From the NCBI GenBank assembly GCA_028554795.2, contig CM068842.1, positions 25,888,590 to 25,952,589 of the forward strand: a DNA stretch of 64,000 nucleotides, in the 5' to 3' direction. The translations under genes and the position numbers were made by a program. This DNA is from Sinohyriopsis cumingii. Its lineage: Eukaryota; Mollusca; Bivalvia; Unionida; Unionidae. Shown piece by piece: positions 1-64,000 of this stretch (positions are counted from its first letter, which is position 1; each line of letters opens with the position of its first letter). The notes under the pieces were generated by a model. That model searched no databases and was not told the DNA's origin. It saw only the letters and a list, made by a program, of their open reading frames with translations.

Positions 1-243
1 ATGACGCTGTTGCAGATCGCTACTTTTGTAAGCAACATCATGAACATGACACGCCTTATCGATAGCGTTTATTGGATACTCACCGGGTTTGGGCTGATTT
101 TGATCATCGAGTCTGATATCTAATCGTGTTCCGGGGCCACAGTAGTTATATCCTGGGAGGTGTTTTTCTCCTGGATACTTTGCCCACGGTGTTCCGGGGA
201 GTTTTGCCAATTTGGCTGCAATATCACCTCCTCGCTTTTTTTT
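1..243 (-). CDS. Parvovirus-type phospholipase A2 domain (partial, runs off the window)
   Basis: This minus-strand frame is open from the T8 run at 236-243 to the window edge. It shows the two hallmarks of viral secreted-type phospholipase A2 domains: a calcium-binding loop of the form Y-x-C-G-P-G at about 130-150, and a helix with the catalytic His-Asp pair at 37-42, preceded by Asp-x-Ala-Cys and followed by x-x-Ala-Tyr. In parvoviral VP1-type capsid proteins, and reportedly in some adintovirus-like elements, this domain breaches the endosomal membrane during entry. Here it lies in the -1 frame relative to the zinc-ribbon ORF that covers the same DNA upstream, so the two are probably parts of one protein. 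No start codon of its own is evident. The family assignment is firm from the motifs; the host gene type is inference. Confidence 0.72.
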
Positions 244-398
244 AAAGCGTCCCCGGGTTTAATAGAAATAAATCTAAATTTCTTTGTACCGCATTGTACA
301 CACTTACCAGTAAGCGCCGATCTGTTATTTCTTGTTGTAGCGGTTGTCATATCATTTGTGCCAGTACGCACTCTACACTTCACACAATATAGATCCAT
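120..398 (-). CDS. Zinc-ribbon N-terminal ORF (DUF5679-like), probable front part of the PLA2 protein
   Basis: A 92-residue ORF opens with a four-cysteine zinc ribbon: C5-x-x-C8 and C33-x-x-C36 followed by G-T-K-K. This pattern resembles small DUF5679-type ribbons found in virus-like proteins. After about residue 55 the ORF loses recognisable character, while the -1 frame immediately becomes phospholipase-like. That suggests the annotated C-terminal third is out of frame, either by a one-base deletion or by programmed slippage at the A8 run. The start codon lies 5 nt from the start of the divergent ATPase gene. Function is not known; a nucleic-acid-binding or structural role in a minor capsid protein is inference. 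Confidence 0.6.
   Translation of the reverse strand: MDLYCVKCRVRTGTNDMTTATTRNNRSALTGKCVQCGTKKFRFISIKPGDALKKSEEVILQPNWQNSPEHRGQSIQEKNTSQDITTVAPEHD
236..243 (-). other. A8 run at the frame offset (candidate -1 slippery site)
   Basis: On the minus strand the ribbon frame reads TTA AAA AAA AGC. The phospholipase frame is offset by -1 from it directly after this run, which contains the heptamer A-AAA-AAG in the incoming frame. Homopolymer indel (decay or sequencing error) and programmed frameshifting both fit. Confidence 0.5.
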
Positions 399-403
399 AA
401 TTT

Positions 404-1078
404 ATGTATAGAGATATGAATATAATTGATTTTTCGGCGACTAAAACAAGAGAACCAGTTAAGCATGTTGCAGCGTTACCAAACTCAATCCGGATGATTA
501 TCATCGGACCATCTGGATCCGGCAAGACGCAATTGTTACTCAATTTAATAATGAGATGGATGAAGTGGGATAAGTTGTATTTGGTTGCTCCTAGCGTAGA
601 TGATCAACGATGCTACGAGGTGTTGAAAGATTTCAACGAGAATGCATCAGCGATCGCTAAAAAAAATGTCATCGAGTTTATTACAGATATCAATGATGCA
701 CCGGGTATTGATGATATTGATGGCGACGTTAACAATCTAGTCGTGTACGATGATGTTATGTTAGACAATCAAAAAAACCCAGCTAGGATATTTTCCAGAG
801 GCAGGCATAAAAACACTGACGTGATATATGTCACTCAACGATACACTCAGATTCCAAAAGTAATTAGAGACAACTGTAATATTCTTGCTGTGTTCAACGG
901 CGTTGATACACACACGCTACGAAATATTTGGCAGACATGGTGCGGCGGTGACATGGACTTTAATGTTTTTCGAAACTTTTTTAGTCATGCTCAGTCGACC
1001 CCACATGGATTCGTAACGATAAATTTACATGATCCTCGGACACGATATCGTATCGGACTTGACCAAATATTCGGTTAG
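404..1078 (+). CDS. A32-like (FtsK/HerA superfamily) genome-packaging ATPase
   Basis: A 224-residue P-loop ATPase. Walker A is at residues 35-42 (GPSGSGKT) and Walker B at 112-117 (LVVYDD), with a Thr-Gln sensor-like motif after an R-G-R-H segment at about residues 137-147. This is the layout of the compact packaging ATPases of poxvirus A32, adintoviruses and Polintons, which pump DNA into capsids. It is distinct from the ATPase of the 19.8-40.4 kb element: shorter, on the other strand, with different codon use. The gene is intact and followed after 32 nt by the GC-rich terminal palindrome. The ATG at 404 is used; a second ATG at 416 is equally possible. The family assignment is strong, and its identity as part of an integrated virus-like element follows from the neighbours. 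Confidence 0.82.
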   Translation: MYRDMNIIDFSATKTREPVKHVAALPNSIRMIIIGPSGSGKTQLLLNLIMRWMKWDKLYLVAPSVDDQRCYEVLKDFNENASAIAKKNVIEFITDINDAPGIDDIDGDVNNLVVYDDVMLDNQKNPARIFSRGRHKNTDVIYVTQRYTQIPKVIRDNCNILAVFNGVDTHTLRNIWQTWCGGDMDFNVFRNFFSHAQSTPHGFVTINLHDPRTRYRIGLDQIFG

Positions 1079-1110
1079 TTGTAAATAATTTTCATTGTAA
1101 ATAACCACTT

Positions 1111-1349
1111 AGCAGCAGAGGGGGCGATGACATCGACGCGGTCGTCGATGTGCTTACCGGACGCTGACGACGCTGGGGATCGACGCGCAGAAGGTGTTAA
1201 TTAAACCAAATGACGACGCGACGATCCCCCAACGACGTCGTCGTTTTTTTTTTACCAGGCGCTGACGACACTAGATCGTTGAGTGCAGAAAGTAATAATT
1301 AAGCAAAATAACGATTGGACAAAATGTCCGATTCGCCCCCTCTGCTGCT
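1111..1349. repeat. GC-rich palindromic terminal region of the left-edge element
   Basis: A perfect 17-bp inverted repeat (AGCAGCAGAGGGGGCGA at 1111-1127, its complement at 1333-1349) encloses about 205 bp of CG-rich DNA. Inside are CGACG/CGTCG stems, the near-palindrome AACGACGTCGTCGTT, a GGGGATCG...CGATCCCC pair, and two diverged tandem copies of a unit of about 85-95 bp beginning TTACC. It sits just outside the ATPase gene, where a linear element's end is expected. A hairpin-type terminus like those of single-strand DNA viruses is possible. Confidence 0.6.
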
Positions 1350-2872
1350 ACAGTGTATTAGAACATAAAGGAGTTTAAACTTGTACGGCGTACAAATAAA
1401 AAGAAGAAGGAAGAAGAAAGAAAAATACATTAAAATCGTCACATGAAGATAACAAAATGGTAGACATGAAAATCATGATAGTGCGACTGCAATGTAGGCT
1501 ATACCCAATTAGGGTATTAAATTGTATTTCAAAAAAGCAGAGCGGGAGCATTAAAACTATAAAGTTGAGTGCACAATATCTCACAAAACGCTGGTAAACA
1601 GACAGCGTAAAAGATTACAGTTCGGTGTATGAAATTTTAAACAAAATAAGGGACAAAGAAAATTACATAAATGTTGATGTAATTACTTGTACATAGGAAC
1701 ATCTATCTAAATGTATACAGAAGTGTTAAGTGCTGATGCAATTATTTGTACATATGAAAATCTCTCTAAATATATGCAAAGAGGGTATAGCAATGATGAA
1801 TAAACTACACAGACAACGCTGCATTTTCCCCTGAAAATAGTTTTACTCTGTACGTAATTGACAGCTTCGACATAGCTACAATATGTTTTTGTTCTAAAAC
1901 ATTGGAACATTATCCAATCTTTTGATATGGGAACGGTTTTATACATATTGGATGAAGTAAAATCCATTAGACTTTTTTTTACAGTGTGTAGATATACAGA
2001 TTTTAAGATATGAATGCTTTCAGTACTTTTAATAAACATTGAGGAGTAACATCATCTAAAATAACAAGTGCAATTAACAATGTATGTTACAGCCGGAGTC
2101 CATTCAGAGAAAAAAGTGATAGAGGACTTCAGATTCTGAAAAATAAGAAATACAGCACGTCCATCTTATCATGCGAAGCAATTTAATGCTGTAAGCTGGT
2201 TAACTCGCAAAGACTTGAACTTGGCAGACAATTTTAAAAAACGTTCACAACAATTAAAATGTGTCACCTTAGAAAACGTTCACAAAAATTAAAAAATGTT
2301 TCAGTTAAGGGATTCAAATTTATAAAAAGAGCTATCTAAAGCATTGCAACATTTCAATGAGACTTTGTTTCATAAATTGCTATCAGTCATTGCAAGCAAT
2401 TAAATTGGGGCAAAATTAAAAAATGAATATCAGCAAAAAAGATGAAGAAAAAGAAGTAATAGATTTTCACAGTATGCTTGTATCACCGTTTTTCACGTAG
2501 GCACGATGAAATAATATATTTAAGAGAGCCTAATAAAATGTTGTTATGTTTACTTTTCAACACTGAGATGAAAACAAAGGAGAGATATGTAACTTTAGGC
2601 CAAGCAATTAACCAAAAACCAAGCCTCAGCAATAATTGTACCTCACATTTAGTAATCCTGTTAAATTAAATGAAACAGATAAAAACCTGCTTGAACAAAG
2701 ATAAGCTGACAATTATTTTATCTAAATGTGGAAGTTACAATTGCCAATAAGGTTACAGCTGGTGATTTCGTTATAATTTTCAATGTACATACTAGTTTTG
2801 ATTCAGTTTGCTTTAGTACATATGCAACCATTTTATTAAATCTATCAGCAGAAAGATAAATCATCATTATCC
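1350..2872. other. AT-rich non-coding DNA
   Basis: No convincing coding region or RNA gene. Two short stretches around 1690 and 1740 are near-copies of each other (attTGTACATA...TCTAAATaTAT). Short ORFs here lack codon structure or recognisable motifs. Confidence 0.5.
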
Positions 2873-3120
2873 GGAATTAGCATCCCTTGGTAGAATTAGT
2901 ACATCTTGGTGGAATGAGTATCCCTTGGTAGAATTAGTACCCCTTGGTGGAATGAGTATCCCTTGGTAGAATTAGTACCCCTTGGTGGAATGAGTATCCC
3001 TTGGTAGAATTAGTACCCCTTGGTGGAATGAGTATCCCTTGGTAGAATTAGTACCCCTTGATGGAATTAGCATCCCTTGGTAGAATTAGTACTCCTTGGT
3101 GGAATGAGTATCCCTTGCTG
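2873..3120. repeat. Minisatellite, 19-bp unit arranged as a 38-bp dimer
   Basis: About 13 alternating units of the type CCCTTGGTAGAATTAGTA and CCCTTGGTGGAATGAGTAT. The central copies are nearly identical and the edge copies diverged, which is typical of unequal crossing-over. Confidence 0.9.
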
Positions 3121-3399
3121 GAGCTATTCTATTAGTCCTAAAAATATTCGCACAAGTGTACTGTAATCTCCAAATCCATTTCTAAAATGCAACAAGCATC
3201 ATAAATATTTTGAATAAAATTTGTTACCGATCTGATTCGTTCATCAGATGCGTATTATATTTGTTTATCGGTATGTATTGAGCCCTGTTATAATCAAGAT
3301 GATATATAATGAATGATCAAGACCATTCTGCTTCGAAAGTATGACAAGTGTTTAATAAATGGGAACTATAATAGTTTAATTTCTGCAGACAAGCATTAC

Positions 3400-4074
<675 letters not shown>

Positions 4075-4252
4075 GATGGTTGTTCTTTTAGCGGCATTTT
4101 AACACGATATTGGCTATATCAGTGCCGAGAAATGGGAGATACGTGCCTTTTTTGAGGACACACCTGGGCATAAGAGGTGGGCTGACCTAGGCGGGTACTG
4201 AACCCTTAACCCTTGGATTACGAGTCCGACGCTCAACCAACTGAACTACTGA
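4075..4252 (-). mobile_element. tRNA-derived SINE copy
   Basis: Reading leftwards from 4252, the sequence starts with a tRNA-like head: A-box-like TAGTTCAGTTGG, then GAGCGTCGGACTCGTAATCC and a B-box-like GGGTTCAGTACC. About 100 bp of non-tRNA body follows. The B box departs from the polymerase III consensus and the head carries mismatches, so this is an old SINE copy and not a working tRNA gene. Confidence 0.6.
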
Positions 4253-13125
<8,873 letters not shown>

Positions 13126-13221
13126 AATAATAATAATAATAACAATAACAATGACGATGATGATGATGTTAATAATAATAATAATAATAATAATACTAAC
13201 AATGACGATGATGATGATGTG
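13126..13221. repeat. (AAT)n/(GAT)n microsatellite
   Basis: AAT and GATGATG triplet tracts. A related tract lies on the other side of the SINE that follows. Confidence 0.9.
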
Positions 13222-13299
13222 ACGTGATTATGTGTTTGTGTGAATAGGATTTTTAACGTAGCTTTAACAATTTTTCAGTCATATTGCTACGATGTCTGC

Positions 13300-13549
13300 A
13301 GTGTGGCAGTTTATAGTGATGTCTATCACTGGGGCATCATGCCGCAGACATGTAGCATGATGTCCCACCCAGTCATATTATCCTGACACCAGGCCGACCA
13401 GTCCTGACACTAACCTCTTAATGCTGAGCGTCTAGCGAGGAAGCTGTTAGTGCCATTTTTGTAAGTCTTTGGTACGACTCGGCCGGGGTTCGAACCCACG
13501 ACCTCCCGCTTCCGAGGCGGACGCTCTAACCACTAGGTCTCCGGAGCGG
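13300..13549 (-). mobile_element. tRNA-derived SINE
   Basis: Reading leftwards from 13549, the element has a full tRNA-like head with canonical polymerase III boxes: A box TAGTGGTTAGAG and B box GGTTCGAACCC. A body of about 170 bp includes the GTGTCAGGATAAT segment. The type resembles tRNA-headed SINEs common in molluscs. It is flanked on both sides by AAT/GAT microsatellite, which may mark its insertion into, or nucleation of, such a tract. Confidence 0.8.
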
Positions 13550-13562
13550 TAATGATGATGAT

Positions 13563-13606
<44 letters not shown>

Positions 13607-13778
13607 CAATGACGATGATGATGTTGTTAATAATAATAATAATAACAATAACAACAATGATAATAACAATAATAATAATAACAATAATAATAATAATAAT
13701 GACGATGGTGATGATGTTAATAATAATAATAATAATAATGACGATGATGTTGATGTTAACAACAACAACAACAACAAC

Positions 13779-13813
<35 letters not shown>

Positions 13814-13840
13814 TGATGATAATAATAATAATAATAGTCA
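13550..13840. repeat. Long (AAT)n/(AAC)n/(GAT)n microsatellite
   Basis: About 290 bp of mixed triplet repeats. All overlapping poly-Ile, poly-Leu and poly-Met frames are artefacts. Confidence 0.97.
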
Positions 13841-18120
<4,280 letters not shown>

Positions 18121-18400
18121 AGTTGATATGCATAGACTTATGTTATTATCCCGTCCACGAAGTTGATATGCATAGACTTATGTTATTATCCCGTCCACGA
18201 AGTTGATATGCATAGACTTATGTTATTATCCCGTCCACGAAGTTGATATGCATAGACTTATGTTATTATCCCGTCCACGAAGTTGATATGCATAGACTTA
18301 TGTTATTATCCCGTCCACGAAGTTGATATGCATAGACTTATGTTATTATCCCGTCCACGAAGTTGATATGCATAGACTTATGTTATTATCCCGTCCACGA
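18121..18400. repeat. Perfect 40-bp minisatellite, seven copies
   Basis: Seven identical 40-bp units, each containing GATATGCATAGACTTATG and ending ATCCCGTCCACGA, with no visible divergence between copies. There are no spacers, so it is not CRISPR-like. The lack of divergence implies very recent expansion. Confidence 0.97.
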
Positions 18401-18404
18401 AGTA

Positions 18405-18966
18405 GGGGTTATAATAGTAGTGCTAGCTCCGGCTGAGAGAAATAAAGAACGAAATAAAAGGATTGGCAATAACATCACAGTCCCCAACATTCATGGTAAA
18501 CAAGGTGGAATTGAGTGTAAAAACCATAACGTCTCACCTTTGCTGAAAGCATGCAGGAGGAAAGATGAGACAGCCGATTACATAACCAGTGAGTGCAGCA
18601 GGCTAGTGCAGTATGAGTTTAAAAATAGGCACGACAGGGTGACTCTATCCCTACACTGGCAGCTCTCCAAGAAATTTGTAATTGAAATCCTTCGAAGACA
18701 AGGCAGAGAAAGTGGTTGAGAACGGCAAGTCGAAATCCCACAAGGATTTCAACAACCAGACTGACCACAGGATGCAGCACAGAATGGTAGACATAGTACC
18801 GGATAATAAAGAGAGGAACCCAATTTACGTTCATAGACATAATAGCACCAGAGAGATCTCAAGATGCTTGTATGAAACATGGAAAAGCATAGTGATCTGG
18901 CTCAAGAACTTGGAAATTCTGGAAAACATAGAAGGTGGTGGGATCACTTGCTTTAATACGTCATGA
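18405..18966 (+). mobile_element. 3' fragment of a LINE (non-LTR retrotransposon) ORF2
   Basis: A decayed coding fragment in at least two frames (18405-18719, then about 18682-18966). The first contains the Cys/His-type C-terminal region of LINE polymerases: C-R-R-K-D-E-T followed by I-T-S-E-C-S-R-L, then an R-H-D-R-V and H-W-Q-L segment. The second carries the following conserved D-F-N-x-Q-T-D-H stretch. The reverse transcriptase domain is absent, consistent with 5' truncation plus a frameshift. A (TA)n tract follows. Confidence 0.75.
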
Positions 18967-19004
18967 GTTAGGTGACACATAGAGACACTTTGAATAGCAC
19001 TAAA

Positions 19005-19007
<3 letters not shown>

Positions 19008-19094
<87 letters not shown>

Positions 19095-19108
19095 TATATA
19101 TAGATATA
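19008..19108. repeat. (TA)n microsatellite
   Basis: About 85 bp of TA, then interrupted TAGATATA units; directly downstream of the LINE fragment. Confidence 0.95.
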
Positions 19109-19629
19109 GTACTAATGTTTTGTGATTACATGTATTAATATTATTATTTGGCCACTTACGCTTCTGCTCCGAGAAGTCGAATTTTTGCAGCGAGGTTGGA
19201 AAATATTACGAAGATCCTATTTTCGTCTATGGACAGGACTGGTGGTAATCAAAACCAACATTTAAAAAAAAGTCCGAAAGAGTCAAATATGTATTTAGGA
19301 TTAAAATTATAAAGGCGCGCATGACTTCATCCGGAACGTGATTAAGTTGTAGCGTTTACCGGGAACTGCCACACTGCTATAGAACAAAAAAAAAAAAAAA
19401 AAAAAAAAAATACGCAAGCGTAAAATCTAGCCTAATGACTGAGCAGATAATCGTGGACGACAACCTAATATTTGTGGTGAAAAGAAAGGTGACATGCATA
19501 CAGGGAGCACGCAGAAATATTTTCGGATGGGGTGGGGGTCGACAAACATGTACTGGTCAGCCTAAAATATGTTTAGAGGTGAAATGGGGAGGGGGCAAGT
19601 GCCCCCTTGACCCTATGTGCAAGCGCCCA

Positions 19630-19662
<33 letters not shown>

Positions 19663-19792
19663 GCATTGCTTAATATTTAAAAATTATTTTGAAAAATCTG
19701 AATTTCTAGACAAGCTAGTCCTAAATAACCACGGTTTCCAAGGTGATGTAAACAAGCAACTGTATGGCCATTTGAATAAGACTATTTTCATG
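19109..19792. other. Non-coding left flank of the Polinton
   Basis: Holds an A24-type run near 19386, a G-rich stretch at about 19525-19620 (GGGGGCAAGTGCCCCC hairpin-like), and an (ACAT)n microsatellite at about 19629-19660. No gene seen. Confidence 0.5.
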
Positions 19793-19798
19793 TAGGAG
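19793..19798. other. Left target-site duplication, TAGGAG
   Basis: The 6-bp TAGGAG directly abuts the AG end of the left TIR and is repeated exactly at 40396-40401 after the CT end of the right TIR. Six bases is the target duplication length known for Polinton integrases. Confidence 0.95.
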
Positions 19799-20152
19799 AG
19801 TAGTGAAGGGGGACACTTTACGGACAATGGGAATTAGCATTAAAAACACCCTTGGGACACTTTACGGACAATGGAAATTTAACATGGAGAAAAATCGTGG
19901 GACACTTTACGGACAAGGGGAATTAACATGGGAATAAAATCGTGGGACACTCTACGGACAAGGGGAATTAACATGGGAATAAATCGTGGGATACTATACG
20001 TACAAGGGGAATTTAACATGGGATTTTTTTTTTTTTAAAAAGTTTTTTTTTTAAAATTTAAATTTAAATTTAAATTTAAAAAAGGGGTAGGCAATTCAAA
20101 GACTATCTCTTTTCGAGAAATATGGCTGGCCCTGAAAAGGGCCTTTGGGTTT
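19799..20152 (+). repeat. Left terminal inverted repeat (354 bp)
   Basis: Matches the reverse complement of 40042-40395 with about one substitution (T10-A4 versus T11-A3). From the end inwards it holds five iterons of about 44-45 bp starting at 19810, 19854, 19899, 19944 and 19988 (GGGACACTTTACGGACAA type), T-rich and AAATTT-rich blocks, then a histone-type stem-loop with its downstream element read on the minus strand. Confidence 0.97.
20123..20149 (-). promoter_or_regulatory. Histone-type 3' stem-loop ending the 20169-20540 gene (in the left TIR)
   Basis: On the minus strand the 16-nt core at 20128-20143 reads GGCCCTTTTCAGGGCC, a perfect 6-bp stem and 4-nt loop matching the metazoan replication-dependent histone consensus. 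It has CCCAAA upstream, AGCCA downstream, and a CGAAAAGAGATAG block about 14 nt further on that resembles the U7-binding element. The stop codon is 25 nt upstream. No AATAAA is seen between stop and TIR. Confidence 0.85.
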
Positions 20153-20168
20153 TCTTCTTCTTCTACTT

Positions 20169-20540
20169 CTAATTTCTCCTTTTCCTCCACCAACTTCTTA
20201 TTTTATCTCCAACACTCTTTCTCTTCTTTTTTTTCTCCTCCTCTTCTTCTTTCTTCTCTTCTTTCTTCCTCTTCTCATTTTCTTCTTCTTTTTCAATTTT
20301 TTCGTTCCATGTTCTTATTCTTATCTTTTCCTCTTCATCCTCCTTCTCCTCCTTTATTTCCTTCATCACACCACTAATCATGTCCTTTGCTTTTCTTAAG
20401 TTGTTAATTTCCATTTTTACTCTATGCGGACTATAAGAATAGTGGTCTTCAACGAGTCGTACGAGCATTTGTTCTATCATGCCCAAATTGTCAAGGACGT
20501 CTTGCAATGATTGAAACTTATCCAGGTGGTTTGAAGCCAT
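20169..20540 (-). CDS. Lysine/glutamate-rich small protein, histone-stem-loop gene 1
   Basis: 123 residues, not recognised. Residues 1-60 form a likely amphipathic helix region (H-L-D-K-F-Q-S-L-Q start). Residues about 62-108 are an extremely charged K/E coiled-coil-like tract, and the C-terminus is basic with W-W-R-K-R-R. It is the first of three tandem cassettes with a shared promoter sequence, a short ORF and a histone-type 3' end. The pattern L-x-K-x-x-x-L-x-x-x-L near the N-terminus recurs in the next two genes, suggesting distant paralogy. A TATA-like GTATAAGAAC at about 20581-20590 lies 42-50 nt upstream of this ATG. A nuclear, DNA- or chromatin-related role is only inference from charge and mRNA type. 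Confidence 0.7.
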   Translation of the reverse strand: MASNHLDKFQSLQDVLDNLGMIEQMLVRLVEDHYSYSPHRVKMEINNLRKAKDMISGVMKEIKEEKEDEEEKIRIRTWNEKIEKEEENEKRKKEEKKEEEEEKKKKRKSVGDKIRSWWRKRRN

Positions 20541-20580
20541 CTTCTATGTAGAATGGTTTGAACGACGAATACTGTGGGTT

Positions 20581-20688
20581 CTTATACTTAAAGCGCGTAC
20601 GTGAAGGAAAACATCCCCCTAAAAACATACAATGGATCTTACCTAGATCATGACCAAACAACGCGCGGACGTGAAGGAAAACATCCCC
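20581..20688 (-). promoter_or_regulatory. Promoter region of histone-stem-loop gene 1
   Basis: TATA-like GTATAAGAAC (minus strand) is preceded by GCGC and the repeated 26-bp element at 20593-20618 and again at 20663-20688 (core GTCCGCGC with GGATGTTTTCC, minus strand). Between the copies lies a GATCTTACCTAGATC near-palindrome. The same arrangement recurs upstream of genes 2 and 3. Confidence 0.65.
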
Positions 20689-20912
20689 CTACTTTTTCAT
20701 TTCATATAATATAACCCAAACTATACTCTTCACATTTGCTAAGAAACAATAAAGAAACCCATAATCTACTATTCTCACAAACATACCTTTACTCTTACTA
20801 ACACTAACACACAAACACATACTCTCACATTTTTATAAAAGAGTTAGTGTTTATATTCACACTACTCTACCTACACATTGGCAAATTGATGGTTATTTCT
20901 TTTCTTGAGTAT

Positions 20913-20938
20913 TGGGTAGCCCTGAAAAGGGCTGTTTT
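20913..20938 (-). promoter_or_regulatory. Histone-type 3' stem-loop ending the 20961-21317 gene
   Basis: Minus-strand core at 20918-20933 reads AGCCCTTTTCAGGGCT, followed by the canonical ACCCA cleavage-side flank. CAAGAAAAGA about 10 nt further on closely resembles a U7-binding downstream element. It lies 27 nt after the stop codon. Confidence 0.88.
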
Positions 20939-20960
20939 TTTAAACTTCAGAGACCCCTGG

Positions 20961-21317
20961 TTAATGGTGGCACCTTCCGGGTCTGGCACCACAGACACAA
21001 CGTCTACTCCAATCATTAGTCCAATTCACATGACTTGTTTGAAGAGCAGACGGTGGGTGAGTGGCTTCACTATCCCACTCCTCCGTTTGCGGAATAGTGA
21101 ACACTTCTTCTTCCCTCTGTCTTCTTTGTCTTTGTCTTTGTTGTGATTGTGGTTCAGCTCTCTTTCTTTCATTCTCTTCTTTCATTTTTCTCTCCTTCTC
21201 CTCCTGTTCTATTCTCACTTCTTCCACAAGGGCCTCCGCAGTCAGCTCGTTCAGTAGGTATCTGGCATACTCCAGATGCATCTGAAGTTCCATCAATTTA
21301 GTCAGTCTTCTGCTCAT
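20961..21317 (-). CDS. Small charged protein, histone-stem-loop gene 2
   Basis: 118 residues, family not recognised. The N-terminal 35 residues are helical and leucine-rich (L-T-K-L-M-E-L then L-L-N-E-L). Residues 36-70 are E/K/R/Q-rich and coiled-coil-like. The C-terminal third is Ser/Thr/Trp-containing and ends with a Cys-rich R-C-V-C-G-A tail. The cassette (promoter, ORF, 3' end) is homologous in its non-coding parts to gene 3: the 3' regions at 20841-20940 and 21702-21802 are nearly identical, while the proteins have diverged strongly. TATAAAT (minus strand, about 21369-21375) precedes the ATG by about 52 nt. Confidence 0.7.
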   Translation of the reverse strand: MSRRLTKLMELQMHLEYARYLLNELTAEALVEEVRIEQEEKERKMKEENERKRAEPQSQQRQRQRRQREEEVFTIPQTEEWDSEATHPPSALQTSHVNWTNDWSRRCVCGARPGRCHH

Positions 21318-21368
21318 TTTTACTGTTGATCAATCAACATGGGTAGCTGGACTGCCGAACAAGTTTCA

Positions 21369-21480
21369 ATTTATACTGAAAGCGCGGACGTGATGGAAAA
21401 CATCCCTAATAACATAAAATTGATCTTACCTAGATCATGAACAAAAAATAAAACAACAACGCGCGGACCTAAAAGAAACA
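21369..21480 (-). promoter_or_regulatory. Promoter region of histone-stem-loop gene 2
   Basis: Minus-strand TATAAAT box, then the GCGC/ACGTC/GGATGTTTTCC element at 21382-21407, the GATCTTACCTAGATC near-palindrome at about 21422-21436, and a degenerate second GCGCGGAC copy at about 21461. Confidence 0.65.
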
Positions 21481-21774
21481 CTCACTCACTTTTTTATGCT
21501 ACCCATCAATATTTTAAAATTTTTATAAATCACTTCAATAGACTATCCACATACGCAAAGCAATCCAATCTAACCCAAAATATATACCTCTAACAGCCAA
21601 AAAAAACTAACATCATTTTAATCTACTATCCACACCAACCTATTTTATCACTTACAAACACAAACACACAAACTCATACCCTCACATTTTTTTTAAGAAA
21701 GAGTTAGTGTTTATTTTCACACTACTCTACCTACACACATTGGCAAATGGATCGTTATTTCTTTTCTAGAGTAT

Positions 21775-21800
21775 TGGGTAGCCCTGAAAAGGGCTGTTTT
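21775..21800 (-). promoter_or_regulatory. Histone-type 3' stem-loop ending the 21831-22205 gene
   Basis: Minus-strand core AGCCCTTTTCAGGGCT at 21780-21795, with ACCCA flank and a following TAGAAAAGA purine block, 35 nt after the stop. An AATAAA (minus strand, 21710-21715) about 65 nt downstream could be a backup poly(A) signal, as in some histone genes. Confidence 0.86.
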
Positions 21801-21830
21801 TTGTTTTGCTATGGCATTCTTTTTTAGTTT

Positions 21831-21946
21831 CTAAGAATGCGATGTCCTCTGAGGATACTTTCTGGCAATAGGTCTGCTTCTTCGGAAAGAGAAGAAGAAT
21901 TCTTTGGTGTCGATACGACAATCGACAAAGCCTCTGTCAGCTTCAG

Positions 21947-21977
<31 letters not shown>

Positions 21978-22205
21978 TTGCTGCTGTCTCTGAAGTCTGT
22001 ACTTCTCTGTCCATTCTTCTTTCTCCTTGTTCATTTCTTCTCTGAAGAGCTCTTCTATCAGGTCTTCAGTGATTTTTAACATTCTCACATTCTCTATTTC
22101 TTCTGGCTTCGGTATCAGACTGTGTCTGACCCTATGCAAATTCACGTAGGCTTCGTTGAGCTTAGCTAGTTTGGAGCACATCTTCTTAGGATGATGAGTC
22201 GACAA
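21831..22205 (-). CDS. Small polyglutamine-containing protein, histone-stem-loop gene 3
   Basis: 124 residues, not recognised. The N-terminal half is helical (S-K-L-A-K-L-N-E-A then K-I-T-E-D-L-I-E-E-L-F). A pure glutamine tract of about 13 residues sits near residues 74-86, and the C-terminus is Arg/Phe/Ser-rich. The CAG/CAA-type tract may be length-variable. Third tandem cassette; promoter element at 22247-22272 with TTTAAG/TTAAGAAC in place of a clear TATA box. Confidence 0.68.
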
Positions 22206-22230
22206 TGGATGGCTAGACTGGGAACAACCC

Positions 22231-22272
22231 GGTTCTTAAAGTTAAAGCGCGGACGTGAAGGAAAACATCCCC
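22231..22272 (-). promoter_or_regulatory. Promoter element of histone-stem-loop gene 3
   Basis: The single copy of the shared 26-bp element (22247-22272) next to TTAACTTTAAGAACC (minus strand). The second copy and near-palindrome seen in the other two cassettes are missing. Confidence 0.55.
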
Positions 22273-22389
22273 CACACGGTTTTCGAGCCGCAACGTTCAT
22301 GAGTGGGATAGTAAGAAATGAAAGAGCATCAATCCAATATTCTTATAGCTAAACAAACCACAAAGGCATTTTTTTCAAAACACAACATT

Positions 22390-22395
22390 TTTATT
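22390..22395 (-). terminator. Poly(A) signal AATAAA for the protease-end transcript
   Basis: Minus-strand AATAAA about 116 nt after the protease stop codon. This shows that the core gene block uses ordinary polyadenylation, unlike the stem-loop genes next to it. Confidence 0.55.
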
Positions 22396-22510
22396 CAAAA
22401 ATCACTTAACACTAAACAACAACAACTCTAACATTTTTTAACATTAATCCAACACTATAACATCTAACAATTTTTTTCAAATCACAAACATTTTTTTCTT
22501 CAAATACAAT

Positions 22511-23071
22511 CTACTTTAAACAAGGCTGACAACGTTGTGAATGAAATTGTGATTTCCACTGTTGGAAATCATTAGGCCATTGATGGACACTACGTTTCCT
22601 AGCTTGAGACAAAAGATAAGCATAATGGTCACAAAACCATCGATCTACTTTCACATCGTTTCTAGCAGAAGAACGAGGATCAAAATGAGTCACTAAATGT
22701 TCTAAGGAATAGCCCAGGCTGCGATGATGCAGAAAATACACACAGTACTGTCCACACACCAAGGAATCTGTGCCTTGTAATTTCACGTTATTGAATCGGG
22801 TGGTTTGAGCATTTCTTCTCATAAAGTCGATGATATCGTCTTCCAAAGGGGGCAATCCGTACGAATCGAAATATTCCACACATCCTTCTTGAGGAAAGTA
22901 GACGGCTACCCAGTGGGTTCCTGGGAGATGACTTTCGTCCGTGTTGATCACGTAAGCTTGATGGTCTTTAGGTTTGCGATGAGGGAGTTCATCTTTAGCA
23001 CAGACGACAGGATTCCAAGAAGCCGTATACGAACTATGGTTCAAAAGGTAATAAAGTTCCCAGGTATCCAT
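22511..23071 (-). CDS. Adenain-like cysteine protease (virion maturation)
   Basis: 186 residues, matching the size of adenovirus/Polinton C5-family proteases. The catalytic set is visible in order: His53 (G-T-H-W), Asp69 (Y-F-D-S-Y-G), Gln99 for the oxyanion hole and Cys106 (V-C-G-Q-Y-C); the Gln-to-Cys spacing of seven fits the family. The enzyme cleaves capsid precursor proteins at Gly-Gly/Gly-x-Gly type sites during particle maturation. Likely substrates here are the pVI- and pX-like proteins, which contain G-H-G-L-G and R-G-G motifs. It is the last gene of a tightly packed minus-strand block. All residues expected for activity are present. Confidence 0.93.
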   Translation of the reverse strand: MDTWELYYLLNHSSYTASWNPVVCAKDELPHRKPKDHQAYVINTDESHLPGTHWVAVYFPQEGCVEYFDSYGLPPLEDDIIDFMRRNAQTTRFNNVKLQGTDSLVCGQYCVYFLHHRSLGYSLEHLVTHFDPRSSARNDVKVDRWFCDHYAYLLSQARKRSVHQWPNDFQQWKSQFHSQRCQPCLK

Positions 23072-23093
23072 TGATTTGTGTTTTTTTTCTTCT

Positions 23094-23597
23094 TCACAGG
23101 TAATAATAAGTCGTCAATTCGATCCTGACTTTTTGCTTGAAAATGTCTGACGAATAAACGGTTATTCGTTCTGTTTCCTCACTCTGATTCAGGAGAGCTT
23201 CGATACGATGGATCTCTTGAGTGGTTAATGGTGGACAAGAATGTTCACGCAAGTCTTTATACCACTGGTGCAACACGTCTTTGTTTGAGATGAGACTCCA
23301 AGCTTCGTCCAGATACTCGTCCAATTTTTCTTCTTGACTCAACATCAGGCATTTATCGTGTTGAATTTGACTGGGATGATCGTTTTGACATCCATAACAA
23401 TTTTTCTTGATCAATTCCGTCATTCTGTCGACCAAGTGTTTGGCAAAACAGGAGACTAAATGGGCTTCTTGTTCTGGCCATCTCGACTTCATCATGACAA
23501 TTTCTTCGTCTTTGTCTTGGGATTCTCCTTCCACGGTCTCCTCACATTTCATGTCCAAAGTTTCTTCACTAGGTAAAGAGGGATAACAGTCTTCCAT
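23094..23597 (-). CDS. Conserved Polinton ORF with Cys/His cluster, function unknown
   Basis: 167 residues. An acidic N-terminus is followed by a helical middle part with a compact cluster C-Y-G-C-x(4)-P-S-Q-x(3)-H-x(2)-C at about residues 87-102. That cluster is a likely zinc site typical of an uncharacterised ORF next to the capsid gene in animal Polintons. The C-terminal part is helical and charged. It lies 5 nt after the capsid gene and 22 nt before the protease. A virion or assembly role is inferred from position only. Confidence 0.7.
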   Translation of the reverse strand: MEDCYPSLPSEETLDMKCEETVEGESQDKDEEIVMMKSRWPEQEAHLVSCFAKHLVDRMTELIKKNCYGCQNDHPSQIQHDKCLMLSQEEKLDEYLDEAWSLISNKDVLHQWYKDLREHSCPPLTTQEIHRIEALLNQSEETERITVYSSDIFKQKVRIELTTYYYL

Positions 23598-23602
23598 GGC
23601 TT

Positions 23603-24928
23603 CTAGTAATCTAGAATGACTTCTCTCAAACTGTTGATTTCTATCGTATTGTCAAATTCTGCATACAGGATCACGTTCAACGTTGGATCAGCAGGGTCTC
23701 GATTTGCAAACTGAATTTCCACACGAATCTGGCCAGATTTTATAGGGTGGAAATGTCCCTCGTCGCTGCCTTGGTCTGGAGTGAAATCGAAAGCCCACAA
23801 AGCGTAGCCTCCTGCATAATCTTCGTACGTAATACCGTGACTGGTATTGGTTCCTAACTGTCCGGTGGCTTCGTACAGGGACAAGTACGATCTCAAGTAA
23901 TTGTTCTGGGCAAAGTTAGGCTCAAAGGGTCGTGTACACAAGGTCTTGCCGTCACGACTGACTTCGATTTTGGACACGCTAGAGTGTCGAAACTCAAAAG
24001 GATTTTCGTTGTGAAGTCCATTGAAAGCTGAATTCCTGACGATACCAACGATCAAACGCTTGGGTAACTGTCCTTGGAACAGATGATCTTCGATCATGGA
24101 TCGCTGTCCAACAGGAATGGTGAACGTTTTCACTTCCACACGTCGTATGGGATACTTGGCGGTCGTTCTGCTCAACGTCTGACTGATGTCGTTTCCCACT
24201 TTAGGTAACACTTCCACACGGCGTACGTAAAGTCTGGCTTCTTGGATAACAGTTTTGTATTCGTTGGCATGGTCCATCAAATGGAAAGCGGCACTGCTAC
24301 GATTCAGTCTCAGGCGAATATCAACTCCGTTCAGTAAATACTTTTCTTGTAACCACATGTCCAAATGCAAACGATCCATCAGTTCTAAACTACGTCCTTG
24401 CAAAATTTTAGTTCTACGTGTGTTAAACCCCACATTGTGAGGATTGTCATCTTCTGTCAGGGCTGTGTCGCTAAACGTGCCTGCACCTGCCGTGTCAGGT
24501 TTCCATACCACGCAAGCATCCAGATGAGTATTCTTGGCTTCTTTTCCGTAGGTCAAGAGATTTTCCAAGTAGGCACGATATGGGTAAGTATCCATGCTGC
24601 TGCTGACCAGTTTGTTATTCAAGTACAAGTCCACTTCGCTGAACAAGGAATGCATGAAATTGTTGACGGGCGCTACCCTATCATTGGCTCCAGGATTGGT
24701 GTTGTCAGTTTTGATCACTTTGACTTTCAAATACAGGTAACTGCTATTCAGATCGATGTAATCTTCGGGTTGTCCTTTGATTTCGAACTCGATGGGAGCG
24801 GAATCCGTCAAAGAGGAGACGGGATGAAATTCCACCCACTGGGATTCTTGCATCGTCATCATGGTGGGGGGCATGGCAAACATATCCAGTTCCGTCTTGG
24901 AACAAGCACATGACTCTCGGTGCATCAT
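23603..24928 (-). CDS. Double-jelly-roll major capsid protein (hexon-like)
   Basis: 441 residues, intact. The N-terminal segment (W-V-E-F-H-P, then P-I-E-F-E-I-K-G, then D-L-N-S-S-Y-L-Y-L-K-V) is the characteristic opening of the Polinton/adintovirus double-jelly-roll capsid protein, and beta-rich sequence continues throughout. Trimers of this protein form the hexagonal capsomers of an icosahedral particle in relatives. Two in-line Met codons at the start make the exact first residue uncertain. It is separated by 13 nt from the pVI-like gene and by 5 nt from the gene after it, which leaves no room for separate promoters outside coding DNA. Confidence 0.92.
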   Translation of the reverse strand: MMHRESCACSKTELDMFAMPPTMMTMQESQWVEFHPVSSLTDSAPIEFEIKGQPEDYIDLNSSYLYLKVKVIKTDNTNPGANDRVAPVNNFMHSLFSEVDLYLNNKLVSSSMDTYPYRAYLENLLTYGKEAKNTHLDACVVWKPDTAGAGTFSDTALTEDDNPHNVGFNTRRTKILQGRSLELMDRLHLDMWLQEKYLLNGVDIRLRLNRSSAAFHLMDHANEYKTVIQEARLYVRRVEVLPKVGNDISQTLSRTTAKYPIRRVEVKTFTIPVGQRSMIEDHLFQGQLPKRLIVGIVRNSAFNGLHNENPFEFRHSSVSKIEVSRDGKTLCTRPFEPNFAQNNYLRSYLSLYEATGQLGTNTSHGITYEDYAGGYALWAFDFTPDQGSDEGHFHPIKSGQIRVEIQFANRDPADPTLNVILYAEFDNTIEINSLREVILDY

Positions 24929-24941
24929 TTTTTTCTGTGTC

Positions 24942-25358
24942 TCAATAATCGAAAACGTCTAAGTCTCGAACGGTTCTTCTTTTCTTGGCTTTTCTAGCTT
25001 GAAGTCTGGTGAAAGGGTGTTTTCTTCGTCGTCTCTTTCTGCCTTGTCCTTGCTGAATGCCTGACTCGGTAGCGTGCAGGGCATTTATAGGTGTGTCTCG
25101 TCGGCCTAAAATGTCTTTACCCGTTTGCAGCAGGACATTTTTGCCTGCCCTCATGAAGGCTTCTTTAGGGTTTTGTTTGTCGATGATGACATTTTGGAGA
25201 AATTCTTTGCCTTGCGTCAGTGCCGCATCTTTCAAGGCGTGCAATCCGCGTGTCACCATCGGTTTCAACACCGGGGCCACCGAACGAAAGGCCGATTTTA
25301 ACATGTCTCCTAAACCGTGTCCTCGCTGTCGTGCAACCCCTTGGTACACTGGATACAT
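24942..25358 (-). CDS. pVI-like minor virion protein
   Basis: 138 residues. The N-terminus has R-Q-R-G-H-G-L-G-D, which contains a possible adenain cleavage motif, followed by an amphipathic helix region (L-K-S-A-F-R-S-V-A-P-V-L). The C-terminus is strongly basic (K-R-R-R-R-K and K-A-K-K-R-R). This matches the adenovirus pVI-like membrane-lytic or core-linking protein found between the capsid and minor capsid genes of Polintons. The basic tail could bind DNA or act as a nuclear signal. Confidence 0.78.
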   Translation of the reverse strand: MYPVYQGVARQRGHGLGDMLKSAFRSVAPVLKPMVTRGLHALKDAALTQGKEFLQNVIIDKQNPKEAFMRAGKNVLLQTGKDILGRRDTPINALHATESGIQQGQGRKRRRRKHPFTRLQARKAKKRRTVRDLDVFDY

Positions 25359-25365
25359 GACTTAC

Positions 25366-26295
25366 TTACGAATCGTGAGAGAACCGTTTTCGAAAATGGA
25401 GTTTCACCGTGACTTTTCCTTTGGTAAATGGAATATTTTGTCCCAGATCTCCTTTTATAGTAATGTTGACCGTGTCCAAATACGACTTGCTGACTGGCAA
25501 ATAGTGAGGATGGACAAATTCGCGGTGGACGTGGTAAGTGTTTCCACCTTCCTCGTCAGCGTTCGCGGCAGAATCCACTTTGAAAGGAATGACACGCAGT
25601 AACGGTACGGAGGTGTGTCCCACCACGTTATACTCCACCACATCGGAGTACACGAACATCAAATTCAGTCCTTGGTTCAGTTCTACTGGGGTACGAAATA
25701 ACTTGCTAAAAGACTCGTTGTCGTAAACGATGGGTAATTCGTTGTTCTTGAGTATGTTCATTCTCAGGTTCATGTCTCCGCCCAACATGTCAAACAATTC
25801 AGGACAAAATAAAATGGACATGATTTTACTCCGCTCAAATTTCATCGAGAAGCGACGAGCTGTTTTGTGGTACTCCATGGTGACACTTTTGTTAACATGC
25901 TCCAAAGCTTTCAGAAACACGGCATTAAACCTGGAGGCTATGGTGCTGACCAAATGTTGACCACTAAAATAATAGCCTGGGGAAATGAAAAAGTGGTAGG
26001 TCCACTTTTGAGTTTTCTCATTATAGGTTTTATTGTCATATATGACTTTCTTATTCAACTCCTGTTGCAATGGCTCGTCATGAACTTCCACATGAAAAAA
26101 ATTTTGATTGGGAAGGACATTGAGGACTTGGGTCGGGTGAATGATTTCCACTAAAGCCACTTCCCAATGGGCTTCGTGATCTAAGGGGATGGCCTGAGGT
26201 AATTTGGCCGTGTAACAGCACAACGTGTTGTGGGGAAACACCTCCATGGAACTGTCACTGGGTAAGGTTAAGTAAAATTGGTTTTGGTGACTCAT
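25366..26295 (-). CDS. Penton-like minor capsid protein (single jelly roll)
   Basis: 309 residues, intact. The start (F-Y-L-T-L-P-S, then F-P-H-N-T, L-P-Q-A-I and W-E-V-A-L-V-E-I) is the standard N-terminal pattern of the Polinton minor capsid protein, which forms pentameric vertices. Its ATG overlaps the stop codon of the upstream membrane-protein gene by 4 nt (ATGA), an arrangement that invites termination-reinitiation or internal initiation. Confidence 0.9.
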   Translation of the reverse strand: MSHQNQFYLTLPSDSSMEVFPHNTLCCYTAKLPQAIPLDHEAHWEVALVEIIHPTQVLNVLPNQNFFHVEVHDEPLQQELNKKVIYDNKTYNEKTQKWTYHFFISPGYYFSGQHLVSTIASRFNAVFLKALEHVNKSVTMEYHKTARRFSMKFERSKIMSILFCPELFDMLGGDMNLRMNILKNNELPIVYDNESFSKLFRTPVELNQGLNLMFVYSDVVEYNVVGHTSVPLLRVIPFKVDSAANADEEGGNTYHVHREFVHPHYLPVSKSYLDTVNITIKGDLGQNIPFTKGKVTVKLHFRKRFSHDS

Positions 26296-26705
26296 AATTC
26301 CAGAGTTCTGTGGCTGTCCGAGGGGTTAGTGGATGTCAGAGGCGTGTCTCCGTCCAAAATGGGGTTCTGGTTGTGGTTGTGGTTGGAGTGGTGACTGGCA
26401 CTGGCACTGGACACAACGTTCCCGTTCGAGGAGAATTTCAGGGAGGGATTGGGAAGCAGGTAACCGATGCAACTGCTCAATAAAATGGTCCACAATTGTT
26501 TGTCTCCTTGTTGCAAACTCAAATTGGCGATGGCTGCCCCGATGACACAATACACCACGAAGATTTGGCAGAAAAAGACGATTTGCGTTTTAGGCACACG
26601 TTCTCCACACCACACCCACAAGGGTTGTTTTTGTAAATCTTGCACAGAAGAACTAGGGGAAGAAGGAGTGGTCGACGTAGCTGCGTCTGCTGTGTGAAAG
26701 GGCAT
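26292..26705 (-). CDS. Two-helix membrane protein of the Polinton core set
   Basis: 137 residues from the ATG at 26705; the longer frame starts with GTG and is not preferred. Hydrophobic segments at about 42-62 and 70-85, with a conserved loop (N-L-S-L-Q-Q then L-W-T-I-L-L-S-S-C-I-G-Y-L-L-P-N-P), are typical of a short membrane protein beside the penton gene in animal Polintons. Both ends are Ser/Thr/His/Asn-rich and probably disordered. It may sit in an internal or cellular membrane during assembly or entry; that is inference. Confidence 0.75.
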   Translation of the reverse strand: MPFHTADAATSTTPSSPSSSVQDLQKQPLWVWCGERVPKTQIVFFCQIFVVYCVIGAAIANLSLQQGDKQLWTILLSSCIGYLLPNPSLKFSSNGNVVSSASASHHSNHNHNQNPILDGDTPLTSTNPSDSHRTLEL

Positions 26706-26710
26706 GATGG

Positions 26711-27823
26711 TCACTTCTTCTTTTTATAGTCGATGACTTGCGAAGCGTCGATCCAAGAATCGAAACTGGGTGGATATCCTTTCCAACGTACTTTGACTTC
26801 TTTGACACGTCGTTTGCCCACTTTACGGGTTCTGCGTTCGAGAATGCTTTCGATGTCGTACACGTCGTCTTCTTTTTTGGTGACACGTTGTAACTCGGGC
26901 AAATAAAACGTTCCTTTGAGTACTTCTCCGTTCATGTCTTCCAATTTATAGACGGCAGGATGACGGCCATGCACTCGTCCAGTGACGCGAAACAATTCGG
27001 TCGTCCAGTTAGGTAAGTAACCTTTGTCGAAAGTGCGTTTGGTTTTGCCAATGCGCACCCAATCTCCTACGGTCAACTCTCCACTTTTCTTGGGGACAGC
27101 CCTCGTCGGGGACGTACCAAACAGACGCTCAAACACCAGCACTTCGTTGTCGGGAGTCACTTCTTGCGGGGCACGTCCGATGCTTCGATGGTAAGATTGG
27201 TTGTACGCTTGCACCAGGTGCGGTAAGATGTCGATGTACTTCAGAGTGTGGTGATGCGTAAAATATTTCCACATGCGTTCTTTCAAAGTACGTTGAAAAC
27301 GTTCCACGATGCTGGCTTTGGTTTCGGGATTCTCGGTGGTAAAAAAATGAATGTCACGTTTCTTTAATTCTTTTTGGAAAGCTTGGTTCAGAAATTCGGT
27401 GCCTTTGTCCGTTTGCCATCGAAGAGGGCGACGACCGCTTTGTTTCAACACCCGTTGCAGGGCTCGCACTAACTCGCTGCTCGATTTGGAAGTCAAGGGC
27501 ACGACCCAGGCAAATTTGGAAAAGACGTCGATGACACAAAACAAATATTTGTAGCCGCGATTGTAGCTGGCCAAATGAGAGACATCGGCTAAATCGGCTT
27601 GCCATTGATGATCGATGCCTTCCACTCGGGTGCGACTTCTGGCAAACTTGCGTCGAATGGGTTTGTGTAAAGTGTAGGTAGCTTGTTCTTGTAACCATCG
27701 TTGCACTTGAGGTAAACGGAGACTTTTCAGTCGAGTTTTGGCAGCACGATACAATTTTTGAACTCCTGCGTAACCTGCAGGATGCGAGGGATCGTAGTAA
27801 ATGCTGGCTAAGACTTTTTCCAT
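26711..27823 (-). CDS. Retroviral-type integrase (rve) with C-terminal chromodomain
   Basis: 370 residues. The DDE catalytic triad is complete: Asp77 (W-Q-A-D), Asp139 (Q-T-D-K-G-T-E-F) and Glu174 (S-I-V-E-R-F-Q), with 34 residues between the last two. A clear chromodomain lies near residues 308-365 (Y-D-I-E-S-I-L, K-V-R-W-K-G-Y, S-W-I-D). No obvious HHCC zinc finger is seen at the N-terminus. The enzyme joins element ends to target DNA with a 6-bp stagger, in agreement with the TAGGAG duplication. The chromodomain suggests targeting to methylated histones. Confidence 0.95.
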   Translation of the reverse strand: MEKVLASIYYDPSHPAGYAGVQKLYRAAKTRLKSLRLPQVQRWLQEQATYTLHKPIRRKFARSRTRVEGIDHQWQADLADVSHLASYNRGYKYLFCVIDVFSKFAWVVPLTSKSSSELVRALQRVLKQSGRRPLRWQTDKGTEFLNQAFQKELKKRDIHFFTTENPETKASIVERFQRTLKERMWKYFTHHHTLKYIDILPHLVQAYNQSYHRSIGRAPQEVTPDNEVLVFERLFGTSPTRAVPKKSGELTVGDWVRIGKTKRTFDKGYLPNWTTELFRVTGRVHGRHPAVYKLEDMNGEVLKGTFYLPELQRVTKKEDDVYDIESILERRTRKVGKRRVKEVKVRWKGYPPSFDSWIDASQVIDYKKKK

Positions 27824-27844
27824 TTTTTTGTGTTGGTTGATGTG

Positions 27845-28471
27845 TTAATAAGGCACCCACTCTTGGAAGAGGCTACTCTTTTTCTCTTGGGGTATTTTCT
27901 TGGATTGCAAGGCTTTGCGTGTGCGACCAGCAATAGGTGTCGAAGAGGAGGAGGATGTCTGTGCAGGGGATATGGGTTCTTGTTTCACTTCTGTCTTCAC
28001 TTTCTTTTTCTCTTGTGATGAAGAAGGGGTGGCCATCATCTTTTTAATCCATCCAATTCTGGAGGTAGGTGGTGTTGTTAACTTGCGTACTTTTTCTGGT
28101 GGAGTTAGAAACCCTTCCTCTTCTTCTTCTCCTTTTTCTGTCTTGACCACTGGTACTGGTACTGGTACTGGTACTGGTGATGGTGCTGGACTTTTCATCA
28201 AGGTCTTAAAATCTTTCAGAGTGGGTAGAGCTGTTTCGTCTAAAGCTTTCTGGTGAAAGAGTTGCAATCGTTGCAAGAGTTGACCGTACTTTTGCGATTT
28301 TTCTGTTTCGGACAAATCTTGGCGATCCATCAAGGACTGCAATTCGTGTTGTAACTGGGACATTTCGCTCAAATTGGGATTGGGAGGTAAATGCGGGGTG
28401 CGTTGTTCTTGCCACCGATGGTATTCCATCCATCGTTTGTAAGGCACTAAAGCTAGTTTTCGTCCTTCCAT
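27845..28471 (-). CDS. Conserved Polinton ORF, Pro/Glu/Lys-rich, function unknown
   Basis: 208 residues. A conserved N-terminus (L-A-L-V-P-Y-K-R-W) is followed by a helical part and then a low-complexity region with a Pro-Val repeat (about residues 98-110), an acidic patch (E-E-E-E-E) and a Lys/Ser-rich tail. The N-terminal motif recurs in an uncharacterised protein of many animal Polintons; it may be a virion component. A TATA-like GATAAAAAGG (minus strand, about 28517-28526) lies about 50 nt upstream of the ATG and gives the gene its own promoter. Confidence 0.65.
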   Translation of the reverse strand: MEGRKLALVPYKRWMEYHRWQEQRTPHLPPNPNLSEMSQLQHELQSLMDRQDLSETEKSQKYGQLLQRLQLFHQKALDETALPTLKDFKTLMKSPAPSPVPVPVPVPVVKTEKGEEEEEGFLTPPEKVRKLTTPPTSRIGWIKKMMATPSSSQEKKKVKTEVKQEPISPAQTSSSSSTPIAGRTRKALQSKKIPQEKKSSLFQEWVPY

Positions 28472-28520
28472 GGGGTTGTCAGGGGTCGATTCTGAGATCT
28501 TGGGACTTCCGAGGGCCTTT

Positions 28521-28931
28521 TTATCTTGCTCCCACCAGTCCTCCCAACATGGTTCCCAAGACTCCTTTCAGTATGGGGCCTAACAAGAGAGGCAAAATGC
28601 CTCCACGTTGGACCAACATCTTCTTTTTTTGACGAATGGGAATTTTTTTTCGAACCATTTGGCGAAGAACGTGACGATGCTTGCTTAAGCATTGTTTCTG
28701 GTGTTTGGACAAAGGGATCGTGCCTTTCAAGACGTTCAAACAACATTCGCACACGGTATCGATGACCTCTCTGGAAGCCGTTTGAATGAGTTTTTTTCGT
28801 AGGGGTGGAGAAGCTTTGGACAGGACAGATAACAGGTCCCCATGTTTAGCTAAACGTGGTGGCAGTCCTTTCCTTTTCTTTCCTTGGGGTTTTCTGGAGG
28901 GTGACATTTTTGCTTGTGGGTTCCGGGACAT
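28521..28931 (-). CDS. pX-like core/virion protein with hydrophobic tail
   Basis: 136 residues. A basic N-terminus is followed by helical H-G-D-L-L-S-V-L and a Cys-containing helix (V-C-E-C-C-L-N-V-L-K-G). Then come a K/R cluster, R-G-G (possible protease site), and a hydrophobic Gly/Leu-rich C-terminus. This architecture is widespread in Polintons and adintoviruses and is compared with adenovirus pX-like or late accessory proteins. TATA-like GATAAAAGG at about 28971-28979 (minus strand) supports the ATG at 28931; an in-frame ATG at 28907 is an alternative. Confidence 0.75.
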   Translation of the reverse strand: MSRNPQAKMSPSRKPQGKKRKGLPPRLAKHGDLLSVLSKASPPLRKKLIQTASREVIDTVCECCLNVLKGTIPLSKHQKQCLSKHRHVLRQMVRKKIPIRQKKKMLVQRGGILPLLLGPILKGVLGTMLGGLVGAR

Positions 28932-28991
28932 TCACCGAACAGACACTAACGTCGATGACTTAACGCACACCCTTTTATCTTTTTTTTGGGG

Positions 28992-29180
28992 CTATCGCTT
29001 TGTCATAAAGGTGACAATGTTTTTCCCAAAATCGCCAAGGAATCCTCCCCTTTGTTGACGCCTCTTTTTCTTGGAACGAATGTGTCTTTTCTTAGGGTAA
29101 TGTCGATGCTTGGCTAAGCGCTTTGTCGGATGACGCGTCTGCCTTTGTCTCTTTCTTTTGTGGCTTCTTGGAGGTGACAT
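28992..29180 (-). CDS. Small pX-like, very basic protein
   Basis: 62 residues, almost half Lys/Arg/His/Gln. It ends with Q-R-G-G-F-L-G-D-F-G and a short hydrophobic stretch. The R-G-G-F-L motif plus basic body matches DNA-condensing pX/mu-type core peptides processed by adenain. TATAAAAAG at about 29221-29229 (minus strand), inside the end of the upstream gene, places the cap site just ahead of the ATG. Confidence 0.72.
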   Translation of the reverse strand: MSPPRSHKRKRQRQTRHPTKRLAKHRHYPKKRHIRSKKKRRQQRGGFLGDFGKNIVTFMTKR

Positions 29181-29224
29181 CTTTTACAAGTTCACTGATA
29201 CCCCGACTTGGTCACAGGCTCTTT

Positions 29225-30187
29225 TTATACTGGAACGCGTCGCCACTGATTGTCTTTACGTTTTATCAGTTTGAGGACAGGCATGACACGTCGTGCAGGG
29301 GTACGCAACGGACTAAATCGAGCCAGTTCTTGCTTGGACAAATCCAGTAAACTTTGTAACATGCCCGATCTTTCTTGGACTTTGATTTTGGGAGAAGGTA
29401 CTTTGTGAGCAGCAGCCACTGCCACTAAATTGGAGGGTCCTGCCACTGGGGAAGTTCTTTTGGGGGTCATCAACGGAGATGTTCTTGGTGTGATCAACGT
29501 CTCCAAGTACTCTTCAGTTCTGGGTGTCATCAACGGAGAAGTGGATGAACGTGAGGCTGCCGGAGACGCAGTCACTGCCGTGGCAGGTCGTGGTTTGCGA
29601 GTGTAAGGTTGCGTCCTGGCCGAAGTGCCTCTCTTGCGACTAGTTTTCTTCTGTGGACTTTTCTTTTTCTGGGGACTTTTTCTCTGTTTCTTTTTCTGGG
29701 GGCTTCTTTTCTTTTTCCGGGGTGATGGTGGTGGTGTCTGGTAAGAGGAGGGTCCTGCCACTGGAGAAGTTATTCTTCTTGGGGACCTGGTCTTTTTCTT
29801 TTTCTTCTTGGGGCTTCGTTGGACTTTTGTCTTGGGGATAACTTTGGGGGCATTAGGATCCCATTTTAAGAGTGAGCGAATGATGACCCCTCCTAGAGTA
29901 CCGCTCCCTCCAGGTTTCAAAATGATTTGTTTTTTGGTTTGAGTGTCGATGCGGGGATCGGCCAGTTGGACCAAAGCGACTTTGTTTCGATCGAAAAAGC
30001 GTTTGGTTTGATGAGGAATCTGAATGATTCCTTGGAGTAATTGACGTGCCGTCACCGTGAACCATCGTAAGACTTCTTTGAGACTAGCTTCTAAGACACG
30101 GGCTCGTGTTTGTGGATCTTTTTCTCGACTGATGCCATACAAGGCACGAATCAATTTGACGGGAAGATGCGACTGAAGGGACGTCAT
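29225..30187 (-). CDS. Long basic protein with S-P-K-K repeats (core-protein candidate)
   Basis: 320 residues from the ATG at 30187. The open frame extends further upstream, but a TATA box (TATAAAAACC, minus strand, about 30227-30236) lies inside that extension, so the downstream ATG is chosen. The N-terminal third is helical, with a conserved L-K-P-G-G-S-G-T-L-G-G motif. The middle is packed with S-P-K-K/S-P-Q-K-K-K repeats like those of DNA-binding histone H1 or core proteins. The C-terminus has S-P-L-M-T-P repeats, possible kinase sites. A DNA-condensing virion role is likely; no enzymatic motif is seen. Confidence 0.7.
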   Translation of the reverse strand: MTSLQSHLPVKLIRALYGISREKDPQTRARVLEASLKEVLRWFTVTARQLLQGIIQIPHQTKRFFDRNKVALVQLADPRIDTQTKKQIILKPGGSGTLGGVIIRSLLKWDPNAPKVIPKTKVQRSPKKKKKKTRSPRRITSPVAGPSSYQTPPPSPRKKKRSPQKKKQRKSPQKKKSPQKKTSRKRGTSARTQPYTRKPRPATAVTASPAASRSSTSPLMTPRTEEYLETLITPRTSPLMTPKRTSPVAGPSNLVAVAAAHKVPSPKIKVQERSGMLQSLLDLSKQELARFSPLRTPARRVMPVLKLIKRKDNQWRRVPV

Positions 30188-30243
30188 GTTCGCACTGAGA
30201 GTGAGACAGACGAAAAAGGGTCTGAGGTTTTTATAGATTTTTT

Positions 30244-30987
30244 TCATGGAGAGTGAAATGAAGTCGAGGACGGAGACGTGTACAGGACAGGCCCTCCGTC
30301 TTGGCACCAGTGGTGAAACATGTGGGTACGAAATCGCAAATCCTCGGGGGTCGTAGGTTTCAAATCGACGAGTAAATAGGCGTGTGGCGTTTGAGTGGCA
30401 TCGTCGTACGCCTGAGTCAGCCAAGGCGTTCCTAACTGTTTGGCTAAGACTTGCACTTGCGATTTATCTCGAGGACTTTTAAACAAGACCACGTAATGCG
30501 CATTGAGACTGATGGTGCGATGGGCTTTACTTTGTTGAAACAAATTTTGGGTGATGTAAACGACACTGGCATTACGGTGATGCCCTTTGCGCGTAAACCA
30601 CAATTTAATTTCTTCTTCGTCTTCTCCTAACATGTCGTCGAAAATGACCAAATGGGTTAGACGGGAGTCAGAGACGATGCCATCGTCTTCTTTAGGAATG
30701 CCTTCCACAAACACGATGGAATCGCCTTGACTTTCTCGCAAGAGGCTGTACGCCGATTGCCACTCTTTGTAACACCACACGATCCGTTGAGGGGGTCGAT
30801 CGATCAAATGATGTTTATGTTCGATCAAACGTTTGACGAATTCGGTTTTGCCTGAACCGCTAGGTCCAGCAATGAGCATGTTAAAGGGATGGCGAAGATA
30901 CAAAGCCTCCCAACTGGCACGATCTAAGTGTTCGTCGATGACTTTGACAGTAGAGGAAGAGGGAGCAGAGACAGCAGAGGTAGCCAT
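30244..30987 (-). CDS. FtsK/HerA-type genome-packaging ATPase
   Basis: 247 residues from the ATG at 30987, which has a strong context (CACACCATGG). The longer frame begins with TTG, and TATATAAA at 31035-31042 (minus strand) puts the cap site near 31010. Walker A is A-G-P-S-G-S-G-K-T, Walker B L-V-I-F-D-D, and a T-Q-N sensor follows a G-H-H-R segment. This is the packaging motor of Polintons and adintoviruses. Sequence and length differ from the ATPase at 404-1078, confirming two separate elements in the window. Confidence 0.93.
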   Translation of the reverse strand: MATSAVSAPSSSTVKVIDEHLDRASWEALYLRHPFNMLIAGPSGSGKTEFVKRLIEHKHHLIDRPPQRIVWCYKEWQSAYSLLRESQGDSIVFVEGIPKEDDGIVSDSRLTHLVIFDDMLGEDEEEIKLWFTRKGHHRNASVVYITQNLFQQSKAHRTISLNAHYVVLFKSPRDKSQVQVLAKQLGTPWLTQAYDDATQTPHAYLLVDLKPTTPEDLRFRTHMFHHWCQDGGPVLYTSPSSTSFHSP

Positions 30988-31034
30988 GGTGTGAGAAATG
31001 TCACTTGTGACACTAAAAACAAACAAGACAAGAG

Positions 31035-31063
31035 TTTATATACTTTTTCAGAACACGTTTATT
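31035..31063 (-). promoter_or_regulatory. TATATAAA promoter overlapping the upstream poly(A) signal
   Basis: TATATAAA (31035-31042, minus strand) for the ATPase gene, and AATAAA (31058-31063) only 8 nt after the stop of the gene upstream. Termination of one unit and initiation of the next share about 30 bp. Confidence 0.65.
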
Positions 31064-31070
31064 GAATGTT

Positions 31071-31400
31071 TCAAATATGAACACGAAAGACAAAAATACA
31101 TACAACCCAAATAGTGATGTACAGGAATATAAAACACAGCAAAACAATCAAAGTGAAATATAAACAAGTGTCTGTACAACATGTTTTGGGTAACGAAGAT
31201 GTCCTAGGGACAGTGTGTAATGTTCTTACAGTCTCTACTTGAGGTATTGTCACACAAGTGTCCTCCCGGAATGACCTTTCAGGTATGTCCATGACAGTCC
31301 TGTCCTGAAGCGAGTGGTTGTTCTCGGTGACGGGTTCTTCTGGCACCGTCACTAACACAGGTTGAAAAGTAACTTTTTTCCTTGAACAACTCTTGTGCAT
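31071..31400 (-). CDS. Single-pass membrane protein, unknown
   Basis: 109 residues. A hydrophilic N-terminal region of about 75 residues with basic start is followed by two cysteines (T-C-C-T-D-T-C) and one strongly hydrophobic segment at about residues 80-105 ending four residues before the C-terminus. It is a tail-anchored-like topology without a signal peptide. Not recognised as a known family. It overlaps the end of the preceding ORF (31279-31620) and is the last gene of the accessory block. Confidence 0.6.
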   Translation of the reverse strand: MHKSCSRKKVTFQPVLVTVPEEPVTENNHSLQDRTVMDIPERSFREDTCVTIPQVETVRTLHTVPRTSSLPKTCCTDTCLYFTLIVLLCFIFLYITIWVVCIFVFRVHI

Positions 31401-31620
31401 ACTGGGTCACTTCTTGGGTCCAAACCTCAAAACCCCCCTTTTTCCAATCACGAACATCTGTCCAATGAGGGTGTAAGTCACAAGCTACACACACATCGTC
31501 ATACACGTCTTGGGTCGCTAAAAGTTGACGAATCTTTTTTTCCTGTTGAGGTCGAGAAGTATCCAGATGAAAACGCAAGGCTTTGAACAAAAGGAGTTTT
31601 TCGTGACCATTTAAGGCCAT
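31279..31620 (-). CDS. Small accessory ORF, unknown
   Basis: 113 residues from the ATG at 31620; the longer frame starts with GTG and is not preferred. The N-terminal helical part (H-E-K-L-L-L-F-K-A-L) is followed by a Cys-x-x-Cys segment (V-C-V-A-C-D-L-H-P-H) that could bind metal, and a Trp-rich stretch. It overlaps the upstream ORF by 10 nt and the downstream ORF by about 120 nt, which is compact even for this element. Confidence 0.5.
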   Translation of the reverse strand: MALNGHEKLLLFKALRFHLDTSRPQQEKKIRQLLATQDVYDDVCVACDLHPHWTDVRDWKKGGFEVWTQEVTQYAQELFKEKSYFSTCVSDGARRTRHREQPLASGQDCHGHT

Positions 31621-31835
31621 GGAGGTGGTAAGTACTGATCGTAAAGAGTCCACAAGGAATCGGCTGGTAAACGAAATCCCAGAAAACAAGTCACTAAGAC
31701 ACACACCACTTGTCGTCCAAAATTGAATGGATACAGTTCTTGTAATAATTGATGGTAATGATCCACGGTTTGAATATGGTCATTGAGTTCCTTCCACGGA
31801 ATCTGTTGGATGACATGTGACATAAACCGTGGCAT
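31611..31835 (-). CDS. Small accessory ORF, unknown
   Basis: 74 residues. Contains W-K-E-L-N-D-H, a hydrophobic patch V-V-C-V-L-V-T-C-F-L-G-F at about residues 42-53, and a Pro-Trp end. It overlaps the end of the gene upstream by 56 nt. TATAAAAAC (minus strand, about 31844-31852) lies only about 10 nt ahead of the ATG, so initiation at the ATG near 31823 is possible. Confidence 0.4.
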   Translation of the reverse strand: MPRFMSHVIQQIPWKELNDHIQTVDHYHQLLQELYPFNFGRQVVCVLVTCFLGFRLPADSLWTLYDQYLPPPWP

Positions 31836-32298
31836 GGCAGCCTGTTTTTATATTCTCTTTTTTTCGGATGCAATAGACGTACTTTCTAGCCAGAGATCTT
31901 CGTTCTCCAGTAGGGAATCTAAATCTTGCATACTGTAACCGAGACGTTAGAGTTCGTTTAGGTGTTTCCTCTTCCTCTAAGTAGATTCCACGTAAAATAT
32001 GTTGGTAATCCTTTAACTTGTCTTCCTCAATGCATTGCACTAGGTGAATCTCGAAGTAACCATAATCATGAACATGTCGATCATTAGCGACCTCAAAGTT
32101 TTGAACAATGTCTGACCATTGAAAGAATTTCTGACGAATCAGTTCTCTTATACCCTTCAGGTACCAGTGGTTAAAGATCTGGTGACGTATCGGATGCAAT
32201 TGTTCTTTACGTTTCACTTGTATTTTGACCAGCTCTCGGTAAATGCGTTCTCTCAACTCCACAGGCAAAGCACGAATGTTCTCTTGTAAAGTATCCAT
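31780..32298 (-). CDS. Tandem-duplicated accessory gene B (F-box-like N-terminus)
   Basis: 172 residues. The first 39 residues, including L-P-V-E-L-R-E-R-I-Y-R-E-L, are identical to those of the next gene upstream, and the underlying DNA is near-identical for about 140 bp. The rest is homologous but diverged (H-W-Y-L-K, F-x-W-x-D-I). The short leucine-rich motif resembles the start of an F-box, which would recruit ubiquitin ligase; the match is brief and uncertain. The duplication looks recent or maintained by gene conversion at the 5' end. Confidence 0.6.
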   Translation of the reverse strand: MDTLQENIRALPVELRERIYRELVKIQVKRKEQLHPIRHQIFNHWYLKGIRELIRQKFFQWSDIVQNFEVANDRHVHDYGYFEIHLVQCIEEDKLKDYQHILRGIYLEEEETPKRTLTSRLQYARFRFPTGERRSLARKYVYCIRKKENIKTGCHATVYVTCHPTDSVEGTQ

Positions 32299-32310
32299 GA
32301 ATAGGTCATA

Positions 32311-32766
32311 CTAAATCCTCTTTGGTCTGACACAAGAAATGTACTCTTTGCACAAACATGGTTTCACTTCAGTGTCGAATTTAAATCGTTGAGTCACTAA
32401 TCTACACATTACAATTCGTTCAGAAGTTTCCTCTTTCACCAAGTTGACATTGTGTTCAAGATGTTGGTAATTCGTTAACTCTTCCTCTGGAATTCGATGC
32501 AGTACGTTTACAATGTAGTAGATAGAATCGTCAATACCAAACCATTCCTTTTTATAACCAGGAGGTCGTTGATCAATGTCTGTCCAATGGAACACTTTCA
32601 ATTGAATCAGTCCTTGTATAGCCTTCAGGTACCAGTGGTTCAAACACCGGTGACGTATCGGATGCAATTGTTCTTTACGTTTCACTTGTATTTTGACCAG
32701 CTCTCGGTAAATGCGTTCTCTCAACTCCACAGGCAAAGCACGAATGTTCTCTTGTAAAGTATCCAT
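32311..32766 (-). CDS. Tandem-duplicated accessory gene A (F-box-like N-terminus)
   Basis: 151 residues; partner of the 31780-32298 gene, with the same 39 first residues and about 35-40% identity by eye in the remainder. The period of the duplication is 468 bp. A conserved C-terminal pattern (C-K-E-Y-I-S-C-V-R-P-K versus A-R-K-Y-V-Y-C-I-R-K-K) suggests a folded domain. Not assigned to a family. Confidence 0.6.
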   Translation of the reverse strand: MDTLQENIRALPVELRERIYRELVKIQVKRKEQLHPIRHRCLNHWYLKAIQGLIQLKVFHWTDIDQRPPGYKKEWFGIDDSIYYIVNVLHRIPEEELTNYQHLEHNVNLVKEETSERIVMCRLVTQRFKFDTEVKPCLCKEYISCVRPKRI

Positions 32767-32794
32767 GAACAGATGATTATGGTAAAAAGTTACT

Positions 32795-33532
32795 TCAATG
32801 TCTCGGTCCCACTAAGGGTAAGTAATGACAATTCGGTGACCATCGAGCATGTTCAACGAAGGCCGAATCTTGCGGTTCCCAGTGGTGAAGTGACACACCG
32901 CAACTGAAGCACTTGACTTTATCTCCTTCGCCCAAGTAGAAAAATCCGGCTCTGGCTAATTCTTCGGGGGTCGGTCCTCCCAGATACTTTGGCCATTTTC
33001 CTTTGAACGATTGAAGACGATTTTCAAAGTCGCAGTATTCCGACAAACGCACAGGAAACGAATATTCGTTTTTCACAGGTTCGTTTCGATGAGGGTTGGG
33101 TGACAGGAACAGGAGTTTGCTCAGGGCTGGATGACATCCGTAGGGGGGTAGACGTGAAGGTGAACATTCCCCTTTAAACCCGGTAAAATGTCTAAGAGGA
33201 CGAGCGGCATCGCTTTCGCATCCCTCAGGTTTGACACGCACAGCATCACTTTCCATGACAGGGGTAGTGAGAACAAAGTTCCCATGATGCTTTACGGCAT
33301 CGCTCAGGTCACAACGTACAGCATCGGTCCCATCGCAAGGCTCACAATCGCACTCGTCTGCAAACTCCGTTACGCAATTACAATGGTAACCACATGGACA
33401 ATCGCAGTTTCCTTCCGGACATTTTCCGTCGCAATGCATGGGTCTTATCCATCCAGTATTAGTCACACTAGAGGAAGATACAACTTTTTTACAATCCCCA
33501 AACTGAAACGATGTCTTTTTCAAAGTATTCAT
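32795..33532 (-). CDS. BIR-domain protein with Cys-rich N-terminus (inhibitor-of-apoptosis type)
   Basis: 245 residues. Residues about 33-66 hold a dense cysteine cluster (C-D-G-K-C-P, C-D-C-P-C-G). The C-terminal 90 residues form a canonical BIR domain: R-L-Q-S-F, W-P, L-A-R-A-G-F-F-Y-L-G, then C-F-S-C, 16 residues, H, six residues, C. BIR proteins bind caspases or signalling adaptors and block host cell death; no RING finger is present. TATAAAAAA at about 33588-33596 (minus strand) supports its own promoter. Likely captured from a host, since bivalve and insect genomes have many BIR genes. Confidence 0.88.
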   Translation of the reverse strand: MNTLKKTSFQFGDCKKVVSSSSVTNTGWIRPMHCDGKCPEGNCDCPCGYHCNCVTEFADECDCEPCDGTDAVRCDLSDAVKHHGNFVLTTPVMESDAVRVKPEGCESDAARPLRHFTGFKGECSPSRLPPYGCHPALSKLLFLSPNPHRNEPVKNEYSFPVRLSEYCDFENRLQSFKGKWPKYLGGPTPEELARAGFFYLGEGDKVKCFSCGVSLHHWEPQDSAFVEHARWSPNCHYLPLVGPRH

Positions 33533-33591
33533 CTTGTTCGCTCGGTCTTGGTAGTCACAATGAACTATCGATCTTGACCATAGCCCCTTTT

Positions 33592-34050
33592 TTATACTAG
33601 TCTCAATGCAGTCTCCAACTTGTACATCTTTCCTTTTTTACGTTTTTTATGTCCTGTTCTGGAAGGTACCGTCTCTAAGGTACCGTCAACATTGTACCGT
33701 AGTGCGATGGGTGGAAAGGCCATAGAAAGGTAAGGGCAGTTCAGAGACCATCGAGTATGCTCCAGAATAGCTGAATCTTTATAGATACATAGATCCATTC
33801 GTAACTTCAGTCCGCAAGCGAAACACTGTACCTCGTATCCCAATCCTGACTCAGGTCCCAAGTAGACAAATCCTGTTCTAGCTAAAACATGCGAAGAAGG
33901 TAATCCTTCCCTATCCGTAGGCCATTTCTGAAACGTGTCCAATCGACGGGCACAATCACAATAGTCAGGTAAGAAGACTGGAAAATGGTAGGGTTTGAAC
34001 TTGGAGTTCTCATCGGGTTTCTCACTCGATTCTTGCTGTGGCGAAGTCAT
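33592..34050 (-). CDS. Second, divergent BIR-domain protein
   Basis: 152 residues with one BIR domain at about residues 22-108. The zinc ligands are C76, C79, H98 and C105. The gap between C79 and H98 is two residues longer than the usual 16, and the conserved Trp in that loop is missing, so ligand binding may differ from the neighbouring BIR gene. The tail is basic (K-K-R-K-K-G-K). The two BIR genes share gene order and likely arose by duplication followed by divergence. It lies 23 nt after the polymerase gene. Confidence 0.85.
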   Translation of the reverse strand: MTSPQQESSEKPDENSKFKPYHFPVFLPDYCDCARRLDTFQKWPTDREGLPSSHVLARTGFVYLGPESGLGYEVQCFACGLKLRMDLCIYKDSAILEHTRWSLNCPYLSMAFPPIALRYNVDGTLETVPSRTGHKKRKKGKMYKLETALRLV

Positions 34051-34073
34051 CTTTCTGGTGGGTGACTATCCTA

Positions 34074-37000
34074 TTACAACCAATGTTTTATACCAACGTG
34101 TCCATACGGTAAGGTGAAATGATTGGGAAGTCGAACTCGCTTCTGGTACACGATTTGATAAACTTTTTCCAAAGGTCGACTGACGATGTGGTGAGTGGGT
34201 AAACGTACAATCTTGTTCGGTTGGTAAGTGGTCACTTTAAAGTTTCCATCCTCTCCCGATTGCAAGGCTTCTTTCAATACCCCAAAGTTGACCACACGAC
34301 TGGTACGATAATTCAGAGTCAGTCCTTTCACTTTGCACGTCGTGTGCACTTCTCCTTGTTTGTCCCGGTATTCGTAGCCGTAATTTTTGGGACCGCCACT
34401 GACAAAACTTAGAATCTTGTCGTCGGGATGCTCGTCTGTCCAGGCTCCTAAACGGTCTCCTTCGATGTCAGGGTGATGTTGAATTGGGTGATGGATGTAA
34501 ATGCAACTGTCCGTGTCAAAGTACAGGACGCGTTCTTCTAACAGTTCTAAAGCTTCGTACAATTTTAAGCGAGCATGGGCTGTCACGTAAGCCGCAATGA
34601 TGACATTTCCAAAAGGGTCGTCTTGTACAAAGTCCAGATCTTCTTCGTAATTGACCAAGATCAAATTCTCTCGAACGACGTCCACGTGTTTCATGTATTT
34701 GGTTTTGTCGTGAATCATCTGGAAGTAGCGGGAAGGTTCTGTCAAATATTCCGTCTTGGGTAAACACGGTCGTTGTGCCATTTTACCCCACAAGCAATTT
34801 AACATCACTTTGGCAAACGATCGCCTGCCTTCGTTTTTCTCGATGTGGTCCAAAGTGATGCCTTCTTGTTCGTAGTATTTCTCTTTGAATTGTATTTGGT
34901 CTTCGGGAGTATGACACCAGGAAGGATAGCCGCTGGCTTCTTGCTTCAGTTTCAAAAAGGCATCCACGTAGTCGGCGAAAATGCCTTTCTGACTGGGATC
35001 ACCCTTGCGGTACTGTTGTGTCTTGGGAAAGTGGCAAATCTCGTATACTTCTAACAGTTCGTATCCCATGTCCAGAGCTTTGAACAATTCTACGCTGACC
35101 CAGGTTCCCGTCAAGGCCCGTTCTTCCTGGCTGTGATGACAAGGTTGGTCTTGGTTGCACGTTTCGGCACAAGTACGGCACAATGGAAACATCAGTTTGC
35201 CTTGACAATGGTGAGGTAAGACGGGATGGTAGAGGTTCGTGGGAGGCAAAACTTTACACTTGATCAAGCCTTCGTATTGTCGAATGTTTTTCAGGTCGAT
35301 GTGTTCCGTCAGCAATTGCGGGTGCCCTACAGGAAAGCGACAATATTTGCACACGTAGGGATACAGCGAACACACGTCCAAGTATTTGATTTCTTCTCCT
35401 TTCTCTTCGTCGGCTTGGTACAGCAAACAGGTGGCATTGGTCCTTCCTCCGTACAAACTATCCCTCGGGTTCAGCGGGTCCATGAACTGGTAACTTTCCA
35501 CGAGGCGTTTAAACTCGGGATCGGTTTTGATACGGTGATCGTACTCGTGTTCCCACATTTCCACCACTTGGTATCCTTCCTGTTCTAACTTTAGGCGTCG
35601 CTGACAAGTGTCCTGGTACAAGTCTTCCATGGTTCGTTGCAAAAACTGATTTTTAGTGCCACGGTCAGGGTAACAAACAGGACATCCGTGAAATAAGCAA
35701 CCGTTAAACTCGTACACGATCTTGGGGTTTTCTAAGTCCCAGCCATCGACCGAATACGTTCCGATGGTCTTTTCGCCCCCTCCGTTGCGAGCATGCTGAA
35801 TCCACTTGTCTTCCTTGTCGCACAAGTAATGTAACCAACGTAGGGCTTTGACCGAGTATTGACGCTTGACAAAGTGGGTCGTTTGAGGACTGATGACAGC
35901 CACGGTGTTTTCAGGCATGAATCGTTGTCGATACACTAAGGAACACGCTTTGGCAATGGTGCAAGCTTCTTTCAAAGGATCGACCCCTCCGTGTTCCATG
36001 AACAGTTCTCGAAATTTTCCACAGCAACGTCGTAAAATGTCCACGTCGGAACGACAATACTTTAACATTTCTTCCTGAAAGTCGAAAGGGTCCGAGGCGT
36101 GAGCCTGGTACCAAGCGTAGAAAGCTTCTCGTTGTTCGGTACGCATGTTGTCGGGGTCGTAATAGTGAGCCTCGGGCAAATGGGGTAGAACGGCGTGTTG
36201 GTTGGCTTCCGTATTGAAAAAGTGTGGAAAGTACCCTTTAGCCATTTCTGTCATTCCAAACGTTTTAGGCATTCGACTCAAAGGCATAGCCAAGTAACTC
36301 ATCGAATCTTTAAACTGCACTTGTCCCACTTGCATGAAAATGATTTTGGCTCCGTTCAAAGTCACTTTAGGACGCTCGGTGCCTTGTTCCGTATAGTACC
36401 TCAAAAGAAACTGTCCATCGTATCCGGAGAAATTGTGAGCCATCACCGTGGCATGACGATGACAATCTCCGTAACGTTCGATGTCCTCTTGGCTCCACGT
36501 CTTGTCGACGGGGTCTAAGACCCATTGGGCAAAATCGGCTAACGTGTTTGGTCCCCGAAAGATTTTTTCACGCCCTCCGGGAATCTTGCTGCAGTGAGGG
36601 CAATGACTGAAGATAGGTTCTTGAATGCACTTCTCGCACGCTCGATGAGCCACGCAGAAATTAGGAATGTGAATGCCAGTCTCTTGCATGCATTCGAAAT
36701 CGAAAAAGATGAAATTGCCTTTCTTCTTGTGACCGTCCTCTTTCTCTGGTGGGGGTTGGTATTTCTGCACGTAACATTGGTGTTCCAAGTCCACGATGTG
36801 GTGACAAATGTGACATTTTTTCTTTCCTGAACATACGTGTGCCTTGGTATTATTGGTACGTATGACTTGTTCACACGTAGAGCACAATCTCAGCAGTTGA
36901 CAAGCGCATTTCTTCTGTGAACCTTGCGTTTTCAGATGTTGTTGGTAACAGGCAGGGCTGACAAACGTGCGCAGACAAGTGGAACAAGGCACTGGTTCTT

Positions 37001-38111
37001 CGCTCAGACAGGGTGAAGAGGCCAAACATCCTGTGCATTTCGATCCACAATGCTTGTGTTGCTCTCGATTGTTATAACCATGGTCACATTTCTCACAGTA
37101 ATAACCGTATTTCAGGAATCCGGTGATACTGGTAATGGTATCGAAATGTTCATCGTGATAATAGACATGAATGTATTTTCCGTCCTTAAAGTCTTGGCCT
37201 CGAAACAACAGAGGTCCGCGCACTTCTTGAGGGTGCACTTTCAAGGTGTAGCGTGGAGCTAGGGCATCTTGCAATTTTTGCATCTCAGGAATGCCACAGG
37301 GTGTGTCTTTGGACAGGCCAGCTTGTTGCAACAGGAGTTCTGCTTCGTTTCGTTGCTTGGCTCGATGGGAACGTTGAATAGTGTCCCAGGTTCTTTTCCA
37401 TTCTACCGTGTCGTTCTTGTTGGCATAGGTTCGTCCCACCACGATGGCACGGGCTAAGCACATCTGGTCATGAGGGTTGTCAATTCGGACGAGACTCTTT
37501 TTGGTGTTGCGAAGGTCGTCCACCAATAACATCTTTTTGCGTCCTGTCCCTTGAGGAGGAGAGACGTGGGTCATGTCCAGTGTGGCTTTACCATCGGTGA
37601 TGTCAAACTGATCATTAGATTGTTGTACGTGTTGAATCTTGTCCATGACTTTGGAAGCAGTCAATTCTGCAGGGGTGCTAAACTCGATCCAAACAGGGGA
37701 TTTCAAACCGTCGTGTTGTATGGAAAGTCTCAAGCGATCGTCTTCTTTGGGTTGACATTGTCGCTTAAGTGCAGTGAGCAGAGAATCCCACACTCCGGTG
37801 ATGAACCCTTCTGCTTTCTCTAACGGCACTTCGGCCTTGAAATCTTTAAACTTCACCGTGTATTTGTAAGCCGTGGTTCTAAATTTTCTAGAGGAGCGCT
37901 TTTCCGTCTCTCGAATGGAATAGTACTTTTCAGGGTTGACTAAGGGTGGTGAACTTGTTTTAGAGGGTTCGGATTCTGGTTCACTCATGTCCTCTTCAAA
38001 ATCACTGGCATGAATTTGTGCCAAGATTTCAGCCCTGGTACGAGGCGATAGATCACGTTTCTGCCTCTTACTTTCTTCTTCTTTCTTCTCGAATGAATGG
38101 GATCGTTTCAT
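34074..38111 (-). CDS. Protein-primed family B DNA polymerase
   Basis: 1345 residues, one uninterrupted frame. The basic N-terminus (K-R-Q-K-R near residue 15) may be a nuclear signal. A cysteine-rich zinc cluster spans about 340-450. The 3'-5' exonuclease has Exo I F-F-D-F-E near 470, Exo II N-F-S-G-Y-D near 562 and Exo III Y-C-R-S-D near 688. The polymerase has motif A D-V-C-S-L-Y-P near 914, motif B K-V-M-L-N-C-L-W-G near 1105, motif C D-T-D-S near 1200 and K-V-K-G near 1260. All catalytic residues are present. It replicates the linear element from its TIRs. The TATA box (CTATAAAG, minus strand, about 38160-38166) is 20 bp from that of the divergent gene. Confidence 0.96.
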   Translation of the reverse strand: MKRSHSFEKKEEESKRQKRDLSPRTRAEILAQIHASDFEEDMSEPESEPSKTSSPPLVNPEKYYSIRETEKRSSRKFRTTAYKYTVKFKDFKAEVPLEKAEGFITGVWDSLLTALKRQCQPKEDDRLRLSIQHDGLKSPVWIEFSTPAELTASKVMDKIQHVQQSNDQFDITDGKATLDMTHVSPPQGTGRKKMLLVDDLRNTKKSLVRIDNPHDQMCLARAIVVGRTYANKNDTVEWKRTWDTIQRSHRAKQRNEAELLLQQAGLSKDTPCGIPEMQKLQDALAPRYTLKVHPQEVRGPLLFRGQDFKDGKYIHVYYHDEHFDTITSITGFLKYGYYCEKCDHGYNNREQHKHCGSKCTGCLASSPCLSEEPVPCSTCLRTFVSPACYQQHLKTQGSQKKCACQLLRLCSTCEQVIRTNNTKAHVCSGKKKCHICHHIVDLEHQCYVQKYQPPPEKEDGHKKKGNFIFFDFECMQETGIHIPNFCVAHRACEKCIQEPIFSHCPHCSKIPGGREKIFRGPNTLADFAQWVLDPVDKTWSQEDIERYGDCHRHATVMAHNFSGYDGQFLLRYYTEQGTERPKVTLNGAKIIFMQVGQVQFKDSMSYLAMPLSRMPKTFGMTEMAKGYFPHFFNTEANQHAVLPHLPEAHYYDPDNMRTEQREAFYAWYQAHASDPFDFQEEMLKYCRSDVDILRRCCGKFRELFMEHGGVDPLKEACTIAKACSLVYRQRFMPENTVAVISPQTTHFVKRQYSVKALRWLHYLCDKEDKWIQHARNGGGEKTIGTYSVDGWDLENPKIVYEFNGCLFHGCPVCYPDRGTKNQFLQRTMEDLYQDTCQRRLKLEQEGYQVVEMWEHEYDHRIKTDPEFKRLVESYQFMDPLNPRDSLYGGRTNATCLLYQADEEKGEEIKYLDVCSLYPYVCKYCRFPVGHPQLLTEHIDLKNIRQYEGLIKCKVLPPTNLYHPVLPHHCQGKLMFPLCRTCAETCNQDQPCHHSQEERALTGTWVSVELFKALDMGYELLEVYEICHFPKTQQYRKGDPSQKGIFADYVDAFLKLKQEASGYPSWCHTPEDQIQFKEKYYEQEGITLDHIEKNEGRRSFAKVMLNCLWGKMAQRPCLPKTEYLTEPSRYFQMIHDKTKYMKHVDVVRENLILVNYEEDLDFVQDDPFGNVIIAAYVTAHARLKLYEALELLEERVLYFDTDSCIYIHHPIQHHPDIEGDRLGAWTDEHPDDKILSFVSGGPKNYGYEYRDKQGEVHTTCKVKGLTLNYRTSRVVNFGVLKEALQSGEDGNFKVTTYQPNKIVRLPTHHIVSRPLEKVYQIVYQKRVRLPNHFTLPYGHVGIKHWL

Positions 38112-38157
38112 CTTGAAAGCAAAAAGTCAAATGACTCAAGTTCAAACACCATAAACT

Positions 38158-38192
38158 ACTTTATAGTCATAGCAGACCAGCGTATATAAAAG
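38158..38192. promoter_or_regulatory. Compact bidirectional promoter (polymerase / zinc-knuckle gene)
   Basis: A minus-strand TATA (CTATAAAG) and a plus-strand TATATAAAAG at 38183-38192 sit back to back about 20 bp apart, serving divergent transcripts with predicted starts near 38132 and 38215. Confidence 0.7.
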
Positions 38193-38245
38193 GGTGTGTG
38201 TCTTGTCCTTTCACTATTCATTTCACTCTCAAGCCGAACACAACG

Positions 38246-38716
38246 ATGGAAGAGACTGACCAGATGGAACGTTTCGTCAGAGCTTTGCGAGGGGTCATTA
38301 GAAAATTCTCTTCAGACCAGCCTACGGACTACTCTCCTTCCTTTAGAGATAAAAGTCAAGATACTTGCTATATCTGTCAGAAGAAAGGGCATTGGTCTTC
38401 AGAGTGTCCAGACCGTCAAAAAAGAAAAAAAACAGGGGATAAAAAAGACAAAAGTCAAGATACCTGTTATTATTGTAAAGAAAAAGGACATTGGTCTCCA
38501 GATTGCCCAAAAAAGACACAAGAGGAGTCAGAAGAAAAGAAGGATTCTTCAGAAGAAGAGAGGGATTCTTCAGAGGAAGAGAGGGATTCTTCTGAGGAAG
38601 AAAGAAGACAGGTGAAGAAAAAGAAACAGGAGAAAAAAAGAAGAAGGGAAGAAAGAGAGGAGGAAGAAGAGGAAAAGAGTGTGACGGTGAAGAAATTCAA
38701 AAAACAGAGAGACTAA
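38246..38716 (+). CDS. Two-CCHC zinc-knuckle protein with acidic Ser/Glu repeats
   Basis: 156 residues from the ATG at 38246; the frame also opens upstream at a GTG, but this lies before the predicted cap site. Two retroviral-type zinc knuckles, C-Y-I-C-Q-K-K-G-H-W-S-S-E-C and C-Y-Y-C-K-E-K-G-H-W-S-P-D-C, point to single-stranded nucleic acid binding. Three perfect tandem repeats of D-S-S-E-E-E-R follow, with strong casein-kinase-type character, then a K/R-rich tail. It is one of only two rightward genes. An ordinary AATAAA follows at 38803-38808. Role inferred as RNA/ssDNA binding in replication or packaging. Confidence 0.8.
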   Translation: MEETDQMERFVRALRGVIRKFSSDQPTDYSPSFRDKSQDTCYICQKKGHWSSECPDRQKRKKTGDKKDKSQDTCYYCKEKGHWSPDCPKKTQEESEEKKDSSEEERDSSEEERDSSEEERRQVKKKKQEKKRRREEREEEEEEKSVTVKKFKKQRD

Positions 38717-38802
38717 ACAAGGAGAAAAGAAGAAATCAATGAACTTATTATTAAAGTGTCGTGTTGTGAATTGTGAATTGGATTGTAAAAAATGGAGAAA
38801 AG

Positions 38803-38808
38803 AATAAA
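38803..38808 (+). terminator. Poly(A) signal of the zinc-knuckle gene
   Basis: AATAAA 87 nt after the stop codon. Shows conventional polyadenylation for this gene, in contrast to the stem-loop genes. Confidence 0.65.
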
Positions 38809-38959
38809 TGAATGATATAAGGTAAGAGTCTTTGAGTTTTGATTTTAAAATAAGAACCTACACTCACGCACTCATACACAGACACGTACTATAAGGGTAA
38901 CATGGGTGAGTTTTTTTGAGTTATTGGCAAATTGAAATTGTATTTCTTTTCGAGAAATG

Positions 38960-38985
38960 TGAGTGGCCCTGAAAAGGGCCTTTTT
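38960..38985 (-). promoter_or_regulatory. Histone-type 3' stem-loop ending the 39008-39577 gene
   Basis: Minus-strand core GGCCCTTTTCAGGGCC at 38965-38980, 27 nt after the stop, then ACTCA and a CGAAAAGAAATA purine block. The flank (ATTGGCAAATTGA on the plus strand near 38922-38936) matches the 3' regions of the left-end cassettes, so the whole 3' module is shared. Confidence 0.86.
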
Positions 38986-39007
38986 TCTTCATGGTGCAGG
39001 GGTGAGT

Positions 39008-39577
39008 TTAAGCAATCAATTTTAACTGCCTTAAGCCTTTGCCACGGCCAAGGCCTACTTCTGGACTGCGTAATGATGATAATGATTGGGTTGAAATCAC
39101 TAAGGGTGGTACGGTAGGCTTAGTCACAGGGTTGACGTGTTTAGCTCGGGAAGGTCGTATTCTCTTCGGTCGTGATAAAGAAGTCTGATACATTTGTTTC
39201 AGACTTCTTAACTCCGCTAAAATGTCCAACAGTACCGTGACCGTTTGATTTTCACCCTCTTGTTTCTTTGCTGCTGCTACTTCTTCTTGCTGTTGTTTTT
39301 TTCTTACCTCTTCTTCTTGCTGCTGTTGCTGTAGGAGAAAAGCCTGTTCCGCTTCCTTTTGTCGTTGTATAAATTTCTCCAATTCTTCTTTCTGTCTCTG
39401 TCTAAAATTCTCCACTTGCGGTAATGAAGAAGGTAACGAAGGTTCCGGAACAAATTCTTGCGAGGAGAGAAAATCCACAAAATCCCAATTCACCTCTTCT
39501 GAAAGTAAGTCCGGGTTCCCTTGGGCGGTCTCCCCTGCTGGTGCACCCCACTGGATCGTTTTCTGAGTTTCCGTCAT
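39008..39577 (-). CDS. Q/E-rich coiled-coil protein, histone-stem-loop gene 4
   Basis: 189 residues, not recognised. An acidic N-terminal part (N-W-D-F-V-D-F-L) looks like a short hydrophobic-acidic interaction or activation motif. A long Gln/Glu/Lys coiled coil follows at about residues 57-107, then a leucine-rich helix (V-L-L-D-I-L-A-E-L-R-S-L) and a basic C-terminus (R-P-K-R-I-R-P). The overall layout of helix, charged coil and basic tail resembles the three left-end stem-loop genes. A TATA-like box (minus strand, ATATAGATTC near 39622-39631) and a perfect CRE (TGACGTCA, 39639-39646) lie upstream. Confidence 0.7.
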   Translation of the reverse strand: MTETQKTIQWGAPAGETAQGNPDLLSEEVNWDFVDFLSSQEFVPEPSLPSSLPQVENFRQRQKEELEKFIQRQKEAEQAFLLQQQQQEEEVRKKQQQEEVAAAKKQEGENQTVTVLLDILAELRSLKQMYQTSLSRPKRIRPSRAKHVNPVTKPTVPPLVISTQSLSSLRSPEVGLGRGKGLRQLKLIA

Positions 39578-39621
39578 GTTGAATCACTATCGCATAGATT
39601 GACTGCACACAAGCGCTAGCG

Positions 39622-39757
39622 AATCTATATTGACTACGTGACGTCACAGACTGCTCTCTTCGGATTGGATGCGGGCTGACTGAATTCTGTAACGCGTGTT
39701 TGGATTGGTGAATGAACTCAATCCGTTTCAATCCTTTCTGTCCCTATAAATAAGCGC
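39622..39757. promoter_or_regulatory. Divergent promoter region with a CRE palindrome
   Basis: TGACGTCA at 39639-39646 sits between the leftward gene (start 39577) and the rightward gene. Its rightward TATA is CTATAAATAAG at about 39745-39755. A repeated GGATTGG/GATTGGTG CCAAT-type motif occurs at 39661-39667 and about 39702-39709. Confidence 0.6.
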
Positions 39758-39796
39758 CGTTCACTGCATTGATTCACCTATTCTCGGAGCCTCAAC

Positions 39797-40027
39797 ATGT
39801 GGACCGACGTTGAATCTTCAACCCTTGTGTCAACAATGATGTTCAGAACGGACATGCTCATGTATGTCCGATCCAAGTGGACCGTTGTCTACAGGACCAA
39901 CAGCAGCCTGTGGATAAGAAGAGTCTATATAGAGAGACAAGGTTGCCTCAAGAGGACTCTGATGTATGGTCCTGCTGTAAGACGAAGTTTGAGGAAAAGA
40001 AGATGTCGCAAATGCCCTCTATGTTAA
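39797..40027 (+). CDS. Small basic protein, histone-stem-loop gene 5
   Basis: 76 residues, not recognised. It starts about 50 nt after a good TATA box (CTATAAATAAG) and stops 23 nt before a histone-type stem-loop, so the unit has a complete promoter-ORF-3' end structure. The C-terminus is highly basic and Cys-rich (R-R-S-L-R-K-R-R-C-R-K-C-P-L-C). Possible DNA binding is inference. The ORF is short and could be partly coincidental, but the framing by regulatory signals supports it. Confidence 0.55.
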   Translation: MWTDVESSTLVSTMMFRTDMLMYVRSKWTVVYRTNSSLWIRRVYIERQGCLKRTLMYGPAVRRSLRKRRCRKCPLC

Positions 40028-40041
40028 GGGCATATTAACAT

Positions 40042-40395
40042 AAACCCAAAGGCCCTTTTCAGGGCCAGCCATATTTCTCGAAAAGAGATAGTCTTTGAAT
40101 TGCCTACCCCTTTTTTAAATTTAAATTTAAATTTAAATTTAAAAAAAAAAACTTTTTAAAAAAAAAAAAATCCCATGTTAAATTCCCCTTGTACGTATAG
40201 TATCCCACGATTTATTCCCATGTTAATTCCCCTTGTCCGTAGAGTGTCCCACGATTTTATTCCCATGTTAATTCCCCTTGTCCGTAAAGTGTCCCACGAT
40301 TTTTCTCCATGTTAAATTTCCATTGTCCGTAAAGTGTCCCAAGGGTGTTTTTAATGCTAATTCCCATTGTCCGTAAAGTGTCCCCCTTCACTACT
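40042..40395 (-). repeat. Right terminal inverted repeat (354 bp)
   Basis: Inverted partner of 19799-20152. It ends ...CCCTTCACTACT and is followed at once by the TAGGAG target duplicate. Its inner edge contains the plus-strand histone-type stem-loop that ends the last rightward gene. Confidence 0.97.
40045..40071 (+). promoter_or_regulatory. Histone-type 3' stem-loop ending the 39797-40027 gene (in the right TIR)
   Basis: Core GGCCCTTTTCAGGGCC at 40051-40066 with CCCAAA before and AGCCA after. CGAAAAGAGATAG begins about 12 nt downstream. It is the exact inverted twin of the left-TIR copy. Confidence 0.86.
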
Positions 40396-40401
40396 TAGGA
40401 G
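40396..40401. other. Right target-site duplication, TAGGAG
   Basis: Exact repeat of 19793-19798, abutting the right TIR. Confidence 0.95.
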
Positions 40402-41966
40402 TCACTTGTAATTCGCAATAAGACAGCTTCACCCAAGAAATCATACTTTCTGGAAAAGATCTCCTCGCCGATCCCCCGCCACCACAGTACCGTTACTACA
40501 ATGTGAACATGTATAATAATTATGAAGTAAATACGCGAGTTAAAACCGCCACCTGTTCACATTTCCAATGTCGGCTATATTTCTAATAAACTGAGTACTT
40601 CATGCATCTAGAATAATAAAAACACTTCCCATATAAATGTTTCTTCTTGTCTTGGCTCCATGTGAGTTGTATTTTGTTTGTTTTTCAAATTTCACATAGT
40701 TGAAGATAGAGAATGAGAATGCAGATTCTGTAGATGGTTTCACTCAATCTACCTAACAGTAATTAAAAGGAAGGAATATATTTTTGGGTAAATTAATATT
40801 CTGCAACTGAATAACTGTGTAACTCCTCAGTTAACCCCCTTACAAGATTAATTTATTATATTCGTTAGATATTGCCATCTGAACCAAAGCATGATATGCG
40901 TTTTAAATTCCTGTTCGGGTTGAATTACTGGGCCAAGTTTTAATCATTCCATGGAAGAATATACCTGTTTCGGTTTAGAGGGGATTAAGTTCACTCAACG
41001 AACAAAATAAATATTTAAAAAAATACCCAACTATTCCTTAGTTTCGCTTACAGTTTCAGAATAGCGATTTTATTATAATTACTATTATCATTATTATTAT
41101 TATTATTAATTTGCCTTTTCAGTCTCCAGTTTCCTTCGCATACTACTTTTTTATTTGCTTTACAATGTACATGTATTTTTGTAATATAGAGTATCTTACG
41201 GGTTATTATATTGTAAACTATCATTTGACATTCTTTATTTTTTACTTTCTGTTTATCTCCGTTGTTTTGCAAGATGCCCTGTGTTCGACTCAAGTTGTAG
41301 AATTACCAATTTCTCACATATTTTTACGTTCCTTGACTTGATTGAGACACCATCTACACTGTATTTTTTTTTTACAGATAGTTATAACATGATTTTTTTT
41401 CTTCAGTTATATATTTGTAGAAAACAAAAAATACAACATTCAATAAAAAACGTAGATGATTTTGACAACAGATCATGGTAGTCTCTCCAGAAAATCTGAA
41501 TAGAAAAAGACAGGTATACTGGAATGACATTGAGCGACAATTAAGGATATGTGGATTTTAATAGAAATGCTGATATGTGAATGTGTGAAACAGAGGATCG
41601 ATTTAGTTTGAAATGTTCATTAAATACATATTAAAGAAATGTAATTTGTTCAAATAAAAAAATATAACTTGTTCTATTTTTCACTCACAAATTACAAAAT
41701 TACTTGACAAAAATAAAAACAAACAAACAAAATAATTTATTTGAATTTATATAAATCTTAACACTATATGATTTACTATGTGAGGAATGCAAATGTAGCC
41801 AGAGACAACCCTTATTGATAAAGAAAATAGATCTTTGGAAGTTTCTAATATATACGTAACGCTTTAGAGACATCATTTCGCTTGTTTTAAGTTGGTTTGT
41901 ACTGTCATGCGTCTTAAATGCCCTATCAAAAAGACTTTGCGATGTTTCTTTAATGTCTCGTTTTAC

Positions 41967-42016
<50 letters not shown>

Positions 42017-43897
42017 GTTTAAAGAATTTTTTAACGGTTCTGAATTTTATTTTTGGGTTACAAGCAGTTTTCGTTAAGATGACTCATTACGAGACCACTT
42101 AAACGAAGGCATAAAATGACTATTGTGAAAGCCTTATTGTATTATCATTAATCATTCAACATTTACCCGTCGGGCAACACATGAGACATACAGTTGTTGG
42201 TTATACATTTTGTAACATGTCCAAAGGAAAGGATCGTTCGATCTTCACGCCCTTGGTTGGTTTATCTTGATGACGATACGTTTCTTTCATGCATTCATCT
42301 GGTAGAATTAATTAGTACATGACACAGCAACATATAATTAAACGTGAGAAGCATCACATAATGAGTAACGGATCACCCATCCACCCCGCAAAATAAAAAC
42401 AATAATTTAAAAAAATCCGTCTCCAGTTTCTCAAGGAAAGGGTCAACTTAATGGAATTACTGCCGGCATGCTGTGCATATTTAGTTAATATAATTATCAA
42501 ATCTCGTTAACTGACCACAGTAGTTTCAAAGATCCATTCTGTCTTTAATAGAACCAATAAGCAAATCGATCTGTCCAAAACTGAAAACCTCCTTCCACCA
42601 ACAATTGTTATGTCTCTCTGACTTTAACACATTTATTATTCAAAACAACAAGTGGATTAACAAATACGCGCTCTTCGAAAACTGGCATCTCACCTGCGTC
42701 TGTGTTAACATGCATCCCATGAATCACCCCCCCCCCCCTTCAATCCCGCCATCTGACTCGCGTATCAAACTTGCATTGAAAACGACACTTTAACACTCAC
42801 GTAGTTGCCATTGTGAGAAAAGAGATAACCACGTTTCAACAGCAGGCGAGACAGCTGAAACTGCAAAATTAAATGAACTGAATTGATTACAATCTCCTAG
42901 CCAATGAGTGTCCGTATTGGTCTGACCGTCTGAGACATTTGAGTCCGAAACATTGACTTTCATTGGCGGTTATAAAGGTTTTCTTGTTTATTTGTTTGGT
43001 CCTGATTTTTATCATATATCATTATTTCGCAAAATATTTTTTTTAAATTTTGTTTGCTGTATTTTACATATTGTCATTTTTATACATTTGAAAAAGCTGA
43101 ACTTAAGTATAATATCTATGTCGGACTGCCTTAGTGAATTGCTGTAATCTTGAATAACACGCACATGGAAAGGATCGATTGCCCTCTTTGTATTATATCA
43201 ATCTGCTTTTCCATCATTCCACGAAGAAAGCAACAATCTGTTATGACCAGTTCAAGTCTATGAGTCATATAAATCACTTTTTATGCACTTAAGTAATTAA
43301 AAAAAACCCAACAGAATAGTGATCAGAATGTAAAGTATTCCAACCACAATGACGAGTTCCTCAGTTAGGTCCATACATCAGCCTCACACGTGATATATAC
43401 CGTCTGTACTCGCATATAAGAATAGTCCAAGTGCAAAATGCACAAACCCAGGTCTAACGTCGCACACTGCGCCGGCAGATCTGAGTCTTTGCAGTCTGTT
43501 ATGCGTAATCAGTAGAACAAACGACATAGACACTGATCTGCAGGAACATTATGCTACGGCGTATTAGGATCATTGTTGTTTGTTGCTTTCGTCCTATAAG
43601 CGAGTATAGATGTTTTGGATCAGTATTTGTTTGAACTGCGAATACGCAACACATTCAGCTCAGCAAATCCTCCAGAATGAAAAGTGAGCAAGGTGTATTC
43701 GTTTCTCAGTATCATAAAATAATATGCAAATTTAAGGAAACTAGATCAAATAAAGTTTTTCAATCTTTTTATTCGAGAGTTAAAGAACAACTTTATCTAT
43801 AGTATTTTTCTCCTTATTGTAGTTCAAGGAGTATAATTTTAGTTTGTGTGACAGTGTTATGTGGCCGTATTAAATAATCGATGCACTTATAGCCACT
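40402..43897. other. Non-coding right flank
   Basis: AT-rich DNA with no supported gene. A triplet TTA tract lies near 41082-41108 and a (CA)n tract at about 41970-42012. ORFs of 60-103 codons here lack motifs or run through the repeats. Confidence 0.5.
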
Positions 43898-43904
43898 TTC
43901 TCTC

Positions 43905-43973
<69 letters not shown>

Positions 43974-43999
43974 CACACACACACACACACACACACACG
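43898..43999. repeat. (TC)n-(AC)n compound microsatellite
   Basis: About 52 bp of TC followed by about 48 bp of AC, each with a single interruption. Confidence 0.97.
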
Positions 44000-44169
44000 T
44001 TCGACAAAGATAAGTTTGAATTAGCAAGTGGAGCATGGCTAAATAAAGCTGACCAGACCTGACTTTTCATTTCATTGTTCAGTTATATATGGTCTACCCA
44101 TTCATAAAATAAAACAAAAACACTTGAATCATTTTTGTACCCTTTCAAGAACGTCGCGGCATATTAGTT

Positions 44170-44360
44170 TTGTTTCGTAATACAAGGGTCTCGGGTCTGA
44201 CACCCGCCCAGGTCAGCCCGAATCGACTGCTTGAGTGTGTCTTCGAAAACGAACTTAGCTCCCCTCATTTACTTTGCATGAAATAAGCAATAATGTGATG
44301 AAAGTGCCATATATCTCCCCGTTGTCATGACTCCCATGTCTCATACATTTATCTTGTGTC
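44170..44360 (+). mobile_element. Possible degraded SINE
   Basis: The pattern GTAATACAAGGGTCTCGGGT...ACCCGCCCAGGTCAGCCC parallels the tRNA-B-box and adjacent body of the SINE at 4075-4252 (ACCCGCCTAGGTCAGCCC there). The A-box half is missing. Weak call. Confidence 0.4.
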
Positions 44361-45054
44361 ATCTAAACGCGTCACTGACCTTTATCGCCTGATATCTTCG
44401 TTTAAGCTATAGTAATATCGAAATTGTAGACAATTTTAAATAATACAGTGTTCATTTCTCGAAAATTTGCATATTATACACAGCCCTTAATAGAGTAATC
44501 AAAAAGACGAAATATTACTTGAAACAAATATACGAAAATGTCAATTTACCATTATGACCTCGAGTTGATCAAACAACCCTTGTAAAACTTCTGAACGAAA
44601 GTGTGGTGTGGGAGTTTCAAAATGCAACATATTTTAAAATTCTTTTTTTGGATTGGTGATGGTGATGTTTGTTATTTCTCAGAAGTATTACGAAATGATA
44701 GTAAAACTGGACAGGACTGGATTAAGGCGGGGGTGGGGGATGGGTGTGGAAGCGGAGCAATTAAGATCGGGGTGGGGAAATCTATCTACAAATACACCCA
44801 TAAAGCAGTCCTTAATTCTTTATAAGTGTACAGCTATAATAGCTTTATTAGGCTAAGTTTTAGAAATTGAGACATATATTCGATTTATTTATTTTATCCA
44901 CGGCAACCAGGGTGGCCACCATGACTGAGGGATGGGGAAGCGGCGGAACACGTTCCTCCTGTGGACAACCATCTTAATCCTGAATTTTTGACTGTGTGAA
45001 TGAAACCTACATTCTTCAGGTTACCACTCTTCTTGGGCCTTAACTACATCGCCG

Positions 45055-45057
<3 letters not shown>
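44361..45057. other. Non-coding tract
   Basis: No gene seen. It contains a GGGGTGGGG-type G-rich patch at about 44727-44778. Confidence 0.4.

Positions 45058-45126
<69 letters not shown>
45058..45126. repeat. (AG)n microsatellite
   Basis: About 65 bp of GA repeats. Confidence 0.97.
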
Positions 45127-45529
45127 GGTTGGGGGGTTTCTGCTTTTTCCGACACATAAAACGTATTATTGGCTAGGTCATGCCGAGGAAACTGTAACTA
45201 ACTGCCGTTCCCAAAAATAGATGAGCAAGTATTTGAAAAGTACACTGTGCCTTATTGCCACAGTAACTGATTCCATCGAACCATTGTAAATCAAAGTGAG
45301 TCGTTGATGGATTCAAGTCTTTCATTGCAGTCGTGGATCAATTATCTTGTCTAAACGTAGAGAAAAGTATAGAAACAAATCGATCATAACAAATACCGTC
45401 GTCTTCACTGTAAAAGATTTCCATACAAATCATACCAGAATGATTGTGGACAATTAGCATTTTCAAAACTTTGTTAATGTCACTGTTTAAAATAGTCACG
45501 CTTTATCTTTGACCTATTCTCTAGAGCGG

Positions 45530-46075
45530 CGAAATCAATTTTGATCAAAGTTAGTTGGAATGTTTCTTGAGACATTCTCCATCAAAAGTGTGTCCAGGGT
45601 GGTTCCCTTATCAATGACTTGACCTCAATAGCTGCCTGGGGAAAATCCTAATGTCAAAATTTGCTTTAGACTGGCCGAGCCAATTTCAATCAAACTTGGT
45701 GGGAATGTTTGTTAAGACATGCTCTAAAGAACATATTTTTCTTGGGTGCCTCGCCTAGCAACAGTGTGATTTCCCTCATAGACGGAGGAACAATTATTTT
45801 ATAAATTTCTCAAAAATCGTTGAGCCATTTTTAATCAAACACGGTAAGAATGTTTGTTAGGAAATGCTCTACCAAAATTTGTACCCTTGGCATGGCTCAC
45901 CTAGCAACAGCGTGGCTTCTTTAGCAACCAAGTGGAAAACCTATTTTAGCTTCATTAGAACGGATGATGCAATTTTGATTAAACTTTATATGAATATTGT
46001 TAGGGCATGCTCCATCAAAATTGAAACCAAGGTGGCTTCTCTTAACGGTGTTGCTTCCATAGTAACCGTGTAAAC
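45530..46075. repeat. Four diverged tandem copies of a repeat of about 140 bp
   Basis: Recurrent order of motifs: TTTTAATCAAAC/TTTCAATCAAAC, GGAATGTTTGTTAGGACATGCTC type, CCAAAATTTGTACC type, CCTAGCAACAGTGTGG type, GTTGCTTCC. Copies start at about 45530, 45665, 45815 and 45955. They are old and diverged. No coding potential. Confidence 0.65.
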
Positions 46076-47016
46076 AATCTACAAAGGATAGAACGGACAA
46101 TGCCTTTGTGGTCATGAGTTCATCTATCATCAATCTTTATTTCCTCTTTTCAGAGATAGTGATACAAACATAGGAAAATGGGAGCAATCATAGGAACAAG
46201 TAATTTAAAAAATGCCTTAGTTATATATAATTAACATAGGTGTAAATGAGAGAAGGTTCTTAGTCTCTTAGAAGCGCAGCTTCCCTTTTAGAATTCCCAT
46301 TTTCATCACATTTATTGTAAAGTAAGGCATACTCTTGCGAAGCATAATACTTAATTAGTGTACATAACATCATTAATTGTGTGTAGTAAGTAATATTTAA
46401 TATGTCATAAATAGCGTACAAGGAGATACGACTATCATGTTTTCGACGATCATATGTCTTTCAAACCTTAATAATTTGAAAAGCGATCTTATTATTAGAA
46501 AACGAATCCATGTATTACAGCTGCAGAGAACACTGAAGCAGACATTATAAAATTCTTAGTATTTCGGACTCGTCTAAGCCATTACTTTTGGAAAAGTCCC
46601 TACCCAGGAGATGTTGTATAAATTCCTCATCTGTTATGTTATGAAGGAACGGACCAAGATGAATGTTAAAATTTTTTATGTGTCCAAAATTGTTCTCTTT
46701 GTGCACAGTGCTTTGACAGCAAATAAATGTATGGATTATTACATATGTGTAATAATAGATGCAGAGTTTGCAAACTTGTATTGTATTAGTTGGAACAGCG
46801 ACAAGAACGTTTGCAAGAGATGTAATTAACTGTAATTCTCTTGCTATTTTGGGAGTTTGCCATAGAAGTATAACATTTTTGAACTTTTGTAGGACAAGGC
46901 AGTTAGGCCCAAGTTTGAAAAGCGCTCGTTTTCATATTTATTAATAGCAGAATTTTTAATTTGTTTCCATTGTATTATTCCTGGAAATATGTTTAAAAAT
47001 AACTTTCAAAACTTTC

Positions 47017-47021
<5 letters not shown>
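46076..47021. other. Non-coding tract
   Basis: AT-rich DNA without a supported gene; ORFs of 60-72 codons overlap in several frames. Confidence 0.4.

Positions 47022-47099
<78 letters not shown>
47022..47099. repeat. (TA)n microsatellite
   Basis: About 78 bp of TA. Confidence 0.97.
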
Positions 47100-47102
<3 letters not shown>

Positions 47103-47681
47103 TTTGTGTAAAATATAACATAAATTGGGAATAAAAGGTTTCCGTACCGTTATATCTTTTCTAGAAAGATATATAAATATTCTAAATAAAAATATTCTTT
47201 TAGATTTTACATTTTCTGGAAGATAGCAGATTTAACCGAAAAAAGTTTAGTTTCCTTTTATAAATTTCCGATACAATTCTTTTTATCCCCAGTAAACATT
47301 CGCTCATTCCTGATCGTGTTGTTTGAGGAAATCCTTGTAAAAATTTGGTATAAATATGCTAAAATACATACAGCTTTATGTAGTTCTTGTATCTAATTTT
47401 CGACCAAACTTCACGGCCAAAGTATCACAATTGTTTAATGCCAATTGATGTAGGTAAGAGGATGATTCATTTGTTCTAATCGCTACAAGATAATGCAATT
47501 ATTTTCTGCCTTAAATACAAGCCTTGTCTATTTTTGTCAAACATTTCATATTGGGCTAAAAGGAATTCCAGCATGATCGGTTTCATTTACAATATGTATA
47601 GTGGTTGCCTATTTTCAATTTAAACTTCTCCCATGTTGTTTATCTATTCTTGCTGACAACTAATACACACCATTTATTAAC

Positions 47682-47682
<1 letters not shown>

Positions 47683-47766
<84 letters not shown>
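47683..47766. repeat. (TA)n microsatellite
   Basis: About 84 bp of TA. The region 47100-47682 between this and the previous tract is AT-rich with no gene seen. Confidence 0.97.
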
Positions 47767-47772
<6 letters not shown>

Positions 47773-50700
47773 CTGTCTACACTAAGTGATAACTTAATAA
47801 CGTTTAACCATGTTAATTTCAGCAAAGACAAAAGAGGAACATGAAAAAACAAATGTTGAGAACAGCAACTGACAAGTGCTTTCTTGTTCATCCGGCAATG
47901 CCTTTAAATGCCATCATGGGAGTAGCTACTAACTGTGCAATTCATTTGTGCGGTAAAATGCAGTAAACAAACCCGTAAAAATCTCTTCGATGATTAACGA
48001 TTCATTGCACTCTTGAAAAGGATTCATTGTACTCTTCAAAATATTTATTCGACCACCTTTTTGACATGTTTTCACTGGTCCTCGTGCACTAAGTTAGTGT
48101 TGCCTCTTAATGCTTATAAAATTCTACTTTCATTGTGAATTATCCTAAAATTGTCACCAATGTAGCATCTTTGTCTAAAATAGAGATCACAGTTTACATA
48201 TCTATATTTTCTGACTCCTTCAAACTATAATGCATACATAAACTATTTTGTGAATACAGGATTCTTCTTGACATATTCTGAACATGTTTTGAACTCTTTT
48301 CAGTTACCTAACTAGATTTTAACGTATTTTTAAGTACGTTTTGTAACATAGTAAGCCACACTAAACCTTAGTCCAAATATCATAACTGTAACCGGTAATT
48401 TGTGTCATAGGATATGATGGTTAAAGGACATGCTAACAATGCAGTGGAAACAATCTGGATAGAATAACGATATCATATAGAAGCGACAACCCTTTCAAGT
48501 TAAAATAGCTATAAAATTTTCTCAACATGCAACGATTTATGGTTACCTCTGTTGGTTAGGACGAAGAACGAGAATCGAGGAATGTCTCATGAATGAAATA
48601 TTGAAGATGAGATTACATCGATACTGTCGCCGTGCAGATGAAAGAGTTTTAAAGATGTTTAGGGTATGTGACATTCAAGTACTAGGAGATAACTGTCTAC
48701 TATACTCATGTGCCCTTCTTTGTCTTTGTAACTATATTCATTCAATTGGTCTGTAACGTCACCCTCTTAGTAAGAGGGGTGGTTAATTTGATTTGGCTGG
48801 CGTTATCTAGGAAATGATTTTATAGCCCGGTGTGATTGGATAGATATAATATCAACAGAGAACTGAGCAAGCCTATTGGGAAGAAATAATGCAATACGAG
48901 TCCCCTTAGACAATAAAAATAACAAAACTTAATCAATAACAATTAATAGCGGCAATTCCAATTCAATCTAAGTTATGTCAACAGAATTTAATAGCAGTTT
49001 CTAATTTGGATTTATTCCATCATAATAAAGAGTGGTGAAAAAAGCGCAATGTCCACGACTGATTGCATCACCTTCCTCTATAGACTTCTTATTCCTTCAT
49101 CTCTTTCTGGATTTCCGAATCTTTTATTTTGAACACGTCATTTCTTTCCGGACTTCCGTCATCGGACTGTCCCGTCTCTCCCAGAAAGCTGTTTTCTTAA
49201 AAAACAAATGTACACTTAAATTTCTATACGGATCACTTTCTATACGCACATAGGATTCCCTTACTTTACTCAGAAGCATAACTATCTATCCAAACACTGC
49301 ATAAATTCCGACCTAATTCACAGCGACCGCCCATACACTAACACATGAGAGGTGTATCTAGCATTACCGTATCTCTTTACCTACGCTACAACATGCTCGA
49401 TTGATATTGCACAAAATTAACAAAATTCTAGTTCACAGCAATCCCTAACCTTCACGATTATTTAAACATTACAAAGTCAGATATAAATATGCGATTATCG
49501 TTAACCCACGATAATCAGTATCGTCCTAACAGAGAGAGGAAATTATTTCATATAACCCTATGAAATCCTACACATATAAAAATTTGGATCGCATGCAATC
49601 CGTAAATTCTATCAGTGAGCTAGTAACTGTAAAATTAAAGAGATAAATGGCAGAACAAATTCTAGCATCAACAGATTTCCATGAAACTGAGTAAACGGTA
49701 CATAATATGGATCTTAGTCATATCAAACACATTTGGATAAAACAATCACAAACAGAAAATTATGTGAAAATTTAAATTGCGTACCTTAATGCTGTTTTCT
49801 TTCAGATGTTGTGTGTCCTAGAACTAAACCCTGTCTTTTCTTACAAGACAGCCACCTGGTCGCCTTTCCTTGTTTAACGATGAAAGCACTATTCTTTTTA
49901 GGCTTCATTGGAGCCAAACGTTTCCTCTCTCAGGAATTTTCTGAGTAGAGAATTTCGACCAAGGTCGTCACTTTAAATTCACGTTACTTCCAAAGTTTAT
50001 ACCTTAATGTACTCTGACCAATCGTACGCAGCGGTCTTTAATTGTTCCCAATATAATCATTTCTTTCGTCAGATTTTGGACAGCCTAGAATCTCCGAACT
50101 AGGTTGCAATTAACTTTCCTTTGAAAATGACTATTTGATATGGGTTCCTATCAAGCGGTTATGGTTGGTAGTTCAAATGTTTACTTTCTCAAGACAGCGT
50201 TGCGATGCTCCGGTCAAATCTCAATGAGTTGTAGATGCTGCCCTTTCTAGTTTAACACTGACATGGGGGGGGGGGGGAGAAAAGAAGGACATTTCTGGCT
50301 TAAATGTGATAAAATTTCAATGCTCAATGCATTCATTTGTTTAATACTTATTCAAAATTCGACACTTGACATGGTCTAATATTCAAATATCAATCAAATG
50401 TTCTTCACAACAATTGTACAGTATTTCAGCTTGTAGATATGCACTATAGTACAGTACTGGGATCGACAATAAGGATGACATGTGTTTGGTCTTGTGCGAT
50501 GTGTCAGAAAGATTTGATGGTGTTTGGCAAAGATCGAATAATAAATGAAAGTGCAATAGCATTGATACCTCTCGTACTGGTTGTTTTTGTCTATCTTTAA
50601 ATAGACCTCAAGCAGGTTTTGGATATACTACTGAACAGTAGCAAAATTGTCGTGACTGATGTACCACAGGGCTCCGTTTTATGTCCGGTAACATTTACTG

Positions 50701-51779
50701 TGTATCTTGATATTAGCGTCAACCTCTTGAGTGTAACAATACTCTTTACTGATGATAAGTCTGTTATACTCATAAAATGATAATTATGAACTTGAATACG
50801 AGTTTACAAACCATTGCCAATTGGTCAAAAGAGTGATTGGTTGATTTTACTCCTGGCAAACTGAGGCAATATTCTCTTGTAAGCTTGAGCTCGTTTTGTT
50901 TTCGTGAACTAAAATAAAAATATAAAAACTCTATCTCTTGTTGACTACCAAAAACCTCTCGTAATTATTGGTAGTTCACGCAACTGGACCAAACGTTAAT
51001 AATATATCGACCGACTTAAAAGAAAATGACAAATGCCTTGAAAGTACTTATATTTAGGGCGAAAATTTTAGAAAGAATGTATCTACCTTTCGCATGAATA
51101 TGCTGATGTTGTACGGGATGGCCGTCCTCCTGAAGACTCTTAACCAAGAGAAACTGCAATGTGAAGCATAGAAAATTCCGACTTGTCTTACAAGACATGT
51201 ACATTGTCGCAGGATTTATGAACAAACTAGTTGAACTACCTTGGCAGGTAGACCAAGATTTCACAAATGCGCCACTTTCATTAAATTGTATATGGCATCT
51301 CCCCAACTCTGGTTGGTGAGAGAAACATGTACATTCTTAGAAACAGGAACAATTTACTTTCAGTTAACATTAGACTAGAACTTAATTAGAATTTTTTTTT
51401 TACAGTCTTCTATTCGTGTCTGGGATCACCGATTAAAAAAATGTGTTTTTGATACAATCTGCGATTCAATAAAAGATGATTGAGATAATTCCAAGAGTCA
51501 ATAAAACTTGAAAGTATTCTGGTTTCAGAATTATAAAGAAGCCATGACCACAAACGTGCCTGCTTATTTCTTAGTAGTGACAGGGAAATATCTATTTTGG
51601 ATACGAGAATTAAAAATAACAAGTGATTTAGATCACGATTTATATTCTAATCATTTGAGAGATAATCCATCGTGTTTGTGGTGAAAATAAAGAAAATGCA
51701 TATCATTACATATTTAAAAGCCAATACTATATATGGAACAATGGAGAAAATTTATTAAATTACTTAATTATTTCCATAT
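47767..51779. other. Non-coding tract
   Basis: No supported gene. A G13 run lies near 50266. Around 50600-50960 the text has a reverse-transcriptase-like ring in one frame (P-Q-G-S-V-L near 50660, on the plus strand, and a D-D near 50750), consistent with a small, heavily decayed LINE remnant, but stops interrupt it. Confidence 0.4.
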
Positions 51780-51860
51780 ACCAGCAACAACAGATATCAC
51801 TGGACAACAAATTTTTACAAAAGTCATGTTACTGAAATAAAATTAGTCAATTCTTATCAA

Positions 51861-51912
51861 TTTTTATGTGCTGAACACGAATATGACAGTCAAATTGCAA
51901 AATTGGCTCTAG
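51861..51912 (+). repeat. Left inverted repeat of the candidate transposon
   Basis: Inverse of 54093-54144; the best-matching core is GAACACGAATAT on the plus strand. Confidence 0.6.
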
Positions 51913-52014
51913 TTTTTTTGTAATCTGTAATAAATTAATGTTTACATAACGAAATGCATTCCAATAGTAAAAGGTCAACTGTAATAGCCTACCTATAAAA
52001 AATCAAGTCATTGA

Positions 52015-53703
52015 CTACATCTTAGATTTCTTCGCCTGTCTCTTGTACAGCTGTTCGGGAGCATCTCTGAGGAGTGTCCAGCAGTAGTCAGCCAGCATTG
52101 TAGTGGACCATTTTCCCTGGTATCTTTGTTCCATTGTTGCGATATCTTGATGAAAACGTTCGCCGTGTTCATCACTAACAATACCACAGTTGCTAGGAAA
52201 GAAATCCAAATGGGAATGAAGGAAGTGAATCTTTAGAGACATATTGCAGCCAAGTTTCTTATACTTCATCAACATGTCTTCTACTAGTTCCTTATAGTTT
52301 TCTGCCCTAACATTTCCGAGGAAGTTTGTAGAAACTAGGCGAAAAGCATTCCATGCTTGTTTCGCGTCACCTTCCAGCAAGTTGTTGAACCGGTCATCTT
52401 TGAAAAGCTCTCGAATCTGAGGACCCACAAAAACTCCCTCTTTAATCTTTGCTTCGCTGAGTCGAGGGAATTTTTCATGCAGGTATCGGAATGCTGGCAA
52501 AGTCCGGTCAATGGCTTTCACGAAGTTCTTCATCAAACCTAGTTTGATGTGAAGGGGTGGTAGCAAGATTTTCTGAGCCTCAACCAGAGCTGGGTGTTGG
52601 ATATTCTTCTCTCCAATGGCTACATTCTGCCTGTGAGTCCATTCCTTCCTCATGTAGTGCATTTCCCTTGCTCGGCTATCCCACTCGCATAAGAAACACA
52701 TGTATTTTGTATATCCTTGCTGCAGTCCCATTAAAAGGGCAACTACCTTCAAATCACCACAGAGGTGCCAGCTGTACTTGTTATACTCAATGGAATTCAG
52801 TAGCTGCCTTAAGTTATCGTATGTCTCTTTCATGTGGACAGCATACGCTACTGGAATAGATGGAAGAATGTTTCCATTGTGCAAAAGCACAGCCTTGAGA
52901 CTCAGTTTCGAAGAGTCCACAAATAGTCTCCATTCTTGTGGGTCATGAGTGATTTTTAAAGCATTCATGAGGCCCTCAATATCGGAACAGAATATCAGAT
53001 TACTTTCCTTTCTGAAGAAAGGCTCCAATTGCTGGTGGCGCTTTCGATATGCAGTAATTGTGACATCTTCTTCTAGAAGATTCCATTGTTGGAGTCTTGA
53101 TCCTAGCAATTCTGCCTTGTTCTTTGATAAGTCCAAATCACGAATCAGGTCATTTAGTTCTTCCTGTGTTATTCTGTGTGGGGTTGATGATGCACCACAG
53201 TGAAAATCTGGATCACTGCATGCTGATGGACCAGGAGAAGAACAGGTCGACTCACCTTTGTCTTCGTCAGATGAATCAAGAGAATATTCTGCTGGAGGTT
53301 CTGGAATAGGAAGTCCCTCACCATGTGGAACTGGTCTCAATGCAGACGGAATGTTTGGGTAGACTATTCTCGACTTCTTTCGCTTCGTTATTCCGCCGGA
53401 AAGAGGAGGAACCAAGCAGAAGTAACAGTCATTTAGGTGGTTGCTTGGCTCTCTCCACACCATTGGGACTGCAAACGGCATTGATGACCTTTTGCAATTC
53501 AACCACTGTGAAAGCTGTGTTGTACATGTAGCACAGCATATATGCGGAGCCCAAGGCTTGTCTTGGTCACCAACCTTGCATCCGAAGTAAAGATGATATG
53601 CCTTCTTCACTTGAGAATTGATACTTTTCTTCTGGTTGGCAAATGTCACTTCCCCACAAATATAGCAAAAATTGTCCGCGGTATTAACACACTTTCGAGG
53701 CAT
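52015..53703 (-). CDS. Transposase-like zinc-binding protein of a widespread uncharacterised invertebrate family
   Basis: 562 residues in one exon with no stop. The N-terminus has paired cysteine motifs (F-C-Y-I-C-G, H-I-C-C-A-T-C, D-C-Y-F-C), then a Pro/Ser/Asp-rich linker. The central and C-terminal part has an RNase-H-like spacing of acidic positions: F-V-D-S-S-K (near residue 265), C-G-D-L-K-V-V (near 317) and D-E-H-G-E-R-F-H-Q-D (near 520), with M-C-F-L-C-E-W-D in between. I recognise the protein as one of a large family found in many copies in arthropods, cnidarians and molluscs but know no established function. The flanking inverted repeats suggest a cut-and-paste transposase. The acidic triad is inference. 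Confidence 0.75.
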   Translation of the reverse strand: MPRKCVNTADNFCYICGEVTFANQKKSINSQVKKAYHLYFGCKVGDQDKPWAPHICCATCTTQLSQWLNCKRSSMPFAVPMVWREPSNHLNDCYFCLVPPLSGGITKRKKSRIVYPNIPSALRPVPHGEGLPIPEPPAEYSLDSSDEDKGESTCSSPGPSACSDPDFHCGASSTPHRITQEELNDLIRDLDLSKNKAELLGSRLQQWNLLEEDVTITAYRKRHQQLEPFFRKESNLIFCSDIEGLMNALKITHDPQEWRLFVDSSKLSLKAVLLHNGNILPSIPVAYAVHMKETYDNLRQLLNSIEYNKYSWHLCGDLKVVALLMGLQQGYTKYMCFLCEWDSRAREMHYMRKEWTHRQNVAIGEKNIQHPALVEAQKILLPPLHIKLGLMKNFVKAIDRTLPAFRYLHEKFPRLSEAKIKEGVFVGPQIRELFKDDRFNNLLEGDAKQAWNAFRLVSTNFLGNVRAENYKELVEDMLMKYKKLGCNMSLKIHFLHSHLDFFPSNCGIVSDEHGERFHQDIATMEQRYQGKWSTTMLADYCWTLLRDAPEQLYKRQAKKSKM

Positions 53704-53817
53704 TACTGTTCTTTATTGTACGTAAATGGATAAAATAATAAGTTTTATGTAACAGTAGCTTGAACTGTCTCGCACAACGTCTAAAATATTTTAAATGCTG
53801 AACCTATCTGATTGGGC

Positions 53818-53935
53818 TTTATATAGTACACTGCTTACGTCAGCTTCAGCAGCCGCCTGGCATTAGTATAATAGGCCTACACATGTATAGTACACTGCTG
53901 ACGTCAACTTACTTCAGCAGCCGCATGGCATTAGT
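53818..53935 (-). promoter_or_regulatory. Duplicated promoter block of the 562-aa gene
   Basis: Two direct copies of about 55 bp (from about 53823 and 53885) share AGTACACTGCT-ACGTCA and CAGCAGCCGC-TGGCATTAGTAT. The gene-proximal copy carries TATATAAAG on the minus strand at about 53818-53826, and the distal copy contains a TGACGTCA CRE. Confidence 0.6.
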
Positions 53936-54092
53936 ATTGCATTGCATCAGAAAATGATGCAATCAACTGTGGATGATGTGAGCATGATGGTATTATGCAA
54001 TGTTACATCATTATTCCGGATGTTGCTGCAGTCCTACTGGAGAAATTTACACAGTGAAACATAGAAAATGAGGTATATGAATATCTTCAAAA

Positions 54093-54144
54093 CGAGAGCC
54101 AATACAAATTTTTCACGGTTATATTCGTGTTCGGCACACCAAAA
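54093..54144 (-). repeat. Right inverted repeat of the candidate transposon
   Basis: Inverse of 51861-51912; contains ATATTCGTGTTC. Confidence 0.6.
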
Positions 54145-54205
54145 TACTACAGATTAGGGCCTTTTCAAGTCAGTAATGATTTCACTGTTGACCAGTGTAT
54201 GTTGC

Positions 54206-54737
54206 TACTGATCATCTGATTTTATTGCATTCCAATTATATAATAAATGCATGAAACGCTCTCTATTATTCGGGAGTACTTGAATCTCAATTCCTCATTG
54301 AATAATTAGTCAGATTCATAAAAAAGACACAACGCTTAATTCCTAGCTATTGATACCTTTAATTATTTTATTGGTGTATGTACTCTTGTCAAATATCCGC
54401 CACGATCATTAATTGATTATTTCATCGATCTAATCAATCTCTTTTAATGTCAATTTTTGTTCGGCTATTCATGTAAGTATTTCTTGACATGCGTCACACA
54501 ATACGATACGTTTAAACGGAAACGGAAAACATTTGTTTGCAATATGACACAATTGCATTTCTCAATAAATTTAGAAATGGACTCGATTAATTTTTTCGAT
54601 CGATCGAGTGAAATCGTATGCGTTGCAGGCAATACACCTTAGACAAACGCCACTCTTTATTTTCTCACAATGATATTATGCAGACAGTGATTTTAAGAGG
54701 TTCAAGAAATTGGCGACGAAAAAGATATCGGTGATTA
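54206..54737. other. Non-coding tract
   Basis: AT-rich, no gene seen. Confidence 0.4.
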
Positions 54738-54950
54738 TACAAGGTCCGCTAAACATGATTTATTCTCAGGGTACAACCGACTACCAAGGGTCTACTAAAT
54801 ATTTTTCACAGGGTACAACCGAGTACCAAGGGTGTACTAAACATTTTTTCACAGGGTACAACCGACTACCAATGGTCTACTAAGTATTTTTTCACAGGGT
54901 ACAACCGAGTACCAAGGGTCTACTAAAAAAATTTTCACAGGGTATAACTG
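54738..54950. repeat. Tandem repeat, about 44-bp unit, four to five copies
   Basis: Units contain CAGGGTACAACCGAGTACC and AAGGGTCTACTAAA with an A/T-rich joint of variable length. Confidence 0.9.
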
Positions 54951-54974
54951 AGCACAGAAGCAGCCATGTATTTC

Positions 54975-55605
54975 TTTAAAGCCCCGACGCCGACGTTTAT
55001 CATAAATTTCACCATTCTTCAAATGTAACTAACGTTTGGAATGAAGGAAATGATTTGTTTAAAAAAAAAACTTTCTGACATAAATCATTCTTTGAAATAA
55101 TCAACATTTTAGGTTTAACCGACGTTCAACTGTTCAGTTTAGAATTCAGAGGTGCCACTCCTTAAATCAGTCAACGCAGTTGCTTTTTCCGGAGAACTCT
55201 AAAAGTAGTGATGTGATACGTTCGGCTAATTCTGTTAGTGACTAGTCTAACAATATTCGCGGAAGGCGCACAAATTATTTCGAGAGGGAATGAAGAGAGG
55301 CATGCCTACTTATTTTAAGCGGATCTAAGATGAAAAAGTTTGCATTAGATTAAAATAAGACTCGGGTGAAGATTGGTTGTTAGCTGGGGCCCGGGGATAC
55401 TTTGAAGGGCGAACTTGGGCTGAAAACGATCATACAGAGCGTGGTGTTGGATTCTTGTGTTTACAACGGTGAAGTCATACAATTTTGTGTTCAAGCTTTC
55501 GACTGAAATCGGTTGACCCATGGATGTCGCCGATAAACACTGGATGAATTCGTACAAATGTGTACAATGGCGTAGTTTCTCAGTTCGAGGAAGAAATTAC
55601 ATAGT
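54975..55605 (+). repeat. Arm 1 of a 0.6-kb inverted duplication
   Basis: Matches the reverse complement of about 57400-58055, by eye at roughly 75-80% with small indels. Anchors include GACGTTTATCATA, GGAAATGATTTGTT, CACTCCTTAA, GTTTACAACGGTGA and GGATGTCGCCGAT. The homologous stretch near 55440-55520 (V-Y-N-G-E-V in one frame) has lost its frame here. Confidence 0.8.
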
Positions 55606-57399
55606 TGGTTTTATTCAGATGCTTTTGTATATACGACTTATTGTACGTAACGGTGACACCAGGGCTTTAGTGAGCAACAAATAATACATACATGTTTTCC
55701 TTGACATTCATTTTATCTGGTTTGACTCGATGTGTATTCGGGATAATAAAGTACACGGTTGTGGTCTTAAATAAGCCAAACGTACAACTATGTGATCGTT
55801 TGCAAATCAAAAGAAAAGGGAAAAAATGCTCACAAAATGTAGATTTCGCATCTGATGGACAAGTTAACATTCCCAACAACGGAGAGAGAGAGAGAGAGAG
55901 AGAGAGACCAACGCACCTCTAAGAAACAGGCCATGCACGCACTTTTAAGGAATATTACTCTTGATTCCCCTATACTCAGCTTAAAGGGGGTTTAGATTCC
56001 GTAAAACAAAGACAGATAAACGTGATCAGAAAAATATTTTACAACTCGGCAATTTAAAAATATATTTGTGACGATACAATACATCAAATATGGTTATCTT
56101 TCTGGGTTTCCATCCGAGCAAGCTTTCAGAAGTCACTAGGTACAAAGAAGCATAAAGTTGGCATGAATTGTTGCAATGACAATCATTGCATTTGGCTTGA
56201 AAGAAGTATTCATAACAGTGGCGGCACAAAGGGGAGGGGAGTAATAATTGACCCCGAGCGCCAGGAAAGGGGGCGCCGTCACAAGTGCAATAAGACAGAA
56301 ACCGAATTGCTATGGATTAAGTGATAACATGGAATGCAATGTACGCAAATAAAACAAAAAATATGACAATGACGTACGAGGATCACGTCAAACCCTCACC
56401 ATAATGTTACTATAACAATGAAATGGATACAGAAATATAGTTTACAAAAAATACCCATGAACACTCCAATAATGCATTACCATGGACACCGTGACATTAA
56501 CACAAACGATGAAACTAGGCCCTCCAATGAATACATTAAAAGGTCACCAAATGATATAATGTTGATATTGTCATATACAACTAACGAGTTATGTATTCCC
56601 CATACCGCGAACATGTAACCATGTGCATTGACAACATTCCAAATTCACAGTTCAGCAGCCTATTCTAAGTACATAGTTCAAACTTCACATTATTTGAACG
56701 TACCGTTTCAGGTCACGCCACTATATTACTCTGTTGCCAACAACGTGGCTTTGCTGCTGGACATGTTGCTCTGTTGCAAATCATGCTGCCCTGTTACCAA
56801 CCACGTTGCCCTGTTACCAACCACGTTGCCCTATTGAGAACTATGTTGTTGTTTCCAATAATGTTGCACTGTTGCCAACTAAGAGACTATGCTACAATTC
56901 ACGTTCCCCTTTTGTTAGCTACGCTTCCATACTTCCAGCTACAATTAAACCAAAACTGGCAAGCATATTACATTGGATAAACATCAATAATAATAAAGTA
57001 TATACACTCAATCAAACGAATCGAAGATACTAAAGAAACACAGACTTATAATTATTGCCAAAATCTTTTTAAATGTACACTTCCTTTAACTTCATTGCAT
57101 ATATGTTAAACAGTAAACAATTTTTCATATTCCAAACAAGGTACAATTTACCGGAATTCAAAATATCAAGAATAAAAGTTGAACTAGTACAGCCATACGA
57201 GACTTCGTGAGTATGGATACAATTACAAATAGAACTTAGTAAAGTAAAATAGTGCTCATCCCAATGGCTGTATTATAGCCCCAATGCCGCAGTTGCGTGC
57301 AAAAAGTCACATATGCCAAATCGTCTGAATTATACTGAATCTTGAAAGATATTGGTCATAAACATCGTTGGGTTCCATTTAACCAGATAATATCGACAT
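55606..57399. other. Spacer between the inverted arms
   Basis: No supported gene. It holds a short (GA)n tract near 55881-55907 and a tandem array of about 20-bp units (CTGTTACCAACCACGTTGCC type) at about 56730-56850. Confidence 0.5.
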
Positions 57400-58055
57400 G
57401 TCATCACATTATGAGCAATGAAATTTCTCCCTCGAACAGAGAAACCACGCCATTTTTTTCACATTTGTACGAATTAATCCAATGTTGATCGGCGACATCC
57501 GTGGGTCAACGATTTCAATCTAAAGCTGCAACACGAAATGTGATGATGTCACCGTTGTAAACCATAAGAGTCCAACACCACGCTATGTCGGATCGTCTTC
57601 TAAAACCCTTTTTAGTATCACCGTGCCCCAGCTGATCACAAATATTAACCATCTTATTTTCATCTATTGCACAGTTTATCTTTTCAGACCCGCTTAACAA
57701 ACGCGGGCTTGCCTCTCTTCTTTCCCTTTTGAACCAATTTATGCGCCACGTGCGAATATTGTTGTCATTAGATTAGTCACTAACGAAATTTGTCGAATGA
57801 ATTATATCACTACCTTTGGAGCACCCCCCCCCCCCATCCCAAAAAAAACCGGAATTACAGGCAACTTCGTTGACCGTATTAAGGAGTGACACCTCTTTAT
57901 CCTAAACTGAATATTTGAATGTCATTTAAACCTAGCATCTTGATTATTTCATAGAACAGTTTGTCAGATAGATTTTTCCTTCAACAAATCATTTCTTTCC
58001 GACCAAAACTTTAGTTAGACCAGAAAAATGATGAAACGTATGATAAACGGTGGCT
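57400..58055 (-). repeat. Arm 2 of the 0.6-kb inverted duplication
   Basis: Inverted partner of 54975-55605. It keeps a 61-codon open stretch on the minus strand (57515-57700, T-L-M-V-Y-N-G-D-I-I-T-F) that may be a remnant of a coding exon or transposon ORF; no family recognised. Confidence 0.8.
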
Positions 58056-58584
58056 TTAAACTGTCAATAAAGTAGACACTACCTGACAAAATCTCTAGAT
58101 CATTTTGACAGCATTTAGCATACGCATCCTATATGTACAACCCTCTTACCAACACTATCAAGACCCAAGGGTAAAGTACCTGTGCACATAATGAAATATG
58201 GGTATCTCGCTGCGAACGACTACAACGCGATGCACCCATTTCCGTTACTATTTTAGTAGAGTTAAAAAAAAACCAAAAAAAAAAAAAAACCACAAACACT
58301 AGGTAACGCCGTATGCGTCAACGAAATCAATTACATATAATCGTTACAATGCTTCACCAAGCTATTTTCTTGCCTCCACAAAGTTATTTTCTTGCCTTAC
58401 TCCGCGAGTTTCTTAAAACTTATTTAAGCTGAACTTTTCATAGCTTTTCACCCCGATCTTAGAGAAACTTGGGTAATTCTTTATAAACGTATATTTGTGA
58501 GGGGTGCTCGAGGAGGAGGTTGGTAACTGATAGTACAGTAAGGATAAGGCAACGGAAACTTAACTCTAGATGACATGAAATCAG
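58056..58584. other. Non-coding tract
   Basis: No gene seen; an A-rich block with CC interruptions lies near 58265-58292. Confidence 0.4.
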
Positions 58585-59260
58585 AGACCGTAGACAGTTT
58601 TTTAACATAACAAAATAAACTATCTTTCGATAAGGTTAAAGATTCATTTTTCAATTTAAGAGGCTAACATGACCGTAAGGTATTTATGCTGTCAGATAAG
58701 ACTGCAAACTTTTTGTAAAAAAAATTAGTAAACTGTGTTTCGCAGCTTACCCGATCACATTATCGTTAGGAATAAAAGCCCTACTATCTCCCCTCCCAGA
58801 AACTAAAACGCGTCTTTGTCTATAATATATGGACAAAGGGCAATAACTCTCTCCCATTACATCCCTTTGTCGCTTACAGGTACAGAGTTTTTATTTGAGC
58901 GGAACATTGTTTAACCGAGACAGCAGACAGTTTTAAACAAAACAAAATAAGCAATATGTCGGTGAGATTAGATATTCATTTTCAATTCAAGATACCAATA
59001 AGTTATTTAAAATATCAGATAAGACAGCAATTTGTTTATAGTAATTTTTTTATTTATAGTAAATTATGTTGCTTCTAGAATGCTTACTTGATGACATTAA
59101 CGTTAGGAATACAAGCTCTACTATCTCCCGACTCCAGCCCTCCCAGAGACGAAAATTCGTCTTTTTCTGTAGACAAAGGGCAATTAATCTTTTCCATTAT
59201 CTCCCCTTGTCGCCTACAAGAGGAGATAAGTTAAAAGCTGAGCGGAATATCGTGTTACGG
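58585..59260. repeat. Two diverged tandem copies of a unit of about 335 bp
   Basis: Copy 1 at about 58585-58905, copy 2 at about 58920-59255. They share ACAGTTTTaAACA-AACAAAATAA, ATCAGATAAGAC, ATTAaCGTTAGGAAT, CTACTATCTCCC, GACAAAGGGCAAT, CCCTTGTCGC and GAGCGGAA. A third partial copy (ATATTAACGTTAGGAGT) lies near 59375. Confidence 0.75.
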
Positions 59261-60775
59261 GATGTTCGCATTGCGGGGAGGACGGAAGGGAAATAAAGTG
59301 ATGGGTAAGTATTATGGGAGAAACAATTTTTTTTAAAAGTTGCTTTTATCTTCGATTACGTTCCCTGATCATATTAACGTTAGGAGTGTAAGTAATAGAC
59401 GGACGTAATGATGAATCTTCCAACTTACACCTCATGTAAACTCTGAGGGTAGAATATTCGATTCCCCATACGAAAGTTAAATCACTCTGCTAACTGCGAG
59501 CAGTAAAGCCAAGGGCGGCGTGTTTTACGTCTTTTAAATTTTTTTTTTTTAAAATCTTACCATATAAATTTCCGAGAATCCAGCGAAATCTGCGCAGGGT
59601 GTTCGGTTGAAGTTGTGCTAATCAACTGCGTCTGGCAGTCGCTTGTGCGACTGAGTCTCGGGCTGTCAGAACCAGAATGCCAAGTCTCAAATATAAAAAC
59701 TCTGCTCAAGAAGGTTGACTGTACATGTCAACCGACTTGCCTCGACGATATCTTTCATAAGATATATTTTTGTCAAAAGCAAGGCTCGAAGAAATTGGTC
59801 TTATATAGTGAGCAGAGATCTTCAAGAGGCAATTCGATTCTGGCGATGTGTGAGTATGCCGTACATATTACCCATTTCAGCCACGATGGGAGGTCTTGAG
59901 CTGTTATGTCCGACTTCCCAGGATTAACTGGGAGAAAGAGGCGTCAAAAAGCTCCACGAATTGGATCAGTCGGCTTCTGATAAAAGTCGGAGACCACGTA
60001 CTTGATCCAGTTTGAAAGCCTGATGGAGTATGAGATGGAGTATCGTGACTGTTTGATTGCCTACCGACGGTAACTTATTCTTGGCGACAAAATCCAGTTG
60101 CGTCCGAAGAACTTCAGCGACAGCTGATCGAAATTGAAGGTAGACTAGGTCAAGAGAAAGGGAATGTAATTAACCGACTCTGTATGCCGAAGCTAACGTT
60201 ATGAGGAAACGAGTTTAGTATGAAAATAACTTCAGCGAGGTTTTTGGATAAATGCTCGAACTTGTTTGAATTCAGACAAGTCAGAACCCAGAAATTATTC
60301 TACTTAGGAAACAAAATGAGTGATTAGGCCTATGTAAGCCAAACTTGGACAACAAATCAGAGGTCTTTGCTATGGCTAAGATTTTCCCTGCCATGATGAC
60401 GGAACGTGTCCGATATCACAGAACAGTAGTCCTTGACAGCCAACCGTTTCTCCTCGAATAGCCAAAAGAAAAAGTGAACTACTTGTGGGACAGAGGAAAG
60501 CAAAGGGACGATGTTGATGATTTTGCAACAATCCCTGAAAATACGTCACTTTCCTTAGTACCCCTTTAAAGTGAAGGACCTTCTATAGCTCATGTAAATT
60601 TGTCCACGACTGAAGATTTGAATTGTTCTTGCTACATGGCTGTCCTGACAAGAGCTAAGCGTGAAGGAAAAGAAGATCCGGGCAAGGATATAACACGTGG
60701 GTCCATGACTGTTTGAGAAGATTCGGCATGTGCAGTACCTTCCTGGATAGATCTATCGCTAGCTCAAGAAAATCG
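59261..60775. other. Non-coding or decayed retroelement DNA
   Basis: Fragments at about 60355-60720 on the plus strand give short protein-like segments separated by stops, ending in an A-V-L-T-R-A-K stretch reminiscent of LTR-retrotransposon polyprotein linkers. A C13 run lies just to the right, near 61010. The evidence is weak. Confidence 0.35.
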
Positions 60776-61440
60776 TTAATCCAGCATTTGCCCCATAGGA
60801 GAGGGGCAAACAGAATCATTTTGCACTTCTAGCCCCTCAATTTCTGTATAATCTTTGGAACTAAGATTGTTGGGGAGTAGGCAAAGGCCCACAGACCCTC
60901 CCAACTGAGAGACAGAGCGTTGATGAACCAAGCATCGGGATCTAGGATTGGGGAAACAATGGTGGGCAGTTTGTGATTCCACCTGGTTGCAAAAACATCG
61001 TTTATCCCCCCCCCCCAACCCCCGTATAGCTGGTGTATTTGATGAAAGACCGACGGATGGAGGAACCATTCTGTGTGGAGAATCTGTTCTCTCCTTGACA
61101 AAGAATCGTCCAAGACATCTAGTCGGCCGGGAACAAGTTGGATCTGAATGTCCATGCTTCGTTGACCGTACCCACGGTGAAATTCCAAGACAAAAATGCA
61201 GAGTTGGGATGATTTGGTATGCCCTGAGGAGATATGTCACTACCACCGAGTTTGATCAGCATGACCTTGTTTTTATGACAGTCCACGAGAAAAAGAGATG
61301 CTTTGATAATAGTTTTCATCTCTAATGGATTGATGTGGAGCCCTGTGTTCTCTGGACTCCACTGCTCGCTAATGGCATAGAAGTTCGCGATGGGCTCCCA
61401 ACCACTGTCACTTCAAGTGGCGGCTGTTCGAGAGGTATTC
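60776..61440 (-). mobile_element. Decayed DIRS-type (tyrosine-recombinase) retrotransposon fragment, RNase H region
   Basis: Across at least three minus-strand frames the order of conserved segments matches the RT-RNase H end of DIRS-like elements: W-L-G-A-H-R, L-H-I-N/L-E-M-K-type text near 61320-61340, R-L-D-V-L-D-D-S-L-S-R near 61100, T-E-W-F-L-H-P-S-V-F, D-V-F-A-T-R-W-N-H-K-L-P, D-P-D-A-W and L-S-L-S-W-E-G-L-W-A-F-A-Y. Frameshifts and stops show it is dead. Confidence 0.75.
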
Positions 61441-62506
61441 CAGCTGTGAGCCAACATTGATTGTGCAACTAGTTCAGGAATGATACAATCTCGCTCGTTA
61501 TGCTGGTCCTGTTATCGAGAGGCAGTGAAAATGGGCGTCATTGAGAGAGCAAGGTCATCTGCTGGAGCTGGACGTAGTAGAGCTTCTAACATTAATGTGA
61601 CTGGGGAACATATTGGAAGGAGATATGCTTGTCCTATATATACAAAGTTTGTTTGGTGCTATGCATCATGTGATTGTGTGACCCTAGCAAATGCAACACC
61701 TGCCAATTTTCATGCAATTAAACAAACAATCTTTCCTCATATCAAATTCTGAGTTCTTCTTGAACACAATTTTGTTTCTTTTGTAAACATTCTGTTCATT
61801 TTTGTCAGTCCTCATGGAATACTTTGTACCCTATGCCACATAACTCTGACCAGTATGCTGTCTAATTCATCCTTGAAACTCTGGGTAATCATTTTTTTCC
61901 CTTCAAATTTGTGGCATTTTAAACACACTGTCCTTGTGACAGACACTAGTGTTGTAGTTTATTTTCCACATCTCAGTTGCATGTAAGTCATGCGATGTAC
62001 ATAATATTTAGTTTTTTTTTCAGAGTACACAATGGTTTTGGATACAACTGGTCTTGTACCCTTGTTATAATTTAGCAATTTATTTTGCAACTCTCATAAA
62101 TCATTTTCATCTGGAATTAACTTCTCTGGAACAAGGCGTGGGTTAGTCTTGAAGTGGTCATCTAAATGTGTACGTATAACCACAACCACTTTTAAAATCC
62201 ACCCTGTGGCATTAACAATGGGGATGCTTAAAAACAATTTCCCAACATTTTAACTGGTATCTACTAACTGCACAAACAAAAATTCTTGATATCTAGATAC
62301 ACAATGCATAACCAAGAATGGACTTTCACTTTTTGACCTTGACATTTCCTAGTCCCAATCATATTTTATCTTTCAATCATTTTTCATCATAATATTCATT
62401 GCCCACTTTGGCTTTCTCATGTGAGATACTCAAGATGGCTCACATGGTGGCCATATTGCAAACACCAACCCAGATTTCACTCTCAGTCATAAACATATCA
62501 TGTCAA
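61441..62506. other. Non-coding tract
   Basis: No supported gene. The 90-residue ORF at 61480-61752 lacks recognisable motifs. Confidence 0.4.
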
Positions 62507-63010
62507 AAGTCAAAGTTCTACACCCAATATCATGAACTATGCACTGCAACAAAGTTCTACACCCAATATCATGAACTATGCACTGCAATAGTCAAAGTTC
62601 TACACCCAATATCATGAACTATGCACTGCAACAAAGTTCTACACCCAATATCATGAACTATGCACTGCAACAAAGTTCTACACCCAATATCATGAACTAT
62701 GCACTGCAATAGTCAAAGTTCTACACCCAATATCATGAACTATGCACTGCAACAAAGTTCTACACCCAATATCATGAACTATTAACTGCAATAGTCAAAG
62801 CTGTACACCAAAAATCAAAAACTATGCACTGCAAAAGTCAAAGTTGTACACCCAATATCATAAACTATGCACTGCAATAGAAAAGGTTCTACACCCAGTA
62901 TCATAAACTATGCACTGCAATAGTCAAAGTTCTACACCCAATATCATAAACTATGCACTGCAATAGTCAAAGTTCTACACCCAATATCATAAACTATGCA
63001 CTGCAATAGT
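62507..63010. repeat. Minisatellite with alternating 39- and 43-bp units, about 12 copies
   Basis: Units share AAAGTTCTACACCCAATATC and AACTATGCACTGCAA. The longer form adds TAGTC. Early copies have CATGAAC and later copies CATAAAC, so the array has a polarity of divergence. Confidence 0.95.
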
Positions 63011-64000
63011 GCATCATGTAAAGCTTACAATTTAATGAACATGCATTTCTCAACTTGAAAATGTATCATTCTTTACGTAGTAGTCGTGAAGGCACCACTT
63101 TCAACTTCAAGTGTGACATCATATGACAATACTGGTATTTGTTATCAGACATGTTTGAATCACTAAGACTTGAATAAAAATTTTCTTTGGGTGGTATAGA
63201 TGCTTCCTTCATATCTAATAATGTATTTATCTGGTTAAATATGTAAGTACATGTAATATATCTAGAATATTTGATTGTCTTAATAAAAATGTCATAATTT
63301 AAATTGTTTTGACGGTCACATGAATATGAAGTGATCTAAAAATCTAGTTGTTCTTTTACAGTGATTTCCTTACCATCCTTTGTGAACCCTATCTACTGCT
63401 TCTTTCTTGCATGCATTTGAAATGTATTTGTCATGTTTGTTGGATACATATCAGTTATTTCTTTTTTTACAAACATCTTGCTGAACAGATGACTGTCAAC
63501 ACCGGACAAATTTGAATCAATAGCTGGGTGTAGATTGGGCATCTGAAATTCAAATTACAGTCTCAATGGGCATAACCTCTGCACTTACCCTTTAACTGAT
63601 CATGGTAGCACACTTTGTCTTTAAGGCAATGCCTCATGCACCTCTGGTATTATATATTACTCTTACACAGGTATGACATATTTGTTTAGTAAAAACGTTT
63701 CTCATCTTGATCTAGTAATACGATATTCGCATTTCTCACTCTGATGAAGACTACGATTACATCCTAACCAAACAATTTTAAAACACCAGAATGCAATCTG
63801 TATCTCTGTAAACTATTGGTCTGTTGCAGTTGTGAACTGACTCGGCATGGATATGGAAACATGACATGATGTACTTGGCCACTGTAGCAGCAATATTGGC
63901 TGTCCAAGCCATGATGATAGACAAAGAATATTTTTAAACACACATCTATTTATCATCTTGTGATCCTAAAAAAAAAAATTTTCAAATGGCCACTGCAGTG
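63011..64000. other. Non-coding tract
   Basis: AT-rich DNA to the window end; no gene, RNA or repeat seen apart from short homopolymers. Confidence 0.4.

Follow-up and report, generated by a model that had tools for sequence, protein, structure and literature searches.

Why should a mobile element end genes that are not histone genes in the manner of histone genes? The question is raised by a Polinton of 20,597 bp (20.6 kb; 19799-40395) in the window, the 64-kb stretch of the Sinohyriopsis cumingii genome that was analysed. We think it probable, going by the 3' signals of these genes and, in three of them, also the promoter signals, that the terminal genes of the element are dressed as replication-dependent histone genes, and that production and timing of their mRNAs are left to the S-phase machinery of the host.

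The element was delimited by its pair of terminal inverted repeats (TIRs), its target duplication and its gene content. The left (19799-20152) and right (40042-40395) TIRs are 354 bp each and 100% complementary, their ends read AG...CT, and the 6-bp target site duplication TAGGAG flanks the element (19793-19798 and 40396-40401). The identical TIRs and the target duplication suggest that the insertion is recent. Four other copies likewise have TIRs and 6-bp duplications, the latter read by eye. The DNA polymerase B (34074-38111, minus strand; DNA_pol_B_2, E 3.8e-42) is of the viral/organellar family B type, and its gene has neither a hairpin nor a histone promoter box. Also on the minus strand are genes for an rve integrase with a chromodomain (26711-27823; rve, E 2.2e-14), a Pox_A32-like packaging ATPase of the A32/FtsK kind (30244-30987; Pox_A32, E 1.3e-07, above the cut-off) and a protease with a weak match, below the cut-off, to the adenovirus endoprotease family (22511-23071; Peptidase_C5, E 0.013). 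The major capsid protein (23603-24928, minus strand) was recognized by fold comparison: its model (pLDDT 77) retrieved the capsids of iridovirus, PBCV-1, Sputnik and mavirus with Foldseek (best E 9.2e-17, TM about 0.6), and the predicted fold is that of a double-jelly-roll protein. The Polinton identity proposed in the sequence-only reading is thus borne out by the TIRs, the 6-bp duplication, the polymerase, the integrase, the ATPase and the capsid.

Five genes lie outermost in the element, orfA to orfC at one end and orfD and orfE at the other: orfA (123 aa, 20169-20540), orfB (118 aa, 20961-21317), orfC (116 aa, 21831-22181) and orfD (189 aa, 39008-39577) on the minus strand, and orfE (76 aa, 39797-40027) on the plus strand. 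A domain search of the five products detected no histone domain; orfA, orfB and orfC gave no Pfam match above the cut-off and orfE gave none. None of the 20 relatives of orfD among public proteins (60-95% identity) bears a function name. After each stop codon stands a histone-type hairpin that fits the pattern exactly: GGCCCTTTTCAGGGCC for orfA (20128-20143, minus strand), orfD (38965-38980, minus strand) and orfE (40051-40066, plus strand), and AGCCCTTTTCAGGGCT for orfB (20918-20933) and orfC (21780-21795), both on the minus strand. The cores had been placed correctly from the sequence, with 23-35 nt between stop and hairpin; counted from the stop codon, the hairpin starts at 24 nt in orfE, 26 in orfA, 28 in orfB and orfD and 36 in orfC. 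As had also been noted, the loop is in sense orientation in all five genes, and two hairpins, those of orfB and orfC, are directly followed by the ACCCA flank. The other flanks, AGCCA after the TIR hairpins of orfA and orfE and ACTCA after that of orfD, count against the resemblance. A purine block had been described downstream, and its GAAAAG core, the core of the histone downstream element, begins 13 nt past the stem in all five cases (20109-20114 for orfA, 20899-20904 for orfB, 21761-21766 for orfC and 38946-38951 for orfD on the minus strand; 40080-40085 for orfE on the plus strand). Since the left and right TIRs contain, at their inner ends, the hairpins and downstream elements of orfA and orfE, respectively, they represent one sequence in two places.

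When the 60-nt stretches were folded, all five formed a 6-bp stem with a 4-nt loop, as expected. The covariance check against Rfam Histone3 that had been proposed came out in part: three hairpins scored above the gathering score, one at 39.7 bits and two at 35.6 bits (the three belong to orfA, orfD and orfE), and those of orfB and orfC, whose outer stem pair is A-U, are not listed there. Chance is a poor source for such a set, and we found nothing in its favour. With up to two mismatches allowed, the hairpin pattern matches five times in the 64 kb, compared with 0.04 times on average when the window was shuffled 100 times, and the hairpin with its downstream element has 53,832 matches in the genome, fitting host histone genes included, versus none for the reversed pattern. 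These two counts refute a chance origin of the hairpins. The same five-hairpin layout recurs on the sequence C1, and the four other copies have their own 6-bp duplications, so that we regard chance matches or an assembly artefact as a practically negligible explanation.

The cluster of the host's own histone genes provides the natural comparison. Each of the five (H3, H4, H2B, H2A and H1) closes with a hairpin that passes the Histone3 gathering score, followed by GAAAAG, which begins 13 nt past the stem in H3, H4 and H2B, as in the five element genes, and 14 nt past it in H2A and H1. The claim that the element genes have histone-type 3' ends is therefore upheld by the same kind of hairpin, with a 6-bp stem and a 4-nt loop soon after the stop codon, and the same purine element at a spacing equal to or 1 nt shorter than the host's. 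The element genes differ from those of the host in that their proteins lack a histone domain, that they belong to a mobile element, that the outer pair is A-U in orfB and orfC, and that orfD and orfE share another promoter. Searches of the assembly for the trans-acting partners gave little: for U7, Rfam returned one sub-threshold match without U7 features, and a pattern search gave 46 matches versus 70 for the reversed control, none of the 20 that were read being convincing. An exon-by-exon search for SLBP gave no match, nor did any control gene match.

Poly(A) signals are less telling. Neither AATAAA nor ATTAAA occurs within 300 nt past orfA, orfB, orfD or orfE, and orfC has an AATAAA at +116, beyond the hairpin. 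Among the 19 other genes of the element, only five have a signal within 300 nt, including the protease gene (AATAAA at +116) and a zinc-knuckle gene (+87). As 14 of the 19 also lack one, a missing poly(A) signal by itself does not mark the hairpin genes, and ordinary poly(A) ends for the inner genes (polymerase, capsid, integrase and protease) are only a guess. In the host, AATAAA follows the H4 gene at +65 and again at +120; given these signals and that past orfC, polyadenylation may serve as a back-up.

The resemblance extends to the other end of three of the genes. On the minus strand, boxes of the H2B/H1 type, as found before the host genes, precede orfA (20593-20615, with one substitution, and 20663-20685, exact), orfB (21382-21404, part of a 24-nt stretch identical to the host H2B promoter) and orfC (22247-22269, exact). 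orfB alone has in addition an H4-type box (21460-21478, minus strand), whose 19 nt are identical to the host H4 promoter. The longest exact words that orfC (13 nt) and orfA (12 nt) share with histone promoters lie inside a box that fits with no or one change; the 19 genes without hairpins share 8-11 nt. No histone box was found before orfD or orfE, whose longest shared word (9 nt) is no longer than those of other genes. Across the genome, the promoter box has 30,558 matches, fitting host histone genes included, and its reversed pattern none. These boxes had not been part of the sequence-only reading.

How these signals fare in other copies bears on whether they are in use. The eight Histone3 loci fetched from the 75 scored matches in the genome are all copies of this element. 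Among 56 gene ends in other copies, which form a biased sample for conservation because they were drawn through intact hairpins, the 14-nt hairpin core is intact in 47 and has 1-3 changes in 9, and GAAAAG is kept in 54. The mean pairwise column identity in this sample is 0.97-1.0 for the hairpins, 0.83-1.0 for the purine element and 0.73-0.91 for the coding ends. Some further non-coding columns match the surroundings of the hairpins in conservation, namely +90 to +150 of orfD (0.93) and a later GCCAA block (0.81-1.0). Erosion of the hairpins like neutral sequence, the outcome against which the initial proposal had been set, is not seen in the copies read, within the bias of a sample taken via intact hairpins, and the changes present are confined to single copies. 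In the comparison of 18 element and host hairpins, two of the six stem pairs show changes in both partners, and an outer A-C mismatch occurs in two hairpins. Of 18 regions from other copies, 11 have promoter boxes with at most three changes; the seven regions without a box are right-end pieces, holding orfD and/or orfE. A trace of the signals is also present in public data: a relative of orfD (P0131) runs on beyond its end into SGPPTSLEKR, the peptide encoded by the hairpin arm and purine element of one copy (L199). Two distant Polinton pieces from other sources, with capsids about 40-45% identical, have no such hairpin, one (L156) in the 0.8 kb beyond the protease gene and the other (L157) in 5.2 kb beyond it, where no relative of orfA to orfE was found either. 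The latter indicates that histone-type ends are not general to Polintons.

What, then, would such signals do for the element? We envisage that SLBP and U7 snRNP, together with the factor acting on H2B/H1 and H4 boxes, act on the element genes. Cleavage would fall a few nucleotides past the hairpin and leave the transcript without a poly(A) tail, and the mRNA would be translated with the help of SLBP and be produced and retained mainly in S phase. Expression of the terminal genes would then be limited to dividing cells, for instance in the germ line or in cleaving embryos, at times of host replication. The S-phase coupling of the initial proposal is supported on its sequence side, and more strongly than the window by itself could show, with non-polyadenylated ends, dependence on SLBP and U7 and restriction to S phase as what the mRNAs themselves would be predicted to show. 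Alternatively, the hairpin and downstream element might be read by the host histone machinery and yet serve only to end transcription, in little space and in one direction, ahead of the TIR and the host DNA, without any useful link to S phase. The position of the orfA and orfE hairpins at the inner TIR edges, where they end the two outward-reading genes, would suit such a use, as would the lack of histone boxes before orfD and orfE. However, a terminator makes the promoter boxes of orfA, orfB and orfC superfluous, and the hairpins of orfB, orfC and orfD are present although they do not adjoin the host flank; we consider this reading rather unlikely.

The signals might instead be idle relics of host histone DNA that was once captured, as the long exact identity of the H2B/H1-type and H4-type promoters would lead one to expect. 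Yet conservation is higher in the hairpin columns than in the coding ends, at least in copies drawn via intact hairpins, orfB hairpins persist where the proteins are down to 39% identical, both partners have changed in two stem pairs, and left-end pieces of other copies retain promoter boxes, all of which makes idle relics very unlikely. As for a role of the hairpins as DNA, for instance as TIR signals for replication or integration, it would fit the two that lie within the TIRs. The other three lie outside, the loop orientation follows the genes in all five cases, and the same elements at like spacing end the host histone genes; such a role thus seems extremely improbable.

The element shares its polymerase, integrase, A32-type ATPase, double-jelly-roll capsid, TIRs, 6-bp duplication and size of about 20 kb with Polintons/Mavericks, including adintoviruses, and differs from them in the histone-type 3' ends and promoter boxes of its terminal genes, the two distant pieces being without the hairpin. 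The position of these genes recalls the early regions at the ends of adenoviruses, which are tied to S phase via host-type promoters and E2F-type control. Both would have terminal genes of an early type with a plausible tie to host replication; S-phase-linked early genes of the adenovirus type nevertheless give polyadenylated mRNAs, whereas the element would draw on the histone pre-mRNA pathway itself. Bracoviruses have a viral histone-like gene, H4. Histoid of adomaviruses is likewise described as a viral histone-like gene (PMC11071296). These DNA viruses also borrow from histone biology, but there the protein is borrowed and here regulatory signals are placed on non-histone genes.

Replication-dependent histone genes are generally seen as the sole users of histone pre-mRNA processing. 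A literature search found no earlier report of histone-type ends or promoter boxes on Polintons, and we know of none. A Polinton holding both ends of the histone gene class would be, as far as the literature was searched, the first outside user, which would explain how a Polinton can time early genes with no regulators that it encodes itself. The tens of thousands of histone-type signals also offer a natural test set for recognition by SLBP, U7 and histone-promoter factors. It is tempting to speculate further, and quite tentatively, that the whole element family poses as histone genes. Its terminal genes might be transcribed, from histone promoter to histone-type 3' end, within the histone locus body or in a similar manner, so that the element runs on the host replication programme; in addition, the element may vie with the histone genes for SLBP, U7 snRNP and histone promoter factors, and thereby burden the host histone supply. 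A conflict of this kind is suggested by numbers, as the element signals seem to exceed the host histone genes, which are far fewer (662 candidate stretches, of which 150 were scored).

The five outermost genes of the Polinton, orfA (20169-20540, minus strand), orfB (20961-21317, minus), orfC (21831-22181, minus), orfD (39008-39577, minus) and orfE (39797-40027, plus), carry 3' signals of the host histone type, and three of them also have histone promoter boxes; both features are retained in the sampled copies of the element. The sequence-only reading had placed hairpin cores at 20128-20143, 20918-20933, 21780-21795, 38965-38980 and 40051-40066. All five are present with 0 mismatches, each on the sense strand 3' of the stop codon of its ORF (5/5), starting at +24 to +36. 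The purine block claimed downstream was also recovered, as GAAAAG starts 13 nt past the stem in all five cases. With up to two mismatches allowed, the hairpin pattern has five matches in the whole window, and shuffled windows average 0.04. All five are predicted to fold into a 6-bp stem with a 4-nt loop. The proposed check with the Rfam Histone3 covariance model bore out the identification in part: three of the five hairpins score at or above the gathering score, and the other two, which differ by an A-U outer pair, are not listed there.

The genes of the host itself provide the standard of comparison. Its 2.9-Gb assembly, which includes the window, harbours histone genes on many contigs (C310, C531, C561 and others), arranged in long tandem arrays whose repeat unit measures about 8.3 kb. 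In the one unit that we fetched (L245), comprising H3, H4, H2B, H2A and H1, all five genes end in a hairpin that the Histone3 model scores at 35.0-39.4 bits, above its gathering score, and that begins 28-39 nt past the stop codon. GAAAAG follows the hairpin at 13 nt in H3, H4 and H2B and at 14 nt in H2A and H1. Given these positions, the hairpin genes of the element closely resemble host histone genes in the stem, the downstream element and the spacing. As for H1, its named relatives among those listed are molluscan, except for one in a metagenome-assembled genome (MAG) called Sedimenticola, which makes the host a mollusc, probably a bivalve. According to a survey of the bivalve Lucina pectinata, all its histone mRNAs have the hairpin, and some have purine-rich elements near it (PMC6210712).

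The resemblance extends to the promoters of some of these genes. The host H2B promoter contains GATGTTTTCCATCACGTCCGCGC, of which the H1 form differs by one change (C to A), and the H4 promoter contains TTTCTTTTAGGTCCGCGCG. The first of these boxes precedes orfB, orfC and, in two copies of which one carries a single change, orfA; the H4 box precedes orfB. With up to five changes, the first box occurs in the window only 5' of orfA-C, and 100 window shuffles yielded eight matches in total. Exact stretches in common with host histone promoters reach 24 nt between orfB and H2B, 13 nt for orfC and 12 nt for orfA. A histone promoter link was ruled out for orfD and orfE, which have 9 nt in common with histone promoters, compared with 8-11 nt for the 19 other genes. 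As the boxes precede orfA-C only, promoter mimicry covers three of the five genes. The genes orfD and orfE have a common divergent promoter (39577-39797) that contains a CRE-like TGACGTCA, CCAAT boxes and a TATA box; this arrangement resembles the early promoters of adenovirus and the H2A-H2B promoters of histone genes.

It is established that SLBP and the U7 snRNP read the histone hairpin and its downstream element, and that the stem-loop forms the end of histone mRNAs, which have no poly(A) (PMC5636114, PMC12775136). By analogy, the orfA-E pre-mRNAs may be cleaved 3' of the hairpin via the histone pathway, their mRNAs would lack a poly(A) tail and their expression would be timed to S phase. 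We regard CTAGAAAAGA and CTCGAAAAGA as putative U7-pairing sequences. A second conserved block, with an identity of 0.81-1.0, lies 3' of the purine element, about 35-45 nt past each hairpin. It reads ATTTGCCAA in orfB, orfC and orfD and ATTGCCTA in orfA and orfE, and host H2A has AATTTTGCCA at a similar position. This block is perhaps an extended U7-pairing region or a DNA-binding site. Several observations count against the mechanism: the promoter boxes are missing from orfD and orfE, a poly(A) signal follows orfC at +116, and 14 of the 19 non-hairpin genes lack such a signal in the 300 nt after the stop, which leaves the hairpins as the only contrast in 3'-end type. The searches for the trans-acting factors count on the same side: no host U7 was found among 20 examined of 46 pattern matches, and the single Rfam candidate was rejected. 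An exon-by-exon search for the host SLBP gene gave no match, nor did any control.

Conservation across copies was assessed on 56 distinct ORF ends, counting those with protein alignments that come within 12 residues of the C-terminus and at least 130 nt of following sequence. The 14-nt hairpin core is intact in 47 of them, with one change in seven, two in one and three in one, although the loci were drawn via Histone3 or intact pattern hits, and intact hairpins are thus over-represented. Of the 56 ends, 53 are other than the one whose hairpin drew a locus of the set L158-L196, but the loci L197-L214 were also chosen from the listing of intact matches. GAAAAG is retained in 54 of the 56. In alignments of 6, 18, 11, 15 and 10 ends for orfA-E, respectively, window included, mean pairwise identity is 0.97-1.0 in the hairpin columns, 0.83-1.0 in the GAAAAG-bearing columns and 0.73-0.91 in the coding stretch before the stop, but other non-coding columns are also high in places (0.93 at +90 to +150 after orfD). 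The hairpin is present even with orfB proteins of down to 39% identity. Among 18 element and host hairpins, 98.1% of the cells are base-paired, with an A-C outer mismatch in two, and two of the six stem pairs show changes on both sides (G-C/A-U and C-G/U-A). Two such pairs also arise in 29 of 500 shuffles, but none of the 500 reaches the number of changed cells. With up to three changes, the promoter boxes are found in 11 of 18 fetched regions, the other seven being right-end pieces with orfD and/or orfE.

The element family seems to be extremely abundant in the host genome. The hairpin with its downstream element was counted 53,832 times (26,635 + 27,197) and the promoter box 30,558 times (15,081 + 15,477); both reversed patterns gave 0. 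Both counts take in the host histone genes that fit, namely H2B in the case of the hairpin and H2B and H1 in that of the promoter box. At five hairpins per element, we infer about ten thousand element equivalents, many of them fragments. Among the matches listed, all on contig C1, the layout of the window recurs, for instance at 34139(-), 35031(-), 35846(-), 52508(-) and 53603(+). All eight Histone3 loci that we fetched, out of 75 hits scored in the genome, turned out to be element copies and not histone genes. Four other copies have terminal inverted repeats (TIRs) that are 94.6-99.4% identical, and 6-bp duplications were read by eye.

Public protein sets contain 20 relatives of orfD, 60-95% identical to it across 24-100% of its length. 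One of them, P0131, reads on past its stop, and the added residues, SGPPTSLEKR, are also what the hairpin arm plus the purine element encode when translated in the fetched copy L199. The same 3' end thus appears to be present in a related element from another data set. Viral contigs were searched with the capsid protein and with alignments of the capsid and of orfD, and no relative was found. Stretches fitting the hairpin pattern in viral contigs (107 and 48) gave no match when six element proteins were compared by tblastn with the 155 loci, which we take to be chance or unrelated occurrences. Bacterial genome contigs yielded two distant Polinton pieces, L156 and L157, with capsids about 41% and 40-45% identical. 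Both sit in MAGs recorded as bacterial (one as an Escarpia endosymbiont, the other as Breoghania) and are probably animal DNA. In the sequence available, which extends 0.8 kb past the protease in L156 and 5.2 kb in L157, possibly short of the end of its element, neither a Histone3 hit, whether at the gathering score or at E up to 1, nor a hairpin-like 16-mer is seen, and orfA-E have no relative there. On this evidence, histone-type ends are probably confined to one Polinton lineage rather than general. In the mainly open-access literature we found no prior report of histone-type 3' ends or histone promoters in any mobile element or virus; the parts are already known, and a mobile element that uses them together is, as far as our searches show, new.

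The element itself (19799-40395) has perfectly complementary 354-bp TIRs flanked by TAGGAG on both sides, which makes its insertion look recent. Among its products are PolB, an rve integrase with a chromodomain, an A32-type ATPase, a zinc-knuckle protein and a weakly matching adenovirus-type protease. The capsid candidate matched no Pfam family over the cut-off, and its model (pLDDT 77) matches the double-jelly-roll capsids of iridovirus, PBCV-1, Sputnik and mavirus. Among the best 120 relatives listed for it, most of those with a name come from bivalves, headed by Mercenaria; one is from a sea cucumber and one from a bacterial MAG. Two BIR (inhibitor-of-apoptosis type) genes (32795-33532 and 33592-34050) possibly protect the cell from dying while replication is under way. 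Two adjoining genes (31780-32298 and 32311-32766) are duplicates, with a 209-nt stretch that is 89% identical.
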